From: a bacterium
GTDB lineage: Bacteria; AUK180
Reading direction: 5' to 3'
Length of the DNA: 64,000 nt
Assembly (NCBI GenBank): GCA_023144005.1
Contig: JAGLGN010000006.1
Coordinates: 1 to 64,000, forward strand
Shown here: in pieces, positions 1 to 64,000 of the stretch
How the letters are laid out: each line of letters opens with the position of its first letter
Position numbering within the stretch: position 1 is the stretch's first letter
Program-made: the position numbers and the translations under genes
The notes under the pieces: generated by a model
What the model saw: the letters and a program-made list of their open reading frames with translations, nothing else
Told to the model about the DNA's origin: nothing
The model's database searches: none

Positions 1-90
1 CGGAGCGTGTAAACTCTTTGCCCCGCTAAAATCAAATGTTATCGTTATTTACAATGACGATAAACCTGGATGCCACTCCTCAATCTTCTG

Positions 91-1365
91 CTAATGCCAG
101 GTTGTAGGGTCGGGCGGGGCAAGGTGATCCACTTCTATATTATAGTAAGTGCCGCTTGCTTCAGGATACTCCATTTTTACCGGCTTATCCGCGATAACCC
201 ATCCTGATCTCGAAACCTTATTGCGGTTCACATTGATATATTTGGAAAAATCCATATACCCCGCATATGAATTACCTTTCATGTCAATAGAGTCAAAAGA
301 TACAATACTTCCTAAAAAATCGGGATTTCCTGACAGAAGATTGCTGTTAGGGCCGGTGTATTCACCCATAACAATGACAATGCCCTGAAATGTAGGTGCT
401 CCCGTCATCTGGAGATTTCCCTTGATTATCATGATAGGAGGTGCTATTTCGCCAAGGCCTTCATCAGAATAGTCCATATCTCCGTTATAATCGACAGGTG
501 TGATGCCGGGCGCATTTCCCGCCCATGAAACATCTTCCTCAAAACAATATTTTCCCTCTAATTCTCCTGAAGGATTGAGGCCGGAAAACGCATTGTTTAC
601 GATGGATTTTGCATCCGTATATCCATGCCCCTCCTCATAGGCCTCGGCGCAGATATCCTCCGCCCAGCCGCTGAGCTGATCAATGACAGTGTCACATTCC
701 TCTGCTGTTGGTATACAGTCGGTATCGAGATTGGCCCCGACAACTCCGGTAACGGTAGGCGCACAGACCTTTCCGTCCACATCCGCCGAGCCGGCCCCGT
801 CGATCGTACCGCATGAGAAGACAGCCGATTCAAATGGGTTCAAGGGCATCGCCGAAGTGATCTTAGCGATCACTGTTCTCTTTGCGATCCTCGCCCATAA
901 AGCAGTAGTATCGTTACCGGTCGCGACCAGCGTGATCCATTTTTGCGGGTCTTCTTGAGGATAATAATATCCCGTAACCTTAACCCACATACAATGTTCT
1001 TCTGTATTGAATTCGGGCTCCGTGACGCCTGTCATATCGGTTATGGGATTGCTGTTCTCATTCAAAACCTGAACCTGATAGTCCATGGATTCAAAGTTGA
1101 ATGCATAAGGAATGGTATCGGCAAATCCATTGGACGGCGTTTTACTGCCGGCAGACCGGAAGTCCCAATCCTCATCTCTCATAAGAATATTGATAACACC
1201 ATTGAGGCCCTCTTCCGCATTATAGAGCGCATTATCCACCGCATTGGAATATTGTACACTTCTTTTATAGCTCTTGACTACTCCGATGTAGATCAGTGAA
1301 AGAAGCTGAACTCCCGCCAGAATAACGATGACCAGCATTAAGATCGATCCTTTTCTCTCTTTCAT
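91..1365 (-). CDS. PilX-like pilus assembly protein
   Basis: The 424-residue product starts with a short basic leader and a hydrophobic segment at about residues 8-30, then a Tyr/Asn/Ala-rich helix with the sequence NAEEG. This is the layout of PilX/PilW-type minor pilin accessory proteins, although the cleavage motif GF-x4-E is not canonical (KGSILMLV). The rest is a large exported domain with many Gly and Asp and no recognised catalytic motif. A Shine-Dalgarno AAAGGAG precedes the ATG. It is the third gene of a minus-strand run with the two pilin-like genes at 1381 and 2184 (15-nt gap), so it probably belongs to a type IV pilus or type II-like pseudopilus. The specific role is unknown. Confidence 0.7.
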   Translation of the reverse strand: MKERKGSILMLVIVILAGVQLLSLIYIGVVKSYKRSVQYSNAVDNALYNAEEGLNGVINILMRDEDWDFRSAGSKTPSNGFADTIPYAFNFESMDYQVQVLNENSNPITDMTGVTEPEFNTEEHCMWVKVTGYYYPQEDPQKWITLVATGNDTTALWARIAKRTVIAKITSAMPLNPFESAVFSCGTIDGAGSADVDGKVCAPTVTGVVGANLDTDCIPTAEECDTVIDQLSGWAEDICAEAYEEGHGYTDAKSIVNNAFSGLNPSGELEGKYCFEEDVSWAGNAPGITPVDYNGDMDYSDEGLGEIAPPIMIIKGNLQMTGAPTFQGIVIVMGEYTGPNSNLLSGNPDFLGSIVSFDSIDMKGNSYAGYMDFSKYINVNRNKVSRSGWVIADKPVKMEYPEASGTYYNIEVDHLAPPDPTTWH

Positions 1366-1380
1366 ATATTTCTCCTTTTA

Positions 1381-2178
1381 TTATCTTGATCTGATATACA
1401 GGGTGAAGTACTTTTGTGTTTCATAATTATACCGGTCTCCAGCCTTGGCAACATCCTCTAATTCCTTGACCTTGTGAAGATAATGCCTTATGCCCAAGGA
1501 AATATTCAGCACCTTTTTATTATATGTGCCGGAACTCAGGAAATCCGGCTCGATCTCTAATCGCCTGATATGCATATTGGAGGGCTTGTCCGCAATGGGC
1601 TTCACTTTATAACTGCCGTCCGAAGGGTAATATTCCACATATACAAAAGTGCTCTTTGCGGTGGGTTGAGTTCCCGCCACATTGTTTATCCCCAAGGCGC
1701 GGTAGTAATCGACCGTCGGGTGCACCCTGTTGTAATAATGGTTCTCGAACGCGAAATTCAGAAGAATAAGGATCTCTCCATGATCGGCACGGCCTGAGGA
1801 ATAAGTATCGCCGGCAAATCCGGTGCCGTAATTAAAGGCACCGCGAGTGAAGGTATAATTACTTGTGAACATCCAGCCGTCCTTCTCACCATAAGCATCA
1901 TCGGCTCTGTCCACGGAGCGCCAGCCAGGTGTCTGTATCAGAAGCGCACCTGTTATAGTATCAGAAATGGTCGCATACCTCGCGGATCCGTATGTTCTTG
2001 TCAACTCTCTTACTATCTTGTCGATGTACATCTCTGTTTCCGCCTGAGCTTTCCTCTTGGCAAGGCCGTTCCTGATGGAATTGTATGCCGTGTATATCAT
2101 GCCGAGCACCAAGAGCGAGACCGACATAACGACGAGAAGCTCAATTAAAGTAAAGCCTTTTCTTTTAGTCTTCATCAT
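1381..2178 (-). CDS. Type IV prepilin-like protein, PilW/PulG class
   Basis: The N-terminus has a classic class III signal, KRKGFTLIELLVVMSVS, with the G/F prepilin peptidase site and Glu at +5 of the mature protein. It is followed by a hydrophobic helix to about residue 30. The 265-residue length and lack of C-terminal Cys pairs suggest a minor pilin rather than a major subunit. Start choice is uncertain: GTG at 2184 and ATG at 2178 or 2175 share the frame. The stop of the upstream 1106-residue gene is at 2184-2186, so translation is probably coupled. Neighbours are a giant pilin-like gene upstream and a PilX-like gene downstream. Confidence 0.8.
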   Translation of the reverse strand: MMKTKRKGFTLIELLVVMSVSLLVLGMIYTAYNSIRNGLAKRKAQAETEMYIDKIVRELTRTYGSARYATISDTITGALLIQTPGWRSVDRADDAYGEKDGWMFTSNYTFTRGAFNYGTGFAGDTYSSGRADHGEILILLNFAFENHYYNRVHPTVDYYRALGINNVAGTQPTAKSTFVYVEYYPSDGSYKVKPIADKPSNMHIRRLEIEPDFLSSGTYNKKVLNISLGIRHYLHKVKELEDVAKAGDRYNYETQKYFTLYIRSR

Positions 2179-2183
2179 TACCA

Positions 2184-5100
2184 CTAATTACAGGAACAAC
2201 CGGCTTTCTTGAGACAATTGACCATAACTGTCGCAACATCGCTGCCGGAAGCATCGTTCACCGTGACCGTGACCGTAAAGGTCTGTGTCACATTATCCGA
2301 GAAGGTGTAGCTGGTCGTTGTCTTAGGACCGTCAGTCTTGGAAGACGACTTACCATCTCCCCAGTCAAAAGCATAGTGAAATATAGTATCGTCGGGATCG
2401 TCTACGGTCACAGTAAAGCCCATAACTACGCCGCCAAGTAATGTGCATGAGAAAGAGGTTATAACAGGCGGCTGATTGACGCCGATACATGCAGCGTCCT
2501 TTTCACAATCGGAGTCGGCACAATCGATATTTCCGTCACCGTCATTGTCTATAGCATCGTTACAATTTGTTTCAACTGTTTGACACAGATAGTAAACACT
2601 GCAATCCGGGTCATCGCAATCCACAAGGCCGTCGCCGTCATCGTCGCTTCCATTGTCGCAGATCTCCGGATTAACGGCTACGCAATTTGCCGCAGCGACA
2701 CAGTCCGGATCATCACAATCGGTATAGCCGTCGCCGTCATCGTCAAGGCCATTATTACAAATGGTTTCAATCTTGACACATGCAGTATGGTCTACACAGT
2801 CCGTATCCTCGCAATCAATGTAGCCGTCCCCGTCATTATCCACACCGTCATCACAGATCTCAGTATCGATTCCGGTGGGTGCTGGGAAAAGGATCACGAC
2901 CATCGTATCCGTATCATAGGCGCCAGAAGGATCTACCACCTCCAGATACACATCAATATATGCGGGTTCGCTATCATCCGCGCCACCCTTGGCAATAAGA
3001 AAATCATCTTCTGTAAATGTATGATAGTATGTGGCACCATAATGTGAATTTCCGGTAGAGAAGGCCCAGTAATATGTAAGGTCCGTTAGTGCATCATCAC
3101 AATCACCCGAACCTCTCGCGTCAAAGTACATCATATTTCCCACGGTGGTAAAATTATCCGCTCCGGCATTCGCTACCGGCGGGTAATTATATCCCCAGTC
3201 CTTCGTGCTGAATATATAGGTCTGCGGACATTTATACTCCTGAGATTGATCAGTTTTCACAATGATCTCGAAATCACATTGATCCATACCAAATGGAACT
3301 GCCTCATATGGAAGATCGGTAATTTGATTTGAAAAATGCAAATACAGCTTTACGGTGCTGCCGTAATCAGGGATCCACAGATTGGAATGGATCGAGGAGT
3401 TCAATTGCAATTCTATCGGGGCTCTTTCTCTTGAGCCCGGTGTCGGGGAATCATCCCTCCAATCCCAGATAACTCCTCCATTAGACGGATAATATGTGGA
3501 CGATCCCTGGATCTCTATGGTTATCCTGTCGATATAAGGAAATGCCGAGGAGGTATCTCCCGAAGAAAGACAGATACTTTTGTATGTCGGTTCTTTGATC
3601 TCAATGGAATCAAGGATCATATCCCCGTGGCGGAAGTTCTCCAATGTGAGGACCACGGTATCATTGCTCGGCCCTTCAAGGACAACATCGCCGCTTAAAT
3701 AAGGATCACTCATCCCGCTAGGGAAATAAAGGGCGTCGGCCTGATGGATGGTGAGGAAGCTTACACCTGGGTTATCTTCACTCGGTGGATTATACACATA
3801 ATTATACGAAGAATCATATGCCATGGTCCTGAACCATAGATCATCACGGCTATCGGGAGTTATATACCATTTGACATTATACCAGGTTTCAGGAGGCGAG
3901 ACAGGAATATAGTGCACATGAGGGGTCATATCGCCGCCGAAATACATAATGTCCAACGGTACAGCCGCGAATGCCGTTTGGTAAACACCGCATTCATCGA
4001 TAACATCAAAATCGATGATTATCGGCTCTATATTTGAGGCAACGCACTCTGAAAAACCAAGTCCGCCGTAATTGAAAACGATATTCGGAGGGCTGTTATC
4101 AAATTCAGTAACCTTTATATAGGTATCTTCGGCGTCGCCTACGGGTATCATAGTAAAGGAATCACATTTATCATATGCGACTATCTCATAGTAGATATCC
4201 GGCAGGTTATCATAGGTACCGCCGCCGGACCAATCTTCAATGGCGGTTTCGGGGATCGTCCATGTGAATCGACCCTCCGCGTCCGGGCCTTTTCTGTCGT
4301 ATATCTCGATCAGAGAGCCCTTATTCCCCGCAGCATCCAGTTTGGCATAATAAGCCTGTACACGGTTCAGATCAAGTCCGGCAACACCATTGGCGCCGTC
4401 CAATATGGTCGCCATGACGAGGCCGTCACAAGCATTGGCAACTATTTGTGAGCTGTAATCGCTAATGGTAGGGGGCTGAGAATCATAAATATTCAAGGTA
4501 GCGGAATTTGAGTAAGACTCCCTCACAGTAACCGTGCAGTCCTCTCCGATGAAATCGTCCTGAACATAGACCTGGAGGAACATATCAAAAGGCTCTTCGC
4601 CGGCGTATTCCTCGGTACATACGGAATCATTACCGTAGGGAGAGCCCATATCCGCATTAATAACAGCCGAGGCGGGAACATCAGCCGCATAATAATTCAA
4701 ACTGCCGGCGTTTTTCAATTCCAATGATACCGCATCAGCTATCGTTTCACCGTAATACCAGTAAAGCAATGTAAGCTGCGGCAGCCTTGAAGGACAATTA
4801 TCATTCAAACCCACTCTGACAGTAAAGGCCGTAGAAACAGGCAGCGCCTGGGAGGTCCAGTCAATTGCGGCTCCGCCGATGGCAATGATCTCAATATTGT
4901 CGATCGAAGGATTATCACAGCATGATTTATCCATTGGTTCAAAACTGGAGATCACTGTAGAAAGAGTATATTCCTTCATTCTGACCTCTTCAAAGAAAGC
5001 ATTATCCCCTGAGAGTAGAGCATTCAGGGCAGCTGTGATCGTAACCATCCGTCTGGTCTCGGGCCAGGAAACGTGGACGGTTACCCTCTTCATATCAAGG

Positions 5101-5504
5101 CCCTGTCCGGTATAGTCATCAGCGAGATTATTATCTGAATCTATTATTGCTCTTATACGATAGGGTTTATCTTCAGTTCCCGAAAGATCCTGTTCCATGA
5201 CCACATATTCCACCTCTTCTTTAACAAAGTATTTTTTGGTGAGTTTGACGCCCATAGATACATAGATATCCCTGTCGTTCTCATAGAGCCAGTTGACATC
5301 GGATATGCTGTTGAAATCCGACTGTGCGCGCGACTCAATAAGATCGATACGGGTCTTTGCAATGAGCTTTGCCTCGTTCTTATGTGTAAGTTGTCTGGCG
5401 TTAGCGCCTACTACTCCCAACATCCTGATCACGGCAAAAAGTCCGACGGTTATAATGGTAACTGCAACAAGAAGCTCGATTATCGTGGTACCTTTGCGTT
5501 TCAT
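2184..5504 (-). CDS. Giant pilin-like protein with PKD and MopE-type repeats
   Basis: This 1106-residue protein begins with a prepilin leader, KRKGTTIIELLVAVTII (processing site G/T, Glu +5), so it should be inserted and assembled by a type IV pilus machinery. A very large ectodomain follows. One PKD-like domain lies near residues 778-870. Four copies of a Cys/Asp repeat of the form C-x-N/D-G-x-D-x-D-G-D-G-x-x-D-C-x-D-x-D-C follow at about residues 880-1010, resembling MopE/thrombospondin-3-like calcium-binding repeats. A second PKD-like domain runs to the C-terminus, which ends in C-S-C-N. RBS GGAGG precedes the ATG. An adhesin-like tip pilin is the most plausible role (inference). It leads the three-gene pilin run. 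Confidence 0.75.
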   Translation of the reverse strand: MKRKGTTIIELLVAVTIITVGLFAVIRMLGVVGANARQLTHKNEAKLIAKTRIDLIESRAQSDFNSISDVNWLYENDRDIYVSMGVKLTKKYFVKEEVEYVVMEQDLSGTEDKPYRIRAIIDSDNNLADDYTGQGLDMKRVTVHVSWPETRRMVTITAALNALLSGDNAFFEEVRMKEYTLSTVISSFEPMDKSCCDNPSIDNIEIIAIGGAAIDWTSQALPVSTAFTVRVGLNDNCPSRLPQLTLLYWYYGETIADAVSLELKNAGSLNYYAADVPASAVINADMGSPYGNDSVCTEEYAGEEPFDMFLQVYVQDDFIGEDCTVTVRESYSNSATLNIYDSQPPTISDYSSQIVANACDGLVMATILDGANGVAGLDLNRVQAYYAKLDAAGNKGSLIEIYDRKGPDAEGRFTWTIPETAIEDWSGGGTYDNLPDIYYEIVAYDKCDSFTMIPVGDAEDTYIKVTEFDNSPPNIVFNYGGLGFSECVASNIEPIIIDFDVIDECGVYQTAFAAVPLDIMYFGGDMTPHVHYIPVSPPETWYNVKWYITPDSRDDLWFRTMAYDSSYNYVYNPPSEDNPGVSFLTIHQADALYFPSGMSDPYLSGDVVLEGPSNDTVVLTLENFRHGDMILDSIEIKEPTYKSICLSSGDTSSAFPYIDRITIEIQGSSTYYPSNGGVIWDWRDDSPTPGSRERAPIELQLNSSIHSNLWIPDYGSTVKLYLHFSNQITDLPYEAVPFGMDQCDFEIIVKTDQSQEYKCPQTYIFSTKDWGYNYPPVANAGADNFTTVGNMMYFDARGSGDCDDALTDLTYYWAFSTGNSHYGATYYHTFTEDDFLIAKGGADDSEPAYIDVYLEVVDPSGAYDTDTMVVILFPAPTGIDTEICDDGVDNDGDGYIDCEDTDCVDHTACVKIETICNNGLDDDGDGYTDCDDPDCVAAANCVAVNPEICDNGSDDDGDGLVDCDDPDCSVYYLCQTVETNCNDAIDNDGDGNIDCADSDCEKDAACIGVNQPPVITSFSCTLLGGVVMGFTVTVDDPDDTIFHYAFDWGDGKSSSKTDGPKTTTSYTFSDNVTQTFTVTVTVNDASGSDVATVMVNCLKKAGCSCN

Positions 5505-5586
5505 AGGTCCTCCTCTATTGCTAATTAAATTGCACTTTATGTGCCAATGGCTTATTTGCCGCTATATTGGACAGATTTCGGACAAA

Positions 5587-6087
5587 TCACCATCGGTCAA
5601 GGCAATTATCGACAATTTTAACTGAAATTTTTGTAAACGCCTCTTCTATCGCGTCGTCTTCCCTGTTCTTGGTATCTCTTTCGGGATAATAATAACCATG
5701 GTCAGTTATCTTTCCCTCTTTCAATATCTCCTCTCCCTCTTTGAATTCATACTCTACCGTGAAGCCGATACGGTACTGCAGCGGCTTGCTTTCTTCATCG
5801 AACATCGAGGCCTTTTTCAGGGCATCCGTGATGCTGATAACAAGCACACCGCCGGCACGGGATCGATCGGAGGAAATATTGCGGATTCTGATACCGGCAT
5901 TTGAAAAAGCGTCCGATATTGCGCTTTCCATAATGAAGTCACAGGGAAATTCTGTAATGTTCGATATACTTGAAAGCTCAAGTCTACGCTCACCGTTCAA
6001 GAGTAAGTTGCCGAATGTATATCCGCAGCCGGTGAACATCGGAATAAGGATGCTAAATAATAATATTGACCATTTTGCCCGGAACAT
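5587..6087 (-). CDS. lptE: LptE-like outer-membrane lipoprotein
   Basis: The 166-residue protein has a lipoprotein signal with hydrophobic residues 6-18 and a lipobox FTGC placing the lipidated Cys at residue 21, followed by GYTFG. A GY motif after the Cys is typical of LptE, which plugs the LptD barrel for lipopolysaccharide export. The remaining alpha/beta region (ISNITEFP, VEYEF) also fits. The gene overlaps the 3' end of leuS (6053-6087), and leuS-lptE adjacency is common in Gram-negative bacteria (the leuS-lptE-holA order), which supports the call. Assignment is by motif and context. An alternative is an unrelated lipoprotein. Confidence 0.7.
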   Translation of the reverse strand: MFRAKWSILLFSILIPMFTGCGYTFGNLLLNGERRLELSSISNITEFPCDFIMESAISDAFSNAGIRIRNISSDRSRAGGVLVISITDALKKASMFDEESKPLQYRIGFTVEYEFKEGEEILKEGKITDHGYYYPERDTKNREDDAIEEAFTKISVKIVDNCLDRW

Positions 6088-8470
6088 AGATCTCCTTGCG
6101 TATCGTCATTCCCTGTAAATGCTTCTTGATATTAGGGTTGGATAGCGCGTACTTCAATATTTCTTTCTTTGTAGCGCTTCTGCCCACCGTAATAACGGCT
6201 CTTAATTTACCCTTGATCTGCACCGGTATCTCTATCTGATCGGTCATCAGGGCGGTCTCATCGTGAACAGGCCACTGCTTCTCAAAGATAGATCCACCGC
6301 CAAAAATGAGTTTATTGTATTCCTCAGCCAAATAAGGAAAAAACGGCGCCATCACCTTGATGAACATTGCCTTTGTATCCTTAGACAGGGAGAAGTCAGC
6401 AGATTCCATCTTTTTATGGATGAAGTTAACATATTCCATCATTGCGGCTATTGCTGTATTCAATTTAAACCGCTCAATATCCGAATTTACTTTTTTTACC
6501 AGAAGATGGGTCTGGTACCTGATCTCCTTGTCATCGTTATTCCCTTCCTTCGCGTCCAATACGGTCTGTATCCTCGAGATAAACCTCTTGATAGAATCGA
6601 CGCTTGATTCCTTCCATTCCAGATCCGCTTCCGGAGGTGCGATAAAAAGGATAGTGCCGCGAGCTACATCGACGCCCTCTTTCTTAACGAACGGGCCTAC
6701 GGGAACCGCATTACCCTTGGATTTTGACATCACCTCCAGATCACCGTTGATACGGTTCATGACCATTCCTTGAGTAAAGAGCTGCTTGAACGGCTCCTTA
6801 TGAGAGATCATTTTAATATCATGCAGGAACTTGGTGATAAAACGCGAGAACATCAAATGGAGTATGGCATGTTCGACTCCGCCGATATACAGATCCACAG
6901 GAAGCCAGTAATCCGCCTTATCTTTTGAAAAAATGCTGCCGCTGTTCAAGGCATCGGTATAGCGCAAAAAATACCATGAGGAATCCACGAAAGTATCCAT
7001 CGTATCGGTATCCCTCTTTGCGTCTTTTCCGCATTTGGGGCATTTCGTATTAACAAAATCATCCACGGACCCGAGCGGTGAAATCCCCTTTGGCACATAG
7101 TCCACCTTGCGGGAATCAGGCAGCAGTATGGGAAGATTCTCGATCTTCTCGGGGACCATGCCGCAATCCGGGCAATGTATCATGGGGATCGGTGCGCCCC
7201 AATACCTCTGCCTGGAGATCAGCCAGTCGCGAAGGCGGTAATTTACCGTGCGCTTGCCTTTGCCCGCCGCTTCCAGATGCTCAATTATTTTTTCGATGGC
7301 ATCAGAGGATAGCATCCCAGTGAATTCACCGGAATCCGTCATAATGCCCGGTTCGATATATGCATTTGTCATTGATGATATGTCTAATTGTTCATTCTCG
7401 GGATTGATAACGACCTTAACAGGTATGGAATATTTCTTTGAAAAGGAAAAATCACGCTCATCATGGGCGGGAACTCCCATCACACTGCCGGTGCCGTATG
7501 TAGCAAGGACATAATCCGCCACAAAGATCTCTACATCTTCTCCGGTAAGGGGATTAACCGCATACACTCCGGTAAAAACACCGTCCTTTTCGGTTTTGGT
7601 GCCGGTACGCTCCACCTCGGATTTCTTGCGCGCCTGATCAATATATGCGTCAAGCTCTTGTCTTTTTTCAGAGGTAATGTCCAATGAGTTAAGCAAAGGA
7701 TTCTCCGGGGCGACGGCCATGAAGGTAACTCCGTAAAGAGTATCCGGACGGGTAGTATAGACCTTTATCTCTCCATCTCCGCTTTTCAAAGGGAAGTTAA
7801 CTGTTACTCCATAAGAACGGCCGATCCAATTCCGCTGCATGAGCTTCACTTTCTCAGGCCAGAGCGGAAGGTCTTCGAGATCTTCCAGTAATCTGTCAGC
7901 ATATTTCGTTATGCCGAAATACCATTGCTCCAGATCCTTCTTTGTTACTTCCGTGCCGCATCGGTAGCACTCACCGGATTCAACCTGCTCATTAGCGAGT
8001 ACCGTCATACACGACGGGCACCAGTTCACAGGGGCGTTTGACCGGTATGCCAGACCATTTTCATAGAGCTGAATGAAGAGCCATTGAGTCCATTTATAAT
8101 AATCGGGCAGGCATGTTGTTACTTCCCTGTCCCAATCATAGGTTATTCCTAGTTTTTTAAAGGTTTCTTTTGAAACTGAAATATTTTCTAATGTCCATTC
8201 TTTCGGTGATATTTTTCTTTGTATCGCGGCATTCTCCGCGGGAAGTCCGAAAGCATCCCAGCCCATCGGATGAAGGATGGAATATCCTTTCATCTTATAG
8301 TATCTGGTATATACATCCCCTATAACATAATTTCTAAGGTGGCCGACATGAAGATCTCCGGAAGGATATGGGAACATTTCAAGGACATAGAATTTCTTTC
8401 CCTTCTCATCCGCCTTGAAGATATTCTTCTCTTCCCAATAATTTCTCCAATACTCTTCATTTACCTGCAT
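6053..8470 (-). CDS. leuS: Leucyl-tRNA synthetase
   Basis: Charges tRNA-Leu with leucine. The class I signature HVGH lies near residue 42 (in PYPSGDLHVGHLRNY) and the KMSKS-type loop MSKSKGN near residue 580. The CP1 editing domain lies between them, with zinc-type Cys pairs near CPSC, CYRCG and CPDCG/CPKCG. The start is set at 8470 because GGAGG lies 5 nt upstream. An in-frame ATG further upstream lies inside a short repeat element (8489-8559), which would add about 11 residues (MERHTSQSEAM). About 805 residues, normal for the family. The 3' end overlaps lptE. Confidence 0.96.
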   Translation of the reverse strand: MQVNEEYWRNYWEEKNIFKADEKGKKFYVLEMFPYPSGDLHVGHLRNYVIGDVYTRYYKMKGYSILHPMGWDAFGLPAENAAIQRKISPKEWTLENISVSKETFKKLGITYDWDREVTTCLPDYYKWTQWLFIQLYENGLAYRSNAPVNWCPSCMTVLANEQVESGECYRCGTEVTKKDLEQWYFGITKYADRLLEDLEDLPLWPEKVKLMQRNWIGRSYGVTVNFPLKSGDGEIKVYTTRPDTLYGVTFMAVAPENPLLNSLDITSEKRQELDAYIDQARKKSEVERTGTKTEKDGVFTGVYAVNPLTGEDVEIFVADYVLATYGTGSVMGVPAHDERDFSFSKKYSIPVKVVINPENEQLDISSMTNAYIEPGIMTDSGEFTGMLSSDAIEKIIEHLEAAGKGKRTVNYRLRDWLISRQRYWGAPIPMIHCPDCGMVPEKIENLPILLPDSRKVDYVPKGISPLGSVDDFVNTKCPKCGKDAKRDTDTMDTFVDSSWYFLRYTDALNSGSIFSKDKADYWLPVDLYIGGVEHAILHLMFSRFITKFLHDIKMISHKEPFKQLFTQGMVMNRINGDLEVMSKSKGNAVPVGPFVKKEGVDVARGTILFIAPPEADLEWKESSVDSIKRFISRIQTVLDAKEGNNDDKEIRYQTHLLVKKVNSDIERFKLNTAIAAMMEYVNFIHKKMESADFSLSKDTKAMFIKVMAPFFPYLAEEYNKLIFGGGSIFEKQWPVHDETALMTDQIEIPVQIKGKLRAVITVGRSATKKEILKYALSNPNIKKHLQGMTIRKEIYVPGKMVNIII

Positions 8471-8488
8471 CATTGCCTCCGATTGGCT

Positions 8489-8559
8489 AGTGTGCCGTTC
8501 CATAAATACCATAACAATGGCTGATGCTATCGCATCCCATATTCATGGAACAGCACGCT
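8489..8559. mobile_element. 71-bp mini-derivative of the 273-bp TIR element
   Basis: Left end AGTGTGCCGTTCCATAAATA and the reverse complement of the right end (AGCGTGCTGTTCCATGAATA) match at most positions. The interior keeps CAATGGCTGATGCTAT, the sub-terminal block of the larger elements. Dinucleotide TA lies at both outer ends, as expected for a TA-targeting transposition system. It sits about 20 bp upstream of the leuS start and overlaps the leuS leader. Confidence 0.7.
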
Positions 8560-8618
8560 AATTTATCAATATTCTACAAAATCCGCAAGGAAAATCCCTG
8601 CGAGGTCAGAAATGTATC

Positions 8619-9014
8619 TTACTCTGCGGCTACCAGGACCTCTTCACGATCCTTCCATGCAATTACGCCGAGAATGATCAGATTCACTATTGGTATGAGG
8701 AATAAAAGGAACCATATTGGGGGATAATTTCTTCTTTTGAGTATTTCTATCCAGACCATGATCCCGAATACTATGTTCGCTATAGGAACAAATATTATCA
8801 TAGCGATCCACCACATTGGTTTCTGGGCGATCATTATCATAAGTACAAGATTCAATATCGGTATCCAGGCGAACCATGCGTTTTCAGTATTGGTCTTTTT
8901 AGCGATGGTCTGAAGGACCAGTGCCATATACACATAGAGAACAATTGACAATAACCAAGAAAATGCTACTGTTCCTGCTGCCAATCCTGCTGCTGCTACA
9001 TCAACTTCGTTCAT
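8619..9014 (-). CDS. DUF5684-type small membrane protein
   Basis: The 131-residue product has hydrophobic segments near residues 18-40, 47-65, 68-90 and 103-120. It also has the conserved-looking core AWFAWIPILNLVLM and repeated P-[IV]-[LAV]-N motifs. This pattern matches the DUF5684 / signal-peptidase-I-like small membrane family found in several uncultured phyla. No catalytic residues are recognised and the function is unknown. A good promoter (9035-9063) and a Shine-Dalgarno AGGAGG lie just upstream, so it is likely monocistronic. The C-terminus is cytoplasmic-like and charged (WKDREEV). Confidence 0.65.
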   Translation of the reverse strand: MNEVDVAAAGLAAGTVAFSWLLSIVLYVYMALVLQTIAKKTNTENAWFAWIPILNLVLMIMIAQKPMWWIAMIIFVPIANIVFGIMVWIEILKRRNYPPIWFLLFLIPIVNLIILGVIAWKDREEVLVAAE

Positions 9015-9034
9015 AAAACCTCCTGATTCATATT

Positions 9035-9063
9035 ATTTTAAGGTATTATGAGTTTTTTTGCAA
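9035..9063 (-). promoter_or_regulatory. Sigma70-type promoter for the DUF5684 gene
   Basis: On the minus strand TTGCAA (-35, 9058-9063) is separated by 17 nt from TAAAAT (-10, 9035-9040), about 20 nt upstream of the start codon. Read by eye. Confidence 0.55.
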
Positions 9064-9142
9064 GCGATTTAACGGAGAATACGGGAGGCGAAATACTCCA
9101 CATGGCCACAATCGGACCCCGGATTGAGATGTATGCCGGAAA

Positions 9143-9171
9143 TTGAATTCTTCTTACATAAATGCTATATT
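9143..9171 (+). promoter_or_regulatory. Sigma70-type promoter for the OsmC-family gene
   Basis: TTGAAT (9143-9148), 17-nt spacer, TATATT (9166-9171), then TAGGAGG and the ATG at 9194. Confidence 0.55.
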
Positions 9172-9193
9172 CCCCTATAATTAGGAGGTAAAA

Positions 9194-9586
9194 ATGCCAA
9201 CAATAAAAACCGTAAACAAAGGTGATTTGCTTGCTGAGACTATCATAGGGAACCACAAGGTTCTAACTGACCTGCCCGAAAGCTGGGGAGGAAAAGACAG
9301 AGGACCCTCTTCTACCGACCTTCTCGTGGCATCGCTCAGTTCTTGTATAATGGGAATTGTGGCTAACTACTGTAAACAGGCAGAGCTTGACGCTACAGGT
9401 ATCGAAATTGAAATTTCCTTTGACTATGCCACAGATCCCATGAAGCTTGTAAATATCCACCCGCATATTTCCCTGCCTAATGAAGAATTAAAAAAGCGAA
9501 AGAACGCCATTCTAAATGCCGTAGAAGTCTGTCCCGTCCATACCACCATTTGCGAAACTGATAATATCACGGTTACAGTTGGATAA
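9194..9586 (+). CDS. OsmC/Ohr-family protein
   Basis: The 130-residue length fits small OsmC-like proteins. The two family cysteines are present: one in SLSSC (about residue 56, after GPSSTDLLVASL) and one in VCPVHTT (about residue 115). In this family they reduce organic hydroperoxides or act on other electrophiles. The Shine-Dalgarno TAGGAGG is 7 nt upstream. It stands alone with its own promoter. It is closer to YhfA/OsmC-like proteins than to typical Ohr, so the natural substrate is unclear. Confidence 0.85.
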   Translation: MPTIKTVNKGDLLAETIIGNHKVLTDLPESWGGKDRGPSSTDLLVASLSSCIMGIVANYCKQAELDATGIEIEISFDYATDPMKLVNIHPHISLPNEELKKRKNAILNAVEVCPVHTTICETDNITVTVG

Positions 9587-9780
9587 TCACTGAGAGAATT
9601 CGGGATTCGCAAGTTTGAATATTCAAAGGCATACGGGTTGAGAAATAACAAGTCGAGGTTTGTTGTAGAATGGGAAAAAGAAACACACTGTTTTCATTTT
9701 CTATCCTATTCTTTCTGCCTCCTTTCTTCTAATTGTTAACGGCAATTGTATTTTACGCTTGCGCACTGGCCCTCATCGTT
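9587..9780. other. Non-coding spacer
   Basis: The spacer between the OsmC gene and the leaderless promoter of the next gene. No convincing gene, RNA fold or repeat is seen. Confidence 0.4.
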
Positions 9781-9808
9781 TTGCAAATTTTCGGCTAAGT
9801 GTTATAAT
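9781..9808 (+). promoter_or_regulatory. Promoter predicting a leaderless mRNA
   Basis: TTGCAA (9781-9786), 16-nt spacer, TATAAT (9803-9808). The ATG of the next gene begins only 5 nt after the -10 box, so transcription should start at or next to the A of the start codon. No Shine-Dalgarno is present. Confidence 0.6.
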
Positions 9809-9813
9809 CACAT

Positions 9814-10191
9814 ATGCATTGCATTATCTGTCAAACACCATTATTTGATAAGAAAGCTTACAAAAGCCAGAGTCACAAAAAATACATAAAATGTCCCGGA
9901 TGCGGAAATGTCTTCAAAATACAAGTGCCAAAGGAGATCCATATGCTCTTTCTATTTGTTATTGCAGGAATAGTTATCTGGATCTATAAGGGAGAACACA
10001 ATCTGAGTCAGGCGGCGATGAAGATATTTTCGGGGGTCGTATTCTCAAATGTCCTCTCATTTGCCATTGCGCCGCTAATGGCTTCATATGATTTCTCTCG
10101 GCTCGAATTGATACACATCGATGATCCTTCGGAAATTTCAGCATCAAAATATTTCAATTTCAAGAAGAAAAAGAAATCCAAAGATAATTGA
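9814..10191 (+). CDS. Small zinc-ribbon membrane protein, function unknown
   Basis: The 125-residue product opens with a Cys cluster, HCIICQTP (C-x2-C) and CPGCGN (C-x2-C near residues 28-31), a likely zinc ribbon. One or two hydrophobic segments follow (residues 44-58 and about 72-90) and a Lys-rich tail (KKKKKSKDN). This looks like a membrane-anchored zinc-ribbon protein with no recognised family. The promoter geometry suggests leaderless translation. The next 600 bp downstream are repeat elements. Confidence 0.6.
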   Translation: MHCIICQTPLFDKKAYKSQSHKKYIKCPGCGNVFKIQVPKEIHMLFLFVIAGIVIWIYKGEHNLSQAAMKIFSGVVFSNVLSFAIAPLMASYDFSRLELIHIDDPSEISASKYFNFKKKKKSKDN

Positions 10192-10221
10192 TTTATTGCA
10201 CGATATAGATTAAAATTAATA

Positions 10222-10797
10222 AGTGTAGTGTTTCATAATTAGCTTGATAATGGAATGCTTAGATTTAAGTCAATTCCGACGTACAATGAGCGCGGTGTAC
10301 CCTTTGTGGTACATAAGCGAAGAGAAAGGAATAAATTGACCAAAGATGGGATTCCCTTCGGGCTGAAGCTCTTTTTCCGTCTTCTGCGTTGCTAGTGCTC
10401 TTTTTCATAAATACGATGGCAATGGAATGTTTCGATTTGAGTCAATTCCAACGAACAATAAGCGCGGCGTACCCTTTGTGGTCCGTAAGCGGAGAGAGAG
10501 GAAGAAATTGACCAAAGATGATATTCCCTTCGGGCTGAGGCTCTTTTTCTGTCTTCTGTGTTGCTCGTCGCTTACATACCGCTGTGGGTATGCGACGATC
10601 CTCGCTCTTAGAATCCAGAACAAAATAGCATCAGCCATTGTTACCGTATTTATGAATCAGAGCACTCATTGCTTACATACCGCAGTGGGTATGCGGCGTT
10701 CCTCACGCCTCGAATACGGAATAAAATTGCATCAGCCATTGTCCAGCCAATTATAAAACACTTCACTATAGTGTAGTGTTTTGTGATTCAGAGCACT
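10222..10797. mobile_element. Older TIR element copy split by a younger copy
   Basis: The left part (10222-10393) and right part (10667-10768) belong to one element with 32-bp TIRs (10222-10253 and 10736-10767, 27 of 32 matching). At 10393/10667 the sequence resumes exactly where intact copies continue (cgttgct | cattgcttacat), so an intact copy at 10394-10666 was inserted with no obvious loss. A further TIR-like remnant (10769-10797) follows. It forms a near-perfect 14-bp palindrome with the preceding end, centred at 10768/10769. Confidence 0.75.
10394..10666. mobile_element. Intact 273-bp TIR element, nested copy
   Basis: Left end AGTGCTCTTTTTCATAAATA and right end TATTTATGAATCAGAGCACT are inverted repeats. 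The inner sequence matches the copies at 17366, 39504 and 41198 over the full length, including the hairpin-like blocks gtaccctttgtggt and cataccgctgtgggtatg. Open frames exist on both strands but differ between copies only as expected of drifting repeats. No transposase is encoded, so it would be non-autonomous. Confidence 0.85.
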
Positions 10798-10809
10798 AAG
10801 CGGGGCTTT

Positions 10810-12039
10810 ATGAAAAGATCAATATTGCTACTTTGCCTGTTTTCATTGCTTATCGTCTTTGCTGATAATAAAATTCCGGCAGCATTTATCGACCTGCAAG
10901 AAGGAAATGCCGTGAATAAAGGATTGGTACTTACCATCTCCGATTATTTCCGTACTCAATTGGTCAATAGGGGGAAGTACCTGATAGTTTCACGCGAAAG
11001 TATGGAAGATATCTTGAAGGAACAGCAGTATCAGATATCCGGATGTACCAGTCAGGAATGCCTCGTACAAATGGGTAAGGTTCTCGGAGTAAGGAGTATG
11101 TTCGTGGGAACCCTTGGCAAGGTCGGTTCGATCTTTCTTCTCAATATCAAGCTCATCAGCGTTGAGACCGGAGAGATCATCGAGGCCACATCGGCGGAAG
11201 CGGCTTCCGAAGAAGCGCTTTTGGAAAAGATCAGGCATATGGCGGATGAGCTCAGCGGCATTGAGACCGCGCCTGCATTCATGACCTCTCCGATCACTGC
11301 TGCACCGAAGAAGGCCACAACGGGCGATGTGCCCAAGTTCAAGGGACACAACTTCCTGATATTCACATACGGCATCGGCGGCGGCTCGATGAGGTTGAAT
11401 TTCAGCAATACCAATGACGAGATACTTAAATCGCATCTTGGGATAACCGGGACTTTTTCCGACCCCTTTGATAATATTGAATGGCGGCATTTGAAAGCTG
11501 ATATCTCACTCCCGCTTTCTCTGAAGATCGGCGGTGTTTTCGCCTTTGAAGGGAAAAAGGGATATCCCGGCCTTACCGTAGAGATCTTCTATCAGAATAT
11601 GGATATCATCGCCCAGGAAACTGCCGTTTATGTTAACGGCTACGATGTGGGAACCACCGTATTTGTCTATGACAGTTATTTCTCCATAGGAATGCTTGCG
11701 GTGGATGTTCAGATCGTATATTATTATGAAATGGCAAAAGCCGTATCAATTTACGGCGGAGCTGGCTTCGGAATGACAATGAATATGTGGCGATCCGATC
11801 ATATACTCGGTTATACAACGGGAAGCGGATCATTTGAATCTCCTGTATCCGGGTATTCCACGGGATTAATGGTGCATCTCCCATTGGGAATAATGGCAGA
11901 GATCGGACAATTTAAATTAATGGTGGAATGGGGATTCTGGGCAACTCTCTTCACATTCACACGAAATGTGGAAGATGAAGAGGATACAGCCGACATCCTG
12001 GTCCCGCTGCTGAAATTCGGAGTGGGAGCGAAATTCTGA
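10810..12039 (+). CDS. Exported protein: CsgG/TolB-N-like domain plus beta-barrel-like C-terminus
   Basis: A signal peptide (MKRSILLLCLFSLLIVFA) begins at 10810. Residues about 20-150 resemble the CsgG/FlgO/LpoB-type alpha/beta fold: a conserved-looking start IPAAFIDLQEG, then YLIVSRESMEDILKEQQ and GTLGKVGSIFLLNIKLISVETGE. The part after about residue 190 is rich in alternating aromatic and Gly residues and ends in FGVGAKF, like an outer-membrane beta-barrel. An in-frame GTG at 10783 lies in the flanking repeat end but would place nine residues before the signal peptide, so 10810 is preferred. About 409 residues. The function is unknown. It is probably an outer-membrane envelope protein. Confidence 0.65.
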   Translation: MKRSILLLCLFSLLIVFADNKIPAAFIDLQEGNAVNKGLVLTISDYFRTQLVNRGKYLIVSRESMEDILKEQQYQISGCTSQECLVQMGKVLGVRSMFVGTLGKVGSIFLLNIKLISVETGEIIEATSAEAASEEALLEKIRHMADELSGIETAPAFMTSPITAAPKKATTGDVPKFKGHNFLIFTYGIGGGSMRLNFSNTNDEILKSHLGITGTFSDPFDNIEWRHLKADISLPLSLKIGGVFAFEGKKGYPGLTVEIFYQNMDIIAQETAVYVNGYDVGTTVFVYDSYFSIGMLAVDVQIVYYYEMAKAVSIYGGAGFGMTMNMWRSDHILGYTTGSGSFESPVSGYSTGLMVHLPLGIMAEIGQFKLMVEWGFWATLFTFTRNVEDEEDTADILVPLLKFGVGAKF

Positions 12040-12070
12040 GAGACCGGAGAATTTAGGTATATAATAAGCA

Positions 12071-12922
12071 ATGAACATCAAAGACTCGGACATCACGATC
12101 AGATTTGCAGATGTTTCCGACAGATCGGGAATTGAAGAGATCTCGTCAAAGACGTGGGATGGTGACGATTATCTCGCTGCTGCATTTGAGGAATTCCTCA
12201 AAGACGGTTATTTTTATGTCCTTATGTACAAAAATAAGGTCGCCGGTTGTGCGAAGATGACTCTTTTTCCGGAACACATTCTTTGGCTGGAGGCATTGCG
12301 AATTCATCCTGACTTTCAAGGCAGGGGATTCGGCCGCGATCTATATAATTTCTGTACTGAGATCGGAATAGCCATGATACGTGATGGAAAGATCAGCGCG
12401 ATGGAGTTCTCAACCTATTACACGAATTACGGCTCGATCGCAATGGGCGAAAAGGGCGGGTTCAGCGTGATCGAAAAGCTCTTCGTCCTCACCTATGAGC
12501 TTAAGGCAAATGAGGAATTCACGGAGCCGAAGCCAATGAGACCTGAATATTCCCAATATTCCAAATGCCGTGGACACATCCCCATCGGCTGGCATTTTGT
12601 CAAGAACTCAGAAGCTTCAATGCAATATATTGTCGATAATACCAAAGGATATGAGACGGACGGGATTTACTTCCATCTGGCACAGCCGTATAATTCATGT
12701 TATTGCCCTGAGCTTGATGTCAATAATTTCAAAATATTCCAAAAGGCGCTTAACTTCGTTTTCAAAGGTGAGGGCCATTATGAGATAATGGTGGAGGACA
12801 GCAAGGCAGCCCTTGTTCCCCATTTACTGAAAGCGGGTTTTCAATTCTGGGAAGAGCCGAAAGAACCAAATGTCATCATCTACGGACACAGCGGCAAGAG
12901 TGAGCAGAAAAATAGAGGTTAG
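12071..12922 (+). CDS. GNAT-family N-acetyltransferase
   Basis: The 283-residue protein carries an N-terminal GNAT domain with the acetyl-CoA loop HPDFQGRGFGRDLY (Q-G-R-G-x-G, near residue 80). The C-terminal half is a second GNAT-like region of unknown substrate. TATAAT at 12060-12065 lies just 5 nt upstream of the ATG and no Shine-Dalgarno is seen, so the mRNA may be leaderless, although no good -35 is visible. The last codons and the stop (TAG, 12920-12922) lie inside a 7-bp tandem array, so the extreme C-terminus (NRG) may be repeat-derived. Confidence 0.85.
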   Translation: MNIKDSDITIRFADVSDRSGIEEISSKTWDGDDYLAAAFEEFLKDGYFYVLMYKNKVAGCAKMTLFPEHILWLEALRIHPDFQGRGFGRDLYNFCTEIGIAMIRDGKISAMEFSTYYTNYGSIAMGEKGGFSVIEKLFVLTYELKANEEFTEPKPMRPEYSQYSKCRGHIPIGWHFVKNSEASMQYIVDNTKGYETDGIYFHLAQPYNSCYCPELDVNNFKIFQKALNFVFKGEGHYEIMVEDSKAALVPHLLKAGFQFWEEPKEPNVIIYGHSGKSEQKNRG

Positions 12923-12935
12923 AGGCTCGAGGTTA
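12915..12935. repeat. Three-unit 7-bp tandem array overlapping the GNAT stop
   Basis: Units GAGGTTA, GAGGCTC, GAGGTTA in exact period 7. The TAG stop of the GNAT gene is made from the first unit. Confidence 0.7.
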
Positions 12936-12963
12936 GTGCAGAAAAGAAATAAAATCCGTCTCT

Positions 12964-13075
12964 CTCATTCTTTATCCCTCATCCTTCATTTCCCCGCTTG
13001 TCACTTGTGCTCTTGTTGCTTGTGCCCTGCGAAGCGTGTTCCACTGGGTCCACTTGTTCCTGGGTCCACTGCGAA
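12964..13075. repeat. Period-7 to period-9 degenerate tandem arrays between convergent genes
   Basis: First CTCATTC, TTTATCC, CTCATCC, TTCATTT (12964-12991, period 7). Then CTTGT cores at 12997, 13004, 13012 and 13019. Then ccactgggt / ccacttgtt / cctgggt / ccactg. This block lies between the GNAT and CPBP protease stops. Similar text recurs at 39124 and 41690. Confidence 0.65.
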
Positions 13076-13124
13076 GCTTAACTTATAAACAATCTTTGCT
13101 ACATCACACGAGAATGCTTCGCGT

Positions 13125-13811
13125 TCACATATAGATCAAATAGACTGCCATTATACCGATATCGGCAAGGAAATGGCTGATGACAGGTGCGTAAATAGAT
13201 CGATAATGTAATCTCATATGGCCAAAAAAGATCCCTGAAAGAAAGATCGAAGCGGAAAAAAGGACAGCGGAAGTCGAGGCGAATAATATGCTTGTGGTTA
13301 CAATGTGATGAAGTGTAAAAAGGCCACTGGAAAACAAAAGAGCTCTTCGGGGCCCAAAGAAATACCTCAATCCGCCAAGGACATATCCCCTCCAGAAGAA
13401 TTCTTCCACAGTAGCGTTGGCAATAGTCATGAATACCAGGAATAATACAATATTCGAATCCGTTACTCCCCATTTGGATGTAAGCTCCAGTATCCCTTCC
13501 ATATCCAATACGCTGCTTCCGAAGATCCTGAAGAAGATGAAGATAACGGCGAACATTGCCGCTCCCGTAACAAGGCCGGGAAGGAGGGCCCTTTTAAAAT
13601 TGTGAAGAGCAATGATTCGGGAAAATGAAAAGTCGAAACCCCTTGGGAAAATATGAAAAAAAGGCACAAGCAGACATAGGAAGATATGATATCCGATAAA
13701 AGTTATCCAGACATTTCCGATATATTTCAAAGAAAAATAGATCCAGAAAGAAGCGGAAAGCGCGGATAATATGATTACGAACAGGTCTTTGGGAGGACTT
13801 TTTCTACTCAA
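13125..13811 (-). CDS. CPBP-family intramembrane metalloprotease
   Basis: The 228-residue multi-pass protein has the family motif VEEFFWRGY (E-E-x3-R), then FTLHHIV and later SHFLADI. These are the Glu/His metal-binding motifs of CAAX/bacteriocin-processing type (Abi) proteases. The apparent start is TTG at 13811, because no ATG or GTG exists in frame upstream. A short upstream ORF with a good RBS (ATG at 13844, about 11 codons) ends overlapping this TTG, which hints at translational coupling or a sequencing frameshift. The substrate is unknown. Confidence 0.75.
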   Translation of the reverse strand: MSRKSPPKDLFVIILSALSASFWIYFSLKYIGNVWITFIGYHIFLCLLVPFFHIFPRGFDFSFSRIIALHNFKRALLPGLVTGAAMFAVIFIFFRIFGSSVLDMEGILELTSKWGVTDSNIVLFLVFMTIANATVEEFFWRGYVLGGLRYFFGPRRALLFSSGLFTLHHIVTTSILFASTSAVLFSASIFLSGIFFGHMRLHYRSIYAPVISHFLADIGIMAVYLIYM

Positions 13812-13862
13812 TCCAAAATTCCATTCCCGCCAAACGATGACATCAACAACTCCTCTATTTTT

Positions 13863-13891
13863 AGTTTAAAGGAGTTTCAATATTTTGTCAA
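13863..13891 (-). promoter_or_regulatory. Sigma70-type promoter for the CPBP protease gene
   Basis: On the minus strand TTGACA (13886-13891), 17-nt spacer, TAAACT (13863-13868). It lies back to back with the plus-strand promoter at 13903. Confidence 0.55.
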
Positions 13892-13902
13892 ATCCATGCT
13901 TC

Positions 13903-13930
13903 TTGACAAATACCCACTTTATAGTAAAAT
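13903..13930 (+). promoter_or_regulatory. Sigma70-type promoter reading through the repeat into the ferredoxin gene
   Basis: TTGACA (13903-13908), 16-nt spacer, TAAAAT (13925-13930). The 145-bp element at 13952 lies between it and the gene, so the element would form the 5' leader. Confidence 0.55.
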
Positions 13931-13951
13931 ATACCGATGGAAAAAGGGGCC

Positions 13952-14096
13952 AGTGATCTGATTCAGAAATACGACAACAATGGAATGTTTAGATTTGAGT
14001 CAATTCCAACGAACAATGAGTGCGGCGTTCCTCGCTCCTTTCATGCTGAACAAAATAGCATCAGCCATTATCAGGGTATTTATGAATCAGAACACT
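13952..14096. mobile_element. Internally deleted 145-bp TIR element
   Basis: Left end AGTGATCTGATTCAGAAATA and right end TATTTATGAATCAGAACACT are TIRs. The interior jumps from gagtgcggcg to ttcctcgctcc, losing about 130 bp of the middle. The right TIR supplies the apparent start codon of the gene at 14082. Confidence 0.8.
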
Positions 14097-14942
14097 AAGA
14101 TATTTTATTTTACAGGAACCGGAAACACCGCCATCCTTGCTGGACTTTTTCAAAAGCAATTCGAAAAAGCGAATATAGCCGCTGAGCTATTTCCGACAGA
14201 GGAGATCTTGAACAGCGGGAAGCTCCCATCTTTGAGCAATTGCTATATCCTTCTAGGATTCCCCGTGCATGCCTTCAATGCGCCGCCCAATGTATTTGAC
14301 TTTGTTCACCGCCTTCCCCCGGGAATGGGGAAGAAGATCATCCTCTTCAAGAATGCCGGGGACCCTATGAAGAACGGAGCTTTCACATGGGTGAAGAAAG
14401 TATTGAGAAAAAAAGGATATATCATCTCCTATGAGGCGTCTTTTGTTATGCCGTCAAATACATTTTTGAAATACCCGCCCGGATTATCTTATGACCTCTA
14501 TCTTACAGCGAAACTAAGAATAGCAAGTATGGTCAAAGAAATAATTGACGGAAAATGTGCTCATGTGAAAAGCAGTTTTGTTATTGATATCCTCGCAAAG
14601 CTCTTTATTACATTTAAAGGAAAAGGCACGAAGTATTTCGGCAGAAAAATAGAGCTAAGCAAGAGTAAATGCTTAAAATGCGGACAATGCGCGGCATCTT
14701 GCCCTGTAAATAATATCATACAAAATATGGACGGGTATCCGGTCTGGGGAACAAAGTGCGCCCTCTGTATGAGATGTATGTATATCTGCAAACAGGACGC
14801 CATCAGGCCGGGATATTTAAAATTCTTTAGGATCGCTTCGGGGTATAATGCGATTGATATGATGACCCCAAGTATTGATGCCTTACCATATAAAAGCCGA
14901 TTAATAGAACGCATACACAGACATACCGTTAAATATCTTTGA
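14082..14942 (+). CDS. EFR1-type flavodoxin-like ferredoxin (two 4Fe-4S)
   Basis: The 286-residue protein has an N-terminal flavodoxin-like domain beginning IFYFTGTGNT (FMN phosphate loop) and a C-terminal di-cluster ferredoxin. The Cys motifs are CLKCGQCAASCP and CALCMRCMYIC, the pattern of the EFR1 family of electron-transfer proteins. The first residues M-N-Q-N-T are encoded by the right TIR of the element at 13952-14096. The family core starts immediately after it, so the insertion likely replaced the native start. No Shine-Dalgarno is seen. The electron partner is unknown. Confidence 0.85.
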   Translation: MNQNTKIFYFTGTGNTAILAGLFQKQFEKANIAAELFPTEEILNSGKLPSLSNCYILLGFPVHAFNAPPNVFDFVHRLPPGMGKKIILFKNAGDPMKNGAFTWVKKVLRKKGYIISYEASFVMPSNTFLKYPPGLSYDLYLTAKLRIASMVKEIIDGKCAHVKSSFVIDILAKLFITFKGKGTKYFGRKIELSKSKCLKCGQCAASCPVNNIIQNMDGYPVWGTKCALCMRCMYICKQDAIRPGYLKFFRIASGYNAIDMMTPSIDALPYKSRLIERIHRHTVKYL

Positions 14943-14959
14943 CTGAAACTAATCGTAAA

Positions 14960-15883
14960 TTAAACATCCTCTAATTCATAGGTGTAGGAGCCTTTCTGAG
15001 ATCCGCGCTCCGATAAGATATATTGACCGCAATTCGAACCGATCTTATTTTCTTCATTCTCTCCGATACTGTGTATCACCTCAAAACCTGTATCTGTAAA
15101 TTCTTCTGCGAGCCGCTTCTGAAATACCGCGTCAGATGAATCCAATCCGTGTTTTACCGCGGAATATGTAGGATTGACCGGAGTGATCTTGATGATGAAT
15201 TTCTCATTGTCGAAGATATCGGCAAGATGGCGCACGTCAACACTGATCTTCTCGGATGCCGCGAAATTCAAGGTGATCTTTCTTTCGCCCCGGGAGAAAA
15301 ACTTGTTTCCATAATCCGCGATCTGCTGCAGATCCCATTTGTCTATCGGCATCATATGGTCTCTTTGCGTTTTATCCGTTGAATGAATTGAAAATTGTAA
15401 TTGAAAATTCTTTCCGTACAGGGTGTTTTTTATCGCGATCAAGTCCTCGAAAAAACTTTCCGTTCCCAGAGGAGCAATAGAAGATACAGAAGGCATCAGC
15501 GCTCCTTTGTATTCATAGCGGTGCGGAAGCTCCCGCAGAACATCCAGCACGGCAGAGTTAAGCGACGGTTCTCCCATTCTCGCAAATTGTACCTTCAGCC
15601 GCTTCGTCTCTACGATACCTTTGGCATTGGCGGAATACACCATATGGTCACATTGAAAAAGGATATCGTCGGAAGTCATCTTGCCATGGTAAGCGCCGCC
15701 CGCATCGCAGAATAGACACCCGGAAGGACAACCGAAGAGAGTGGAAAGTATCATCACCCATTTCTCTGTTTTTGATAATGGGGGCTGTATGGATTCCACG
15801 AATTCCACCTTCTTGCCGTCAATATCAGCTATATATACGGTCGCGATCTCACTTTTTTTCGTTCTTTTAATTACTTGGCGCAT
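14960..15883 (-). CDS. RlmN/Cfr-like radical SAM protein, short form
   Basis: The radical SAM cluster motif is CPSGCLFC (C52, C56, C59; C-x3-C-x2-C). The motif ARMGEPSLN resembles MGMGEPLLN of RlmN/Cfr methylsynthases, and a C-terminal Cys in SNCGQY (about residue 285) resembles the methyl-carrying Cys355 of RlmN. About 307 residues, shorter than RlmN (no N-terminal accessory domain). The position of the resolving Cys118, seven residues before the cluster motif, is Ile, so it is probably not a standard 23S rRNA m2A enzyme. ATG at 15883 is preferred over TTG at 15889. It overlaps the upstream flavoprotein gene by 17 nt, so the two are coupled. Confidence 0.75.
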   Translation of the reverse strand: MRQVIKRTKKSEIATVYIADIDGKKVEFVESIQPPLSKTEKWVMILSTLFGCPSGCLFCDAGGAYHGKMTSDDILFQCDHMVYSANAKGIVETKRLKVQFARMGEPSLNSAVLDVLRELPHRYEYKGALMPSVSSIAPLGTESFFEDLIAIKNTLYGKNFQLQFSIHSTDKTQRDHMMPIDKWDLQQIADYGNKFFSRGERKITLNFAASEKISVDVRHLADIFDNEKFIIKITPVNPTYSAVKHGLDSSDAVFQKRLAEEFTDTGFEVIHSIGENEENKIGSNCGQYILSERGSQKGSYTYELEDV

Positions 15884-16724
15884 GTCCAATATCTCTCAGT
15901 AATTTCATTGCGGTTCTAAGGCCGTCACCGGCCGCGATACCCGCCTGCCTGAAAAGGCCGTTCACTATATCGCCGCAAAAATATATCCCGCTTTGCTTAA
16001 TATCAGGTCTATATAATGGGGAGGGTTTTCTGCCGCATGCCAATAGGATGTGATCAAAATCCATGGCAAAATTATCGTCACCCTTCACACGCAGACATAT
16101 CTTGCCGTGATCACAGAGCGAGATGCCGGCAATTTCGATCCCTATGTGTATGTCAATATTCTCACACCTTACTACTTCGTTCTGAAGAAGCGGCAGGGCA
16201 GTGGAAATAGAACGCTGAACGATATGTACTTCATTTCCCCTTTCTTCAAGGGTCAAGGCTTGATCATAAGCCGCGTCACTGCCCCCGATAATACAAATGC
16301 GCTGGGCGGTCAGCAGCATCTCGCTTACATTATAATGAATGTGTGTGTCGGGAAGGTCCTTGAGGCCCTGGATGTTCGGGATTACCGGAACCGTGCCCGC
16401 GGCAATAATAACATTACTGCTCACATATTCCTCTGATATACTTTTTAGTATCCACTCGCCCTCATGCTTGGAAAGATCAATGATATCGTCCTTAACAAAG
16501 GGAATGCGCATCTCATCGAACGCCTCTACCAACCGTCCTGCGACCTCCTCTCCTTTGAGAGGCGGCATACCGGGGAAATTCTCGACATTCCAGCCATTGG
16601 ATATCAATCCTCCCGGCAGGGCTTTCTCCACAACCAACACTTCCAATCCGCTGCGTTTTAATTGAACAGCAGCGGAAAGGCCCGCGGGACCTGCGCCAAC
16701 GACCACTATCTGAGTGAAGATCAT
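15867..16724 (-). CDS. Thioredoxin-reductase-like FAD/NAD(P)H oxidoreductase lacking CxxC
   Basis: The 285-residue flavoprotein has an FAD loop VVGAGPAGLSAA at the N-terminus, a second dinucleotide loop CIIGGSDAAYDQ near residue 145, and a C-terminal GDIVNG (FAD ribityl site). This is the TrxB fold. In thioredoxin reductase a C-x2-C pair sits just before the NADPH domain, but here that stretch reads HYNVSEMLLTA with no cysteine. It therefore more likely works as a flavin reductase, for example ferredoxin-NAD(P) reductase-like, passing electrons to a partner. It overlaps the hydrolase gene upstream by 4 nt and the radical SAM gene downstream. Confidence 0.8.
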   Translation of the reverse strand: MIFTQIVVVGAGPAGLSAAVQLKRSGLEVLVVEKALPGGLISNGWNVENFPGMPPLKGEEVAGRLVEAFDEMRIPFVKDDIIDLSKHEGEWILKSISEEYVSSNVIIAAGTVPVIPNIQGLKDLPDTHIHYNVSEMLLTAQRICIIGGSDAAYDQALTLEERGNEVHIVQRSISTALPLLQNEVVRCENIDIHIGIEIAGISLCDHGKICLRVKGDDNFAMDFDHILLACGRKPSPLYRPDIKQSGIYFCGDIVNGLFRQAGIAAGDGLRTAMKLLRDIGHAPSN

Positions 16725-17380
16725 AGGAGCTCCTTTGAAAGAGGTGTTAAACCGAAGGCGAATGAGGCATTTTTCAAGGTGTTCTCATGTAATTTTCTCG
16801 TATATGCCGCTGTGGTATCTATCGGAATAACGGGAAGAATATCCCGTACAAATGCTGAACGCGCAGACTGCTCCACGCAGAGGTTCGTCATTACTCCGCA
16901 GATCACCAACTGAGTGACATCACCTGCTCTCAATATTTTCTCCAGATCTGTATTATAGAACGGGTCGTAAGTGCTCTTGTGTATAATGTGCATTAATGGG
17001 ATATCTGCCTTGCTGATCTCAGATATTTCAGATATGAAAGCAGAGGAAGCATCATCCATCTTTCTTCGCCACCATTTCCCCATATTGATGCCGCTGTCTT
17101 CAATGTGTTTTGTAAGAATGATCGGAAGCGAATGCTCGTTATAATATTTAATAAGATCCTTTACCTTAGAAATAATTGATGGGGCGGAAGGGATAAAGGC
17201 ATGGGATTCGGGTGAAAAAAAATATTCCTGCATATCCACAATGAGCAGAGCGGAACTATCCATTTGCAATAATGCGGACCTGTCTGGAGAATGCGCAAGA
17301 ATAGTGTTTTTTATCTCTAATGAAACCTTGTCAATGATAGATGATGTGAAATACAATTCCCTCTTAGTGTTCTGATTCAT
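16721..17380 (-). CDS. Isochorismatase-like cysteine hydrolase
   Basis: The 219-residue protein has the cysteine-hydrolase triad: Asp in LIVDMQEYF, Lys in IIHKSTYDPF, and Cys in GVMTNLCVE, in the order expected for nicotinamidase/isochorismatase relatives. About 45 residues precede the domain. The apparent ATG (17380) and first five codons (M-N-Q-N-T) are part of the TIR of the element at 17366-17638. No Shine-Dalgarno is visible. A secondary start is Met about 40 residues in. It is first in a three-gene operon with the flavoprotein and RlmN-like genes. The substrate is unknown. Confidence 0.8.
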   Translation of the reverse strand: MNQNTKRELYFTSSIIDKVSLEIKNTILAHSPDRSALLQMDSSALLIVDMQEYFFSPESHAFIPSAPSIISKVKDLIKYYNEHSLPIILTKHIEDSGINMGKWWRRKMDDASSAFISEISEISKADIPLMHIIHKSTYDPFYNTDLEKILRAGDVTQLVICGVMTNLCVEQSARSAFVRDILPVIPIDTTAAYTRKLHENTLKNASFAFGLTPLSKELL

Positions 17381-17638
17381 AAATATGGTGACAATGGAAT
17401 GTTTAGATTTGAGTCAATTTCAACAAACAATGAGGGCGGTGTACCCTTGGTGGTACATAAGCGAAGAGAGAGGAAGAAATTTACCAAAGATGATATTCCC
17501 TTCGGACTGATGTTCTTTTTCTGTCTTCTTCGTTGCTCGTTACTTACATACCGCAGTGGGTATGCTGCGCTCCTCGCGCCTTGAATACGAAGCAAAATAG
17601 CATCAGCCATTGTTCCCATATTTATGATTCAGATCACT
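17366..17638. mobile_element. Intact 273-bp TIR element between the redox operon and apgM
   Basis: Left end AGTGTTCTGATTCATAAATA and right end TTTATGATTCAGATCACT pair over about 32 bp with few mismatches, both ending in ACAATGG-type blocks. Full-length match to the copies at 10394, 39504 and 41198. The left TIR encodes the first codons of the isochorismatase-like gene on the minus strand. Confidence 0.85.
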
Positions 17639-17664
17639 TGTAAATCCCATCATCTCACTATGAT

Positions 17665-17682
17665 GAAAAAGGCCAGCGGCCT
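17665..17682 (-). terminator. Intrinsic terminator after apgM
   Basis: On the minus strand AGGCC-GCT-GGCCT followed by T5. The stem begins within the apgM stop codon (17681-17683). It would end transcription of the ribosomal run. Confidence 0.65.
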
Positions 17683-18886
17683 AAGCCCCGTATTTTGCCA
17701 ATTTCCCGGAATGGGCAAGAAGCAGGGGGATCTCATATAATGCGTTTATTCTTGACAATGAACCGTTTCGGCAATTTTTCTCTGTAAACGGCATATCGTC
17801 CGTTCTCGCAAATTCCGAATGCAGCAGAAGCGGGACGGGATGCCAGGAGTGGGCCTTCATCATACATGGGGTCGAATGATCCCCTGTAATGAGCAAGGCA
17901 TCCGGGTTAAGAGCCAGTATCCTGGGAAGTATCTTGTCGAATTCTTCGATAACATGGACTTTCCCGTCATAATTTCCGTCTTCTCCGTAAGAATCGGTCT
18001 TCTTAATGTGAAGAAAGTAATAATCATGATCAGAAGCCCAGTTGCGCTCCAAGGCCGCTGGAATATCTTCCATCTTCTCTCCGACATTCAAAAGGGTCAT
18101 GCCAACCAAGCTGGCAAGACCTCTGTACATCGGGTACTGCGCGACGGCGGCGGGACGGAGCGAAAAGCGCTTCTCCATATTGTCAAGACCGGGGTCCTTG
18201 GCGAAACCTCTCAAGAGTATTCCGTTTACCTCGTCACCCTTTAGTATCTCCAGGACATGGTCTATGAACTTATTGACTTTTTCTGTGGTTTTTATAGCTG
18301 TATCGGTATCCGCTTCGGCATATTTGTAAGGCAAGCCGTCCTTTTGCGCATCAGCATCCAGGATATTCGGGACAAGTTCCTCTCCGAGAAATTCCACGAC
18401 AAAACGGTGTTCCTTCACAGGGTATACTTTGGCTGGGACCTCTTTAAAATTTTTCAAGCCCGCATTTATCTTTTCACAGACGGTCCGGTTGATATCGGTA
18501 GAGATCCTTCCTGCGCGACGGTCAAGAATAACATTGTTCTTATCCAGGGTACAGAAATTTCCCCTTGCGTACATCCCATTGTCTCTCAATTTAAGATCAA
18601 TTCCCAATGCTTCCAGAACGCCTCTGCCGATATTGAACTTCAAAGGGTCATAGCCGAAAAGGGACAAATGCCCCGGGCCGCTGCCCGGAGTAATACCGGG
18701 AAAGATCGGGTCGGCTAAGCCCAAAGAGGACGCTCTTGCGAGTTTATCCAGGTTCGGTGTCTGAGCTTTCTCCAGCGGTGAAGGTGTATTGTTATTATAA
18801 ATATCCCCTACGCCATCTAATATGATCTGAATGATCCGGCTATCCGTGGTGGACGCCAACTTTTCAATAACAGAAATATCGTGCAT
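17681..18886 (-). CDS. apgM: Archaeal-type cofactor-independent phosphoglycerate mutase
   Basis: Interconverts 3- and 2-phosphoglycerate. The 401-residue length and motifs fit the aPGM branch of the alkaline phosphatase superfamily: ILDGVGD near the N-terminus (metal Asp), TPNLDKLA, GPGHLSLFGYDP (the catalytic Ser position), later KKTDSYGEDGNYD and LITGDHSTPC with the metal-binding His/Asp. It lies only 6 nt after rplQ, so it is likely the last gene of the ribosomal operon, an unusual position for a glycolytic gene. A terminator hairpin overlaps its stop. Confidence 0.88.
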   Translation of the reverse strand: MHDISVIEKLASTTDSRIIQIILDGVGDIYNNNTPSPLEKAQTPNLDKLARASSLGLADPIFPGITPGSGPGHLSLFGYDPLKFNIGRGVLEALGIDLKLRDNGMYARGNFCTLDKNNVILDRRAGRISTDINRTVCEKINAGLKNFKEVPAKVYPVKEHRFVVEFLGEELVPNILDADAQKDGLPYKYAEADTDTAIKTTEKVNKFIDHVLEILKGDEVNGILLRGFAKDPGLDNMEKRFSLRPAAVAQYPMYRGLASLVGMTLLNVGEKMEDIPAALERNWASDHDYYFLHIKKTDSYGEDGNYDGKVHVIEEFDKILPRILALNPDALLITGDHSTPCMMKAHSWHPVPLLLHSEFARTDDMPFTEKNCRNGSLSRINALYEIPLLLAHSGKLAKYGA

Positions 18887-18892
18887 TTGAAC

Positions 18893-19618
18893 TTATTCTT
18901 TCTTGTCTTCTGGAGCGGGCTCGGAGGGTTGTTCTTCTTTTTTCTCTTCCGCAGGAGCTTGCTCTGAACTCTCAGCGCTGACAGGGGTGTCTTCCGGTTT
19001 CGAAACAGCTTCCTTTTTTTCCTCAACGGGAGCATCCACCTTTGCTTCAACAACCGGTGCCTGCTGCTCTACTTTTTCCGCTGGTTTTTCCTCTGTTTTC
19101 TCTACTACGGGCTGCGCTTCTACTTTTTCTTCAGCACTGACGGCCGTGGTTGCTTCCACTGCTTCTTCCTTCTCTGCTTTGACCTCTTCTTTTTTTACTT
19201 CTTTCGGCTGAACTTTCTTGGTCTCGACATGCGGGGCTTTTTCCTTCTTTTTTGGTTCATACTTTCCCGTAAGCTCAATTATAGCCAACGGAGCGGCGTC
19301 ACCGGCGCGAATGCCGGTCCTGATAACCCGGACATAGCCGCCATTTCTGGAATTAAGAAAATCAATGAAATCATCGGTAAATAATTTCAGGAAAGCTTCT
19401 TTGGTTCTCAGGAATTTGATCGCGCGCTTCTTAGCGGGAAGATCGTTCTTTCTTACCCTTGAGAAAAAATTATCAGCATATCTTTTAAGTTCCTTCGCTT
19501 TGACTACCGTTGTTTCCATTCTACTGTTCAGGATCAAGCTGTCCAGAAGATTCCTCATAAGGGCCTTTCTGTGCGCAGCTGTTCTTCCCAGTTTTACGAC
19601 GTTTTTTCTATGTCTCAT
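18893..19618 (-). CDS. rplQ: 50S ribosomal protein L17 with a long charged tail
   Basis: The first about 115 residues are the L17 core (MRHRKNVVKLGRTAAHRKAL, later TGIRAGDAAPLAIIELTG). The remaining about 125 residues are a low-complexity Glu/Lys/Pro/Ala/Val tail ending in EDKKE. The normal family length is about 115-130 residues, so the tail doubles the protein. Similar tails occur on L30, L9 and L25 here. RBS AAGGA precedes the ATG at 19618. Confidence 0.95.
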   Translation of the reverse strand: MRHRKNVVKLGRTAAHRKALMRNLLDSLILNSRMETTVVKAKELKRYADNFFSRVRKNDLPAKKRAIKFLRTKEAFLKLFTDDFIDFLNSRNGGYVRVIRTGIRAGDAAPLAIIELTGKYEPKKKEKAPHVETKKVQPKEVKKEEVKAEKEEAVEATTAVSAEEKVEAQPVVEKTEEKPAEKVEQQAPVVEAKVDAPVEEKKEAVSKPEDTPVSAESSEQAPAEEKKEEQPSEPAPEDKKE

Positions 19619-19623
19619 CTTAA

Positions 19624-20601
19624 TTATCCTTTTTTCTTAATGTTCATTCCGAGGTAAAGCCCTCTTTGTTTCAATTTTTCCTCAAGTTCCAGTAGTGATT
19701 TTGAACCAAGATTCTTCATTTTCATGAGTTCATCGCGGCCCATGGTCACAAGTTGTTTCACTTTTCTTATATTTGCGGACCTGAGACAATTAGCGGGGCG
19801 TTTTGAAAATTCAAGTTCTTCAATGTCGCAATCCAATAACTTCTCTATAGGATCTTTATCTTCATCCTTATTACCGTTACCCACAGAATCGACATCCTCA
19901 TCAAAGTTCACCAAAGCGGCAAAAATATCCTTTGCGATCTTGCTGGCATAGGGGAGAAAATTCTCACCGTCAACAGTAGTGTCGTGCCAGATCTCCATAA
20001 GGACCTTTTCATAATTTCTTTCTGCTTTGTACCTGATATCTTCAACAACTTCATATTTGACCTTGGTAACAGGAGAAAAAAGTGCATCGGTGGGAATAAA
20101 CCCGACCGGTTTATCATCTGTATTCATCTGATCGGACAATTGATAGCCCACACCGCGCTTGATATACACATTTAGGTCGACATCGACATCACCGGTTACT
20201 TCCAGAATAAGCTGATCTTTGTTGATCACCTTAACGGCAGAATTGCTTTTCGCGATATCAGCCGCAGTAACAACACATGGTCCCGATTTCTTGATATTGA
20301 CCTCAACATCCTCTTCAAGGATGGAAAGCCTTATTGATTTCAGGTTCAGCATGATCTGTGTAGCGTCATGAAGAACTCCTTCCATTGTGGAAAGAGGGTG
20401 TTCAAATCCTTCAAGCTTGAATCCGTAAACAGCAGAGCCTTCTATTGAAGACATGAGTATCCTTCTTACTGTATTTCCTACGGTATTCCCATATCCCCTC
20501 ATCAAGGGCTCAACCGATACCTTGATGTAGCCTTCTTTTGACTTATTTTCTTCGATCTTAAACCCATTAGGTTTTTGAATTAATTCCCAGTTCATTACCA
20601 T
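19624..20601 (-). CDS. rpoA: RNA polymerase alpha subunit
   Basis: The 325-residue protein has the assembly domain (SVEPLMRGYGNTVGNTVRRI) and the C-terminal alphaCTD (FSKRPANCLRSANI, MKNLGSKSLLELEEKL) that contacts DNA and activators. A linker with acidic residues (NGNKDEDKDP) lies near residue 240. ATG at 20601 is chosen because GGGGAA lies about 8 nt upstream. An ATG two codons in is possible. Confidence 0.97.
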   Translation of the reverse strand: MVMNWELIQKPNGFKIEENKSKEGYIKVSVEPLMRGYGNTVGNTVRRILMSSIEGSAVYGFKLEGFEHPLSTMEGVLHDATQIMLNLKSIRLSILEEDVEVNIKKSGPCVVTAADIAKSNSAVKVINKDQLILEVTGDVDVDLNVYIKRGVGYQLSDQMNTDDKPVGFIPTDALFSPVTKVKYEVVEDIRYKAERNYEKVLMEIWHDTTVDGENFLPYASKIAKDIFAALVNFDEDVDSVGNGNKDEDKDPIEKLLDCDIEELEFSKRPANCLRSANIRKVKQLVTMGRDELMKMKNLGSKSLLELEEKLKQRGLYLGMNIKKKG

Positions 20602-20616
20602 AATATTGTTCCCCTA

Positions 20617-21273
20617 TTATCTCGAGTAGTATTCTATTACCAGATTCTCTTTGAGCTCTGTGAAATACATTGACTTGATGTCTTCACCTTTAGGAGCCTC
20701 AACGACCTCGGCGATCATCAGATCCTTGTTAAACTTCAGCCATGCCGGAGCTTTCCCTGGATCAACTTCATCCAATCTTTCCTTCAAAGCGGGATGCTTA
20801 TCAAGAACATTCTTTTTGAACTCTATTACATCTCCCTGTTTTACCAGGAAAGAGGCGATATCGGCTCTTCTTTGGTTTACTGTAAAAAATCCGTGTGTAA
20901 CAAGCTGCCTTGCTTCCATTTTGGATCTTCCTATTCCAAGGCGAAAAATAACCATATCAAGGCGGCTCTCAAGGAGTTTAAAGAGGTTAGAGCTCTTTGT
21001 TCCCTTCATAGAACCGGCTTTCTTGACATAATTGGAAAATTGTTTTTCTGTAATGAGATAGTATCTTCTTAATTTTTGCTTTTCTCTCAACTGAACGCCG
21101 AAATCGGTAAGGCGTCTTCTGAATTTTCTGCCTGCGCCGGGAACACCTTTGGCTCGTTTCCCTCTGGAGGCCTCTAACGGACATCTATCCGTTTTGCATC
21201 TATCGCCTTTGAGGTACAACTTTTCCTGTTCTCTTCGGCACAATCTACATTTTGGTCCTGTATATTTTGACAT
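20617..21273 (-). CDS. rpsD: 30S ribosomal protein S4, zinc-type
   Basis: The start MSKYTGPKCRLCRREQ at 21273 is preferred over longer frame extensions. The N-terminus holds a C-x2-C ... C-x4-C set (CRLC and CKTDRC), the zinc-containing form of S4. The S4 RNA-binding domain follows with ESRLDMVIFRLGIGRSK. About 218 residues. S4 often autoregulates the alpha operon, but no known leader structure was identified here. Confidence 0.96.
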   Translation of the reverse strand: MSKYTGPKCRLCRREQEKLYLKGDRCKTDRCPLEASRGKRAKGVPGAGRKFRRRLTDFGVQLREKQKLRRYYLITEKQFSNYVKKAGSMKGTKSSNLFKLLESRLDMVIFRLGIGRSKMEARQLVTHGFFTVNQRRADIASFLVKQGDVIEFKKNVLDKHPALKERLDEVDPGKAPAWLKFNKDLMIAEVVEAPKGEDIKSMYFTELKENLVIEYYSR

Positions 21274-21283
21274 ATTGTACTCC

Positions 21284-21682
21284 CTAAACTCTTCTTCTTT
21301 TACGGGGCTTACAACCATTATGGGGTACCGGTGTAATGTCCTCGATATACCCAATGCTGATCCCTGCTGAAGCAATTGATCTGATCGCTGTATCCCTTCC
21401 TGAACCGGGGCCCTTCACAAAGATATTCGCCTTGTTCATTCCCAAGGTATCAATTGCGAATTTCGCGACTTTTTCCGCTGCTTTGCCGGCTGCATAAGGT
21501 GTGCTTTTCTTGGATCCCTTGAATCCCACGCCTCCGGCGGAGCACCAGTTCAATGTATTTCCGTCGCCATCGGTCAGGGTAATTATCGTATTGTTGAAGG
21601 TGGATTGTATATGAAATATACCCTCGTTCAACTTCTGATGCTTCTTAACTTTTCTTTCTGTTTTCTTTTTTACTTTTGCCAT
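21284..21682 (-). CDS. rpsK: 30S ribosomal protein S11
   Basis: 132 residues. Contains [16 protein letters not shown] and the C-terminal [17 protein letters not shown] typical of S11. It forms part of the platform near the anticodon of E-site mRNA. The normal alpha-operon order S13-S11-S4-alpha-L17 is kept. Confidence 0.97.
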
Positions 21683-21701
21683 CTCTTAGCTCCTATTGTC
21701 C

Positions 21702-22070
21702 CTACTTTTTCCTACCACCGATAGGAGGTCTTGGCCCCTTATGGGATCTGGCATTGGACTGAGTGTTCTGTCCTCTCAAGGGCATATTCCTGATATGACG
21801 AATGCCTCTATAGCATCCGATATCCTTGAGTCTTCTTATATTCATCTGAACCTCGGTTCTGAGATCACCCTCGACCTTGTATTTTCCTTCGATGATCTTC
21901 CTTATCTTCTGGACTTCTTTCTCATCCAAATCCTTGATACGCTTTTCCGGATCAATGCCGCTTTCGGCCACGATCTTCTTAGCGGATGTCAAACCAATAC
22001 CGAACAGATAGGTCAAACCAATGGTCACCTTCTTGTTTTTCGGAATATCAACTCCTACAATTCTCGCCAC
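21702..22070 (-). CDS. rpsM: 30S ribosomal protein S13
   Basis: 122 residues starting MARIVGVDIPKNKKV from a GTG codon at 22070 with TAGGAGG upstream. The C-terminus has RGQNTQSNARSHKGPRPP, the tail that reaches the P-site tRNA. Confidence 0.97.
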   Translation of the reverse strand: MARIVGVDIPKNKKVTIGLTYLFGIGLTSAKKIVAESGIDPEKRIKDLDEKEVQKIRKIIEGKYKVEGDLRTEVQMNIRRLKDIGCYRGIRHIRNMPLRGQNTQSNARSHKGPRPPIGGRKK

Positions 22071-22082
22071 ATCAGCCTCCTA

Positions 22083-22199
22083 TTATCCTTGTCTCTGCTT
22101 ATGCTTTGGATCTCTGGAGCATAAGACCATTACGGTCTTGTTCCGTTTGATTATTTTGCAGTATTCGCACATTTTTTTTACTGAAGCTCTAACCTTCAT
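22083..22199 (-). CDS. rpmJ: 50S ribosomal protein L36, zinc-type
   Basis: A 38-residue protein, [17 protein letters not shown] then an N-K-T-V-M-V-L-C stretch and the end KHKQRQG. Its C-x2-C, C and H ligands define the zinc-bearing C+ form. The ATG overlaps the infA stop by 4 nt (ATGA). Confidence 0.95.
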
Positions 22200-22426
22200 C
22201 TTATTCCTCTCCTGATAATTCTTCCCTTGGTCACGTCGTATTTGCTTATTTCAACGATGACCTTATCACCGGGGTTCAGCTTAATATAATATAGCCTCAT
22301 CTTCCCGGAAATGGTACATTCTATAACCACGCCGTTCTCAAGTTTAACCTTGAAAACAGTATTGGGCAGCTGCCTTACAACTTCCCCGTTCATGGAAAAT
22401 TTGTTGTCGTCCATTTTACTCATCAT
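22196..22426 (-). CDS. infA: Translation initiation factor IF-1
   Basis: A 76-residue OB-fold protein with [19 protein letters not shown] and [17 protein letters not shown], standard for IF-1. Two overlapping ATG codons (22426, 22423) compete at the map stop codon. Either would be translationally coupled to map. Confidence 0.96.
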
Positions 22427-23169
22427 ACAGTCAATCTTTCACCTTTTTCGTCTCCCACCAGGTACATATTCTCCCAATGAGCAGACTGCTTCTCATCCTT
22501 GGTGACAACGGTCCATCCGTCCTTTTTTGTCCGGACCTCAAAGGTCCCTTCATTCACCATAGGTTCAATGCAGATCACCATCCCTTTTTTCAAAAGGAAA
22601 CCGGTTCCCGTCAAGCCGTAATTAGGCACTTGAGGGTCCTCGTGAAGCGCGCGTCCGATGCCGTGTCCGACATAATCCCTGACCACGCTGTATCCTTCAT
22701 CTTCAGCGATCTTTTGTATCTCATTGCCAAGGGTCCCAAGCTTCATTCCGTCCCTTGCCAGTTCGCCGCCTTTTTCGCAGCATTCTCTGGCAACACGGAT
22801 CAGCCGCAGCTTGTCCCGATCATCACTGTCAATAAGGTAGGAGCGCGCCATATCACTATAAATTTCCTGATGCACCAACCCCAGATCTATCTTCAGTAGC
22901 TGCCCGGACTTAAGCTTTCTATTGGAAGTAGGTATCCCGTGGACTACTTCCTCGTTAATGGAAATACACGCAGTTGCCGGGAATCCGTTGTAGCCCTTAA
23001 AGGCTGGTCGGCAATTGCGTTTAAGTATTTCACTCTCGAGGAAAGTATCCAGTTCAAGGGTACTTCTCCCATCTGCTATGAGAGCCTCAGCACTTGTTAA
23101 CACTTCAAAGAGCATATGCCCCGCATGGCGCATCAGATCGATCTCATGCGCTGTTTTTATCAGGGGCAT
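22423..23169 (-). CDS. map: Methionine aminopeptidase
   Basis: 248 residues of type I MetAP that removes N-terminal Met. Metal ligands are visible in LLKIDLGLVHQEIYSDMA (Asp, Asp), HGIGRALHE (His), MVICIEPMVNEG (Glu) and the C-terminal Glu in HWENMYLV. It overlaps adk by 10 nt, in the order secY-adk-map-infA seen in many bacteria. Confidence 0.96.
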   Translation of the reverse strand: MPLIKTAHEIDLMRHAGHMLFEVLTSAEALIADGRSTLELDTFLESEILKRNCRPAFKGYNGFPATACISINEEVVHGIPTSNRKLKSGQLLKIDLGLVHQEIYSDMARSYLIDSDDRDKLRLIRVARECCEKGGELARDGMKLGTLGNEIQKIAEDEGYSVVRDYVGHGIGRALHEDPQVPNYGLTGTGFLLKKGMVICIEPMVNEGTFEVRTKKDGWTVVTKDEKQSAHWENMYLVGDEKGERLTV

Positions 23170-23828
23170 AAAACTACCAACTTCACTAAATTTTCGTAAA
23201 TAAATTCTATTTTATCATTTCCCTTGATTTCAGTCAATAGTTTTTTATCTTTATAAAAAGAGATGAGGGGTTCCGTGAGCTTCCTATAAACCTCAAGACG
23301 GTACTTCACTCTTTCGGGCTTATCATCATCCCTTTGTATTAATGGTATATCGCAATCGTCGCAGAACCCCTCACGCTTCGACGGCAGTGTCTTCAAATTA
23401 TAGACCTTGCCGCATTTGGAGCAGATCCTTCGGGCGGAGATCCTGTCAATGATCGCCTGGTCGGGAATGTTAAAATACACCGCCCGGTCAATAGCGATTC
23501 CGGTTATATCCGTGATCTCCTGAAGGTCTTTTCCCTGAATGAGAGTTCGCGGATAGCCGTCCAGAATAAATTTATCATCCCCGGACAATGCCTTGAATTT
23601 TTCAAGAACGATCTCCTTCATGACATCATCGGAAACCAGGTCACCGCGATCCAGTATCGCTTTCACTTTGATCCCCAACGAGGTCTGATCCTTTATGCTT
23701 TCCCGGAGTATATCTCCGGTGGAAAAATGCATGAATCCCGACCTGTCGCTCAACATTCCTGCCTGAGTTCCCTTTCCGCAGCCCGGAGGCCCAAGGAAAA
23801 TCAGATGTTTACCGCAAGCTTTTCCCAT
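23160..23828 (-). CDS. adk: Adenylate kinase with zinc-type LID
   Basis: 222 residues. P-loop GPPGCGKGTQ at about residues 13-22. The LID domain carries CSKCGKVYNL and CDDCD, four Cys expected to bind structural zinc, as in Gram-positive and many deep-branching enzymes. The motif DGYPRTL is present. Confidence 0.97.
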   Translation of the reverse strand: MGKACGKHLIFLGPPGCGKGTQAGMLSDRSGFMHFSTGDILRESIKDQTSLGIKVKAILDRGDLVSDDVMKEIVLEKFKALSGDDKFILDGYPRTLIQGKDLQEITDITGIAIDRAVYFNIPDQAIIDRISARRICSKCGKVYNLKTLPSKREGFCDDCDIPLIQRDDDKPERVKYRLEVYRKLTEPLISFYKDKKLLTEIKGNDKIEFIYENLVKLVVLCP

Positions 23829-23830
23829 AT

Positions 23831-25144
23831 TTACATATGCCTGGATTTTATCCTTCGCTTTGAGAATCCGTCATAATGCCTCATTATCAGCTGTCCTTCT
23901 ATCTGCTGTATGGTATCCAGAACAACACCGACCATGATCAGCAGTGATGTACCGCCGAAAAGCATCGACAATCCAGCGGGAATATGAAAAAGGGCCGTAA
24001 TAATAGTAGGCAAGATAGCGATGATCGCCAACATCATGGCTCCGATAAAGGTAACCCTGCTTAGGATGGTATGTAGAAAAGCCGCCGTTTTCTTGCCGGG
24101 CCTCTTATTCTGAATAACAGCGCCGTACTTCTTCAGATTATCCGATATCTCATCTGGATTGAAGGTGATCGCTGTGTAAAAGAAAGTAAAACCGATGACA
24201 AGGAAAAAGAAAATAATGATATAAAGAGGCTTATCCCAGGCAAAGTAATTATTTACAAAACCCCGAAAGCCCTCATGTTTTACGATCGCTGCAAGAGAGG
24301 TGGGGATCATCATAACGGATTGCGCGAAAATGATGGGAATAACACTTGCTGAATTCACTCTCAATGGGAGATAATTCTTCGCCCCTTGGACCACTCTCCT
24401 TCCCTGTATCCTCTTTGGATACATGATCGGGATCTTTCGAGCGCCCAATGTAAGCATAATAGCAGCGACTGTGACCAGCAATACTATGAATATCAGCAGC
24501 AGTATCTTTGCGAATCCTATACCCCCGGTTGCCTGTATCTCAATAATGGAAGGAATAAGCCTCGCAACTATGCCGATCAGAATGATCAGGGAAATACCGT
24601 TCCCTATACCGATTTCGGTAATGGTCTCGCCAACCCACATAAGCAGGACAGTGCCCGCCGTAAAGGTAAGCACCGCTACGAACATAAACAGCACGGGATT
24701 AATGGTCACTATCTGAACACCGCCGAGGTTTAGCCCGCTGATCCATTTAGCGTAAGCCAGGGACTGCATAATACAGATAAGAATAGTACCGTAACGCGTA
24801 TATTGTGTTAAAACCTTATTGCCGCGCTCGCCTTCATCATGTAAGCGTTTGAATTCCGGAATAACATACACCAGAAGCTGAACGATGATCGAAGAAGTAA
24901 TATACGGCATGATCCCCAGAGCAAATATAGTTACTCTTGAAAAGGCGCCGCCGGTAAACATATCATATAGGGAAAGCAGTGTACCCTGGGTCTGTGCCTG
25001 CATATATTCGATTATGGCATCCGAATTGATACCCGGAACCGGAATATGCTTCCCGAATCTGAAAACCAGCAAAAGAAGGAATGTGATCCAGAGTTTTCTG
25101 GTCAGATCCTTGACTTTGAATATATTTGCAAATCCCTTTAACAT
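23831..25144 (-). CDS. secY: Protein translocase subunit SecY
   Basis: 437 residues, about ten membrane segments. The start has GKHIPVPGIN and the plug/first-loop region GGAFSRVTIFALGIMPYITSS. Cytoplasmic loops contain ERGNKVLTQYTRYGT and RRVVQGAKNYLPLRVNSASVIP. It forms the channel for Sec export of the envelope proteins found in this window. Confidence 0.97.
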   Translation of the reverse strand: MLKGFANIFKVKDLTRKLWITFLLLLVFRFGKHIPVPGINSDAIIEYMQAQTQGTLLSLYDMFTGGAFSRVTIFALGIMPYITSSIIVQLLVYVIPEFKRLHDEGERGNKVLTQYTRYGTILICIMQSLAYAKWISGLNLGGVQIVTINPVLFMFVAVLTFTAGTVLLMWVGETITEIGIGNGISLIILIGIVARLIPSIIEIQATGGIGFAKILLLIFIVLLVTVAAIMLTLGARKIPIMYPKRIQGRRVVQGAKNYLPLRVNSASVIPIIFAQSVMMIPTSLAAIVKHEGFRGFVNNYFAWDKPLYIIIFFFLVIGFTFFYTAITFNPDEISDNLKKYGAVIQNKRPGKKTAAFLHTILSRVTFIGAMMLAIIAILPTIITALFHIPAGLSMLFGGTSLLIMVGVVLDTIQQIEGQLIMRHYDGFSKRRIKSRHM

Positions 25145-25156
25145 TACTTACTCCTT

Positions 25157-25624
25157 CTAAACTTGGACATTTCCACCCTTGTCGGTAACTTCCTTCAAAG
25201 CGTTTTTTGAAAAGGCGAATTCATTGGTGAATTCCAGTTTCTTTTCCAGCTTCTTATCGGAAAGTATCTTTATCCTTTTTAATGCGGATGGTTTGATGAG
25301 AGATTTTGACAGAAGCAACTCTTCTGAGATTACTGTACCTTCATCAAATCTATTGAAGAAGGAGACCTTCATTATCACATAGTCTCTCTTCAAATTTCTC
25401 ATCATATTCTGTTTTGAACCCTTGGACATACCTCTCTTCGGCACCTTACGCTGAATCGGCATCTGTCCGCCTTCATAGCCCGCCTTACTTTTATAACCGG
25501 TTCTTGACTTCTGGCCTTTATGGCCCCTGCCTGCCGTTTTTCCGTGACCGGATGATGTTCCACGGCCTATTCTTTTTCTTTTCTTTCTTGAATTTTCTGA
25601 TATTCTCAGGTCATTTAATCTCAT
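25157..25624 (-). CDS. rplO: 50S ribosomal protein L15
   Basis: 155 residues. N-terminal basic Gly-rich stretch with [18 protein letters not shown], then [10 protein letters not shown]. The C-terminal half is somewhat divergent. It shares one base of the ATG/stop junction with rpmD. Confidence 0.94.
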
Positions 25625-26088
25625 TATTTCCCTCCGCTCTCGGGCTTCTTATCGCCTTTGGGGGCCTTCGTAGGCGCTGCTTTCTTAACGGGCTTTTCCG
25701 CGGCAGCCTTCTTCTGCGGTGCTTTCTCCGCTTTGGGCTGCTGCTTTTTCGATGCGGCGGCCGCTGTCTTCTTCGCAACAGGCGGCTTCTTCGCCGCTGC
25801 TGGCTTCTTCGCCGCCGAAGGCGTTTCCTTCTTTATCGTTTTCTCTTGAGTTTCCTTTTTCGGCGCTGCCGGTTTTTTCGGCGCAGCTTTTGGCTTCGCG
25901 GATTTATCCTCGAATATTTCATAGGATATCAGGTGATTCACTTTCCTGATCATCCCCATGACACAATCATTCATGGGATATTCTCTTATTTGGCCGATCT
26001 TGCGTAAACCCAGCGAATCCATGACCACCTTCGTGGTGTTCTTCTCACGGATCCTGCTGCCAGTAACTCTAACCTTTACCCTTTTCAT
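25624..26088 (-). CDS. rpmD: 50S ribosomal protein L30 fused to an Ala/Lys/Pro-rich tail
   Basis: Residues 1-60 are L30 ([13 protein letters not shown], later [14 protein letters not shown]). About 95 residues follow that are almost only Lys, Ala and Pro with some Thr, Ser, Gln and Glu, resembling histone H1 or topoisomerase tails ([30 protein letters not shown]). L30 is normally about 60 residues. The start at 26088 lies inside rpsE (20-nt overlap). The tail is in frame and ends at TAA 25624-25626. Its codons are GC-rich repeats unlike the flanking genes. It may be an RNA- or DNA-binding extension (inference). Confidence 0.9.
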
Positions 26089-26590
26089 TATTGTTCTCCA
26101 TCTGCTTGAAGGTCTGACGCACCTGCCATTTCTTATACACATTGCTTATCTTCCTCAAAGCATCCATTGTCGCTCTCGCGATATTTGTCTGCGAACCGGA
26201 GGTCAATGCCTTCGTAACGATATTCTTCATTCCGCTGACCTCCAAGATAGCACGCACGGATCCGCCGGCGATAATACCTGTTCCGGGACGGCCGGGTTTC
26301 AATAAAACCCTCGCGTTTCCCCACTGGCCGATCATTTCAAAGGGTATGGTCCCCTCATCATTGACCGGTATCTGTATCATATATCTCTTACCGTCATTCG
26401 CTGCTTTTCTCATCGCATCTGTTGTTTCATTTGCTTTACCGAAACCAAGGCCGACCTTTCCATTGACATCACCAACGGCCATGAGGCAGTTGAAACTGAA
26501 TTTTCTTCCGCCCTTCAGGACCTTGGCAACCCTGTTGATCTTGATTATCTTCTCTTCATATTCTTTGACTTCTTCTCTGTAGAATGCCAT
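26069..26590 (-). CDS. rpsE: 30S ribosomal protein S5
   Basis: 173 residues. Contains VAKVLKGGRKFSFNCLMAVGD and GTGIIAGGSVRAILE, the standard S5 motifs important for decoding fidelity. The C-terminus overlaps rpmD by 20 nt. Confidence 0.97.
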   Translation of the reverse strand: MAFYREEVKEYEEKIIKINRVAKVLKGGRKFSFNCLMAVGDVNGKVGLGFGKANETTDAMRKAANDGKRYMIQIPVNDEGTIPFEMIGQWGNARVLLKPGRPGTGIIAGGSVRAILEVSGMKNIVTKALTSGSQTNIARATMDALRKISNVYKKWQVRQTFKQMENNNEKGKG

Positions 26591-26601
26591 AGTTCGCTCC
26601 T

Positions 26602-26955
26602 TTAAAATTTCAGTCCGGCTTCGCGGGCCGCGTCGGCTAAGGCTTTAATGCGGCCGTGATAGATGAATCCGTTTCTGTCAAATACCACTTTCTCAAAGCT
26701 CTTTTCCTTGCACATTTCGGCAATTTTCTTACCAACGGCCTTTGCGGCATCCGAATTCCCACCGTATTTTAGAGTCTTCTTCACATCCTCGGTCAATGTC
26801 GAACAGCCGAAAAGGACCTTGCCGGCCTCATCGTCCACGACCTGAACATAGATATGCTGAAGGCTTTTATAAACACAGAGTCTGGGAATGTCGCCGGTTC
26901 CGTTGACAACTTTTCTTATGTGTTTTTTTCTTCTGAATCTTTTTTCCTGTTTCAT
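26602..26955 (-). CDS. rplR: 50S ribosomal protein L18
   Basis: 117 residues binding 5S rRNA. Motifs RLCVYKSLQHIYVQVVDD and FDRNGFIYHGRIKALADAARE are typical. Confidence 0.96.
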   Translation of the reverse strand: MKQEKRFRRKKHIRKVVNGTGDIPRLCVYKSLQHIYVQVVDDEAGKVLFGCSTLTEDVKKTLKYGGNSDAAKAVGKKIAEMCKEKSFEKVVFDRNGFIYHGRIKALADAAREAGLKF

Positions 26956-26964
26956 ATTGTACCT

Positions 26965-27546
26965 CTATACAGTGGCACCGGATTTGCCGGATTTTGTCTT
27001 AACGAACTCATCAATGTATCTGATCCCCTTTCCATGATAGGGTTCCGGTGGAAGAAAGTGTCTGATCTTCGCCGCAACCTGTCCGACCAGCTGCTTGTCT
27101 ATACCGCTGACGGTGATGGCGCCGGCGTATCTGCCTCTTTCTATTCCGGGAATATTGAGTTCTGTCGTTTTCATTGGAGTAAGCTCGATGCCGGCGGGAG
27201 GTGTAAGGCTTTTATTGATAAAATTAACGCTTAAGGAAAAATCCTTTCCCTTCACTTCCATCTTTCCGCCCTTCCAGATAAGTACCAATGTCTTCGAATA
27301 ACCCTCGGAGACCCCTATAGCCATATTGTAAATGAGGGCTCTCGAAAGGCCGTGAAAAGCCTTTATCTTTTTTAATTCGCTTCCTCTTTTCACTTCAACC
27401 TGATTATCCTTAATGGAAAGGGAGATCTCGGGAAGAAGCGCCCATTTCAATTCACCTTTGGGGCCCTTGACATGAACGGTATTATCCTTCACCTCGATTT
27501 GAACTCCCTTCGGTATTTCAATAAGAAGATTTCCTATTTTTGACAT
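26965..27546 (-). CDS. rplF: 50S ribosomal protein L6
   Basis: 193 residues starting MSKIGNLLIEIPKGVQ at 27546. An upstream in-frame extension into rpsH is rejected because it has no RBS and overlaps. C-terminal PEPYHGKGIRYIDE is diagnostic. Slightly longer than E. coli L6 (about 177). Confidence 0.96.
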   Translation of the reverse strand: MSKIGNLLIEIPKGVQIEVKDNTVHVKGPKGELKWALLPEISLSIKDNQVEVKRGSELKKIKAFHGLSRALIYNMAIGVSEGYSKTLVLIWKGGKMEVKGKDFSLSVNFINKSLTPPAGIELTPMKTTELNIPGIERGRYAGAITVSGIDKQLVGQVAAKIRHFLPPEPYHGKGIRYIDEFVKTKSGKSGATV

Positions 27547-27557
27547 TATTAACCTCT

Positions 27558-27959
27558 TTACCAGATATAGCAGAGAAGCTCGCCGCCAACCTTGTTGAAG
27601 CGGCAATCCTTATCAGTCAGGACACCATGTGATGTTGAAACAATGGCTACGCCGTAGCCGTTCAGCACCCTTGGTATATCCTTGTATGATTTATAGATTC
27701 TTCTGCCGGGTTTTGACACCCTTTTTAGTCCGGAAATCAGACTTTCATTTTTTTCGCCGTAACGTAAAAAGAGAACCAGAGATTTCTTATTAGCGGTGAT
27801 ATCCTTGATGGTATAATCCGCGATAAAACCTTCTTTCTTCAGGATGGATGTAACCTCTTCCTTCATCTTAGAATGGTTGATCTCTACCTCTTTATGTTCA
27901 GCCATGCATGCATTTCTAATCCTTGTAAGTAAATCTGCGATCGGATCTGTCATTACCAT
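27558..27959 (-). CDS. rpsH: 30S ribosomal protein S8
   Basis: 133 residues. [13 protein letters not shown] at the N-terminus and [19 protein letters not shown] near the C-terminus fit S8. Start at 27959 follows GGGGAA. A second ATG two codons later is possible. Confidence 0.96.
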
Positions 27960-27969
27960 AATATTCCCC

Positions 27970-28155
27970 TTACCACGAGGCCTTCTTTACCCCGGGGAGC
28001 TTGCCTTGACTGGCCAATTCCCTGAAGCAAATTCTGCACATATCAAATCTTCTGTAGTACGCACGAGCGCGGCCACAGATCGGACATCTATTATATTCTC
28101 TAACCTTGAACTTACTGCCGGCTTTTTGTTTAACTCTCCACGATTTTTTCGCCAA
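27970..28155 (-). CDS. rpsN: 30S ribosomal protein S14, zinc-type
   Basis: 61 residues with CPIC and CRIC (two C-x2-C pairs), the short zinc-binding type Z S14. It lies between rplE and rpsH in the usual order. Confidence 0.96.
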
Positions 28156-28166
28156 TTTTTTCTCCT

Positions 28167-28715
28167 CTACTTCTTTTGCTTCTTAAAGGGGAAACCTAAT
28201 TCCCTGAGCAGTGCTTCCGCTTCTTCATCTGTGGCATTACTGGTTGTGATCGAGATATTCATTCCTCTGATAACCTGAACCTTCTCAATGTCGATCTCAG
28301 GAAAGATGAATTGCTCTCTCAAACCAAAATTATAATTTCCCCGGCCATCGAACTGACTTGTCTTGAAGCCTTTAAAATCCTTGATACGGGGAGCGGTTAC
28401 CGAAATAAACCTGTCCAGGAATTCCCACATCATCGCTCTTCGCAATGTTACGGAAGTACCCACTGCCATACCATCTCTAAGCTTGAAGTTCGCTATAGAT
28501 TTTCGGGCTTTGTTCAAACGGGGTTTCTGACCCGTAATAATAGACAGGTCCTTCATCGCGGCTTCTATGTTCTTATAATCTTTGATCGCATCGCCGACGC
28601 CCATATTAACAACGATCTTTTTAATATTGGGGATCTGCATTTCGTTCTTGTACTTGAACTCTTCTTTCAGTTTCTTTCTGACCTCTTTGTATTTGGTCTT
28701 TAATCTAGGTTCCAT
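28167..28715 (-). CDS. rplE: 50S ribosomal protein L5
   Basis: 182 residues with [18 protein letters not shown] and [20 protein letters not shown]5 contacts 5S rRNA and the P-site tRNA. Confidence 0.96.
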
Positions 28716-28728
28716 CTGACTTCCTCAA

Positions 28729-29058
28729 TTATTTGTATTCAAGCACGGCATCACAGCTGACACATTTTCTGATGACTTTGCCGTGCGCCCTTTCATACTT
28801 GACCCTGACACCTTTGTGACAGGCATTGCAATAAGGCATGACCTTTGACATCTTAAGGGGAGCCGGTTCTTCAACTATTCCGCCCTGCTTATTATTCGCG
28901 GGGTCGGCCTTCGTGGACTTCTTCATAAGGTTGAGGCCTTCAACGATGACCTTGTCACTCTTGCGGAGGACCTTCAAGACCTTACCCATCTTCCCTTTTA
29001 TCGCGCTCTTTCCGGAAATGATCTGTACGATATCTCCTTTTTTTATCCTGTTTCCCAT
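28729..29058 (-). CDS. rplX: 50S ribosomal protein L24
   Basis: 109 residues. KGDIVQIISGKSAIKGKMG is the KOW-type start. The C-terminal CNAC and CVSC pairs are a zinc-ribbon-like variant seen in some phyla. Confidence 0.95.
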   Translation of the reverse strand: MGNRIKKGDIVQIISGKSAIKGKMGKVLKVLRKSDKVIVEGLNLMKKSTKADPANNKQGGIVEEPAPLKMSKVMPYCNACHKGVRVKYERAHGKVIRKCVSCDAVLEYK

Positions 29059-29067
29059 ATATTTCTC

Positions 29068-29439
29068 CTACCAGACCTCGGGTGCAAGAGACACTATCTT
29101 CATGTACTTGTTGACACCGGTACGCAATTCTCTCGCGACCGGCCCGAAGATCCTGGTTCCCTGGGGATTTTGCTGATCGTCAATAATGACAACACTGTTA
29201 TCATCAAATTTAATATAACTTCCGTCCGGCCTTCTGATCTCCTTGGCGATCCTTACGATCACGCCTTTAACTATATCACCTTTCGTGTTATTTGAATTGG
29301 GGATGATCTTTTTTACGGCCAAAGCCACAATATCGCCTAAGCTGGCCGTGCTTCGGTTGGAACCGTAAAATCCGATCACAAGAGCCCTCTTTATCCCTGT
29401 ATTATCAGCGACATTGACCATTGTGTTTCTCTGTATCAT
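29068..29439 (-). CDS. rplN: 50S ribosomal protein L14
   Basis: 123 residues starting [15 protein letters not shown]. Contains [13 protein letters not shown] and [20 protein letters not shown], standard. Confidence 0.97.
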
Positions 29440-29449
29440 CTATAATCTC

Positions 29450-29707
29450 CTACGAAACGACCTTTTTCAGAACGGTGAGCAGTCTCCACCTTTTTCTTTT
29501 TGAAAGGGGTCTTGTTTCCATGATCTCCACGAAATCTCCGACCTTACATTCGTTCTTCTCATCATGTACGGCAAATTTATTGCTCTGCTTGTAATACTTC
29601 TTGAACCTGGGGTGAAGCTTGAGTGTCTCGACCCTGACGATGATCGTTTTATCCATCTTGTCAGAGACGACCAAACCCTTCCTCACTTTTCGTCTATTTC
29701 TTTCCAT
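29450..29707 (-). CDS. rpsQ: 30S ribosomal protein S17
   Basis: 85 residues. [18 protein letters not shown] and the end [15 protein letters not shown] are typical. It overlaps rpmC by 14 nt. Confidence 0.95.
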
Positions 29708-29897
29708 CTTTATTCTCCTTTTCCGTGAGAATGGTCAAAAATCTTGCGATTTCTTTCTTCTCCGATTTAAACTTACTGAAATCGGTGAGCTGGCCTATTT
29801 TCCTCTGGAATCTAAGATGCATAAGGTTGGATTTCATCTCGTCGACCTTGTGTTTGATCTCGTCAACTGTCATTGCTCTAATTTCCGACGTTTTCAT
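29694..29897 (-). CDS. rpmC: 50S ribosomal protein L29
   Basis: 67 residues. Core helices with [20 protein letters not shown] fit L29, at the exit-tunnel docking site for SRP and trigger factor. It is slightly long, with a Glu/Lys-rich end. Confidence 0.93.
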
Positions 29898-29902
29898 TTT
29901 CC

Positions 29903-30307
29903 CTACCTCTTAATAAAATTGGTTTTTACACTCAATTTGTATGATGCTTGTTTCAATATCCGCTTTGCCTCAACCTCATCCACACCGGATATCTCGAACA
30001 GAACATGACCTGGTTTTACAGCGGCGACCCATTTGTCGGGAGCGCCTTTACCCTTTCCCATTCTAACTTCCAGCGGTTTTGAGGTAAGTACTTTCTGAGG
30101 GAAGATCCTAATCCAGATCTTACCGATCTTTCTCAATTTCTTATTCAAATTTACTCTGACAGATTCGATCTCATTAGCGGTGATAAATGCGTGTTCTTTG
30201 GTTTGAATGCCGTATTCTCCGAAGGATACGCGATTGCCCCTCTGGGCATGGCCTCTGATCCTTCCTTTCTGCATTTTCCTAAACTTACTTTTTCTTGGCA
30301 TTAACAT
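29903..30307 (-). CDS. rplP: 50S ribosomal protein L16
   Basis: 134 residues starting MLMPRKSKFRKMQKGRIRG. Contains MGKGKGAPDKWVAAVKPG near the C-terminus. Located between S3 and L29 as expected. Confidence 0.97.
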   Translation of the reverse strand: MLMPRKSKFRKMQKGRIRGHAQRGNRVSFGEYGIQTKEHAFITANEIESVRVNLNKKLRKIGKIWIRIFPQKVLTSKPLEVRMGKGKGAPDKWVAAVKPGHVLFEISGVDEVEAKRILKQASYKLSVKTNFIKR

Positions 30308-30318
30308 AATATTCCTCT

Positions 30319-30966
30319 TTAATCAATTAGTTCTTTGTGAGATTTCACATCACCCTTATAGAGCCATACCTTAACACCGATAATACCATAGGACGTCCGT
30401 GAGGCAACATAGGCATATTCAATATTCGCTCTCAAAGTGTGAAGAGGGATCCTGCCCTTTTTTTCCCACTCGATCCTTGCCATTTCAGAACCGGCAATAC
30501 GGCCCGCGATGCGCATCTTGATGCCCTTTGCTCCTCTTGCCATGGATTCCAAAGCAGTCTTTTTAATGACGCGCTTGAAATGCATTCTTCTTGCCAGCTG
30601 ATTGGCAACATTCTGAGCAACGATATTCGCGTCAAGATTGGGCTCGATTATTTCAGAGATCTCAACCTTGTATTCTTCTCCCCATTTCTTCTTAAGAGCT
30701 GTGGTGAGCTTTTTTATTTCTGTCCCTTTCTGGCCGATGATAAATGCGGGCCTAACAACAAACACACGGATCTTGTTCTGTTTTGTACCCTTTCTCTCGA
30801 AGATGATCCTGCCGATGCCGGCATCTTTATAGTTTTCCCGTATGAAATTTTCGATGCCTCTCTCATTGATAACATTCTTCGCATAGTTCTTCTCATTAAA
30901 CCATCTGGAGGACCAATTCTTTGTAATTCCTACTCTGAATCCTTCCGGATTTACTTTCTGACCCAT
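30319..30966 (-). CDS. rpsC: 30S ribosomal protein S3
   Basis: 215 residues. MGQKVNPEGFRVGITKNWSS start, a KH-type region (GQKGTEIKKL), and the C-terminal GRIAGSEMAR and GIIGVKVWLYKG motifs. It is part of the mRNA entry channel. Confidence 0.97.
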   Translation of the reverse strand: MGQKVNPEGFRVGITKNWSSRWFNEKNYAKNVINERGIENFIRENYKDAGIGRIIFERKGTKQNKIRVFVVRPAFIIGQKGTEIKKLTTALKKKWGEEYKVEISEIIEPNLDANIVAQNVANQLARRMHFKRVIKKTALESMARGAKGIKMRIAGRIAGSEMARIEWEKKGRIPLHTLRANIEYAYVASRTSYGIIGVKVWLYKGDVKSHKELID

Positions 30967-30975
30967 AATTACCTC

Positions 30976-31317
30976 TTATTTCCCATCAGTGAGGACAACT
31001 TCGACATGGGATGTCCTTCTCTTTATTATAGTAGCCCGTCCCATGGAGAGGGGTTTCATTCTCTTCAAACCGGGGCCTTCATCAACTGAAATGGTCTTGA
31101 TGCGAAGATCTTCTTCCTTCATATTCTTCTGAATAGCATTTGCCAGAGCGCTTTTTATCAGCTTTGACAGCAGCTTCGCGCCCTTTGAGGGCTCCAGCTG
31201 AAGAACATTTATGGCATCAACGACGCTGTATCCGTATTCCTTTTTGATTCCCCTGGCGATCCTTCTCATCTTGAGCGGAGAGTACCTGGCGTATCTGAGT
31301 TTTGCTGAAGTTTCCAT
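30976..31317 (-). CDS. rplV: 50S ribosomal protein L22
   Basis: 113 residues starting METSAKLRYARYSPLKMRR. The second ATG (31317) is chosen because it lies 6 nt after GGGAG. The upstream ATG at 31323 directly abuts it. The loop KRMKPLSMGRATIIKRRTSH lines the exit tunnel. Confidence 0.96.
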   Translation of the reverse strand: METSAKLRYARYSPLKMRRIARGIKKEYGYSVVDAINVLQLEPSKGAKLLSKLIKSALANAIQKNMKEEDLRIKTISVDEGPGLKRMKPLSMGRATIIKRRTSHVEVVLTDGK

Positions 31318-31327
31318 ATACATCTCC

Positions 31328-31606
31328 CTATTTCATCTTCTTGACAAGACGGCCGCCATGTGTCTTAAAATATCTTGTGAGAGCGAATTCTCCAAGACGG
31401 TGGCCGACCATGTTCTCGGTTACAAAAACTGTGACAAATTTTTTGCCGTTGTGTACCTGAAAGGTCAATCCGACCATATCGGGAATAAGCATACTTGCCC
31501 GCGACCAGGTCTTGATCGGCTTGGTATCGCCGCTTGCTCTCATCTTCTGGACCTTTTTCATCAATTTTTCATGTACGAAAAACCCTTTTTTTAATGATCT
31601 ACTCAT
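31328..31606 (-). CDS. rpsS: 30S ribosomal protein S19
   Basis: 92 residues. [16 protein letters not shown] start and [18 protein letters not shown] end are standard. Binds the S13 side of the small-subunit head. Confidence 0.97.
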
Positions 31607-31615
31607 ATGATTCCC

Positions 31616-32446
31616 CTACTTCTTCCTTCTTCTCACGATCCACTTGTCGGAGTACTTGTTCTTATCCCTGGTTCTCTTGCCCTTTGCCGGCGTACCCCAA
31701 GGAGAAACGGGCATTTTATACCCTTTCTGCTTTCCGCGGCCGCCGCCATGAGGATGATCATGCGCGTTCATCGCCACACCTCTGACCTTCGGCCTTCTTC
31801 CCAAATACCTGGATCTTCCGGCTTTGCCGAGAGTGATATTTGCATGCTCCGAATTGGAAACTATACCGATGGTCGCCTTGCAATTGGTATGGAATTTCCT
31901 CATTTCCTTGGAGGGAAGTTCTATATAAGCGGTGTCTCCTTCACGCGACTTGATGATCGCCGAGGCACCTGCGCTTCTCACCATCTGACCTCTTCCTCTT
32001 CCGGGAATGATCTCGATATTGTGAATAGGCGTTCCTTCCGGAATGTTCTTTAAATATGTGCAATTGCCGGGCTTAAGCTCGACTTCGTCGCCTGCCATGA
32101 CCGATGCGCCGACATTCAGATTCTCAGGCGTAATAATATAGCGCCTTTCGCCGTCAGCGTACTTGACAAGAGAGATCCTGGCTGTCCGGTTGGGATCGTA
32201 TTCTATTGTTTCCACTATACCGGGAATATTCCATTTATCTCTTTTGAAATCAATATAGCGGTAAAGTCTCTTGGCTCCGCCGCCCCTTCTTCTGACAGTG
32301 ATCCTGCCATGATTGTTCCTGCCGCAGATCCTGGTTTTGCCCACGGTAAGAGGCTTGAAGGGTTTATCCTTAGTGATCTCGGAGAAATCGGAAAGCTTCG
32401 TGAACCTTCTTGTCGGTGTATATGGTTTATGCTGCTTGATTCCCAT
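31616..32446 (-). CDS. rplB: 50S ribosomal protein L2
   Basis: 276 residues starting [15 protein letters not shown] (32446, after AGGAGA). Contains [17 protein letters not shown] and the conserved [14 protein letters not shown] near the C-terminus, close to the peptidyl transferase centre. The usual N-P-V-x-H-P-H is N-A-H-D-H-P-H here. Confidence 0.97.
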
Positions 32447-32456
32447 ATCTGTTCTC

Positions 32457-32747
32457 CTATATTCCTTCAAACAGCTCGATGCTGTTTCCTTTCGCAAGTT
32501 TCACATAGGCCTTCTTGTATCCCTGCGTCTTGGTGGTGTATCTGAAATTAACCTTTTTGGTCTTTCCTTTTATGGTCAACACATTGACCTTTTCCACCTT
32601 CACCTTGAAGATCTTTTCGACTGCCTTCTTTATTTCGGGCTTGTTGGCATAGGGAGCGACCTTGAACACATAAACTCCATGCTCTCTGACATTCTCCGCT
32701 TTCTCTGCCAATACCGGCTCTATTAAGATGTCATATTCAGTTTTCAT
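32457..32747 (-). CDS. rplW: 50S ribosomal protein L23
   Basis: 96 residues with [16 protein letters not shown] and [19 protein letters not shown], standard L23 at the tunnel exit. Overlaps rplD by 4 nt. Confidence 0.95.
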
Positions 32748-33370
32748 AGTTCCATCCTTTTATCCAGATCAGTGATGGCATCCTTGGTAAAGACGATCTT
32801 GTCAAAATAGAGAAGATCGAAAACATTGAGATAATTCTGTGAAACCCATTTGGTATTCTCAAGATTTCTGATGGAAAGATCCAGATTCGTATCCGGAAGC
32901 TCTACAACAAAAAGAGATTTTGCGGGAAGATTCAATGATTTTTTCAGTCCTGCCATCTCTTTTGTCTTGGGTTTATCCAAAACAAGTTTATCCAATATTA
33001 TGAAGTCTTCAAATCTTGATGTGAGCGCGGAGATCAAAGCTTTGCGTCTGATCTTCTTGTTCAATTTGATAGAAAAATCTCTCTGTTTCTTGCCAAAAGC
33101 AACACCGCCGCCGGTTCTAATATTTGTCCTTTTGCGGCCCATTCTGGCATTACCGGTACCTTTCTGTCTGAAGATCTTCTTATTGGAGCCCTTCACCATA
33201 GCACGGCTTTTCGTGACCGCGGTGCCCGCCCGCCTTGCATTCATATATGCTCTTACGGCAAGCTGCATCAATGTGTCACTTATTTCGCCCTTGAAGATCT
33301 CATCCTTTACCTTGATCTTGTCTATTTCCTGGCCTTCTCTGTTGATTACTTTGATTTCAGCCATGATCAC
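32744..33370 (-). CDS. rplD: 50S ribosomal protein L4
   Basis: 208 residues. KGSNKKIFRQKGTGNARMG and RTGGGVAFGKKQRDFSIKLN are the conserved L4 loop. It overlaps rplC by 4 nt. E. coli L4 represses the S10 operon, but no leader was recognisable here. Confidence 0.96.
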   Translation of the reverse strand: MIMAEIKVINREGQEIDKIKVKDEIFKGEISDTLMQLAVRAYMNARRAGTAVTKSRAMVKGSNKKIFRQKGTGNARMGRKRTNIRTGGGVAFGKKQRDFSIKLNKKIRRKALISALTSRFEDFIILDKLVLDKPKTKEMAGLKKSLNLPAKSLFVVELPDTNLDLSIRNLENTKWVSQNYLNVFDLLYFDKIVFTKDAITDLDKRMEL

Positions 33371-34044
33371 ACCTCAATATTCTGAAGATATACAACGCCG
33401 TTGATAGCCCCGGGAACTCCGCCCTTGACTAAAACAACGTTCTTTTCAGGAATTACATCAATTATCGGTATCTTTTTCAAGGTAACCTTCTGCACACCCA
33501 TATGGCCGGGCATCTTCTTTCCCTTCAGGATCCTGGAAGGGGAAGCACACATTCCAACAGAACCGGGAGCTCGATGAAAATGTGAGCCGTGGCTTGCGGG
33601 GCCGCCGGCGAAATTGTATCTCTTCATGACACCCTGAAAACCTCTTCCTTTGGAGGTTCCGACTATCGTGACCACATCATTCACCTTCAATGCTTCTACA
33701 TCGACCTGGTCTCCGGGAGCGTATTTCTCAGGATCCGTGACCCTGAATTCTTTCAATACGCTGAAAGTGAAAAGTTTATCGGTATTTCTTTTTTTGATCT
33801 CCTTTTCAATATCTTCCCTGGGCATTCCGAAGGCCTTCATAATATGAACAAGCACCGGTTTTGTTCCTCTGAACCATTTATTTCTCACCGAACCCATCTG
33901 AACGGCATCATAGCCGTGCGTTTCACGTTTCTTTATCTCGATAACGTAGTTAGGTTCGATCTTGATTACGGTAACGGGAATACTGACACCATCTCTGAAG
34001 ACCTGTGTCATTCCCACTTTTTTTCCGATCAGTCCGACTTTCAT
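33367..34044 (-). CDS. rplC: 50S ribosomal protein L3
   Basis: 225 residues. GLIGKKVGMTQVF start, and GRGFQGVMKRYNFAGGPASHG then PGHMGVQKVT. Standard length. Confidence 0.97.
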   Translation of the reverse strand: MKVGLIGKKVGMTQVFRDGVSIPVTVIKIEPNYVIEIKKRETHGYDAVQMGSVRNKWFRGTKPVLVHIMKAFGMPREDIEKEIKKRNTDKLFTFSVLKEFRVTDPEKYAPGDQVDVEALKVNDVVTIVGTSKGRGFQGVMKRYNFAGGPASHGSHFHRAPGSVGMCASPSRILKGKKMPGHMGVQKVTLKKIPIIDVIPEKNVVLVKGGVPGAINGVVYLQNIEV

Positions 34045-34057
34045 TTGTAACTACTCC

Positions 34058-34372
34058 TCACTTTGTTAACTTGATCTTGACCTCTACGCCGGCAGGCAGT
34101 ACAAGTTTATTCAGGACCTCAACGGTCTTAGGACTGTATTCCACTATATCGATAAGTCTTTTATGTATCCTTATCTCAAATTGTTCTCTGGATTTTTTAT
34201 CAATGAAGGGTGAGCGGAGAACCGTGTACCTTGAAACCCTTGTAGGCAGTGGTATCGGTCCGGCCATTTTCCCTTCACTTCTCTTCAGTTCCTTTATGAT
34301 CTGTTGTGCGGTCTTATCAAGTATTCTATAATCGTATGCACTTAAATATATTCTTACTCTATCCAATGTCAA
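34058..34372 (-). CDS. rpsJ: 30S ribosomal protein S10
   Basis: 104 residues. RVRIYLSAYDYRILD start and GPIPLPTRVSRYTVLRSPF mark S10. Here tuf is joined directly to rpsJ with a 5-nt gap, so str and S10 clusters form one operon. Confidence 0.97.
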   Translation of the reverse strand: MTLDRVRIYLSAYDYRILDKTAQQIIKELKRSEGKMAGPIPLPTRVSRYTVLRSPFIDKKSREQFEIRIHKRLIDIVEYSPKTVEVLNKLVLPAGVEVKIKLTK

Positions 34373-34377
34373 CTCCT

Positions 34378-35571
34378 TTATTCGTGGATCTTGCCAACAA
34401 CGCCGGCACCAACGGTCCTGCCGCCTTCACGAACGGCGAAACGCTGACCTATCTCCATTCCGATAGGTTTGATCAACTCGACCATAATGGTGAGGTTGTC
34501 ACCGGGCTTGACGATCTGAACATTCTCAGGAAGCGTGATCGATCCCGTAACATCTGTGGTTCTGAAAAAGAATTGAGGACGATATCCCGTAACAAACGGT
34601 TTATGGCGTCCGCCTTCCTTTGCGGTCAGAACATAGATATTCGCGTCGAACTTCGTGTGAGGGGTGATGCTCTTGGGCTTGGCCAAAACCTGGCCGCGCT
34701 CTACATCAACCTTGTTTACGCCTCTTAACAATACTCCGACATTCTCGCCGGCACGGCCTTCGTCAAGAAGCTTTCTGAACATCTCAACACCGGTCGCGAC
34801 AGTCTTCCTCGTCTCGCGGAGGCCGACTATCTCAACATCCTCTCCGACCTTGATAACGCCTCTCTCAACACGGCCGGTTACAACCGTACCTCTTCCCGTG
34901 ATAGAGAAAACATCTTCGATCGGCATAAGGAAAGGTTTATCCAATGGCCTCTCAGGATCAGGTATGGAGTTATCCATAGCGTCTAATAGTTCCTGAATAC
35001 ATTTATAAGCGTCTGAATCAGCATCATCAGATTCGCCGGCTTTCAAAGCGCTGCCCTGTATAACAGGAACATCGTCGCCGGGAAATTCATACTGGTTCAG
35101 AAGATCTCTTACATCCATCTCTGACAGCTCGATCATCTCAGGATCATCGACCATGTCGACCTTGTTCAGGAAAACGACAATGTAGGGTACATTGACCTGA
35201 CGGGCCAGCAAAATGTGCTCTCTCGTCTGGGGCATGGGGCCGTCCGCTGCTGAAACAACAACGACAGCACCGTCCATCTGAGCGGCACCGGTGATCATAT
35301 TCTTGATATAATCAGCATGTCCGGGACAGTCAACATGAGCATAATGACGCTTCTCTGTCGAATACTCAACATGAGCTGTATTGATCGTAATTCCCCTTGC
35401 TTTCTCTTCCGGGGCCTTATCGATCGCATCAAACGGCGTATAATCCGCCATCCCCTTGAGATGCAGATATTTAGTGATCGCCGCAGTTAACGTGGTCTTT
35501 CCATGATCAACGTGGCCTATTGTGCCGACATTGACATGTGGTTTAATTCGTTCAAATTTTTCCTTAGCCAT
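34378..35571 (-). CDS. tuf: Elongation factor Tu
   Basis: 397 residues. GTP motifs GHVDHGKT (19-26), DCPGH and NKVD are present, and the C-terminal [18 protein letters not shown]. It delivers aminoacyl-tRNA to the ribosome. A single copy is seen in this window. Confidence 0.98.
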
Positions 35572-35594
35572 AAGTTCCTCCTAATTTAAATTTT

Positions 35595-37667
35595 CTAGAA
35601 AGAGTATCCCTGTAAAAGCTCTTTCTGTTCACCCGGCGGCAGCGGCCTGAATTCCATGAATTCAAGATTAATATTGCCGCGTCCCTGGGTAAGGGAGCGA
35701 AGTTCCGTAGTGTATTTAAACATCTTGCTCAGCGGTATTGCGCCCTTAATGATCTTCAATGCTCCCTTGGGGATAACATCCCTCACTGTAGCACCCTTGG
35801 AGTTGATGGAGTTGAATACATCTCCAAAATACTCCTCGGGGGCGTAGAGCTCGAATTTCATATAGGGTTCAAGCATAACGGGCTTCCCTCTTTGCAGCCC
35901 GTTCATGACACCGTTGGATAACGCCATCTTGTACAGGGTTACATTCAGGTTCTCACTTCCAGTCACCAGTTCTCTGATGATGAGTTTGACTCCCATTAAT
36001 GGATAACCGCTTAATACACCTACGGATAACAGGTTCTCGGCAGCCTCTTGGAGTTCTCTTACAAAAGTCCTGTGAAATTTATCATTGAGCTTTTTCAATG
36101 ACATCTCCACACGATTCTTATCGTTGTCTTCCAGTGGCTCGAGATCAATAATGATCTCGGCACTTCCCATTTCATTGGCAACCTTCCCTCTGATGCCGTA
36201 AACGGCTTCAGAAATAGATTCCCGGAATGAAACCCTGGGTTTGCCCGATTTCACATCGATCTTTGCTTCTCTAAACAGACGGTCTAGAATGATCTCCAAA
36301 TGCAATTCTCCCATACCGTAAATGATCAATTGCCCTGTCTCCTCACTTTCCCTGAAGGCAAATGAGGGGTCTTCGAACTTATAATCCTCAAGGATACTGA
36401 TCAATTTGTCGTAGTCCTTATTGGATCGAGGTTCAATGGCAAGTGATATAACGGGTTTCGGGACTTCAATAACATCCAGCACCAATGGGAAGTCGGGGGT
36501 AGATAAGGTATCTGCCGTTTTAGAGAACTTCAAGCCGGCAATGCCGACGAAATTCCCCGCAAAGGCTTCTTCTATCTCCTTTTTCGAATTGGCGTGCATC
36601 TGGAAGATCTTAAGGACCTTCTCCTTTTTCCTGCTCACGTCGTTAAAGATAACCTGTCCGCGTTTCAAAGAGCCTGAATAGATCCTCACGAAGGACAATT
36701 TGTCCAAAAAAGGATCCTTCATAATTTTGAACACATAGCCTAAAAAACTATTATGTTCCAGGGGGTTAATGTTAACCCTTTCATTGTTCCTGGGATCGAC
36801 ACCATTCAATGATGCAATATCCGCAGGGGAAGGCAGAAAGTCTACTATCCCGTCAAGGAGCGGGAGGATTCCCACATTCTTCAATGCAGAACCGGTCAGT
36901 ACCGGAATTAGCTTCCGGCTCAAAACCAGGTCTCTGAAGGTTGCTTTGAAGTCATCCTGGGAAATTTCTTCGCCTTCAAGGTACAGAGCCAGTAGATCCT
37001 CATTATTTTCAACCACGCTTTCAATGAGTATCTTTCGCCTGGATTCTACCTCATCCTTGATATCATCCGGAAGTTCGGAAGTGGCGGTCAATTCGCCCCC
37101 TTCGTCTTCCCGGTGTAACAAATTTCTTGTAAAAAGATCAATGACCCCGTAAAGTTTCTCATCCCTATAATAAGGAATGTTGACGGCCACGGGATCTACA
37201 GAAAACTTTTTTCTGATGTCGTCAATGGCAAATACATAATCCGCTCCGGCTCGGTCAAGTTTGTTAATACAGACCAGCCTCGGAACATTGAACTTATCGG
37301 CTTGGTGCCAGACGGTTTCGGATTGGGGCTGTACTCCCGCAACTCCATCAAATATAACGACCAGGCCGTCAAGTACCCTAATGGCCTTCTCCACCTCAAG
37401 TGTGAAGTCCACATGGCCGGGAGTATCAATAATGTTTATCTGATGCTCCTTATAATAGGTCGTGGTGACCGCGGATTGTATCGTTATTCCGCGCTCTCTC
37501 TCCTGGTCCATCCAGTCCATCTGGGTGGTGCCGTAGTCCACTTCCCCTATCTTATGGGTTTTGCCAGTAAAAAAAAGAACTCGTTCGGTGGTAGTGGTCT
37601 TACCCGCGTCTATATGGGCTATGAAGCCTATATTCCTAATTGCCGGACCGGATAACTCTCCTACCAT
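35595..37667 (-). CDS. fusA: Elongation factor G
   Basis: 690 residues. G1 AHIDAGKT (residues 17-24), G3 DTPGH, G4 NKLD. The switch region DYGTTQMDWMDQERERGITIQSA and GVQPQSETVW are near-canonical. Promotes ribosomal translocation. Its location between rpsG and tuf argues for the main EF-G. No recycling-specific paralogue is seen here. Confidence 0.96.
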   Translation of the reverse strand: MVGELSGPAIRNIGFIAHIDAGKTTTTERVLFFTGKTHKIGEVDYGTTQMDWMDQERERGITIQSAVTTTYYKEHQINIIDTPGHVDFTLEVEKAIRVLDGLVVIFDGVAGVQPQSETVWHQADKFNVPRLVCINKLDRAGADYVFAIDDIRKKFSVDPVAVNIPYYRDEKLYGVIDLFTRNLLHREDEGGELTATSELPDDIKDEVESRRKILIESVVENNEDLLALYLEGEEISQDDFKATFRDLVLSRKLIPVLTGSALKNVGILPLLDGIVDFLPSPADIASLNGVDPRNNERVNINPLEHNSFLGYVFKIMKDPFLDKLSFVRIYSGSLKRGQVIFNDVSRKKEKVLKIFQMHANSKKEIEEAFAGNFVGIAGLKFSKTADTLSTPDFPLVLDVIEVPKPVISLAIEPRSNKDYDKLISILEDYKFEDPSFAFRESEETGQLIIYGMGELHLEIILDRLFREAKIDVKSGKPRVSFRESISEAVYGIRGKVANEMGSAEIIIDLEPLEDNDKNRVEMSLKKLNDKFHRTFVRELQEAAENLLSVGVLSGYPLMGVKLIIRELVTGSENLNVTLYKMALSNGVMNGLQRGKPVMLEPYMKFELYAPEEYFGDVFNSINSKGATVRDVIPKGALKIIKGAIPLSKMFKYTTELRSLTQGRGNINLEFMEFRPLPPGEQKELLQGYSF

Positions 37668-37675
37668 TTTTCATA

Positions 37676-38149
37676 TTACCAATTATAATGCGCAAATGCC
37701 TTATTGGCTTCTGCCATTCTATGTGTATCATCTTTCTTCTTTACAGTGGCGCCTTTATTGTCCAGAATATCCAGGAATTCACCTGTGAGCTTCTCGGTCA
37801 TGGTGTGCCCTGAGCGTTTTCTTGAAAAGGAAATGATCCATCTCATCGCCAATGCTGTTGAGCGTTTCTTGTTGACCTCGATAGGTATTTGATAATTGGT
37901 ACCACCAAGCCTTCTGGATTTAACTTCCACATGGGGCCTGATCTTCTCTATAATCGTTTCAAATATCTCCAAGGCACTTTTCCCCGTTTTCTTCTCCAAA
38001 GCTTCCAGTGTTCCGTACACGATCTTGGTGGCGGTACTTTTCTTACCGTCCATCATTATCATATTGATAAATCTGGCCAAAAGCCTCGAATTGTACTTGA
38101 AATCAGGGTTAAGTCCGTATTTAAGTTTCTTAAAAGGTTTCCTTGACAT
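37676..38149 (-). CDS. rpsG: 30S ribosomal protein S7
   Basis: 157 residues. [18 protein letters not shown] and [21 protein letters not shown] (part of the tRNA E-site arm) are typical. Only 2 nt separate it from rpsL. Confidence 0.97.
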
Positions 38150-38151
38150 AA

Positions 38152-38535
38152 TTACACCTTGCTTTTCTTGGGCTTTTTGGCCCCGTATTTTGATCTTCCC
38201 CGTCTGCGTTCTTCGACACCAGCAGCGTCATATTTTCCGCGGATGATATGATATCTTACTCCGGGAAGATCTTTCACTCTACCACCCCTGATAAGGACAA
38301 CATGATGCTCTTGGAGTTCATGGCCTTCGCCGGGAATATATGCAGTTACTTCAATACCGTTCGTTAATCTTACCCTTGCGACCTTTCTCAGTGCTGAGTT
38401 AGGTTTCTTAGGGGTTCTTGTCGACACCCTCAGGCAGAATCCTCTTTTCTGAGGTGAGTTCTGCAATGCCGGTGACTTCGACTTTTTCTTCGACTTTTTC
38501 CTGCCATTTCTGAGCAGTTGGTTTATAGTAGGCAT
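38152..38535 (-). CDS. rpsL: 30S ribosomal protein S12
   Basis: 127 residues. [17 protein letters not shown] and [13 protein letters not shown] hold Lys at the two positions that are mutated in classic streptomycin resistance, so the sequence is of the sensitive type. First gene of the ribosomal run. The C-terminus is Lys-rich. Confidence 0.97.
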
Positions 38536-38602
38536 TGTTCCTCCTCTTTTTGCAATTTATCGTTCAAACAGCCTATTTATTTTTCTACGCAACAAAAAAG
38601 AT

Positions 38603-38630
38603 ATTTTACCAGTTTTATTTTGAAAGTCAA
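38603..38630 (-). promoter_or_regulatory. Promoter of the ribosomal operon
   Basis: On the minus strand TTGACT (38625-38630), 16-nt spacer, TAAAAT (38603-38608), leaving a leader of about 60 nt before the rpsL ATG at 38535, with AGGAGG near the start. It appears to drive at least the str part of the run. Confidence 0.6.
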
Positions 38631-38985
38631 GTATTTATGGGAGATTAATGAATAAATAATTGGCTTAAAATGGTGCCGTCGGGATATATTACTTCCTATC
38701 TATATACACATTGGGCATATTCTCGCTTATTAATTATTATTTACCAATATCCGCATCCGTAGCCGAAAAGCCAATATTCGTTCAAGTAGCGAATGTCGTA
38801 CCTTAAGGGAGGGATTCCCCGCTTTCGCGGGAATGAAGAGAAGAAGGCAGAATTGCAGAAAACAGATGTGAAGAATGTTCCGTTTAATTCTAAACATTGC
38901 GTAGAGTGTACAATTGCTACGCAATTTTCAACTCTCCGCTTGGTACTTTTACATCGGGACAGTCGAACGCCTGCGGCGTACGGCA

Positions 38986-39076
38986 TGTCCCCTATCTTGG
39001 TTGGGGTACGGCGTGATATGATTGTATCAGTAGAATGAATGGTTTAAGCGAAATATTGATTTTCCGTTACGGATGT
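38986..39076. repeat. Copy 1 of a 90-bp dispersed repeat
   Basis: Begins TGTCCCCTATCTTGGTTGGG with a CCCC...GGGG hairpin, continues through cggcgtga...gattgta to the end motif ttttccgttacggatg. Clearly related to 45029-45120 and, in its second half, to 41572-41648. Confidence 0.7.
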
Positions 39077-39123
39077 GTTTCTTTTCCATTTCCCCACTTG
39101 TGCCTTGTGCTCTTCTCCCTGTT

Positions 39124-39155
39124 CCACTGGGCTACTGGGTCACTGGGTTACTGGG
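39124..39155. repeat. Four 8-bp tandem units
   Basis: CCACTGGG, CTACTGGG, TCACTGGG, TTACTGGG, exact period 8, differing only at the first two bases. It ends about 19 bp before the pseudogene stop. Confidence 0.75.
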
Positions 39156-39173
39156 AAGCGCGTACCCGCTTCG

Positions 39174-39998
39174 CTATCCCCAATTGATATCAAATTCAGT
39201 TATATCATCTCCTTTGGTAAGAGACTTGGTGACCTTGACAGAAAGGTCTTTGACCCCGGTCATCATCATGGCGGTATGTATCCATCCGTGGATTCCGGGT
39301 TCTATATATTTGTTCATATCCTGAAAATCGATGATCTGTACCTTGGCGGAGTTCTTTTTCAGCTCTACTGTCTGCATCGCGGAAGGTTTATAATAGGATG
39401 GGAAAATAACGCTTGCTTTTTTGATGATGAAGGAAGGGCTTCCCATTTTCACAAAGATCTTGTAAATACCTGTCAAAGCGAATTCGGCGCTGAAGATGCC
39501 TAAAGTGTTCTGATTTATAAATACGATGACAATGGAATGTTTAGATTTGAGTCAATTCCAACGAACAATGAGCACGGCGTACCCTTAGTGGTACGCAAGC
39601 GAAGAGAGAGGAAGAAATTGACCAAAGATAAGATTCCCTTCGGACTGATGCTCTTTTTCTGTCTTCGGCGTTCCTCGTCCCTTACATACCGCTGCGGGTA
39701 TGCAGCGCTCCTCGCGCCTTGAATACGGAATAAAATAGCATCAGCCATTGTTGCCGTCTTTATGAATCAGATCACTATCATAGGTCACTTGCATATCTCC
39801 ATTACAAAGCTTCTCTACGATGGCCTTTGTGGGTATAGTAACGGCATCTTCCATAGAATACCACGCTCCCACGAAGGGGTTCTCCAGGATCTCTCTTGAT
39901 CTTTCAGGCAGAGAGGCATACCATTCATCATATTTATTCGGATAATGTTTCTTGACATATTCCCTTAAGGGAAGAACCGCCGCGCCTTTTACTTCCAT
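39174..39998 (-). pseudogene. TIGR02265/DUF2378-like gene interrupted by a TIR element
   Basis: The N-terminal part (39998 to about 39777) reads MEVKGAAVLPLREYVKKHYP then ASLPERSREIL and QVTYD, with GAGGAG upstream. The C-terminal part (39503 to 39174) reads LGIFSAEFALTGIYKIFVKM, then GSPSFIIKKASVIF and an end GDDITEFDINW. Together they match the layout of the TIGR02265/DUF2378 family of Myxococcus-type proteins, with the hallmark LG-x-FSAE-x-x-L-x-G. A 273-bp element lies exactly between them. Removing it joins the halves in frame (Y-D-L-G). The truncated first half would end with repeat-coded residues SDLIHKDGNNG. Function unknown. Confidence 0.75.
39504..39776. mobile_element. Intact 273-bp TIR element inside the DUF2378-like gene
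   Basis: Left end AGTGTTCTGATTTATAAATA and right end TTTATGAATCAGATCACT are TIRs. Full-length match to 10394 and 17366. The left end is followed on the minus strand by ATA-AAT-CAG-AAC-ACT in frame with the second gene half, where other copies have ATG. Confidence 0.88.
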
Positions 39999-40018
39999 AT
40001 ATTTTACTCCTCTATTTG

Positions 40019-40247
40019 GGGACGGTGGTTGCAAAAGTTGCAAGTCCATCCCTGCTCCTCTTGTATTGCACCTTTATTAGTATATTTATAACCTTATCGA
40101 ACCTCGCTTTGAGGCATTGCTTCATGTATCTCATATCGGTCTTGCATCATGCTTATTGCAATAAGTATTCAGCCCAGTATAATAGGAGTTACCCAGCCTC
40201 CTGCTAGGGAAATATTCACTTCCTGCAACTTTTGCAACCACCGTCCC
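40019..40247. mobile_element. 229-bp MITE-like element with perfect 24-bp TIRs
   Basis: Positions 40019-40042 are the exact reverse complement of 40224-40247, starting GGGACGGTGGTTGC. Outer flanks TATTTG and TATTTT suggest a 5-bp target duplication. The minus-strand interior encodes a short open stretch starting MRYMKQCLKARFDKV, faintly like the Y1 (IS200/REP-associated) transposase motif, so it may be a deletion derivative of such an element. It lies 13 bp downstream of the beta-barrel gene stop and upstream of the DUF2378-like pseudogene. Confidence 0.75.
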
Positions 40248-40260
40248 TATTTTTTATTTT

Positions 40261-40908
40261 TTAAAGAATATTCAGTCCTATTCCTAATGCGACCATCAGA
40301 TTGATATATCTGGAAGACATTCCTTCCACCGTTGCCGTGGTCTCCAGATCCGAGAGTCCCATCGCAAAGCGGCCATCCAATGACATGCGGACATTGAAAA
40401 GATAAAAATCGAACCCCAGACCGAATACTAATGAAAAATTTACATTCGCGGCCTGATCCTTGATATCTTCCCATGCGCCGTCCAATGTAAGTTTTTCTGC
40501 CTTCGTCAATATTGAAAATGATGGGCCTATTAGAAAGTACGGTTTAATTATAGGCATATTCAACCGAAGCTTTAGAAGCACAGGTATCTCGATATAATCA
40601 CTGACCCTCTCCTTGTAATTGAAGGTGGTTTCCGCCACTTCAGACAGTTGAGAGATATTATGCAGATAGTATATTTCGGTCTGAATTGAGACTACCTTGA
40701 AAAGGTTGATGGAGCCGTATATTCCGAAGTTGAATCCGGCGGACGGATCAAAATTCTCATTAAGGGAAGCCTCGGTGGAGTCATCTGTAGCGGTGATCTG
40801 CACATCGGCAAAACTTGTGCCGAATTTCAAGCCCAGATCAAGCAGGTCAGCTTGCAGAAATGCAGCCGAGAACATAAGCATCAATGTAAGGACAATTATC
40901 TTTTTCAT
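40261..40908 (-). CDS. Outer-membrane beta-barrel protein, PorT/OMP_b-brl type
   Basis: 215 residues. Signal peptide MKKIIVLTLMLMFSAAFLQA followed by amphipathic strands with alternating hydrophobic and aromatic residues (SAGFNFGIYGSINLFKVVSI, IEIPVLLKLRLN, FLIGPSFSIL) and a C-terminal hydrophobic strand. This matches small 8-stranded outer-membrane barrels of FCB-like bacteria. A good promoter lies at 40930-40958 and AGGAGG precedes the ATG. Confidence 0.75.
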   Translation of the reverse strand: MKKIIVLTLMLMFSAAFLQADLLDLGLKFGTSFADVQITATDDSTEASLNENFDPSAGFNFGIYGSINLFKVVSIQTEIYYLHNISQLSEVAETTFNYKERVSDYIEIPVLLKLRLNMPIIKPYFLIGPSFSILTKAEKLTLDGAWEDIKDQAANVNFSLVFGLGFDFYLFNVRMSLDGRFAMGLSDLETTATVEGMSSRYINLMVALGIGLNIL

Positions 40909-40929
40909 ATTGCCTCCTTCGTATGATAT

Positions 40930-40958
40930 ATTTTAAACACAATCAGAATATAAATCAA
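40930..40958 (-). promoter_or_regulatory. Promoter for the beta-barrel gene
   Basis: On the minus strand TTGATT (40953-40958), 17-nt spacer, TAAAAT (40930-40935), 21 nt upstream of the start codon. Confidence 0.55.
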
Positions 40959-41020
40959 CCCTTCAGCGGCAGCATTTATCTGAATTTGTATGATAACATA
41001 CCATAATAGCAGAAGGAGAT

Positions 41021-41112
41021 GTGTGAAGTCTGAAGTGTGAAGTGAAAAATAGGTGATAAGGTAATAAGTTTGTAGGTAGAGAACGATGGATTATCGGGTC
41101 AAGCCCGATAAT
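41021..41112. repeat. 7-bp tandem array and palindrome
   Basis: GTGTGAA, GTCTGAA, GTGTGAA then a partial GTGAAAA (41021-41048), followed by an 8/7-bp run (aggtgata aggtaata agtttgt). Then a perfect 9-bp inverted repeat ATTATCGGG / CCCGATAAT (41090-41098, 41104-41112). No gene is seen in the 40959-41197 spacer. Confidence 0.6.
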
Positions 41113-41197
41113 GACAGAGGAGAGAGGAAATAACATTAATAGATGTGTGGAGAATATTTACATATGATTCTACGCCCATTCTCCCTCCACCCGCCCA

Positions 41198-41469
41198 GGT
41201 GATCTGAGTCATAAATAAGATGGCAATGGAATGTTTAGATTTGAGGTAATTCCAACGAACAATGAGCGCAGCGTACCCTTTGTGGTCCGCAAGCGAAAAG
41301 AGAGGAAGAAATTGACCAAAGATTAGATTCCCTTCGGGCCGAAGCTCTTTTCTGTCTTCTGTGTTGCTCGTTACTTACATACCGCCTTGGGTATGCAGTG
41401 TTCCTCGCGCCTTGAATCCGTAACAAAATAGCTTCAGCCATTGCTATCGTATTTATGACTCAGAACACT
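41198..41469. mobile_element. Near-intact TIR element
   Basis: Left end starts GTGATCTGAGTCATAAATA (first A changed to G). The right end reads TATTTATGACTCAGAACACT. About 272 bp, with one or two small indels relative to the 17366 copy that break its open frames. Confidence 0.85.
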
Positions 41470-41477
41470 ATTCTCCA

Positions 41478-41558
41478 GGGACGGAGGTGGTGAATTTTTC
41501 AACCCACTTATTTGTCTGAATTGAATGTATTAAGTTAAAATATTCAACCTGCCGTCCC
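41478..41558. mobile_element. 81-bp GGGACGG-ended mini-element
   Basis: Left GGGACGGAGGTGGTGAATTT and right end (reverse complement GGGACGGCAGGTTGAATAT) form imperfect inverted ends, sharing the GGGACGG terminus with the 229-bp element at 40019. Confidence 0.5.
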
Positions 41559-41571
41559 GTAGGCTGATCGC

Positions 41572-41743
41572 TGCGGCGTTCTATATTTGTTACGGATAAA
41601 TTAATGATAAATACGAAATAGTGATTTTCCGGTTACGGATGCGTTTCCTTTTCCCTTACACACTTGTTCCTTGTCTCTCTCCCCCTGTTCCACTGGGTCC
41701 ACTTGTACCTGGGTCCACTGCGCAGCGTGTCGCTTGTGCGCTA
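41572..41743. repeat. Second half of the 90-bp repeat plus CACTGGGTC-type array
   Basis: 41572-41648 matches the second half of the repeats at 38986 and 45029, ending ttttccggttacggatgcg. It continues into ccactgggt ccacttgta cctgggt ccactg text that abuts the stop codon of the 653-residue secreted protein. Confidence 0.6.
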
Positions 41744-41744
41744 C

Positions 41745-43706
41745 TTATCGTATGATCATAAATTTGCCGGTGATCTCCTCTGAGCCGTCATGAGGGACTA
41801 CCCTGAAGATATATACTCCCGGAGCCAGTAACTGGCCGGAATCATTATCCAGATTCCACGCTTCATCAGCGTCCCCGCTGTAATGTTCGATAGTTCGGGC
41901 AAGCATTCCGGACATGGTGTATATCTTAATAGAGCATCGGGAAGGTAAATGGATGAAATCCACCCTTTTATAGCTGGTCTCCCAATACGAGTATTGACCT
42001 TCAATGTATGGATTTGGAACCACTTCCACTTTGTATTTGTAATCTGCCGGGGTAGATTCCTCATGCCATTCAGGAGTGACGGGAAAGACATTCGCGAGAG
42101 CCGACGAATATGCGGGAGCCACAGGAGGGGTTGTAGTTCGATCGCCCGTATCATATGCGACAACGGAATAATAATAAGTGAAGCCGTTAAAGATAGAGGG
42201 ATCCGTATCTGTGTATTCCATGAAATAGGTTTCATTCCAAGAACTTCTATGTAATTCAGAAACCGGGATCTCGCCATAGTGATTTTTTACATAGGTTGAT
42301 TCCAATTGAACAACAAGGGCATAATCTCCTAATTCGATATCCCCCATACCTGTAAGGTTTCTATAGACTCTGTATCCGTCCCAATCCCTGATGCCTGAGT
42401 CGGGCGGATCCTCAGAAGATTCAGAACCTATCGAATACTCTGGGGACGGGTCATCCGCTTCTGAATAATAGCCCTCAAGGCCGCCGGGAAGGGGCTTTGG
42501 AATATAATTACGATTCCTTGACCACTTAAGAAATACCGATCTGTCGCCTGTCTCAACCTCCAAAAAGGGAGCTTCGGGAGGAGGATTCGGTATCAGCCAG
42601 TCATTGTTATATATCTTTCTCGCCGTAGCGGCGTTCTTCTTGAATTTCACTACATCGTACCCCATGGGATTTGCCCATGACACCGCGGCCGTAGCGCCCA
42701 TCGGCAGGTCAAAAGGCCCCATGCTGACATATAGCAAGGCATCCTGCGGTTTTGCGTTCTTCTCCTGTATCTGATCGGAAGTAAGATAGGTCCAGAAGGC
42801 CTCATCATTGCCCCAATCTCCCCAATTTTCATATGTTAGGTCAAGCTTCACGGACCGCAATGTTGAAGTATCAAATATCGTCAGTCCAGCTACGCCAAGG
42901 GTTTCATCGGCGCCATAATAAGAATATGCCGTTCCCAGAGATGGATCATAATAAGAAACATTCTTTGCGGCATGGTCCCAATCTACATCAGGATCCATGA
43001 AAACACCTATATAGAATTCGGGATAATCGTATTCAGAAGTATTTTCAAGCGTCATTATATGTATATTAAAGGCATCCGCATTCGGGTAATTCCAGCGGAG
43101 ATTTCTAACGGTGGCAAATATCCCAAGAGGGGTGCGGCTATAAGAATCTTCTGCGAAGGTTACATAATCCGACTGGGAGAGTGATCCCAATTCCTCATTA
43201 ATAGAAGAAAAGTAATACCCGTAAAAACTGATCATGTCCTTGTATGACCCGGGATAAGGTGTCAAAGAATCCTCCGGTGACTGAATGTCGCCCTCCCAGA
43301 GAAAATCAGAGATGATGCCGTTGTATCCCCACATAACATTCTGATCAGAAGCGATCTGTCCTTTCAAATGTTCGCCAAGATTCTTAGGATACTGCCATCC
43401 GGCAAAATACGGAGCCCATCCGCCCGCCCACGCGGGATTGGCGAGCCAGCCGAACCACCAGGCATTAGTTCCGGCGGTGATCGCGTAATTACCGTAACAG
43501 TCATTATACATGGAAGATCTTAATGAGACCCACAAATAATCATAGGGGATCACATAGAAACAAAAATAAAACGGTGCTTTATCATCCTGGAGTTTTTCCA
43601 GGCCCAGAGGGTTGAAATACTGCTCTCTGTTCAAGGGCTTCTCTAAACTGAAGGCCGAAACAGATAGGAGCACAATAATTATTACCAAAGTTAATTTACT
43701 TCTCAT
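41745..43706 (-). CDS. Large secreted protein with C-terminal FlgD-like/sorting domain
   Basis: 653 residues. Signal peptide (MRSKLTLVIIIVLLSVSAF) and a long Trp/Tyr/Gly-rich body (WWFGWLANPAWAGGW). The last about 90 residues read VEVVPNPYIEG, then CSIKIYTMSGMLARTIEHYS and LAPGVYIFRVVPH, ending in a short basic strand. This end resembles the FlgD-Ig-like/type IX secretion C-terminal domains common in FCB bacteria, so it is probably an exported or surface protein. No catalytic motif is recognised. The start abuts the EIIA gene stop (1-nt overlap). Confidence 0.7.
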   Translation of the reverse strand: MRSKLTLVIIIVLLSVSAFSLEKPLNREQYFNPLGLEKLQDDKAPFYFCFYVIPYDYLWVSLRSSMYNDCYGNYAITAGTNAWWFGWLANPAWAGGWAPYFAGWQYPKNLGEHLKGQIASDQNVMWGYNGIISDFLWEGDIQSPEDSLTPYPGSYKDMISFYGYYFSSINEELGSLSQSDYVTFAEDSYSRTPLGIFATVRNLRWNYPNADAFNIHIMTLENTSEYDYPEFYIGVFMDPDVDWDHAAKNVSYYDPSLGTAYSYYGADETLGVAGLTIFDTSTLRSVKLDLTYENWGDWGNDEAFWTYLTSDQIQEKNAKPQDALLYVSMGPFDLPMGATAAVSWANPMGYDVVKFKKNAATARKIYNNDWLIPNPPPEAPFLEVETGDRSVFLKWSRNRNYIPKPLPGGLEGYYSEADDPSPEYSIGSESSEDPPDSGIRDWDGYRVYRNLTGMGDIELGDYALVVQLESTYVKNHYGEIPVSELHRSSWNETYFMEYTDTDPSIFNGFTYYYSVVAYDTGDRTTTPPVAPAYSSALANVFPVTPEWHEESTPADYKYKVEVVPNPYIEGQYSYWETSYKRVDFIHLPSRCSIKIYTMSGMLARTIEHYSGDADEAWNLDNDSGQLLAPGVYIFRVVPHDGSEEITGKFMIIR

Positions 43707-44158
43707 TACTTCTCTTCCTTTATATATCGTTCCAAATCCCCCGCTTCAGCATTAACAAGTCGTTTAAAATTATTTTTATCCTTCGCGAAAAATATGATCT
43801 GCGCCAGAAGTTTAATATAATCCCCCTGACGACTTCGTGGTGCAGCAATAAGAAAAAGTGCTTTTACCGGTTTATTATCGATCGATTCAAAAGGAATTCC
43901 TTCCTTCACTCGGGCTATACTCAAAATAAAATCGTCTATACCGTCTATTCGAGCATGGGGAATAGCGATCCCAAGGCCTATACCGGTTGATAGCTGGCGC
44001 TCCCTATTCAAGAGCTCTTCAATAAAAACGGCTTCGCCCGGTATATCCGCCAGTTTACATGTTCTTGCGGCAAATCGGGTTATAAGGTCAAATTTATCAT
44101 CCTTTTCGAGTCGAAAGATAAGATCCTTTTTTACATAATTCTTGAAAAGCAGCTCCAT
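43706..44158 (-). CDS. PTS fructose-type EIIA domain protein (PtsN-like)
   Basis: 150 residues. The domain fits EIIA-Fru/Ntr: FIEELLNREROLS-type start (here RERQLSTGIG) and GLGIAIPHARIDGIDDF with the phosphorylatable His in IPHAR. No HPr, EI or sugar permease is nearby, so a regulatory role is more likely than sugar transport (inference). It forms a tight pair with the secreted protein at 41745. TATAAT lies upstream but no good -35 is seen. Confidence 0.85.
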   Translation of the reverse strand: MELLFKNYVKKDLIFRLEKDDKFDLITRFAARTCKLADIPGEAVFIEELLNRERQLSTGIGLGIAIPHARIDGIDDFILSIARVKEGIPFESIDNKPVKALFLIAAPRSRQGDYIKLLAQIIFFAKDKNNFKRLVNAEAGDLERYIKEEK

Positions 44159-44213
44159 TTCGCCTCCGTAATGTTTATGGTATTATATTTTTGCTCATAA
44201 ATCAATAAGCGGA

Positions 44214-44240
44214 ATGTTCAAAGGTTGAAAAGTTCAAGGG
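44214..44240. repeat. 8-bp degenerate tandem array
   Basis: GTTCAAAG, GTTGAAAA, GTTCAAGG (44216-44239), period 8, in the spacer between the EIIA start and the small gene stop. Confidence 0.6.
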
Positions 44241-44284
44241 TGATTGGGAAATGAATACTTGGAGAAGGATGTAATAACTGCTAC

Positions 44285-44440
44285 TCACGAGCGTGGCAAT
44301 CTTTTTATACTGTAAAAAAAAGCAAGATATTCTTCAATAAGGTTGAGCTTTTCGGTTGTAGTTAATTTGGAATATTCTCTTAGCTTCTCATCGCTGATCT
44401 CATAATAGTATTCCAGATCCTTCCTATTGCTATTTTTCAT
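44285..44440 (-). CDS. Small protein paired with a nucleotidyltransferase
   Basis: A 51-residue product (MKNSNRKDLEYYYEISDEKL, then TTEKLNLIEEYLAFF). The ATG overlaps the end of the nucleotidyltransferase gene by 11 nt. The helical form ISDEKLREYSKLTTTEKLNLIEE resembles small partners encoded next to DUF6036/MNT-type nucleotidyltransferases. A run of eight T on the coding strand (44326 region) is frame-critical, so a sequencing slip would change the C-terminus. Confidence 0.6.
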   Translation of the reverse strand: MKNSNRKDLEYYYEISDEKLREYSKLTTTEKLNLIEEYLAFFYSIKRLPRS

Positions 44441-44927
44441 TGTTTTGTTTTCCGAGCTTTCTTAAAAGTTTAACATCCTGAAGATCCTGGATTCGTCCCG
44501 AGTATTTCTTCATCTCAATAAGCCCGGCCGTTGATATGATCGGAATAATAATACTCTCGGATTCCATCTCCGTTTTCTCTGAATACTCCTTATTAAAATC
44601 TACATTATGACTTAAAACTATGTCGATCTCTTCAAAGGGCTTATCTTTACCATATACACAGAAATCAATAAGGTTTTTCTCTGTAATCCATTTCTCTATT
44701 GTTTCAGGAGAAAGGAGGTCCTTCAGCGCCATGGGTCGGCGGGGGGCAAATCCCGCTTTTTGAAAGGCATTCACCAAATTTTGGAAATTCTCTAATTTGT
44801 TTTCAACTATCAGATCCAGATCAAAGGTCATTCTCGGTACACCATAAAGATTAACCGCAAGGCCGCCGACCACGAGGTATCTGACATTTTCAGAATTCAA
44901 TGTTAGAAATATATCTCTGTAACTCAT
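44430..44927 (-). CDS. MNT-type nucleotidyltransferase, DUF6036-like
   Basis: 165 residues. YLVVGGLAVNLYG (Gly-Gly) and MTFDLDLIVEN (D-x-D) are the metal- and nucleotide-binding signature of small nucleotidyltransferases, the type often found as toxin or antitoxin-like modules. TTTACA, 16-nt spacer and TATTAT lie just 5 nt from the ATG, so the message may be leaderless. The small partner gene overlaps the 3' end. Toxin-antitoxin function is inference. Confidence 0.7.
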   Translation of the reverse strand: MSYRDIFLTLNSENVRYLVVGGLAVNLYGVPRMTFDLDLIVENKLENFQNLVNAFQKAGFAPRRPMALKDLLSPETIEKWITEKNLIDFCVYGKDKPFEEIDIVLSHNVDFNKEYSEKTEMESESIIIPIISTAGLIEMKKYSGRIQDLQDVKLLRKLGKQNNEK

Positions 44928-45234
44928 ACTATATAATAAGGCATTTTAAAAATATGTAAAGATTCCAATCTCATTTCTTCCTTGCATTTTCCCACTTTGC
45001 ACCTCACACTTCACACTTTCTTTTGCACTTGTCCCCTATCTTGATTGGGGTGCGGCGTGAAACGATTGTAACAGAAAATTTAATGTATTAAACGAAATAT
45101 TTATTTCCGGTTACGGGGGCGCGCAACGCGTGACGTGAAGAAAATCAAATATCAGTTTTTCTGCTTGCGTCCCTCTTTCTCAACGTGGAACCTTTGAACT
45201 TTGAACGCTTCGTTACTGCGAAGCTCCCGCTTCG
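44928..45234. other. Repeat-filled spacer before tonB2
   Basis: No gene. 4 x 7-bp array CACTTTG, CACCTCA, CACTTCA, CACTTTC (44993-45020), then copy 2 of the 90-bp repeat (45029-45120), then a ggaacct/ttgaact/ttgaacg array (45187-45207) and gcgaagc text abutting the tonB2 stop. Confidence 0.65.
45029..45120. repeat. Copy 2 of the 90-bp dispersed repeat
   Basis: TTGTCCCCTATCTTGATTGG start with the same CCCC...GGGG hairpin and the same internal blocks (cggcgtga, gattgtaacag, ttaaacgaaatatt, ccggttacgg) as 38986-39076. Confidence 0.7.
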
Positions 45235-45906
45235 CTAATTTATTATCAATTGATCGAGGTCAAATACATATGTCAATTTGATGGAGACCTTTATATTTTT
45301 GCCGTTTTGCACCGCGCCTGTAAATTTGCAGAGCTTTCCGGAGTTAAGAGCGGCCTTGTCCAATCTATCATACCCGGATGACTCCAATATCTCGGTGCCA
45401 TAAATATTACCCTCTTCATCGAGATACAGCGTCAACACGACCGTTCCCTCGAAACCCATCTTGATCGCAAGATCAGGATAAGCTGGAATGGATTTATATA
45501 TTAGCATCGGAGCCGCAATTGTACCTGCCCTGTCATTACTTATCGACGGCGAGAACGAAGTGTTAACATTTGAATTCAAGTCTGCTATAACGCGCTCAAG
45601 ATCCTCTTCATCCACCAGGTTTTTCGGCATTTCAGTAGGTTCGGGAATAGGGTGGTCACCGGATGGCGGTCTTAATGTATTCTCGGTGGAGACAGGCTTC
45701 GGAGGAGGAGGTGGCGGGCGAAAGTCCTCCCATACCAGATCGATCGGGCCTTGTGGAGGGGGCAATGGATCCGAAATAGTGATCACTGGGTTGACAAATA
45801 CAAATAAAGCAATATGAACAAGCATAGCGAAACAGAAAGCCAGAAGCTTCCTTTTAAGCGGAACCTCTTTCCTGAAAAAGTATCTTTTCCCTTGACGAAG
45901 ATTCAT
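45235..45906 (-). CDS. tonB: Energy transducer TonB (second paralogue)
   Basis: 223 residues. One N-terminal membrane helix (LAFCFAMLVHIALFVFV), a Pro-rich linker (FRPPPPPPKPV), and a C-terminal TonB fold (YPDLAIKMGFEGTVVLTLYL, later KAALNSGKLCKF). It couples the proton motive force to an outer-membrane receptor. It has its own strong promoter and is separated from tonB1 by a GC hairpin, so it can be regulated separately. Confidence 0.88.
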   Translation of the reverse strand: MNLRQGKRYFFRKEVPLKRKLLAFCFAMLVHIALFVFVNPVITISDPLPPPQGPIDLVWEDFRPPPPPPKPVSTENTLRPPSGDHPIPEPTEMPKNLVDEEDLERVIADLNSNVNTSFSPSISNDRAGTIAAPMLIYKSIPAYPDLAIKMGFEGTVVLTLYLDEEGNIYGTEILESSGYDRLDKAALNSGKLCKFTGAVQNGKNIKVSIKLTYVFDLDQLIIN

Positions 45907-45928
45907 AATATCCTCCTCTATCTATAAT

Positions 45929-45958
45929 ATTATAATTGAGAAAAGGACGATTTGTCAA
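45929..45958 (-). promoter_or_regulatory. Strong sigma70 promoter of tonB2
   Basis: On the minus strand TTGACA (45953-45958), 18-nt spacer, TATAAT (45929-45934). Consensus hexamers. Confidence 0.75.
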
Positions 45959-45976
45959 CTGTTTGAATGGTCGATC

Positions 45977-46004
45977 AGCCCGGCTACTGCGGCTTCGCCG
46001 GGCT
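45977..46004 (-). terminator. GC hairpin between tonB1 and tonB2
   Basis: AGCCCGGC (45977-45984) pairs with GCCGGGCT (45997-46004) around a 12-nt loop. No T tract follows, so it may be a weak or Rho-type terminator or an mRNA-stabilising hairpin. Confidence 0.35.
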
Positions 46005-46020
46005 ATTTGATATTATCGGA

Positions 46021-46683
46021 TCAGTAGGTCTCTACAGAGATCCCTTCCAAAAGATATTTATAAGTAAGTTCGACATCTATATCATCGACGGCGGTGTCAC
46101 CCTGCATCGCAGCTGTAAATACACAGAGCTTCGCGGCGTTCATCGCGGCCTTGTCAAGAATATCGGAGCCGGAGGTCTTAAGTAGATATACCTTTCTGAC
46201 CTGCCCTTTATTATCAAGTGTGCAGACCACTTTCACCGCGCCTTCAAGGCCCATTTCCTTGGCGATCTGCGGGTAAGTACCCGGATGCCTCTTTACAAGC
46301 ATGGGAGGTATTATCGCACCGATATCTCTTAAGTTATGCGGTGTTGTATCTTCATCGATCATGATCTCAGGAATTTCAGGTATCGGTTCTTCATCCTTTC
46401 TCGGATCCGGAACTGCCTTCGGAATTGCCCTTTTTCGCGGTTTGTAGATATTCTTTGTTTTCTTCATTTTCTGATCTAATTTCTTTTTCGGAATGGTGTA
46501 TTTCAAGGGTTTGAATATCTTTCTTTTTCCCGCCTTATATTTATTCGGGCCCTTCTTGAACTCTCTGATACCGACAAATAATCCTATATGAACCACTATC
46601 GCGAGGATCAAAGCAATAAGGGTCGTCTTTTGAGAAAATTTTCTCTCTGTTTCCAGACGCTTTTTTATTACATCTATCATCAT
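46021..46683 (-). CDS. tonB: Energy transducer TonB (first paralogue)
   Basis: 220 residues. Membrane helix (LIALILAIVVHIGLFVGI) followed by a Lys/Pro-rich linker and a C-terminal TonB domain (YPQIAKEMGLEGAVKVVCTL, later KAAMNAAKLCVF). Last gene of the exbB-exbD-exbD-tonB block (12-nt gap to exbD2). Confidence 0.9.
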   Translation of the reverse strand: MMIDVIKKRLETERKFSQKTTLIALILAIVVHIGLFVGIREFKKGPNKYKAGKRKIFKPLKYTIPKKKLDQKMKKTKNIYKPRKRAIPKAVPDPRKDEEPIPEIPEIMIDEDTTPHNLRDIGAIIPPMLVKRHPGTYPQIAKEMGLEGAVKVVCTLDNKGQVRKVYLLKTSGSDILDKAAMNAAKLCVFTAAMQGDTAVDDIDVELTYKYLLEGISVETY

Positions 46684-46695
46684 AATACGACTCCT

Positions 46696-47136
46696 TTATT
46701 CCCCGCCTACTTCTTTAGAGTAGTCGAAATCCTCATAGCTCTCTTCGGTTGACTGGAAGGCGATATTATCGATACCGCCCAATAAGACGCTGTCAATGGT
46801 ATCAACAAGATAGCTGTACGGGGTTTTTGGATCCACCTTGATCACGACAAAGGCATCCTTTTGGACCATCTTTGTTGTTTTAACTGTGGTCTTGACCTCA
46901 TCCAGAGAAACGATGGATTCGTTCATCATTACAACACCGTACGCATCTATATATATCTCAATATTCTTCTGATCGAGGGTTACCTCTTTCACCGAATCTG
47001 GAAGCTCGTATTTCAAGCCGGATTCCTGCGAAAATACCGTTGTAAGCATAAAAAAGATTATAAGCAGAAAAGCGATATCGGACATTGAAGAAGCAGGTAT
47101 CGCTGTTGATGCTTTTGATTTGTTTTTTACCTTCAT
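46696..47136 (-). CDS. exbD: ExbD-like biopolymer transport protein 2
   Basis: 146 residues with an N-terminal membrane helix containing the essential Asp in PASSMSDIAFLLIIFFMLT. The periplasmic part ends in a Glu/Asp-rich tail. Works with ExbB as the proton channel for TonB. The second of two ExbD paralogues. Confidence 0.9.
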   Translation of the reverse strand: MKVKNKSKASTAIPASSMSDIAFLLIIFFMLTTVFSQESGLKYELPDSVKEVTLDQKNIEIYIDAYGVVMMNESIVSLDEVKTTVKTTKMVQKDAFVVIKVDPKTPYSYLVDTIDSVLLGGIDNIAFQSTEESYEDFDYSKEVGGE

Positions 47137-47143
47137 CCTACAC

Positions 47144-47554
47144 CTATTTCTTATAGTCCACTGCCAGGGCGACCTTATTCACATATCCCTCCTGAATGCT
47201 GTTTAGGACTCTCTTTATGATCTCATAGGGGATACTTCCGTCGGCCTTGAGAACCACATACAGATTGGCTCTTTTTGAACCCTCGACCATAATATGCGCC
47301 GAGAGAGCTTCGATAAAAACAGGTTTGCCCTCTAATCTCACCATTGTGCCGTCATCTCCCTTTTGCAGGGTAACATGAAGAACTGTCTGCTCCAGGGTTT
47401 CCGGCTTTGTAGCTTGAGGAAGAGTAAGGTCCAGGCCCTGATCTTTATTGAAGACCGTGGTTATCATGAAGAAGATTATAAGCAGAAAGGCTATATCGGA
47501 CATGGCGGAATCTGGAATATTCGTATTCGCCTTCAGTCCCTTTGATAACTTCAT
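47144..47554 (-). CDS. exbD: ExbD-like biopolymer transport protein 1
   Basis: 136 residues. N-terminal helix with the conserved Asp (IPDSAMSDIAFLLIIFFMIT). The ATG overlaps the exbB stop by 1 nt. Paired ExbD paralogues may form a mixed channel. Confidence 0.9.
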   Translation of the reverse strand: MKLSKGLKANTNIPDSAMSDIAFLLIIFFMITTVFNKDQGLDLTLPQATKPETLEQTVLHVTLQKGDDGTMVRLEGKPVFIEALSAHIMVEGSKRANLYVVLKADGSIPYEIIKRVLNSIQEGYVNKVALAVDYKK

Positions 47555-48216
47555 TACTTGGTCAACTCCATTTCCTCCAGAACCTCAAGCAGTACACTTG
47601 AAGACTCCTGAATATCCATTGTGAACCTATCCAGGAAGTTTACAAAAAAGTTGTACATAATGAGAGCGGGAGCGGATATGATAAGACCTGTCGCTGTGGT
47701 GACAAGTGCTTCGGAAATACCGCCGGCGACAATAGTAGGATCTCCAAGACCCGCGGTGGCCATGGAGCCGAAGGCGCCGATCATACCGGTAACAGTTCCA
47801 AGGAACCCAAAAATAGGAGCCAAAGAAACGACAGTTGCCAGCCAGACGAGACCTTTTTCAAGACTGGACAATTCGACCGCTGCCGCGGCTTCCATTGTCT
47901 TTTCGATCATGTCTCTTTTTTCCTGAGATTTCACCTTCAGTGTAGAGACCTTCTGAAGGTCGCTGTATTTTGTCAGACCTTCATGAAGAACCGCAGGAAT
48001 TGGCCCGTTGGTTTTTTCACAAAGATCAAGAGCGCTGTCAAGATCATCCTTCTCCAGAAGCTCAATGATCATTCCCAAAAATTCTTTGGTATTGATCTTT
48101 CTCTTATAATAAGTGATCATTCTTTCAAAGAAAATGAATAACGCAAGTAATGATAAGAGCAGAAGCGGCCACATCATCGGGCCACCTTGCTTAAATTTTT
48201 CTAATAGAAATCCCAT
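47554..48216 (-). CDS. exbB: ExbB/TolQ-like proton channel protein
   Basis: 220 residues with three hydrophobic segments (residues about 13-30, 110-135, 155-180). Contains GLVWLATVVSLAPIFGFLG and TVTGMIGAFGSMATAGLGD, diagnostic for ExbB/TolQ/MotA. Powers TonB. First gene after the receptor (22-nt gap). Confidence 0.93.
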   Translation of the reverse strand: MGFLLEKFKQGGPMMWPLLLLSLLALFIFFERMITYYKRKINTKEFLGMIIELLEKDDLDSALDLCEKTNGPIPAVLHEGLTKYSDLQKVSTLKVKSQEKRDMIEKTMEAAAAVELSSLEKGLVWLATVVSLAPIFGFLGTVTGMIGAFGSMATAGLGDPTIVAGGISEALVTTATGLIISAPALIMYNFFVNFLDRFTMDIQESSSVLLEVLEEMELTK

Positions 48217-48238
48217 TCGTCACTCCTTTATTTAATAA

Positions 48239-50608
48239 TTAAAAACTAACCGTAATGCCGGCTTTAGCACGCTGGGGGGCGCTGTACAATGCCGCTGACC
48301 CGTCCGCATAGACTCCGGTAATATTTCTGGTATCGAAAACATTGGTAAGTTCTAAATATAATTTATACTTCATACCGAACCATTTGATACCGTCAAAGGC
48401 CTTCCACAAACTCATATCTACCCTCTTGTAATCGGGGAATCTTGCATCGTTGACCAGGCCCTTTTTACTTCCATCAACTGAGGTATAGGGCATTCCGGTA
48501 TGCCAATAACCGATAACCGAAGCGCCGAGACCGTTATTTCCTTCATAGCCGACCTGAAGTATAACATTATGAGTTACATCCCAATCAAGGGGATATTCCT
48601 TCGGCGGCAGAACATCTATGGAAATATAAGGATTTGAAGATGTACCCTTTGCGTCGGAAAGGGTGTATGCAAGTCTCCAATAATAATTATTCGCAAATCC
48701 CTTGGTAAGCTGAACCTCGAGGCCCTGAGCATAGGAATGATCGACATTCATGGGCATATCACGGTCGCTGCCGCTAAGACGGGAATTTCCCGCGACGAAT
48801 TTGATAAGGTCACTTGTATTCTTATAATAGGTGACCATGTCCAATTTCAGCACATCCGAAAGAAGGTATGTGATACCATATTCAAATGCGACCGCGTTAG
48901 CAGCTTCCAAATACTGATTGTTCGACTGGTCTTTATATGATTCATACTTCTCCTGAAGAACATACATTGCCGCCGGCGGCTGATAGAAGATGCCGTAAGT
49001 AAAGCGGAATTTGGTTCTGTCATTGATGGCGAATGAAAGGAACGCCCTTGGGGAGAACTGTGATCCGGCATATTGCCTTCTGTCATATCTGAGCCCAACA
49101 TTCATTACAAGATCCTGATCCCAATCCATGAAATCAAGGACGTAGAACGCCTGCTCATCCATGAACCTATGATAGGCATCCCTGTAAGCGGAATCCTCAA
49201 TGGCGGGATATGTCTGGAAATTCTCCAGAAGGTCATAGTAATTATACTGAAGACCGGCTTTTATCTGATGTATCTTGTTAAGCTGATTGACTATGTCTAT
49301 TTTGAATGAGTATTGTGTCGAAGTTCTGTCCTCATACACGGGGTAATCTCTTGAATCGGGGTCATAGGACCACTCATATTCTTCCGGTTCTTTATCACCG
49401 ACACCAACTACGATCTGGTTCTGAAATCTATATAAGAATATCTGATAGAAGAGGTTCATGGAAATGGTGTGAGCCCATTCGAAGTTAACCTGATTGTTCA
49501 TCTGCCATTGTGTGGGCTGATGCTCTACGGTAGGTGTGGCATATGATCTTGAGACCAAGTAATCGATCGAGGCCCAGGAATACTGATACCCCAATTTGGC
49601 TTTCATCCTGGGTGATATCTTCATGGTCAATTTGGAAGAAGTATCGTTGAAATTCTGCCAATTATAGCGCACATAATCATAATCATAATCCTGGTCCGCC
49701 TGCAATGTTCCATTAAAATCGGGATTGGAGAGCCACTTCAGATCAGATGTAAAGCTCGATCCCGAGGTATAAAAGGTCAGTAATGGGCCGCGCTTTGTCT
49801 TTTTGAAGATCGGGATGGGGCCGCCCAATTCCCAGTTTATATCGACATCGCCCTGGTCCGCGGCCTTCCACACAAGATTGCCTGTCCAATAAGCGAATCT
49901 TCCCGAATACTTTTTTCCGCCTTCTTTGGTAACGACATTAACGATACCCGAAAGAGCACCGCCGTACTCAGCGGAAAATCCACCGGTCTTCACGGAGATT
50001 TCTTTAATGGCCCAATTATTGATATTTCCACCGAAGGTCCCCGTTACAGGATCCTTGATCGTCATACCGTCAACCATATAGTTGACCTCATCGCTACGGC
50101 CGCCGCGAATATGAAGCTGTCCGCCTTCGCCGACAACGCCGGGGACGGTTTGAACTATTCTCTGGAAGCTGGAAATCGGTGTATCGGTGATCTCTGCCTC
50201 TGAAAGGACATGATCGGTACCGCCTTTATCCCTCTGTATCTTCACAACTCTCTTATCTTTAACGATAATGACCTCTGAAGTTGCCGCACCCCTTTCCAAT
50301 CTGATCGGGGGTTCTGTTGATGTTGAATCCGATGTGATAATAATATTTTCCCTGATAACCGGTTTGTATTTAACATGGGTTACCGCTATGGAATAAATAT
50401 CGACGGCAAGGCCACTGAAGTAGTATTCTCCTCTCTCATCGGTAGCGGTTTCAAGCCCAATAGGTTCGATCACCACTTTAGCATCGACCACGGGATTTCC
50501 GGAACTGTCATCGACAACGATTCCTTTGACTGCTCCTGTATTTCCTGCATAGGTAACCATACCAACAATAATAAATACCGTTAATATTAAAATCTTCCAG
50601 TGCTTCAT
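48239..50608 (-). CDS. TonB-dependent receptor with CarboxypepD_reg-like N-domain
   Basis: 789 residues. Signal peptide, then a carboxypeptidase-regulatory-like beta sandwich (GIVVDDSSGNPVVDAKVVIE to about residue 105) and a plug domain (residues about 130-230: DEVNYMVDGMTIKDPV, SAEYGGALSGIVNVVTKEGG). The barrel closes with YKLYLELTNVFDTRN and a final strand ending in F. No TonB box is obvious. The substrate is unknown. No siderophore- or cobalamin-specific gene is nearby. Confidence 0.88.
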   Translation of the reverse strand: MKHWKILILTVFIIVGMVTYAGNTGAVKGIVVDDSSGNPVVDAKVVIEPIGLETATDERGEYYFSGLAVDIYSIAVTHVKYKPVIRENIIITSDSTSTEPPIRLERGAATSEVIIVKDKRVVKIQRDKGGTDHVLSEAEITDTPISSFQRIVQTVPGVVGEGGQLHIRGGRSDEVNYMVDGMTIKDPVTGTFGGNINNWAIKEISVKTGGFSAEYGGALSGIVNVVTKEGGKKYSGRFAYWTGNLVWKAADQGDVDINWELGGPIPIFKKTKRGPLLTFYTSGSSFTSDLKWLSNPDFNGTLQADQDYDYDYVRYNWQNFNDTSSKLTMKISPRMKAKLGYQYSWASIDYLVSRSYATPTVEHQPTQWQMNNQVNFEWAHTISMNLFYQIFLYRFQNQIVVGVGDKEPEEYEWSYDPDSRDYPVYEDRTSTQYSFKIDIVNQLNKIHQIKAGLQYNYYDLLENFQTYPAIEDSAYRDAYHRFMDEQAFYVLDFMDWDQDLVMNVGLRYDRRQYAGSQFSPRAFLSFAINDRTKFRFTYGIFYQPPAAMYVLQEKYESYKDQSNNQYLEAANAVAFEYGITYLLSDVLKLDMVTYYKNTSDLIKFVAGNSRLSGSDRDMPMNVDHSYAQGLEVQLTKGFANNYYWRLAYTLSDAKGTSSNPYISIDVLPPKEYPLDWDVTHNVILQVGYEGNNGLGASVIGYWHTGMPYTSVDGSKKGLVNDARFPDYKRVDMSLWKAFDGIKWFGMKYKLYLELTNVFDTRNITGVYADGSAALYSAPQRAKAGITVSF

Positions 50609-50628
50609 TAAAGCCTCCTGTTTTGTGC

Positions 50629-50657
50629 ATTATATCATTTTTAATTTTCTAAGTCAA
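50629..50657 (-). promoter_or_regulatory. Promoter for the TonB receptor operon
   Basis: On the minus strand TTGACT (50652-50657), 17-nt spacer, TATAAT (50629-50634), 20 nt upstream of the ATG with AGGAGG in between. Confidence 0.65.
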
Positions 50658-50871
50658 TAAAAAAAACCTCAAATTCGCGGCCGGTTCATTGCCGCTAACT
50701 CGTTACGCCTTGGTGTTATATCGGCAGTTTATCCTCTTACTATTTTCCATTTTTGAGAGGTTCTCACAGGACTCTTCCTCTTATTCTACCTTACGGTACC
50801 GACAAGCCCGTTGATAATCATCACATTTGCTTTCATTTTTGTTATGTTTCCGATCTTCGGGAGGAATAGGC
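50658..50871. other. Intergenic region with possible RNA structure
   Basis: 214 bp between the receptor promoter and mutL stop, no gene. A GCGGC...GCCGC hairpin (about 50677-50695), hairpin AGAGG...CCTCT, and an eight-base T run near the end on the minus strand suggest a structured RNA or terminator after mutL. Identity unknown. Confidence 0.35.
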
Positions 50872-52539
50872 TCAAGTCCTTTTAAACATTTTTTCGAGAT
50901 CTTTTGAGGATAATTTTATAAGCGTCGGACGGCCGTGAGGGCATTGATACGGGTTTTCACAAAGGCAGAGGTCCTTCAATATTTCAGAAATGAGATCAAA
51001 GGACAGATTGTCGCCTGCCTTGACGGCGGATTTACACGCAAGATCCTTTACCCAGTCCATGAATGAAAAGTTCTCCTCTTCCAATGACTCAAGCAATGTT
51101 CCGATGCCGTCAAGAGGGAATCTTAATGCCAGCCATGGAGGGACCGCGATTATCCGGTCACCGTCATCAGAGATATCAAATCCCGCATTCCTCAGAAATT
51201 TGATGTGATGGTCCGCCAGAACACGGTCAAGCTCGAAAGGGATCAGGAGTTCCTGTGACAATTTCACCGAACGCTTCATTTCTTTGCTGATCTTCTCAAA
51301 AAGGACACGCTCATCAGCGGCATGCTGATCCATCAGGTATAATTCATCCTGCCCCTTGAAAATAAGGTAGGTGTCCTTTATTCTGCCGATAAAACTGACA
51401 TGGGCACCGAATAATTCCAGTCGCTGATGCGTTATGTGAACAGGTGTCTGGCCGTTAATTTCAGAAAGCGAACCACTGAAGTCCAAGGAAGATTGGACTG
51501 ACCCGGGGGAAGTACTTGAAAAAGATGCAGTGCTCTCCGGTGTAAATACCTCAACTTCATCCTTCAATACAGAAGATACTCCGTAGAAGATCAGATCTCT
51601 TACCAGCGCGGCCGCAAGAAAGCGGACCTCTGTTTTTCTCGGATGTACATTTACATCCACATGAGATGCGGGTACGGTCAGATTTATTATACCTACCGGG
51701 AAAGTGCCTTTCATCATATAAGGTTCGTAAGCAGAAGTAAGGTAATAGATCAACTTCTGATCTCTTAACATCCGGCCGTTCATACTTACATAAAGCCGTT
51801 TCTTGTTCTTTCTGAATATTCTCGGTTTTGAAACAACTCCCGTGAGCGACATTCCCTGCTCTCCTTCATGCCTGATTTCCAGAAGGTCCTTTCCCGTAAT
51901 ATCCTTAAAGAGCAATGCGAGACGCTCGGCAAGAGAACTTGGAGGGAATGACCATTTCTCTACTCCCTCATTGAAAAATCTGAATCTGATCTCAGGATAC
52001 ATCAGCGCGAAACTGTAAAAATGATCCAGAATTTCCAGGTATTCGCTTCTTGAGGATTTTAGGAATTTTTTTCTGCCGGGAACATTAAAAAAAAGTTCTT
52101 TCACGGAAATATTTGTTCCCGACGGGCCGCCTCTTTCGTGTTGATCAATGATATTTCCCCCATCCATCTCGATATAATTGCCGCTTTCCGAGGAAGGGGT
52201 TTTTGAAAAAATACCGATGCGTGAAACCGAGGCTATGCTGGGAAGGGCTTCGCCTCGAAATCCGAGAGTATGGATCGCATCGAGGTCTTCAAGGCTCTTT
52301 ATCTTACTTGTGGCATAACGCGTAAATGCCGAATTCATATCGTCAGGCACCATGCCTTCGCCATTATCCACAACACGGATAAGCCGGGTGCCGCCTTCTT
52401 CAATATGTATAGAAATACTGTCGGCACCGGCATCAATGCTGTTTTCCAGCAATTCCTTCAGAACAGAGGCGGGGCGTTCTACGACCTCACCCGCGGCGAT
52501 CTTATTAATTAAAGCCGCTTCAAGTTTCTTTATCTTCAT
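50872..52539 (-). CDS. mutL: DNA mismatch repair protein MutL
   Basis: 555 residues, starting MKIKKLEAALINKIAAGEVV at 52539 (1-nt overlap with the MCE gene stop, TGATG). ATPase motifs ELLENSIDAGADS and DNGEGM are at the N-terminus. The C-terminal endonuclease motif DQHA-x2-E-x4-E appears as DQHAADERVLFE, and CPHGRP near the end is also conserved, so this is a nicking MutL as expected where MutH is absent. Confidence 0.95.
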   Translation of the reverse strand: MKIKKLEAALINKIAAGEVVERPASVLKELLENSIDAGADSISIHIEEGGTRLIRVVDNGEGMVPDDMNSAFTRYATSKIKSLEDLDAIHTLGFRGEALPSIASVSRIGIFSKTPSSESGNYIEMDGGNIIDQHERGGPSGTNISVKELFFNVPGRKKFLKSSRSEYLEILDHFYSFALMYPEIRFRFFNEGVEKWSFPPSSLAERLALLFKDITGKDLLEIRHEGEQGMSLTGVVSKPRIFRKNKKRLYVSMNGRMLRDQKLIYYLTSAYEPYMMKGTFPVGIINLTVPASHVDVNVHPRKTEVRFLAAALVRDLIFYGVSSVLKDEVEVFTPESTASFSSTSPGSVQSSLDFSGSLSEINGQTPVHITHQRLELFGAHVSFIGRIKDTYLIFKGQDELYLMDQHAADERVLFEKISKEMKRSVKLSQELLIPFELDRVLADHHIKFLRNAGFDISDDGDRIIAVPPWLALRFPLDGIGTLLESLEEENFSFMDWVKDLACKSAVKAGDNLSFDLISEILKDLCLCENPYQCPHGRPTLIKLSSKDLEKMFKRT

Positions 52540-53810
52540 CACATCGTAATGCCGAAGAGATACTTGAAATCCTCCTCTCTGAATCGTATTGAAAGGCCGA
52601 ATTTCACGGCAGGAGAATGTATGAGGTCGTCGAAGGTCAGATTGATCCCCGCCCATTTGATATACTGCCGGAAAGATATTCTGAGATTGAGGGCATTGAA
52701 ACCCTGATCCCAATGGAAGGTCTCCAGCCGTAAACGGCTCCGTTCGGTGAAATTATACCCGAGTCCGATCGCGGGGGTTTCCTCGGTTATTCCCGCGGAA
52801 ATAACAAATCTGTTCAATACTACATTCAGAGTGGCGTTGAGTTTCGCGTCACCGCTGCCTATTTTCGAAATTCCGAATGAGTAAAATCTGTTCTTAGCGG
52901 GATAAAATTCAAAATTAAGGTTACCGTCAAAGGCGGAAAGCGCACGATCCGACACAAGGTCGCCATACCACCAGAACTGCAGCTCCTTTCCTTTTGCCAA
53001 AGCGGTTTCCAATTCTTCAGATAAGGATGTAAGCCGCTTATGAAGCTTGTCATCATTCAGTAGTTTACCGAGAGTGCCTTCTCCTTTGTTCAATTTTTCA
53101 ATGGCGGGAAGCGTCTCATCCATTACCAGATTGAACTTCTTTCCCGCAATATTCAGATTATCTATGGCATCGTCAATATTGGGATTGTCCAGGAGTTTAT
53201 TGAATTTGGAAAGCATTGATTTCGCGTTACTTATCATATCAACTATATCATCCGTTGATCCCTCAAGGGGCTTTACGAGCCGGTCGATTTGAGCAAAGGC
53301 TTTATCCATGCCCTTATTCAAACCATCCAGCGACTCATTTATCAGCATAATGGTTTCTTCAAATTTGCCCAGTTTCAGAGAAAAATCGTTCAGATTGAAG
53401 ATAAGATCTCCCATAGACACCGCGTCTCTTCCTGTAAGTATGAGGCCTTTCGCGTTTTCCTCATGATAGCCCGCGGAGGGATCGCCGATGGTGATCTCCA
53501 CATACGCCTCACCGATAATGCCGAGTGAATTTATATATATCAACGCCTCTTTATTGATCCTTATTCCTCTTTGTATCTCCATAAGGACTCTGGGATGCGC
53601 GTCGTGTATATAGACCTTGGCGACCGAACCGATCTTTACGCCGGAAAGCCGGACAGGAGTTCCGGAATCCAGGCCGCCCACATATGAAAAGTCCACTAAA
53701 ACCTTGTAATTTCGCTTCTTTATCTGATAATTGGATATGGTAATAATAAACCATGCCATTACGATAATCACGAATGTCGCGAACAATCCTATTTTTATCT
53801 CTTTTCCCAT
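52539..53810 (-). CDS. mlaD: MlaD/MCE-domain lipid transport protein
   Basis: 423 residues. N-terminal membrane anchor (IGLFATFVIIVMAWFII) followed by an MCE domain (YVGGLDSGTPVRLSGVKIG). The C-terminal half has long helices and a beta-rich region (FDGNLNFEFYPAKNRFY, ending FGLSIRFREEDF), longer than E. coli MlaD (183 residues). It forms an operon with the ABC permease and ATPase genes. Confidence 0.9.
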   Translation of the reverse strand: MGKEIKIGLFATFVIIVMAWFIITISNYQIKKRNYKVLVDFSYVGGLDSGTPVRLSGVKIGSVAKVYIHDAHPRVLMEIQRGIRINKEALIYINSLGIIGEAYVEITIGDPSAGYHEENAKGLILTGRDAVSMGDLIFNLNDFSLKLGKFEETIMLINESLDGLNKGMDKAFAQIDRLVKPLEGSTDDIVDMISNAKSMLSKFNKLLDNPNIDDAIDNLNIAGKKFNLVMDETLPAIEKLNKGEGTLGKLLNDDKLHKRLTSLSEELETALAKGKELQFWWYGDLVSDRALSAFDGNLNFEFYPAKNRFYSFGISKIGSGDAKLNATLNVVLNRFVISAGITEETPAIGLGYNFTERSRLRLETFHWDQGFNALNLRISFRQYIKWAGINLTFDDLIHSPAVKFGLSIRFREEDFKYLFGITM

Positions 53811-54577
53811 TATACTGTTTCCTCCAGGAACACCTCGATCGGGCCTTTGGTGCTTCCTTCAATGAACTGCTTCAAATATTTATTCTTGCTGTTTTTAATA
53901 TCTTCTGCTTCCTCCAATGCGACAAGCTTCCCTCTGTACAGAAGGCCCAGCCGGTCAGATATCTCCAGAGAGGTCTTGATGCTATGGCTGACTATTATTG
54001 AAGTTATTTTATTCTTTTTGTTCAAATCCCGGATCAGACGGATAATGACCGCTGCAGTAATGGGGTCCAAGCCAGTGATCGGCTCATCATAAAAGAGCAG
54101 GGCAGGGTTCAAAGCGATCGTCCGTGCAAGGGCCACCCTTTTCTGCATTCCTCCCGATAATTCAGAAGGATAAAGCTCCTCAATACCCTTCAAGCCAACT
54201 TCCATAAGGAGTTTATACACCCGCTCCACTTTCTCCTCATGCGGAATATTTAAATGCTCAGTAAGCAGAAAGGAAACATTTTCAAAGACATTCAAAGAAT
54301 CAAAAAGAGCGCCGTTCTGAAAGAGCATTCCCATTTCTTTGCGTATTTCTATCCAGGCCTGATCGGATGCATGCGTTATCTCTTCGCCTTGAAAAATGAT
54401 GCGTCCTTTGTCCGGTTTCAACAGCCCGAGCACCAGTTTTAAAAACACCGATTTACCGGTGCCGCTCTGGCCCATCAGCGTGAATATCTCATTTTTCTCG
54501 AACGAGAGATTGATATCATCTATCACCTTGAATTTCTTAAAGGCCTTACTAAGGTTCTCTACTCTTAATATTTCCAT
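53810..54577 (-). CDS. mlaF: Phospholipid ABC transporter ATPase, MlaF-like
   Basis: 255 residues. Walker A GQSGTGKSVFLK, signature LSGGMQKRVALARTI, Walker B LLFYDEPITGLDP, and a C-terminal His in SHS. It powers the MlaE permease. Its stop and the mlaD start share one base. Confidence 0.94.
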   Translation of the reverse strand: MEILRVENLSKAFKKFKVIDDINLSFEKNEIFTLMGQSGTGKSVFLKLVLGLLKPDKGRIIFQGEEITHASDQAWIEIRKEMGMLFQNGALFDSLNVFENVSFLLTEHLNIPHEEKVERVYKLLMEVGLKGIEELYPSELSGGMQKRVALARTIALNPALLFYDEPITGLDPITAAVIIRLIRDLNKKNKITSIIVSHSIKTSLEISDRLGLLYRGKLVALEEAEDIKNSKNKYLKQFIEGSTKGPIEVFLEETV

Positions 54578-54578
54578 A

Positions 54579-55346
54579 TTACCATATTATCAGATTCAAT
54601 ACATAATCAGCCGCAAGAATAAGGATCATGGAAATAACTACTGATTCCATTGTAGCCTTTCCAACGCCCTTGGAGCCGCCTTTAACATAAAAACCACGCC
54701 AGCAACCGATTATCGAGATTATCATCCCGAAAAAAATTCCCTTGCCGGCAGAGGCAAAGAAATCCTTTAATTCAATATACTTAAGGGTTTCGGCGATAAA
54801 CGTCGCCTTGTTCAGATCAAGCAATGTGGTGCCGACTAAGTATCCGCCAAGAATTCCAACAAAATTAGCCATTACAACAATACCGAACATTGCAAGAGAT
54901 GTAGCGATCAATCGGGGTACGGACAGATATTGAACCGGATTTATCCCCATGATGGTAATAGCGTCAAGCTGATTTGTGACCTTCATTGTCCCTATCTCCG
55001 CCGTGATCGCGGCACCCACTCGGCCGGCCATAACCAAACCCGACAGGATCGGGGCAAGCTCCCTGATAAGTGTAAGACCCAGAGAGCGGGGACACAAAGG
55101 CTCCAGATCAAATTCCTTCAAAGAGAAATACAATTGCACGATGAAGATCATACCGGTGAAGGCAGATGTGAGCAGGGCGACCGGCAAGGTCTGTATCCCT
55201 ATTTTTTCCATCTGTTCGACCACTAATTGTCTTCGGAAAGGTTTCTTAAATAACCATTTGAAGGTATCTGCGGTGAATAATGTGATATTCCCTACCTGCT
55301 CAAAAAGATTGAAGAATCTTTCGTAAAATAACTTTAGTATCCCCAT
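54579..55346 (-). CDS. mlaE: MlaE-family permease
   Basis: 255 residues. Hydrophobic segments and the motifs FTGMIFIVQLYFSL, AGRVGAAITAEIGTMKVT and LDAITIMGINPVQYLSVPR fit MlaE (DUF140). It moves phospholipid between the membranes. Located between dnaB and mlaF with 1-3-nt gaps. Confidence 0.94.
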   Translation of the reverse strand: MGILKLFYERFFNLFEQVGNITLFTADTFKWLFKKPFRRQLVVEQMEKIGIQTLPVALLTSAFTGMIFIVQLYFSLKEFDLEPLCPRSLGLTLIRELAPILSGLVMAGRVGAAITAEIGTMKVTNQLDAITIMGINPVQYLSVPRLIATSLAMFGIVVMANFVGILGGYLVGTTLLDLNKATFIAETLKYIELKDFFASAGKGIFFGMIISIIGCWRGFYVKGGSKGVGKATMESVVISMILILAADYVLNLIIW

Positions 55347-55349
55347 ATA

Positions 55350-56771
55350 TTACCAATTACTGTCGGTTTCTTCGAAAGTGAATCTGGATTTGAAAAAGAT
55401 GAACGGCACGATGCCCGTTGCTCCATTACGATTCTTGGCAATGGAAACATTTATCCTCGCTTCAGGATTTGAAAGATAATCAGTAAGCGCGGCCTCGCCG
55501 GGTTTTCCTGCTGTCTGATCCTCCGCGGGATAGAGGAACATAACGACATCCGCATCCTGTTCAAGAGCCCCCGAATCCCTTAGATCGGAAAGTTTGGGAG
55601 ATTTATCCTTTCTATCGTATTGCTCAATGCTTCTTGAAAGCTGCGATAAAACAAATAGCGAGACCTTCTCCTCTGAGGCCAGCTCCTTAAGGCTCCGTGA
55701 AATATCAGTTGTCTCCCTCAATTTAGTGTCCCTTACCGCTGATTTAATGAACTGCAAATAATCAATGAACACAACCTCGACACCCTTTTCCTTTACATAT
55801 CTTCTGGTGATATTTTTCATATCATTTATATCCAGTTTGGAATCATCTATAATATTTATGCGATCGGCATAATTTCCGATGGTCTCTATCGCATGATTGA
55901 TGACATCGGCGGTATCATCACCGTACCTGTCGTTAAGAGCAATAATATCTCCGGACATGGCAGGCATAAATGATATTTCCAATGTCATGGACAGGAATCT
56001 CGCGATGATCTGTTCGACCGGCTGCTCTAATGAAAAGAAAAGGATATTTTTCCCCTCCATCGCCATATTGCGCATAAGATTTAGCGCGAATGAGGTTTTT
56101 CCCACTGATGCACGGGCTCCCAGAATATTGTATGATCCCGGATACAGGCCGCCGCCTACCTTCTTGTCCAATTTTTGAAATCCTGAATGAACGATATTAG
56201 GTTTAAAAGAACCGCTTTCGATCTTTGAAACGATATCATTTTTAAAATCGATCAATTTATTTTGTAGATTATATTCCTCTTTCGTAGAGGAGATCGCCTG
56301 AGAGATCAAATTAAAATTACTGAAGAGATGGTCAATTACAGCTGTTAGTTTCTTCTCATGCAATGATTCTTCAATTATTTCCGAACATTCCTGAATAACC
56401 CTTCGAAAGAGGAATTTCTCCTTGATGATCTTGGCATATGTGTCCCAGGTACTCCCGAGAAATTGAGATTCCATGAACTCATAGATCTCTTCTTCGTTCA
56501 ATTTACTCTCAAGGTCATTCTTTTTGAGCTCTTCCAGTACATTGATAGGATTCAGCTGCTTGCCTTCATTATGAAGGTCAATCATGCACTGATAAACGAC
56601 CTTGTGTTTTTCCAAATAGAAAAAATCCGGGCTGTAAATATGATTGATAATGTCCTTGAAAAGCTCGTTATTGATCAGGATCGAACTGAGAAGCGCCTGC
56701 TCGGCCTCTATGCTGCTGGGCACTTCTCTTGATAGTTTTACATGACTCTTGATCTCTTTTTTCTTGGCCAT
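55350..56771 (-). CDS. dnaB: Replicative DNA helicase DnaB
   Basis: 473 residues. The N-terminal domain PSSIEAEQALLSSIL and the RecA-like C-terminal part with Walker A GARASVGKTSFAL and VEVVFIDYLQFIK then ISRSLKELASEEKVSLFVLSQLSR. Follows rplI by 9 nt, an arrangement common in many bacteria. Confidence 0.95.
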   Translation of the reverse strand: MAKKKEIKSHVKLSREVPSSIEAEQALLSSILINNELFKDIINHIYSPDFFYLEKHKVVYQCMIDLHNEGKQLNPINVLEELKKNDLESKLNEEEIYEFMESQFLGSTWDTYAKIIKEKFLFRRVIQECSEIIEESLHEKKLTAVIDHLFSNFNLISQAISSTKEEYNLQNKLIDFKNDIVSKIESGSFKPNIVHSGFQKLDKKVGGGLYPGSYNILGARASVGKTSFALNLMRNMAMEGKNILFFSLEQPVEQIIARFLSMTLEISFMPAMSGDIIALNDRYGDDTADVINHAIETIGNYADRINIIDDSKLDINDMKNITRRYVKEKGVEVVFIDYLQFIKSAVRDTKLRETTDISRSLKELASEEKVSLFVLSQLSRSIEQYDRKDKSPKLSDLRDSGALEQDADVVMFLYPAEDQTAGKPGEAALTDYLSNPEARINVSIAKNRNGATGIVPFIFFKSRFTFEETDSNW

Positions 56772-56780
56772 GGGCCCGGT

Positions 56781-57365
56781 TTATTCCTGCTCGGGAGAAC
56801 CTTCTTCTAATCCTTCAACAGGAGTAGAAGGGGTTTCGGGCTGCTCAACAGCAGCTTCAGGCTCAACAGCAGCTTTAGGCTCAACCGTTTCCTCGGCTTT
56901 TGCTTCCTTGGGCTCGGGCTGATCTTCCGGATTCACAGATATCCTGATGGACACTTCAGTTCCGCCTTTTAATTTAATATTAACGGTGTGATCTCCGATA
57001 ACCTTGATATGCTCCTCTAGAACGATCTGATCCTTATCCAGAGTAAATCCCTGCTCTGTAAGCTTTTCATGGATATCCTTCTCGGAGATCGAGCCGTAAA
57101 GCATGTTCTCATTATGTGTCTTTTCTACGAAGGATAATGACACCTGAGAAAGAGCGGCGGAAACATTCTCAGCTTCCAGGATCTCTTTTTTTACTTGTTT
57201 ATTGTATGCCGTCTTCTCCATATCCAACTTCTTGATATTTCCCTTGGAAAAGGGCAGAACAATTCCTCTGGGGATCAGGTAATTTCTTGCGTACCCGTCT
57301 TTGATGTTAATAATATCTCCCCGGTTCCCAAGATTGTCCTGGGCGATAGCAACTATTACTTTCAT
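56781..57365 (-). CDS. rplI: 50S ribosomal protein L9 with acidic tail
   Basis: 194 residues. The N-terminal L9 domain starts [21 protein letters not shown], and the C-terminal domain has [23 protein letters not shown]. An extra 45-residue Glu/Pro/Ala-rich tail ([16 protein letters not shown]) ends the protein. E. coli L9 is 149 residues. Confidence 0.95.
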
Positions 57366-57598
57366 TTCTTCATTCTCCTCAGATGGGCTGTCGAATCAAA
57401 TGGCAAAAGGGCCATCTGTCTTGCTCTTTTTATTGCGACGGTAAGTTTTCTTTGATGAAAAGAACACGCGCCGGTTATCCTTCTGGGTAATATTCTTCCC
57501 TTTTCAGTAACAAAATTTCTAAGGTTGTCAACATCTTTGTAATCTATCTCTTTGACGCCCTTACTGCAAAATACACATCTTTTTCTTTTTTTCAGCAT
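57362..57598 (-). CDS. rpsR: 30S ribosomal protein S18, Cys-bearing
   Basis: 78 residues. [17 protein letters not shown] with a C-x2-C pair, then [20 protein letters not shown]. It overlaps rplI by 4 nt. Standard S18 fold. Confidence 0.95.
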
Positions 57599-57612
57599 CT
57601 TATTTCTCCCTG

Positions 57613-58095
57613 TTAATCATTGCTCCAGAGGTCACTCGTGTCCTCTTCGCCTTCTTTATTGACAATCTCATTTTCATAATCGTTCGTAGCCGCGGGCGCT
57701 GAGTGATTGTCCTCCTCAGTTTTGCCGGCGGGCTCCTGGGAATTACCGTCTCTTCCTTTGCTGGTAACGAATGTTATCTTTTCCGCGGTAACATCAAGAT
57801 AGTTTATGGTCTTGCCTTCATCGGTGGCCCATTGACGCGAAGTCAATCTGCCTTCGACAAAAAGGTTCGCGCCCTTTTTAATATAATTAGACAGCTGATC
57901 CGCTAATTTATTCCATGCCGTTACCCGGACAAATACCGTATCTTCCTTTTTCACCGTTGTGTCGCCGGTATGTGAATAATATGTCCTGTTCACCGCAAGG
58001 GTAAAATTGCACACCCTGTTATTCGTAACCTCTCTCACTTCCGGGTCGGCGGTAATATTTCCGCCGAGCATAACTCTGTTAAGATAGAATGCCAT
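57613..58095 (-). CDS. ssb: Single-stranded DNA-binding protein
   Basis: 160 residues. OB fold with [19 protein letters not shown] and [20 protein letters not shown] disordered linker follows. The C-terminal tip reads [11 protein letters not shown] instead of the D-D-D-I-P-F that binds partner proteins in most bacteria, so partner docking may differ. Located between rpsF and rpsR as usual. Confidence 0.95.
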
Positions 58096-58106
58096 GAATG
58101 GTTCTC

Positions 58107-58397
58107 CTATTCCTGTACGACAGGCATATATCTCAATACATCCTCGTCATACTTAAGAGATTCGCTCAAAATCTTATTAAAGTCAGAAGGGACCTCGTAA
58201 TTAAAAACGAAGTAGTATCCCGAACTGTTCTTCTTAATAGCATAAGCAAGGTTTCGCTTGAAGTATTTTGGTTCTTCTTTGATCTTGCCTTTATTCTCTG
58301 TTACCAGAGTATTTATCCTTTCAATAAATTTCTTGACCTCTTCTTCGGTCAATGTAGGTCTAAGGATGAACATTGTTTCATATTTCCTCAGTTCCAT
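58107..58397 (-). CDS. rpsF: 30S ribosomal protein S6
   Basis: 96 residues. LRKYETMFILRPTLTEEEV and KRNLAYAIKKNSSGYYFVFN are typical S6 motifs. The S6-S18 partner is encoded two genes downstream. Confidence 0.95.
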   Translation of the reverse strand: MELRKYETMFILRPTLTEEEVKKFIERINTLVTENKGKIKEEPKYFKRNLAYAIKKNSSGYYFVFNYEVPSDFNKILSESLKYDEDVLRYMPVVQE

Positions 58398-58406
58398 TAA
58401 AGCCTC

Positions 58407-59039
58407 CTAAACATTTGTATCAATTTCTTGACTCGTTTCACTTTCCAATTTTCTATTAAAGATCGTCTGCGCAGTCGGAACCCCTTTAGCCGCAAGGGCA
58501 TGGACTGCGGAAACGGCCTGCTTCAATCCCTTATCAAAGATATCTTTCTCTTCTTCCGAGAACGGCTCCAAAACATAATCGGCAGGGTCACCGGTTGCGG
58601 ATTTTGAGATCCCTATGCGTATTCTCGCAAAATCCGAACTGCCCAATTCAGAGGAAACGGACAGTATGCCCTTGTGCCCTCCGGCACCTCCCCCGAATTT
58701 CACCTTGATCTCGCCGAGAGGGATGTCCATATCATCGTGGCAGACTACTAATTCCGTTAATGGAATGCTCATCCTTTCCACGAGACATTTCACTGCTTTA
58801 CCGCTCAGATTCATATAGGTCATGGGCTTGAAAAAACCTGAAAGCTTACCTGCGGAGCTGTAAAATTCACCGCGGCAGATCTTCTTTGATCTCTTTGCTT
58901 CGGTCAAAGCATAGTTCTCTCCAGCAAGGCGCACATTTGATCTATTTACTCTGACCATTGAATCGACCAGCATAAATCCCGCATTATGGCGGGTTTTGCT
59001 GTATTCAGGACCGGGATTGCCCAAGCCTATAACCAACAC
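58407..59039 (-). CDS. pth: Peptidyl-tRNA hydrolase
   Basis: 210 residues. GLGNPGPEYSKTRHNAGFML with the catalytic His, MTYMNLSG and CHDDMDIPLG. It recycles peptidyl-tRNA and abuts rplY with no gap. Confidence 0.95.
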   Translation of the reverse strand: MLVIGLGNPGPEYSKTRHNAGFMLVDSMVRVNRSNVRLAGENYALTEAKRSKKICRGEFYSSAGKLSGFFKPMTYMNLSGKAVKCLVERMSIPLTELVVCHDDMDIPLGEIKVKFGGGAGGHKGILSVSSELGSSDFARIRIGISKSATGDPADYVLEPFSEEEKDIFDKGLKQAVSAVHALAAKGVPTAQTIFNRKLESETSQEIDTNV

Positions 59040-59702
59040 CTATTTTTCCTCTTGCGTTCCTTCGGTTTCTTCCTCGGCTCCTTCCTCAACACCTTCTTCA
59101 CCTTCCAATTCTTCCTCATCAGTAGTCGGCTCAATGAGCTTCGCAGGTGTCGCTATAAGGATCACTGTTTCATCCGGGGATGAAAGCACTTCGAACTTTT
59201 CAAGATCGGCATCAATGTCCCGGACCTTAATATAATCACCCATATCAAGAGCGGTTATATCAACCATGAAATGGTCAATAAGGTCTTTCGGTAAACACTT
59301 AACATGCAGGTCTTTTGTCATCTGATCGACAATACCGCCATGCTCAAGGCCGATCGCTTCGCCCGTCAGAACAATAGGTATCTTAACATCGATCTTCTCA
59401 CCACGCTTAATGGCGAACATGTCGAAGTGAACAATATTGTGCTTATAGGTATCATATTCGACCTTCTTCAGAATGACTTCCTGCTCCGTTCCTTCAAGGT
59501 TCAGATTGATAAGACTGCTCTCCCATTCTATTCTGTTGATGAGATTGGTAAATTCCTGCTTCTCAACAGTAACGGGGATCGCCGATTCCAGATGCCTTCC
59601 GTAGATTATTCCGGGGATCATTCCTGTTTTTCGGAGTCTTTTTACCTTTGCGGTTCCCTTGTCTGTCCTTTTTTGTGCTGCTAATTCTTTTATTATCATC
59701 AT
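59040..59702 (-). CDS. rplY: 50S ribosomal protein L25/Ctc with acidic tail
   Basis: 220 residues. The N-terminal L25 domain (AAQKRTDKGTAKVKRLRKTG, GIIYGRHLESAIPV) binds 5S rRNA. The C-terminal Ctc (TL5) domain follows, then about 30 mostly acidic residues (EEELEGEEGVEEGAEEETEG). The prs-ctc-pth order matches Firmicutes and many other bacteria. Confidence 0.93.
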   Translation of the reverse strand: MMIIKELAAQKRTDKGTAKVKRLRKTGMIPGIIYGRHLESAIPVTVEKQEFTNLINRIEWESSLINLNLEGTEQEVILKKVEYDTYKHNIVHFDMFAIKRGEKIDVKIPIVLTGEAIGLEHGGIVDQMTKDLHVKCLPKDLIDHFMVDITALDMGDYIKVRDIDADLEKFEVLSSPDETVILIATPAKLIEPTTDEEELEGEEGVEEGAEEETEGTQEEK

Positions 59703-59721
59703 GCACTCCTATACTTTATAT

Positions 59722-60657
59722 CTATACGAAGAGAGAACTCACGGAAGTATTTGTATGTATTCTCAATATTGCTTCACCTATTAGTGATGAAACATTGAAT
59801 ACCTTCAATTTCCGTGAGCTTTTCTTCTGTTCAATTGAATTGGTAATGGCAATTTCAAGTATGTTGCTTGCATCCAATTTTTCAACGGCGTTCTTGGAGA
59901 GTACCCCATGAACTCCTACAACCCTGACCGCCTTGGCACCAGCTGCCAGCAAGGCATCGGATGAGTTGATCACCGTACCGCATGTATCGAGGATATCATC
60001 GTATATTACAAGACTTTTGTCTTTGACATCGCCTATGACATTCAATACCTCACTATGATTGGGGCTGTGCCTTCTTTTATCGATTATTACGATACTCTTT
60101 TTCATTCTTTTCGCGATGGCTCGAGTACGCGCCACCCCGCCGGTGTCTGGAGATACCATCAGGTCAAAATCTATTTTACTGAGATAATTATCTATAAATA
60201 CAGGGGCGGCATAAAGATGGTCGACCGGTATATTGAAATAACCCTGTATCTGATCAACATGAAGGTCCATCGTAATAATTCTCTGCGCGCCGGCTGCGGT
60301 AAGCAGGTCAGCGACCAATTTAGCGGTAATGGGCACCCTCGGCTGGTCTTTTCTGTCCTGCCTTGCATATCCGTAATAGGGCATCACCGCGGTGATACGG
60401 CCGGCGGAGGCGCGCTTTAAGGCATCTATGATAATAAGAAGCTCCATCAGATTACTGTTCACATCTGAAGAAGTAGGCTGTACGATGAAACAATCCATTC
60501 CCCTGACATTGTCCTTGATCTTGACAAAGGTTTCTCCATCGGAAAAATGACGGATCTCGATCGGAGCAAGTTCTATATCAAGATACGAACAGATATCGCT
60601 TGTTAGCGGCTGATTGGCATTTCCGCCAAATACTCTGAGTTCTTTACTATTATACAT
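59722..60657 (-). CDS. prs: Ribose-phosphate pyrophosphokinase
   Basis: 311 residues making PRPP. Motifs RQDRKDQPRVPITAKLVADL and LVIYDDILDTCGTVINS (PRPP-binding loop). It overlaps glmU by 8 nt. Confidence 0.96.
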   Translation of the reverse strand: MYNSKELRVFGGNANQPLTSDICSYLDIELAPIEIRHFSDGETFVKIKDNVRGMDCFIVQPTSSDVNSNLMELLIIIDALKRASAGRITAVMPYYGYARQDRKDQPRVPITAKLVADLLTAAGAQRIITMDLHVDQIQGYFNIPVDHLYAAPVFIDNYLSKIDFDLMVSPDTGGVARTRAIAKRMKKSIVIIDKRRHSPNHSEVLNVIGDVKDKSLVIYDDILDTCGTVINSSDALLAAGAKAVRVVGVHGVLSKNAVEKLDASNILEIAITNSIEQKKSSRKLKVFNVSSLIGEAILRIHTNTSVSSLFV

Positions 60658-61366
60658 ACTTCTCCAATTCCTTCAACTGCTCTGGGGTATTCACTCCCAT
60701 AAGCTGCCAATTATCAGGAAACACATGGGCTGCTACCCGTTTTCCTTTACCATTCAATACCGAAACAATATCGGTGAGATAATACTCTTTCTGAGCATTA
60801 TCATTCCCTATACTTGAAAGTCCATCTTTCAAGTCGGGAACATCAAGCAGATAAACACCTCCGTTAACAAGGCGAACACTGCGAATATTTTCATCGGCGT
60901 CGCGTTCCTCAACAATGCGCTCCAAAAGGCCATTGTTCACCAACGCTCTACCATAACCCATCGGGTCATCAAGCCGTAATAAACCTACGGTGAGATCACT
61001 GTTCATGTTCTTGTGGGTCTCACCCAGCTCCTCAAGGCTCTTTCTTTTCAGCAGAGGCGTATCCCCGTTAAGAATGTACACCTCTGAGTTCTCTGTCAGC
61101 ATAGGCAGGGCCATCATAACCGCATGCCCGGTACCCAGCTGCTCCTTCTGCTCGGTGAATTCTACATTGGGGAATTCAGACAAAACCTCTTCTTTTACCA
61201 GCTCACCCTTAAATCCCACAACCACAATGATCCTCTGAAAAAAAACCTCAACGGAATGCATCAGATGAGAAATAAGTGTGCGGCCGTTAAGCTCCGCCAA
61301 TACTTTCGGGGAGTTACCTCCCATTCTTTTGCCGAGGCCTGCGGCCAATATCACTGCTGTCTTCAT
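60650..61366 (-). CDS. glmU: GlmU-type N-acetylglucosamine-1-P uridylyltransferase, single-domain
   Basis: 238 residues starting MKTAVILAAGLGKRMGGNSP. It covers the pyrophosphorylase domain (LGTGHAVMMALPML, ILNGDTPLL, EYYLTDIVSVL). E. coli GlmU is about 450 residues with a left-handed beta-helix acetyltransferase half. That half is missing here. The ATG at 61366 overlaps the ispE TGA (ATGA) and lies 10 nt downstream of a tRNA 3' end. No Shine-Dalgarno is seen. Confidence 0.85.
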   Translation of the reverse strand: MKTAVILAAGLGKRMGGNSPKVLAELNGRTLISHLMHSVEVFFQRIIVVVGFKGELVKEEVLSEFPNVEFTEQKEQLGTGHAVMMALPMLTENSEVYILNGDTPLLKRKSLEELGETHKNMNSDLTVGLLRLDDPMGYGRALVNNGLLERIVEERDADENIRSVRLVNGGVYLLDVPDLKDGLSSIGNDNAQKEYYLTDIVSVLNGKGKRVAAHVFPDNWQLMGVNTPEQLKELEKYV

Positions 61367-62298
61367 ATCAATATTCTGGCTGGGGTGGAAGGACTCGAAC
61401 CCTCGAATGGCGGGACCAAAACCCACTGCCTTTCCACTTGGCTACACCCCAGCATTTTAGTTCCTATCAAATTGTTGGCACGTTCTTTGCCGAACATATC
61501 TAAAAATACATCTTTATTCTTGGGGATAAAGAAAATGGTAGACCCACTTCCGCTGAGCCGCGCAAACCAACTGTTTTCTTTGATCAGATCAAATGTCTCA
61601 CTATACTCGGGGCATAAGCTGAAAAAAGAGTTCTCAAGATCATTGAAACCCACCTCTCCCAATTCAGTAAATGAACAATTATTGCAAATAAATTGTATTT
61701 TACTGATTTTTTCATTTCTTGTCAATACTGAAGCGTAATTTTGACGATCGAAATTCTTAAACACTTCTGAGGTCAAAGCGCCCTTTTCCGGGATAAAGAG
61801 AAAGAGTTCGTCACTGCAGGACATATCAAAATACTCGATCTTGTTCTGAATGCCCGTTATATTGGCGGCGGACCAGCCGGTGAGAAAGAAGGGAATGTCC
61901 TTTCCAAGATCGTAGGCATATTTGAAAAGATCCTTGATGTCGCCGAACGGATGAAAATTCAAATGAAGGTATCGAAGGAATGCCGCCGCGTCGGACGAGC
62001 CGCCGCCCAGGCCCCCGCAAACGGGTATGTTCTTTTTTAAAGATATTTCGATGCCGGATATTTCGGGCATGGATCCGCTGAGATCTTCCCATATCCTTTC
62101 CAGAAGATTCTTACCTTTTAGATCTTTCGCATACGGGCCGGAGACCTTCAAGTCAAAACCGGATGGGCTCTTTTTGAAAGTAAGTTCATCCGAAAGTTCG
62201 ATCAGGCAGAAAAGAGACTCTATCGGGTGAAAATTTTGAGAAGCTTTACCCACTGCGAGGTACATATTGACCTTTGCATGGGCCTTTTGGAAATTCAT
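61363..62298 (-). CDS. ispE: 4-diphosphocytidyl-2-C-methyl-D-erythritol kinase, reading frame extends through a tRNA gene
   Basis: 311 residues. GHMP kinase with the ATP motif VCGGLGGGSSDAAAFLRYL and LSGSGSTIFFI near the C-terminus. It works in the MEP isoprenoid pathway. The last about 30 codons (from about GCSQVERQW) are the sense strand of a tRNA-Gln gene and its flanks. The stop TGA is at 61363, after the tRNA. Thus the extreme C-terminus is not a conserved part of the enzyme. Confidence 0.92.
   Translation of the reverse strand: MNFQKAHAKVNMYLAVGKASQNFHPIESLFCLIELSDELTFKKSPSGFDLKVSGPYAKDLKGKNLLERIWEDLSGSMPEISGIEISLKKNIPVCGGLGGGSSDAAAFLRYLHLNFHPFGDIKDLFKYAYDLGKDIPFFLTGWSAANITGIQNKIEYFDMSCSDELFLFIPEKGALTSEVFKNFDRQNYASVLTRNEKISKIQFICNNCSFTELGEVGFNDLENSFFSLCPEYSETFDLIKENSWFARLSGSGSTIFFIPKNKDVFLDMFGKERANNLIGTKMLGCSQVERQWVLVPPFEGSSPSTPARILI
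61377..61451 (-). tRNA. tRNA-Gln (anticodon UUG)
   Basis: Acceptor arms TGGGGTG and CACCCCA pair, the discriminator is G and CCA is encoded. Anticodon loop GGTTTTGGT gives UUG. T arm GTTCGAATCC is canonical. The gene lies in the same strand and inside the ispE reading frame. Confidence 0.93.
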
Positions 62299-63551
62299 AT
62301 CTTTTCCCTGAATATCTTTGCGCCTACGCTACTTAATTTCTTCTCCAGATTTTCATAGCCCCTGTCAATATGATAGATTCGGCGAATAACCGTCTCTCCC
62401 TTCGCTGCCAATGCGGCGAGAACAAGGGAGGCTCCTGCTCGAATATCCGATGCCATGATCGGGGCGGCTTGAAGCGTTTTCACGCCATTGATAATTATAC
62501 TTTCGCCTTCTTTATGGATGTCGGCGCCCATTCTTTCCAATTCGGGAACCCACATGAAGCGATTCTCAAATATGGTCTCGTGAATATGCGAGGTTCCCTT
62601 ATTTAAGGTCAGTAATACTCCAAGCAGTGGCTGAAGGTCGGTTGGAAATCCGGGATACGGCAATGTTCTCACATCGATATTCCCTTTCATTTTTCCAGCT
62701 TTAAAGGTGTAAATGCCTTCTTCTTCATCCAGACGTACATGATGCCCCATATCCTCAAGTTTCTCTCGAAAGGAGGAAATAATATCGGAATGCTGCCATT
62801 TTAATTTGATCTCACCACCGGTGATCAGCGCCGCGGCGCCTAATGTCCCGAGCTCGATACGGTCCGGCATAACAGAATATTCAATAGGGCTGAGAGTTTC
62901 TACGCCTTCTATCTCAATGTATTCTTCTTTTCTCATGATCTTCGCGCCGGAACGATTAAGGAACTCAACAAGGTCCCAGATCTCGGGCTCTTTGGCGAAG
63001 TTCTTCATCTTCGTAATACCTTTCGCCAGAACCGCTGCCATAATAAGATTGCATGTGGCGCCTACGGAAGGGAAGGCCAAATTTATCTCTGAACCCTTCA
63101 GGTGTTTTGCCTTTCCGACGATATCACCGCCATTTACCTCGATCGAGGCGCCTAATTTCTCAAAGCCCTTGAGGTGTATGTCGATAGGGCGTACACCCAG
63201 GGAACAACCGCCGGGAAAAGAGACTCGCGTATGTCCCTTGGTAGCCAAAAGCGGCCCCATAACATATATTGAGGCACGCATCGTTTTCACTAATTCATAA
63301 GGGGCCTGGTCACTTCTGAGATCAGTAGGATCAATGGTGAGCCGATTATTTTCAAATGTTGTTTCGGCACCTAGAATATTCAGAAGCTTGATCATTGTCC
63401 TTATATCAGCGAGTTCGGGGATATTTGTAAGTGTGACCTTTTCTTTGAAGAGAAGGGAAGCGGCGATTATCGGCAAGGCGGCATTCTTTGAGCCGCTGAC
63501 CGTTAATTGACCGAATAACGGCTGTCCGCCGATGATGCGAAATGAATCCAT
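62295..63551 (-). CDS. murA: UDP-N-acetylglucosamine enolpyruvyl transferase
   Basis: 418 residues. Active-site loop with the catalytic Cys in PGGCSLGVRPIDIHLKGFE. N-terminal GGQPLFGQLTVSGSKNAALP. First committed step of peptidoglycan. It overlaps ispE by 4 nt. Confidence 0.96.
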   Translation of the reverse strand: MDSFRIIGGQPLFGQLTVSGSKNAALPIIAASLLFKEKVTLTNIPELADIRTMIKLLNILGAETTFENNRLTIDPTDLRSDQAPYELVKTMRASIYVMGPLLATKGHTRVSFPGGCSLGVRPIDIHLKGFEKLGASIEVNGGDIVGKAKHLKGSEINLAFPSVGATCNLIMAAVLAKGITKMKNFAKEPEIWDLVEFLNRSGAKIMRKEEYIEIEGVETLSPIEYSVMPDRIELGTLGAAALITGGEIKLKWQHSDIISSFREKLEDMGHHVRLDEEEGIYTFKAGKMKGNIDVRTLPYPGFPTDLQPLLGVLLTLNKGTSHIHETIFENRFMWVPELERMGADIHKEGESIIINGVKTLQAAPIMASDIRAGASLVLAALAAKGETVIRRIYHIDRGYENLEKKLSSVGAKIFREKI

Positions 63552-64000
63552 CAGCCCCTTTTCTCCGCTATCAGGAATCTGGGAACACCGTTCAGATCTT
63601 CAGCGAATTCTATTGAGAAATACCTTGAGGCGAATGCCTCGACATCTCTTTTCTGATCGTCTCCGATCTCAACGATGAGGACTCCGTTATACTTCAAGAG
63701 GCCATTTGCGACAAGGATGATCTTCTTTATAAATTCGAGACCGTCTGCGCCGGCGGCCAATGCGTAATGCGGTTCGTATTGGCTGATTTCGGGCATGAGT
63801 TTTTCCACTTGCTCATCCGGAATATATGGGGGATTGGAAACTATTACATCAACATAACCGTCTATCGTCGTTTTCAATTCTTCATAGTCATCGTGAATAG
63901 AGCGGTTCATAAATTTTATTTTTCCCTTGACGCCGTTCTCTTCCGCATTGCGCTTAGCGACTTCGAGGCTCTTCTCATTATTGTCCATTGCGAACACTTC
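63551..64000 (-). CDS. prmC: PrmC/HemK release-factor methyltransferase, partial
   Basis: Only the C-terminal 150 residues lie in the window (the 5' end is beyond 64000). The methyltransferase motif VDVIVSNPPYIPDEQ (N-P-P-Y) and AAGADGLEFI identify PrmC, which methylates the GGQ Gln of release factors. It overlaps murA by one base. Confidence 0.9.
   Translation of the reverse strand, partial: EVFAMDNNEKSLEVAKRNAEENGVKGKIKFMNRSIHDDYEELKTTIDGYVDVIVSNPPYIPDEQVEKLMPEISQYEPHYALAAGADGLEFIKKIILVANGLLKYNGVLIVEIGDDQKRDVEAFASRYFSIEFAEDLNGVPRFLIAEKRG

Follow-up and report, generated by a model that had tools for sequence, protein, structure and literature searches.

In Coxiella burnetii, the conserved genes ubiB, recN, ruvB, and mutT owe their stop codons and their last few residues to the ends of QMITE1 and QMITE2, and the authors stated that the 5′ ends of genes of known function were unaffected by any QMITE (PMC5896051). 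BOX elements of Streptococcus pneumoniae supply the stop codons of 36 genes, and boxC can give a start codon without a good Shine-Dalgarno (SD) sequence (PMC3049150). The Rickettsia palindromic elements are mobile palindromes that lie in frame with host proteins and are translated inside them (PMC10969869). For MITEAba12, the authors remarked on terminal start codons followed by a few residues that could fuse with neighbouring CDSs (PMC6382973), while enterobacterial RU elements form the N- or C-terminal part of annotated ORFs, for example RU-2 in YP_0349 (PMC2759123).

The element described here, a short non-coding repeat, shares with the QMITEs the capacity of its ends to give stop codons, and with the RU elements the fact that a repeat forms the terminus of an ORF. 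It differs from the former in that it would also give start codons to conserved genes, and from the latter in that RU elements contribute long translated parts of doubtful function. The BOX starts concerned short ORFs that lack homologues and came with no empty-site comparison, whereas here the genes are conserved; the MITEAba12 observation was a remark on a consensus, whereas here real genes and a second species can be compared. Finally, the Rickettsia elements are internal translated inserts, while ours would contribute its last five codons only, as a new N-terminus; in-frame translation of the element of the Rickettsia type was not encountered, the upstream frame being closed or devoid of a start in most cases. 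In the literature searched, mostly outside subscription journals, we found no direct case of a start codon supplied by an insertion sequence, nor any supply of starts to conserved genes documented in two species. Stop codons from mobile elements have precedents, and the supply of starts to conserved genes appears to be new.

The window, a stretch of 64,000 nucleotides, is part of contig C35 of a 2.67-Mb draft genome (G000). Its repeat is a high-copy, MITE-like element of ~271 bp, most full copies measuring 272–274 bp, with imperfect TIRs of 32 bp whose outward consensus is CCATTGTYATCGTATTTATGAATCAGANCACT; the TIR pair of the copy at 17366–17638 is 88% complementary over 32 bp. Read outward, the end is TTTATG RAW CAG NNC AC(T), which confirms the initial annotation's reading of ATG AAT CAG ..C ACT, and the window holds 11 matches where 0.48 would be expected. 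Genome-wide, 279 ends agree with the last 18 TIR bases at three mismatches or fewer, against 3 for the reversed pattern, and a position matrix recovered 212 TIR ends against 0 in the control. Three-mismatch matches within genes (L092:5736, L083:4755, L037:7482) were dismissed as chance. The ATG is intact in 187 of 240 ends, and the most frequent peptides over these ends are MNQNT, MNQST, and MEQYT. Among the genomes of 60 relatives, a single one, that of a congener (G001) in this uncultured bacterial genus, carries the element. The copies and genes of the window are as follows:

6053 to 8473, minus strand: leuS, native start kept, SD and ATG at 8473/8470 (comparison with G001)
8489 to 8559, minus strand: MITE copy of 71 bp before leuS, TIR ATG at 8503 in frame (empty site in G001)
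10222 to 10797, plus strand: tandem or nested MITE array ending before the 10810 gene, with GTG as its TIR codon at 10783
10810 to 12039, plus strand: gene for a secreted protein, which keeps its native ATG at 10810 (comparison with G001)
13952 to 14096, plus strand: short MITE copy of 145 bp, right TIR ending at the 14082 gene (TIR pair 145 bp apart)
14079 to 14096, plus strand: TIR end TTTATGAATCAGAACACT, with the ATG at 14082 as putative start (TIR match, orthologue)
14082 to 14942, plus strand: 4Fe-4S ferredoxin/flavodoxin-like (EFR1-type) gene, 286 aa, MNQNT-KIFYFTGTGN... (Pfam Fer4 families)
16721 to 17380, minus strand: isochorismatase-like gene (Pfam PF00857)
17366 to 17638, plus strand: full MITE, reference copy, 273 bp (repeat comparison)
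39504 to 39776, plus strand: full MITE within a DUF2378-like gene, which it splits, TIR codon ATA (frame in G001)
41198 to 41469, plus strand: further full MITE, ends GGTG...CACT, inside a larger repeat (TIR match)

Comparison with the congener revealed the target site. The empty site at RsmE reads AAAGAAC-TA-ATATTTTT in G001, and the same site in G000 reads AAAGAAC-TA-GTGTACTG...CAGCAC-TA-ATATCTTT, with the element between two TA. At C16:95485 the empty site is ATGGACCCGAATAC-TA-GATTC and the occupied one ATGGACCCAAATAC-TA-GTG...ATGGAACAATACAC-TA-GATTC. These two are insertions into native 5′ ends; leuS and the 10810 gene also have empty sites in G001. The element thus runs from GTG to CAC (GTG...CAC) and is flanked by a TA at either end, and no duplication is seen when AGTG...CACT is taken as its ends because the outermost A and T are part of the TA. 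The ACT codon of MNQNT takes its final T from the target. Gene and TIR ATG share a frame if the target TA straddles a codon boundary (xxT|Axx). That codon phase accounts for 43.6% of TA sites in genes of G000. Within codons 2–11 of 575 sampled genes, 501 TA sites are in frame and 692 out of frame, so with 501/1193 in the right phase a gene could survive an appreciable part of the 5′ insertions. Special targeting is not needed for such insertions.

All five gene ends that had been noted as sharing a frame with the TIR codon (14082, 17380, leuS, 10783/10810, and the second half of the DUF2378-like gene at 39521) do so. The probability of 0.4% attached to this coincidence was based on an incorrect null of 1/3; under the TA-phase null of 43.6% it rises to 1.6%. 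It had also been held that the 14082 and 17380 genes lack any other good start, which is right for the first and too strong for the second. The insertion at 13952–14096 is also present in the congener, whose ferredoxin orthologue (L101) is 88% identical across residues 1–286 and retains ATGAATCAGAACACA AAG (ATGAATCAGAACACAAAGATATTT). Relative to the 14082 gene, L101 has a 2-nt gap directly upstream of TATTTATG that spares the ATG; a start of this gene inside the element is therefore excluded, and the 14082 gene would be the only strong case of a TIR start in the window. The isochorismatase-like gene, on the other hand, has two candidate starts, the TIR ATG at 17380 and a TTG with GAGG eight codons in. 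Homologues without the element start 4–6 residues ahead of the conserved YFT, which rules out the internal ATG at MDSS. At this locus G001 has a 21-nt scar (AGTGATCTGAATAAGAACACT) instead of the element, left by a deletion between GAATCA repeats, and its start lies upstream of the scar. For this gene, the TIR ATG is a possible start.

The remaining window genes do not owe their starts to the element. The congener has the native GGAGG...ATGATG of leuS at its empty site and ...AATAAGCGAGGCTTTATGAAAAG at that of the 10810 gene, and in both cases the in-frame TIR codon is incidental, the element having landed ahead of the native start. The DUF2378-like gene is an intact frame of 208 aa in G001 against 125 aa in G000. 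Across the genome, the proposed role of the TIR ATG as start codon of its neighbours is well supported: about ten genes of G000 appear to start there and have no other good start, a label that is partly a matter of judgement, TTG or GTG starts being possible in some of them. The following genes outside the window were given this label:

C4:27214, RNase III
C8:9769, lipoprotein
C8:33409, NamZ
C11:24923, RsmE (ribosomal-RNA methylase)
C15:69150, DUF2007 protein
C16:95485, membrane protein
C19:2252, methyltransferase, in which an ATG deeper in the element is also open
C27:21805, PflA-like radical SAM protein
C35:191826, 927-aa protein

Several of these starts are backed by the congener. Six genes (RNase III, RsmE, PflA-like, the 927-aa protein, DUF2007, and C16:95485) lack any ATG, GTG, or TTG in the open frame ahead of the TIR ATG, and no SD-supported start was found within 25 codons downstream of it. 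The homology of RNase III to element-free G002 starts at residue 6, right behind MNQNT. NamZ of G001 carries a 12-nt in-frame deletion within the TIR that spares the ATG and yields the start M-K-TGLD, its upstream sequence being replaced, and NamZ of the element-free G002 begins M-T-I-S-G-L. The PflA-like gene of G001 has lost the inner TIR and kept ATGAATCAGAGC. In both species, the lipoprotein has a signal peptide only if it starts at the TIR ATG (MNQTTTPLFLFIMAVLLLSSC / MNKSTRLFFLFIVALAMFSSC), and the G001 protein has gained a K and an R near its N-terminus. Drift of the TIR codon is seen beside retained native starts, the codon being ATT in G000 and ATG in G001 at C7:16851/L277, and an 8-nt frame shift separates the species at C30:24154/L235. 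Mobile DNA would thus have repeatedly replaced the start codons of conserved and probably important genes (RNase III, RsmE, NamZ), with the states before and after both visible. The leader of the TIR ATG has no SD and its surroundings are AU-rich (GUAUUUAUGAAUCAG). An AU-rich leader can suffice for initiation without an SD, and these genes offer a natural experiment on such starts, as well as a caution that start sites may be miscalled in genomes of this kind.

The frame count was made on 721 kb of stretches around TIR hits in G000, a sample picked by TIR matches that comprises 240 TIR ends, or about 70% of the total; genes were called from a codon-usage score and long open frames, and several orthologue searches were run with a concatenated query. 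An outward coding ORF is open to the edge at 36 of the 240 ends, with frames in the ratio 21:7:8, where frame 0 is that of the TIR ATG and C11:434 is still included. Three ORFs (L092:3264, L050:8871, L049:434) are antisense to genes ending at a TIR and are not outward genes. The congener gives 15:3:7 among 145 ends, and both genomes together, with shared insertions removed, 30:10:11. Against 1/3 the p-values are 0.0018 (G000), 0.0056 (G001), and 0.00017 (non-redundant); against the TA-phase null of 0.436, which replaced 1/3 after the empty sites had revealed the target, they are 0.054, 0.074, and 0.021. The frames are thus not random by the first standard and, once TA phase is counted, marginal: the count alone backs the hypothesis and cannot carry it. 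Genes with an SD-supported native start show 11:4:8 and those without one 25:6:7, so the in-frame bias is not significantly stronger in the latter. Survivorship also enters these figures, as out-of-frame 5′ insertions destroy the gene and then go undetected. The orthologue comparison is the stronger evidence; it placed the RsmE and C16:95485 insertions in native 5′ ends, and it returned leuS and the 10810 gene to their own starts.

The same ends also provide stop codons. Of the coding ORFs that enter a TIR edge, 36 in all, 11 end precisely at TA|G, 6 at a TAA 15 nt inside, and 6 at a TGA 9 nt inside. Read inward, two frames of the TIR run into TAG/TAA and TGA in the first 15 nt, and in one orientation the third frame meets a TGA at 36 nt. 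The gene upstream of rsmE ends AAC TAA in G001 and AAC TA|G in G000, with rsmE taking the TIR ATG at the other end, and fabF/rnc shows the same arrangement. As ORFs stop at or just inside the edge, the element separates overlapping gene pairs, which explains how it could multiply in a compact genome without operon breakage.

We consider it very likely that the TIR ATG of this TA-targeting, MITE-like element became the start codon of host genes and that in-frame insertions survived. A non-autonomous element whose TIR reads outward TTT ATG AAT CAG ANC AC(TA) would, on landing at xxT|Axx in the 5′ end of a gene, put its ATG in frame and exchange the original N-terminal codons for those of M-N-Q-N-T or a variant, leaving the remainder of the protein intact. 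Such insertions would survive and out-of-frame ones would destroy the gene, so that about ten genes of G000 would now be initiated at a TIR ATG that lacks a Shine-Dalgarno sequence; in the opposite reading the edge would give the stop (TA|G) and separate two overlapping operon genes without loss of either. We infer that ribosomes initiate at the TIR ATG; the insertion at TA, the sequences, frames, empty sites, conservation, and frame-preserving changes were read directly from the DNA. It is unlikely that the true starts are instead non-ATG or weak downstream codons, the TIR frame reflecting TA phase and chance. Such a coincidence would agree with the marginal 21/36 under the TA-phase null (p=0.054), with the TTG and GAGG of the isochorismatase-like gene, and with leuS, 10810, C20:56659, C6:4879, and C7:16851, which are in frame and yet have their own start; but RNase III, RsmE, NamZ, PflA-like, and DUF2007 have no SD start ahead of the conserved domain, and the frame-preserving 12-nt deletion in NamZ and the upstream-only indel of the ferredoxin point to the TIR ATG. 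Starts further upstream within the element, giving longer in-frame fusions like those of the Rickettsia palindromic elements, are very unlikely: the 40 open codons with ATGs at C19:2252 in both species and the 106 open codons of Lnt at C1:38261, where an ATG deeper inside the element is also open, would allow them, whereas the 2-nt gap in G001 breaks the upstream frame of the ferredoxin, and RNase III, RsmE, PflA-like, the 927-aa protein, C16:95485, and DUF2007 have no start codon upstream.

A preference of the element for start-codon regions is highly improbable; several insertions do lie within a few codons of a native start, but copies are also found at 3′ ends, inside genes, and in other repeats, and the target is a plain TA. 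We regard as improbable, too, that selection shaped the TIR into a portable module of start and stop codons, to the element's benefit because its insertions become harmless. The outward ATG followed by A-rich codons, the inward stops, and in-frame 5′ insertions at or above neutral tolerance (some ten sites, where about 4% of all insertions would be expected) speak for it, but the same letters form the TIR that a transposase presumably binds and would be conserved in any case, a relative showing an earlier form of the TIR was not found, and TA phase with survival accounts for the data. The "portable 5′ start module" of the initial annotation was thus an overstatement, as the bias is explained by TA phase and the survival of in-frame insertions; evolution of the TIR as a start device finds no support in the data. 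As a speculation to which we give a small chance, the TIR may have been selected as translational punctuation, with a start outward and stops inward, that lets the element enter packed or overlapping operon genes while both stay functional (the gene upstream of rsmE and rsmE, fabF/rnc), its ATG being efficient and SD-free.

The element is short (below ~600 bp), has many copies, TIRs, a target-site duplication, and empty sites, as expected of a MITE. The element holds no transposase, a search for an autonomous copy found no long transposase-type ORF between TIR pairs, PF13358 and PF01609 had no match in G000 or G001, and neither a parental element nor a parental transposase was found in these two genomes. 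The TA duplication fits a MITE derived from IS630/Tc1-mariner, but with DDE_3 (PF13358) absent from both genomes we did not assign it to that group. A scan of 84,980 species for the exact TIR pattern, which may omit the window's own genome, returned only the congener's MAG ("bacterium isolate RS_12_30"). A 34-bp match in the genome of another relative corresponds to the inside of the element and not to the TIR.

At the site in the congener genome G001 (stretch L172) that matches window 17366-17638, where a full-length MITE copy adjoins the isochorismatase-like gene, we found a 21-nt palindromic scar, AGTGATCTGAATAAGAACACT; a deletion between a pair of GAATCA repeats in the TIRs explains it. 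Comparable short palindromes, made of TIRs placed head to head, are present at C2:9924 and C28:21685, C-numbers being contigs of the window's own draft genome, G000. Full and partial MITE copies also form tandem and nested arrays (window 10222-10797; G000 C27:15789-16607). Moreover, on each side the flanks of seven copies are identical (CGTCCCTGGAGAAT / TGGGTGGGTGGAGGG); these copies therefore sit inside a larger repeat or form part of one:

C2:49632, C13:166372, C15:124172, C16:112927, C23:4692, C25:79405 and C35:41198, MITE copies with identical flanks

Solo TIR ends are fused to other short repeats (CCTCTAGCCTCTA, CACTTGTGCTCTTGTCACTTGTGC, CACTTCACACTTC) on the upstream sides at stretches L046:12126, L058:9208, L071:3501 and L034:3501; the intergenic space there is a mosaic of repeat families.

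In G000, genes that run into a TIR take their stop codon (TA|G) from its edge (11 exact cases), and overlapping operon gene pairs are split by the MITE.

C11:25188, C4:27955, C15:106395, C16:2895, C30:30014 and C35:95862, among others, stop codons at the TIR edge

Between MITE copies, window 17681-39000 holds a long run of minus-strand genes.
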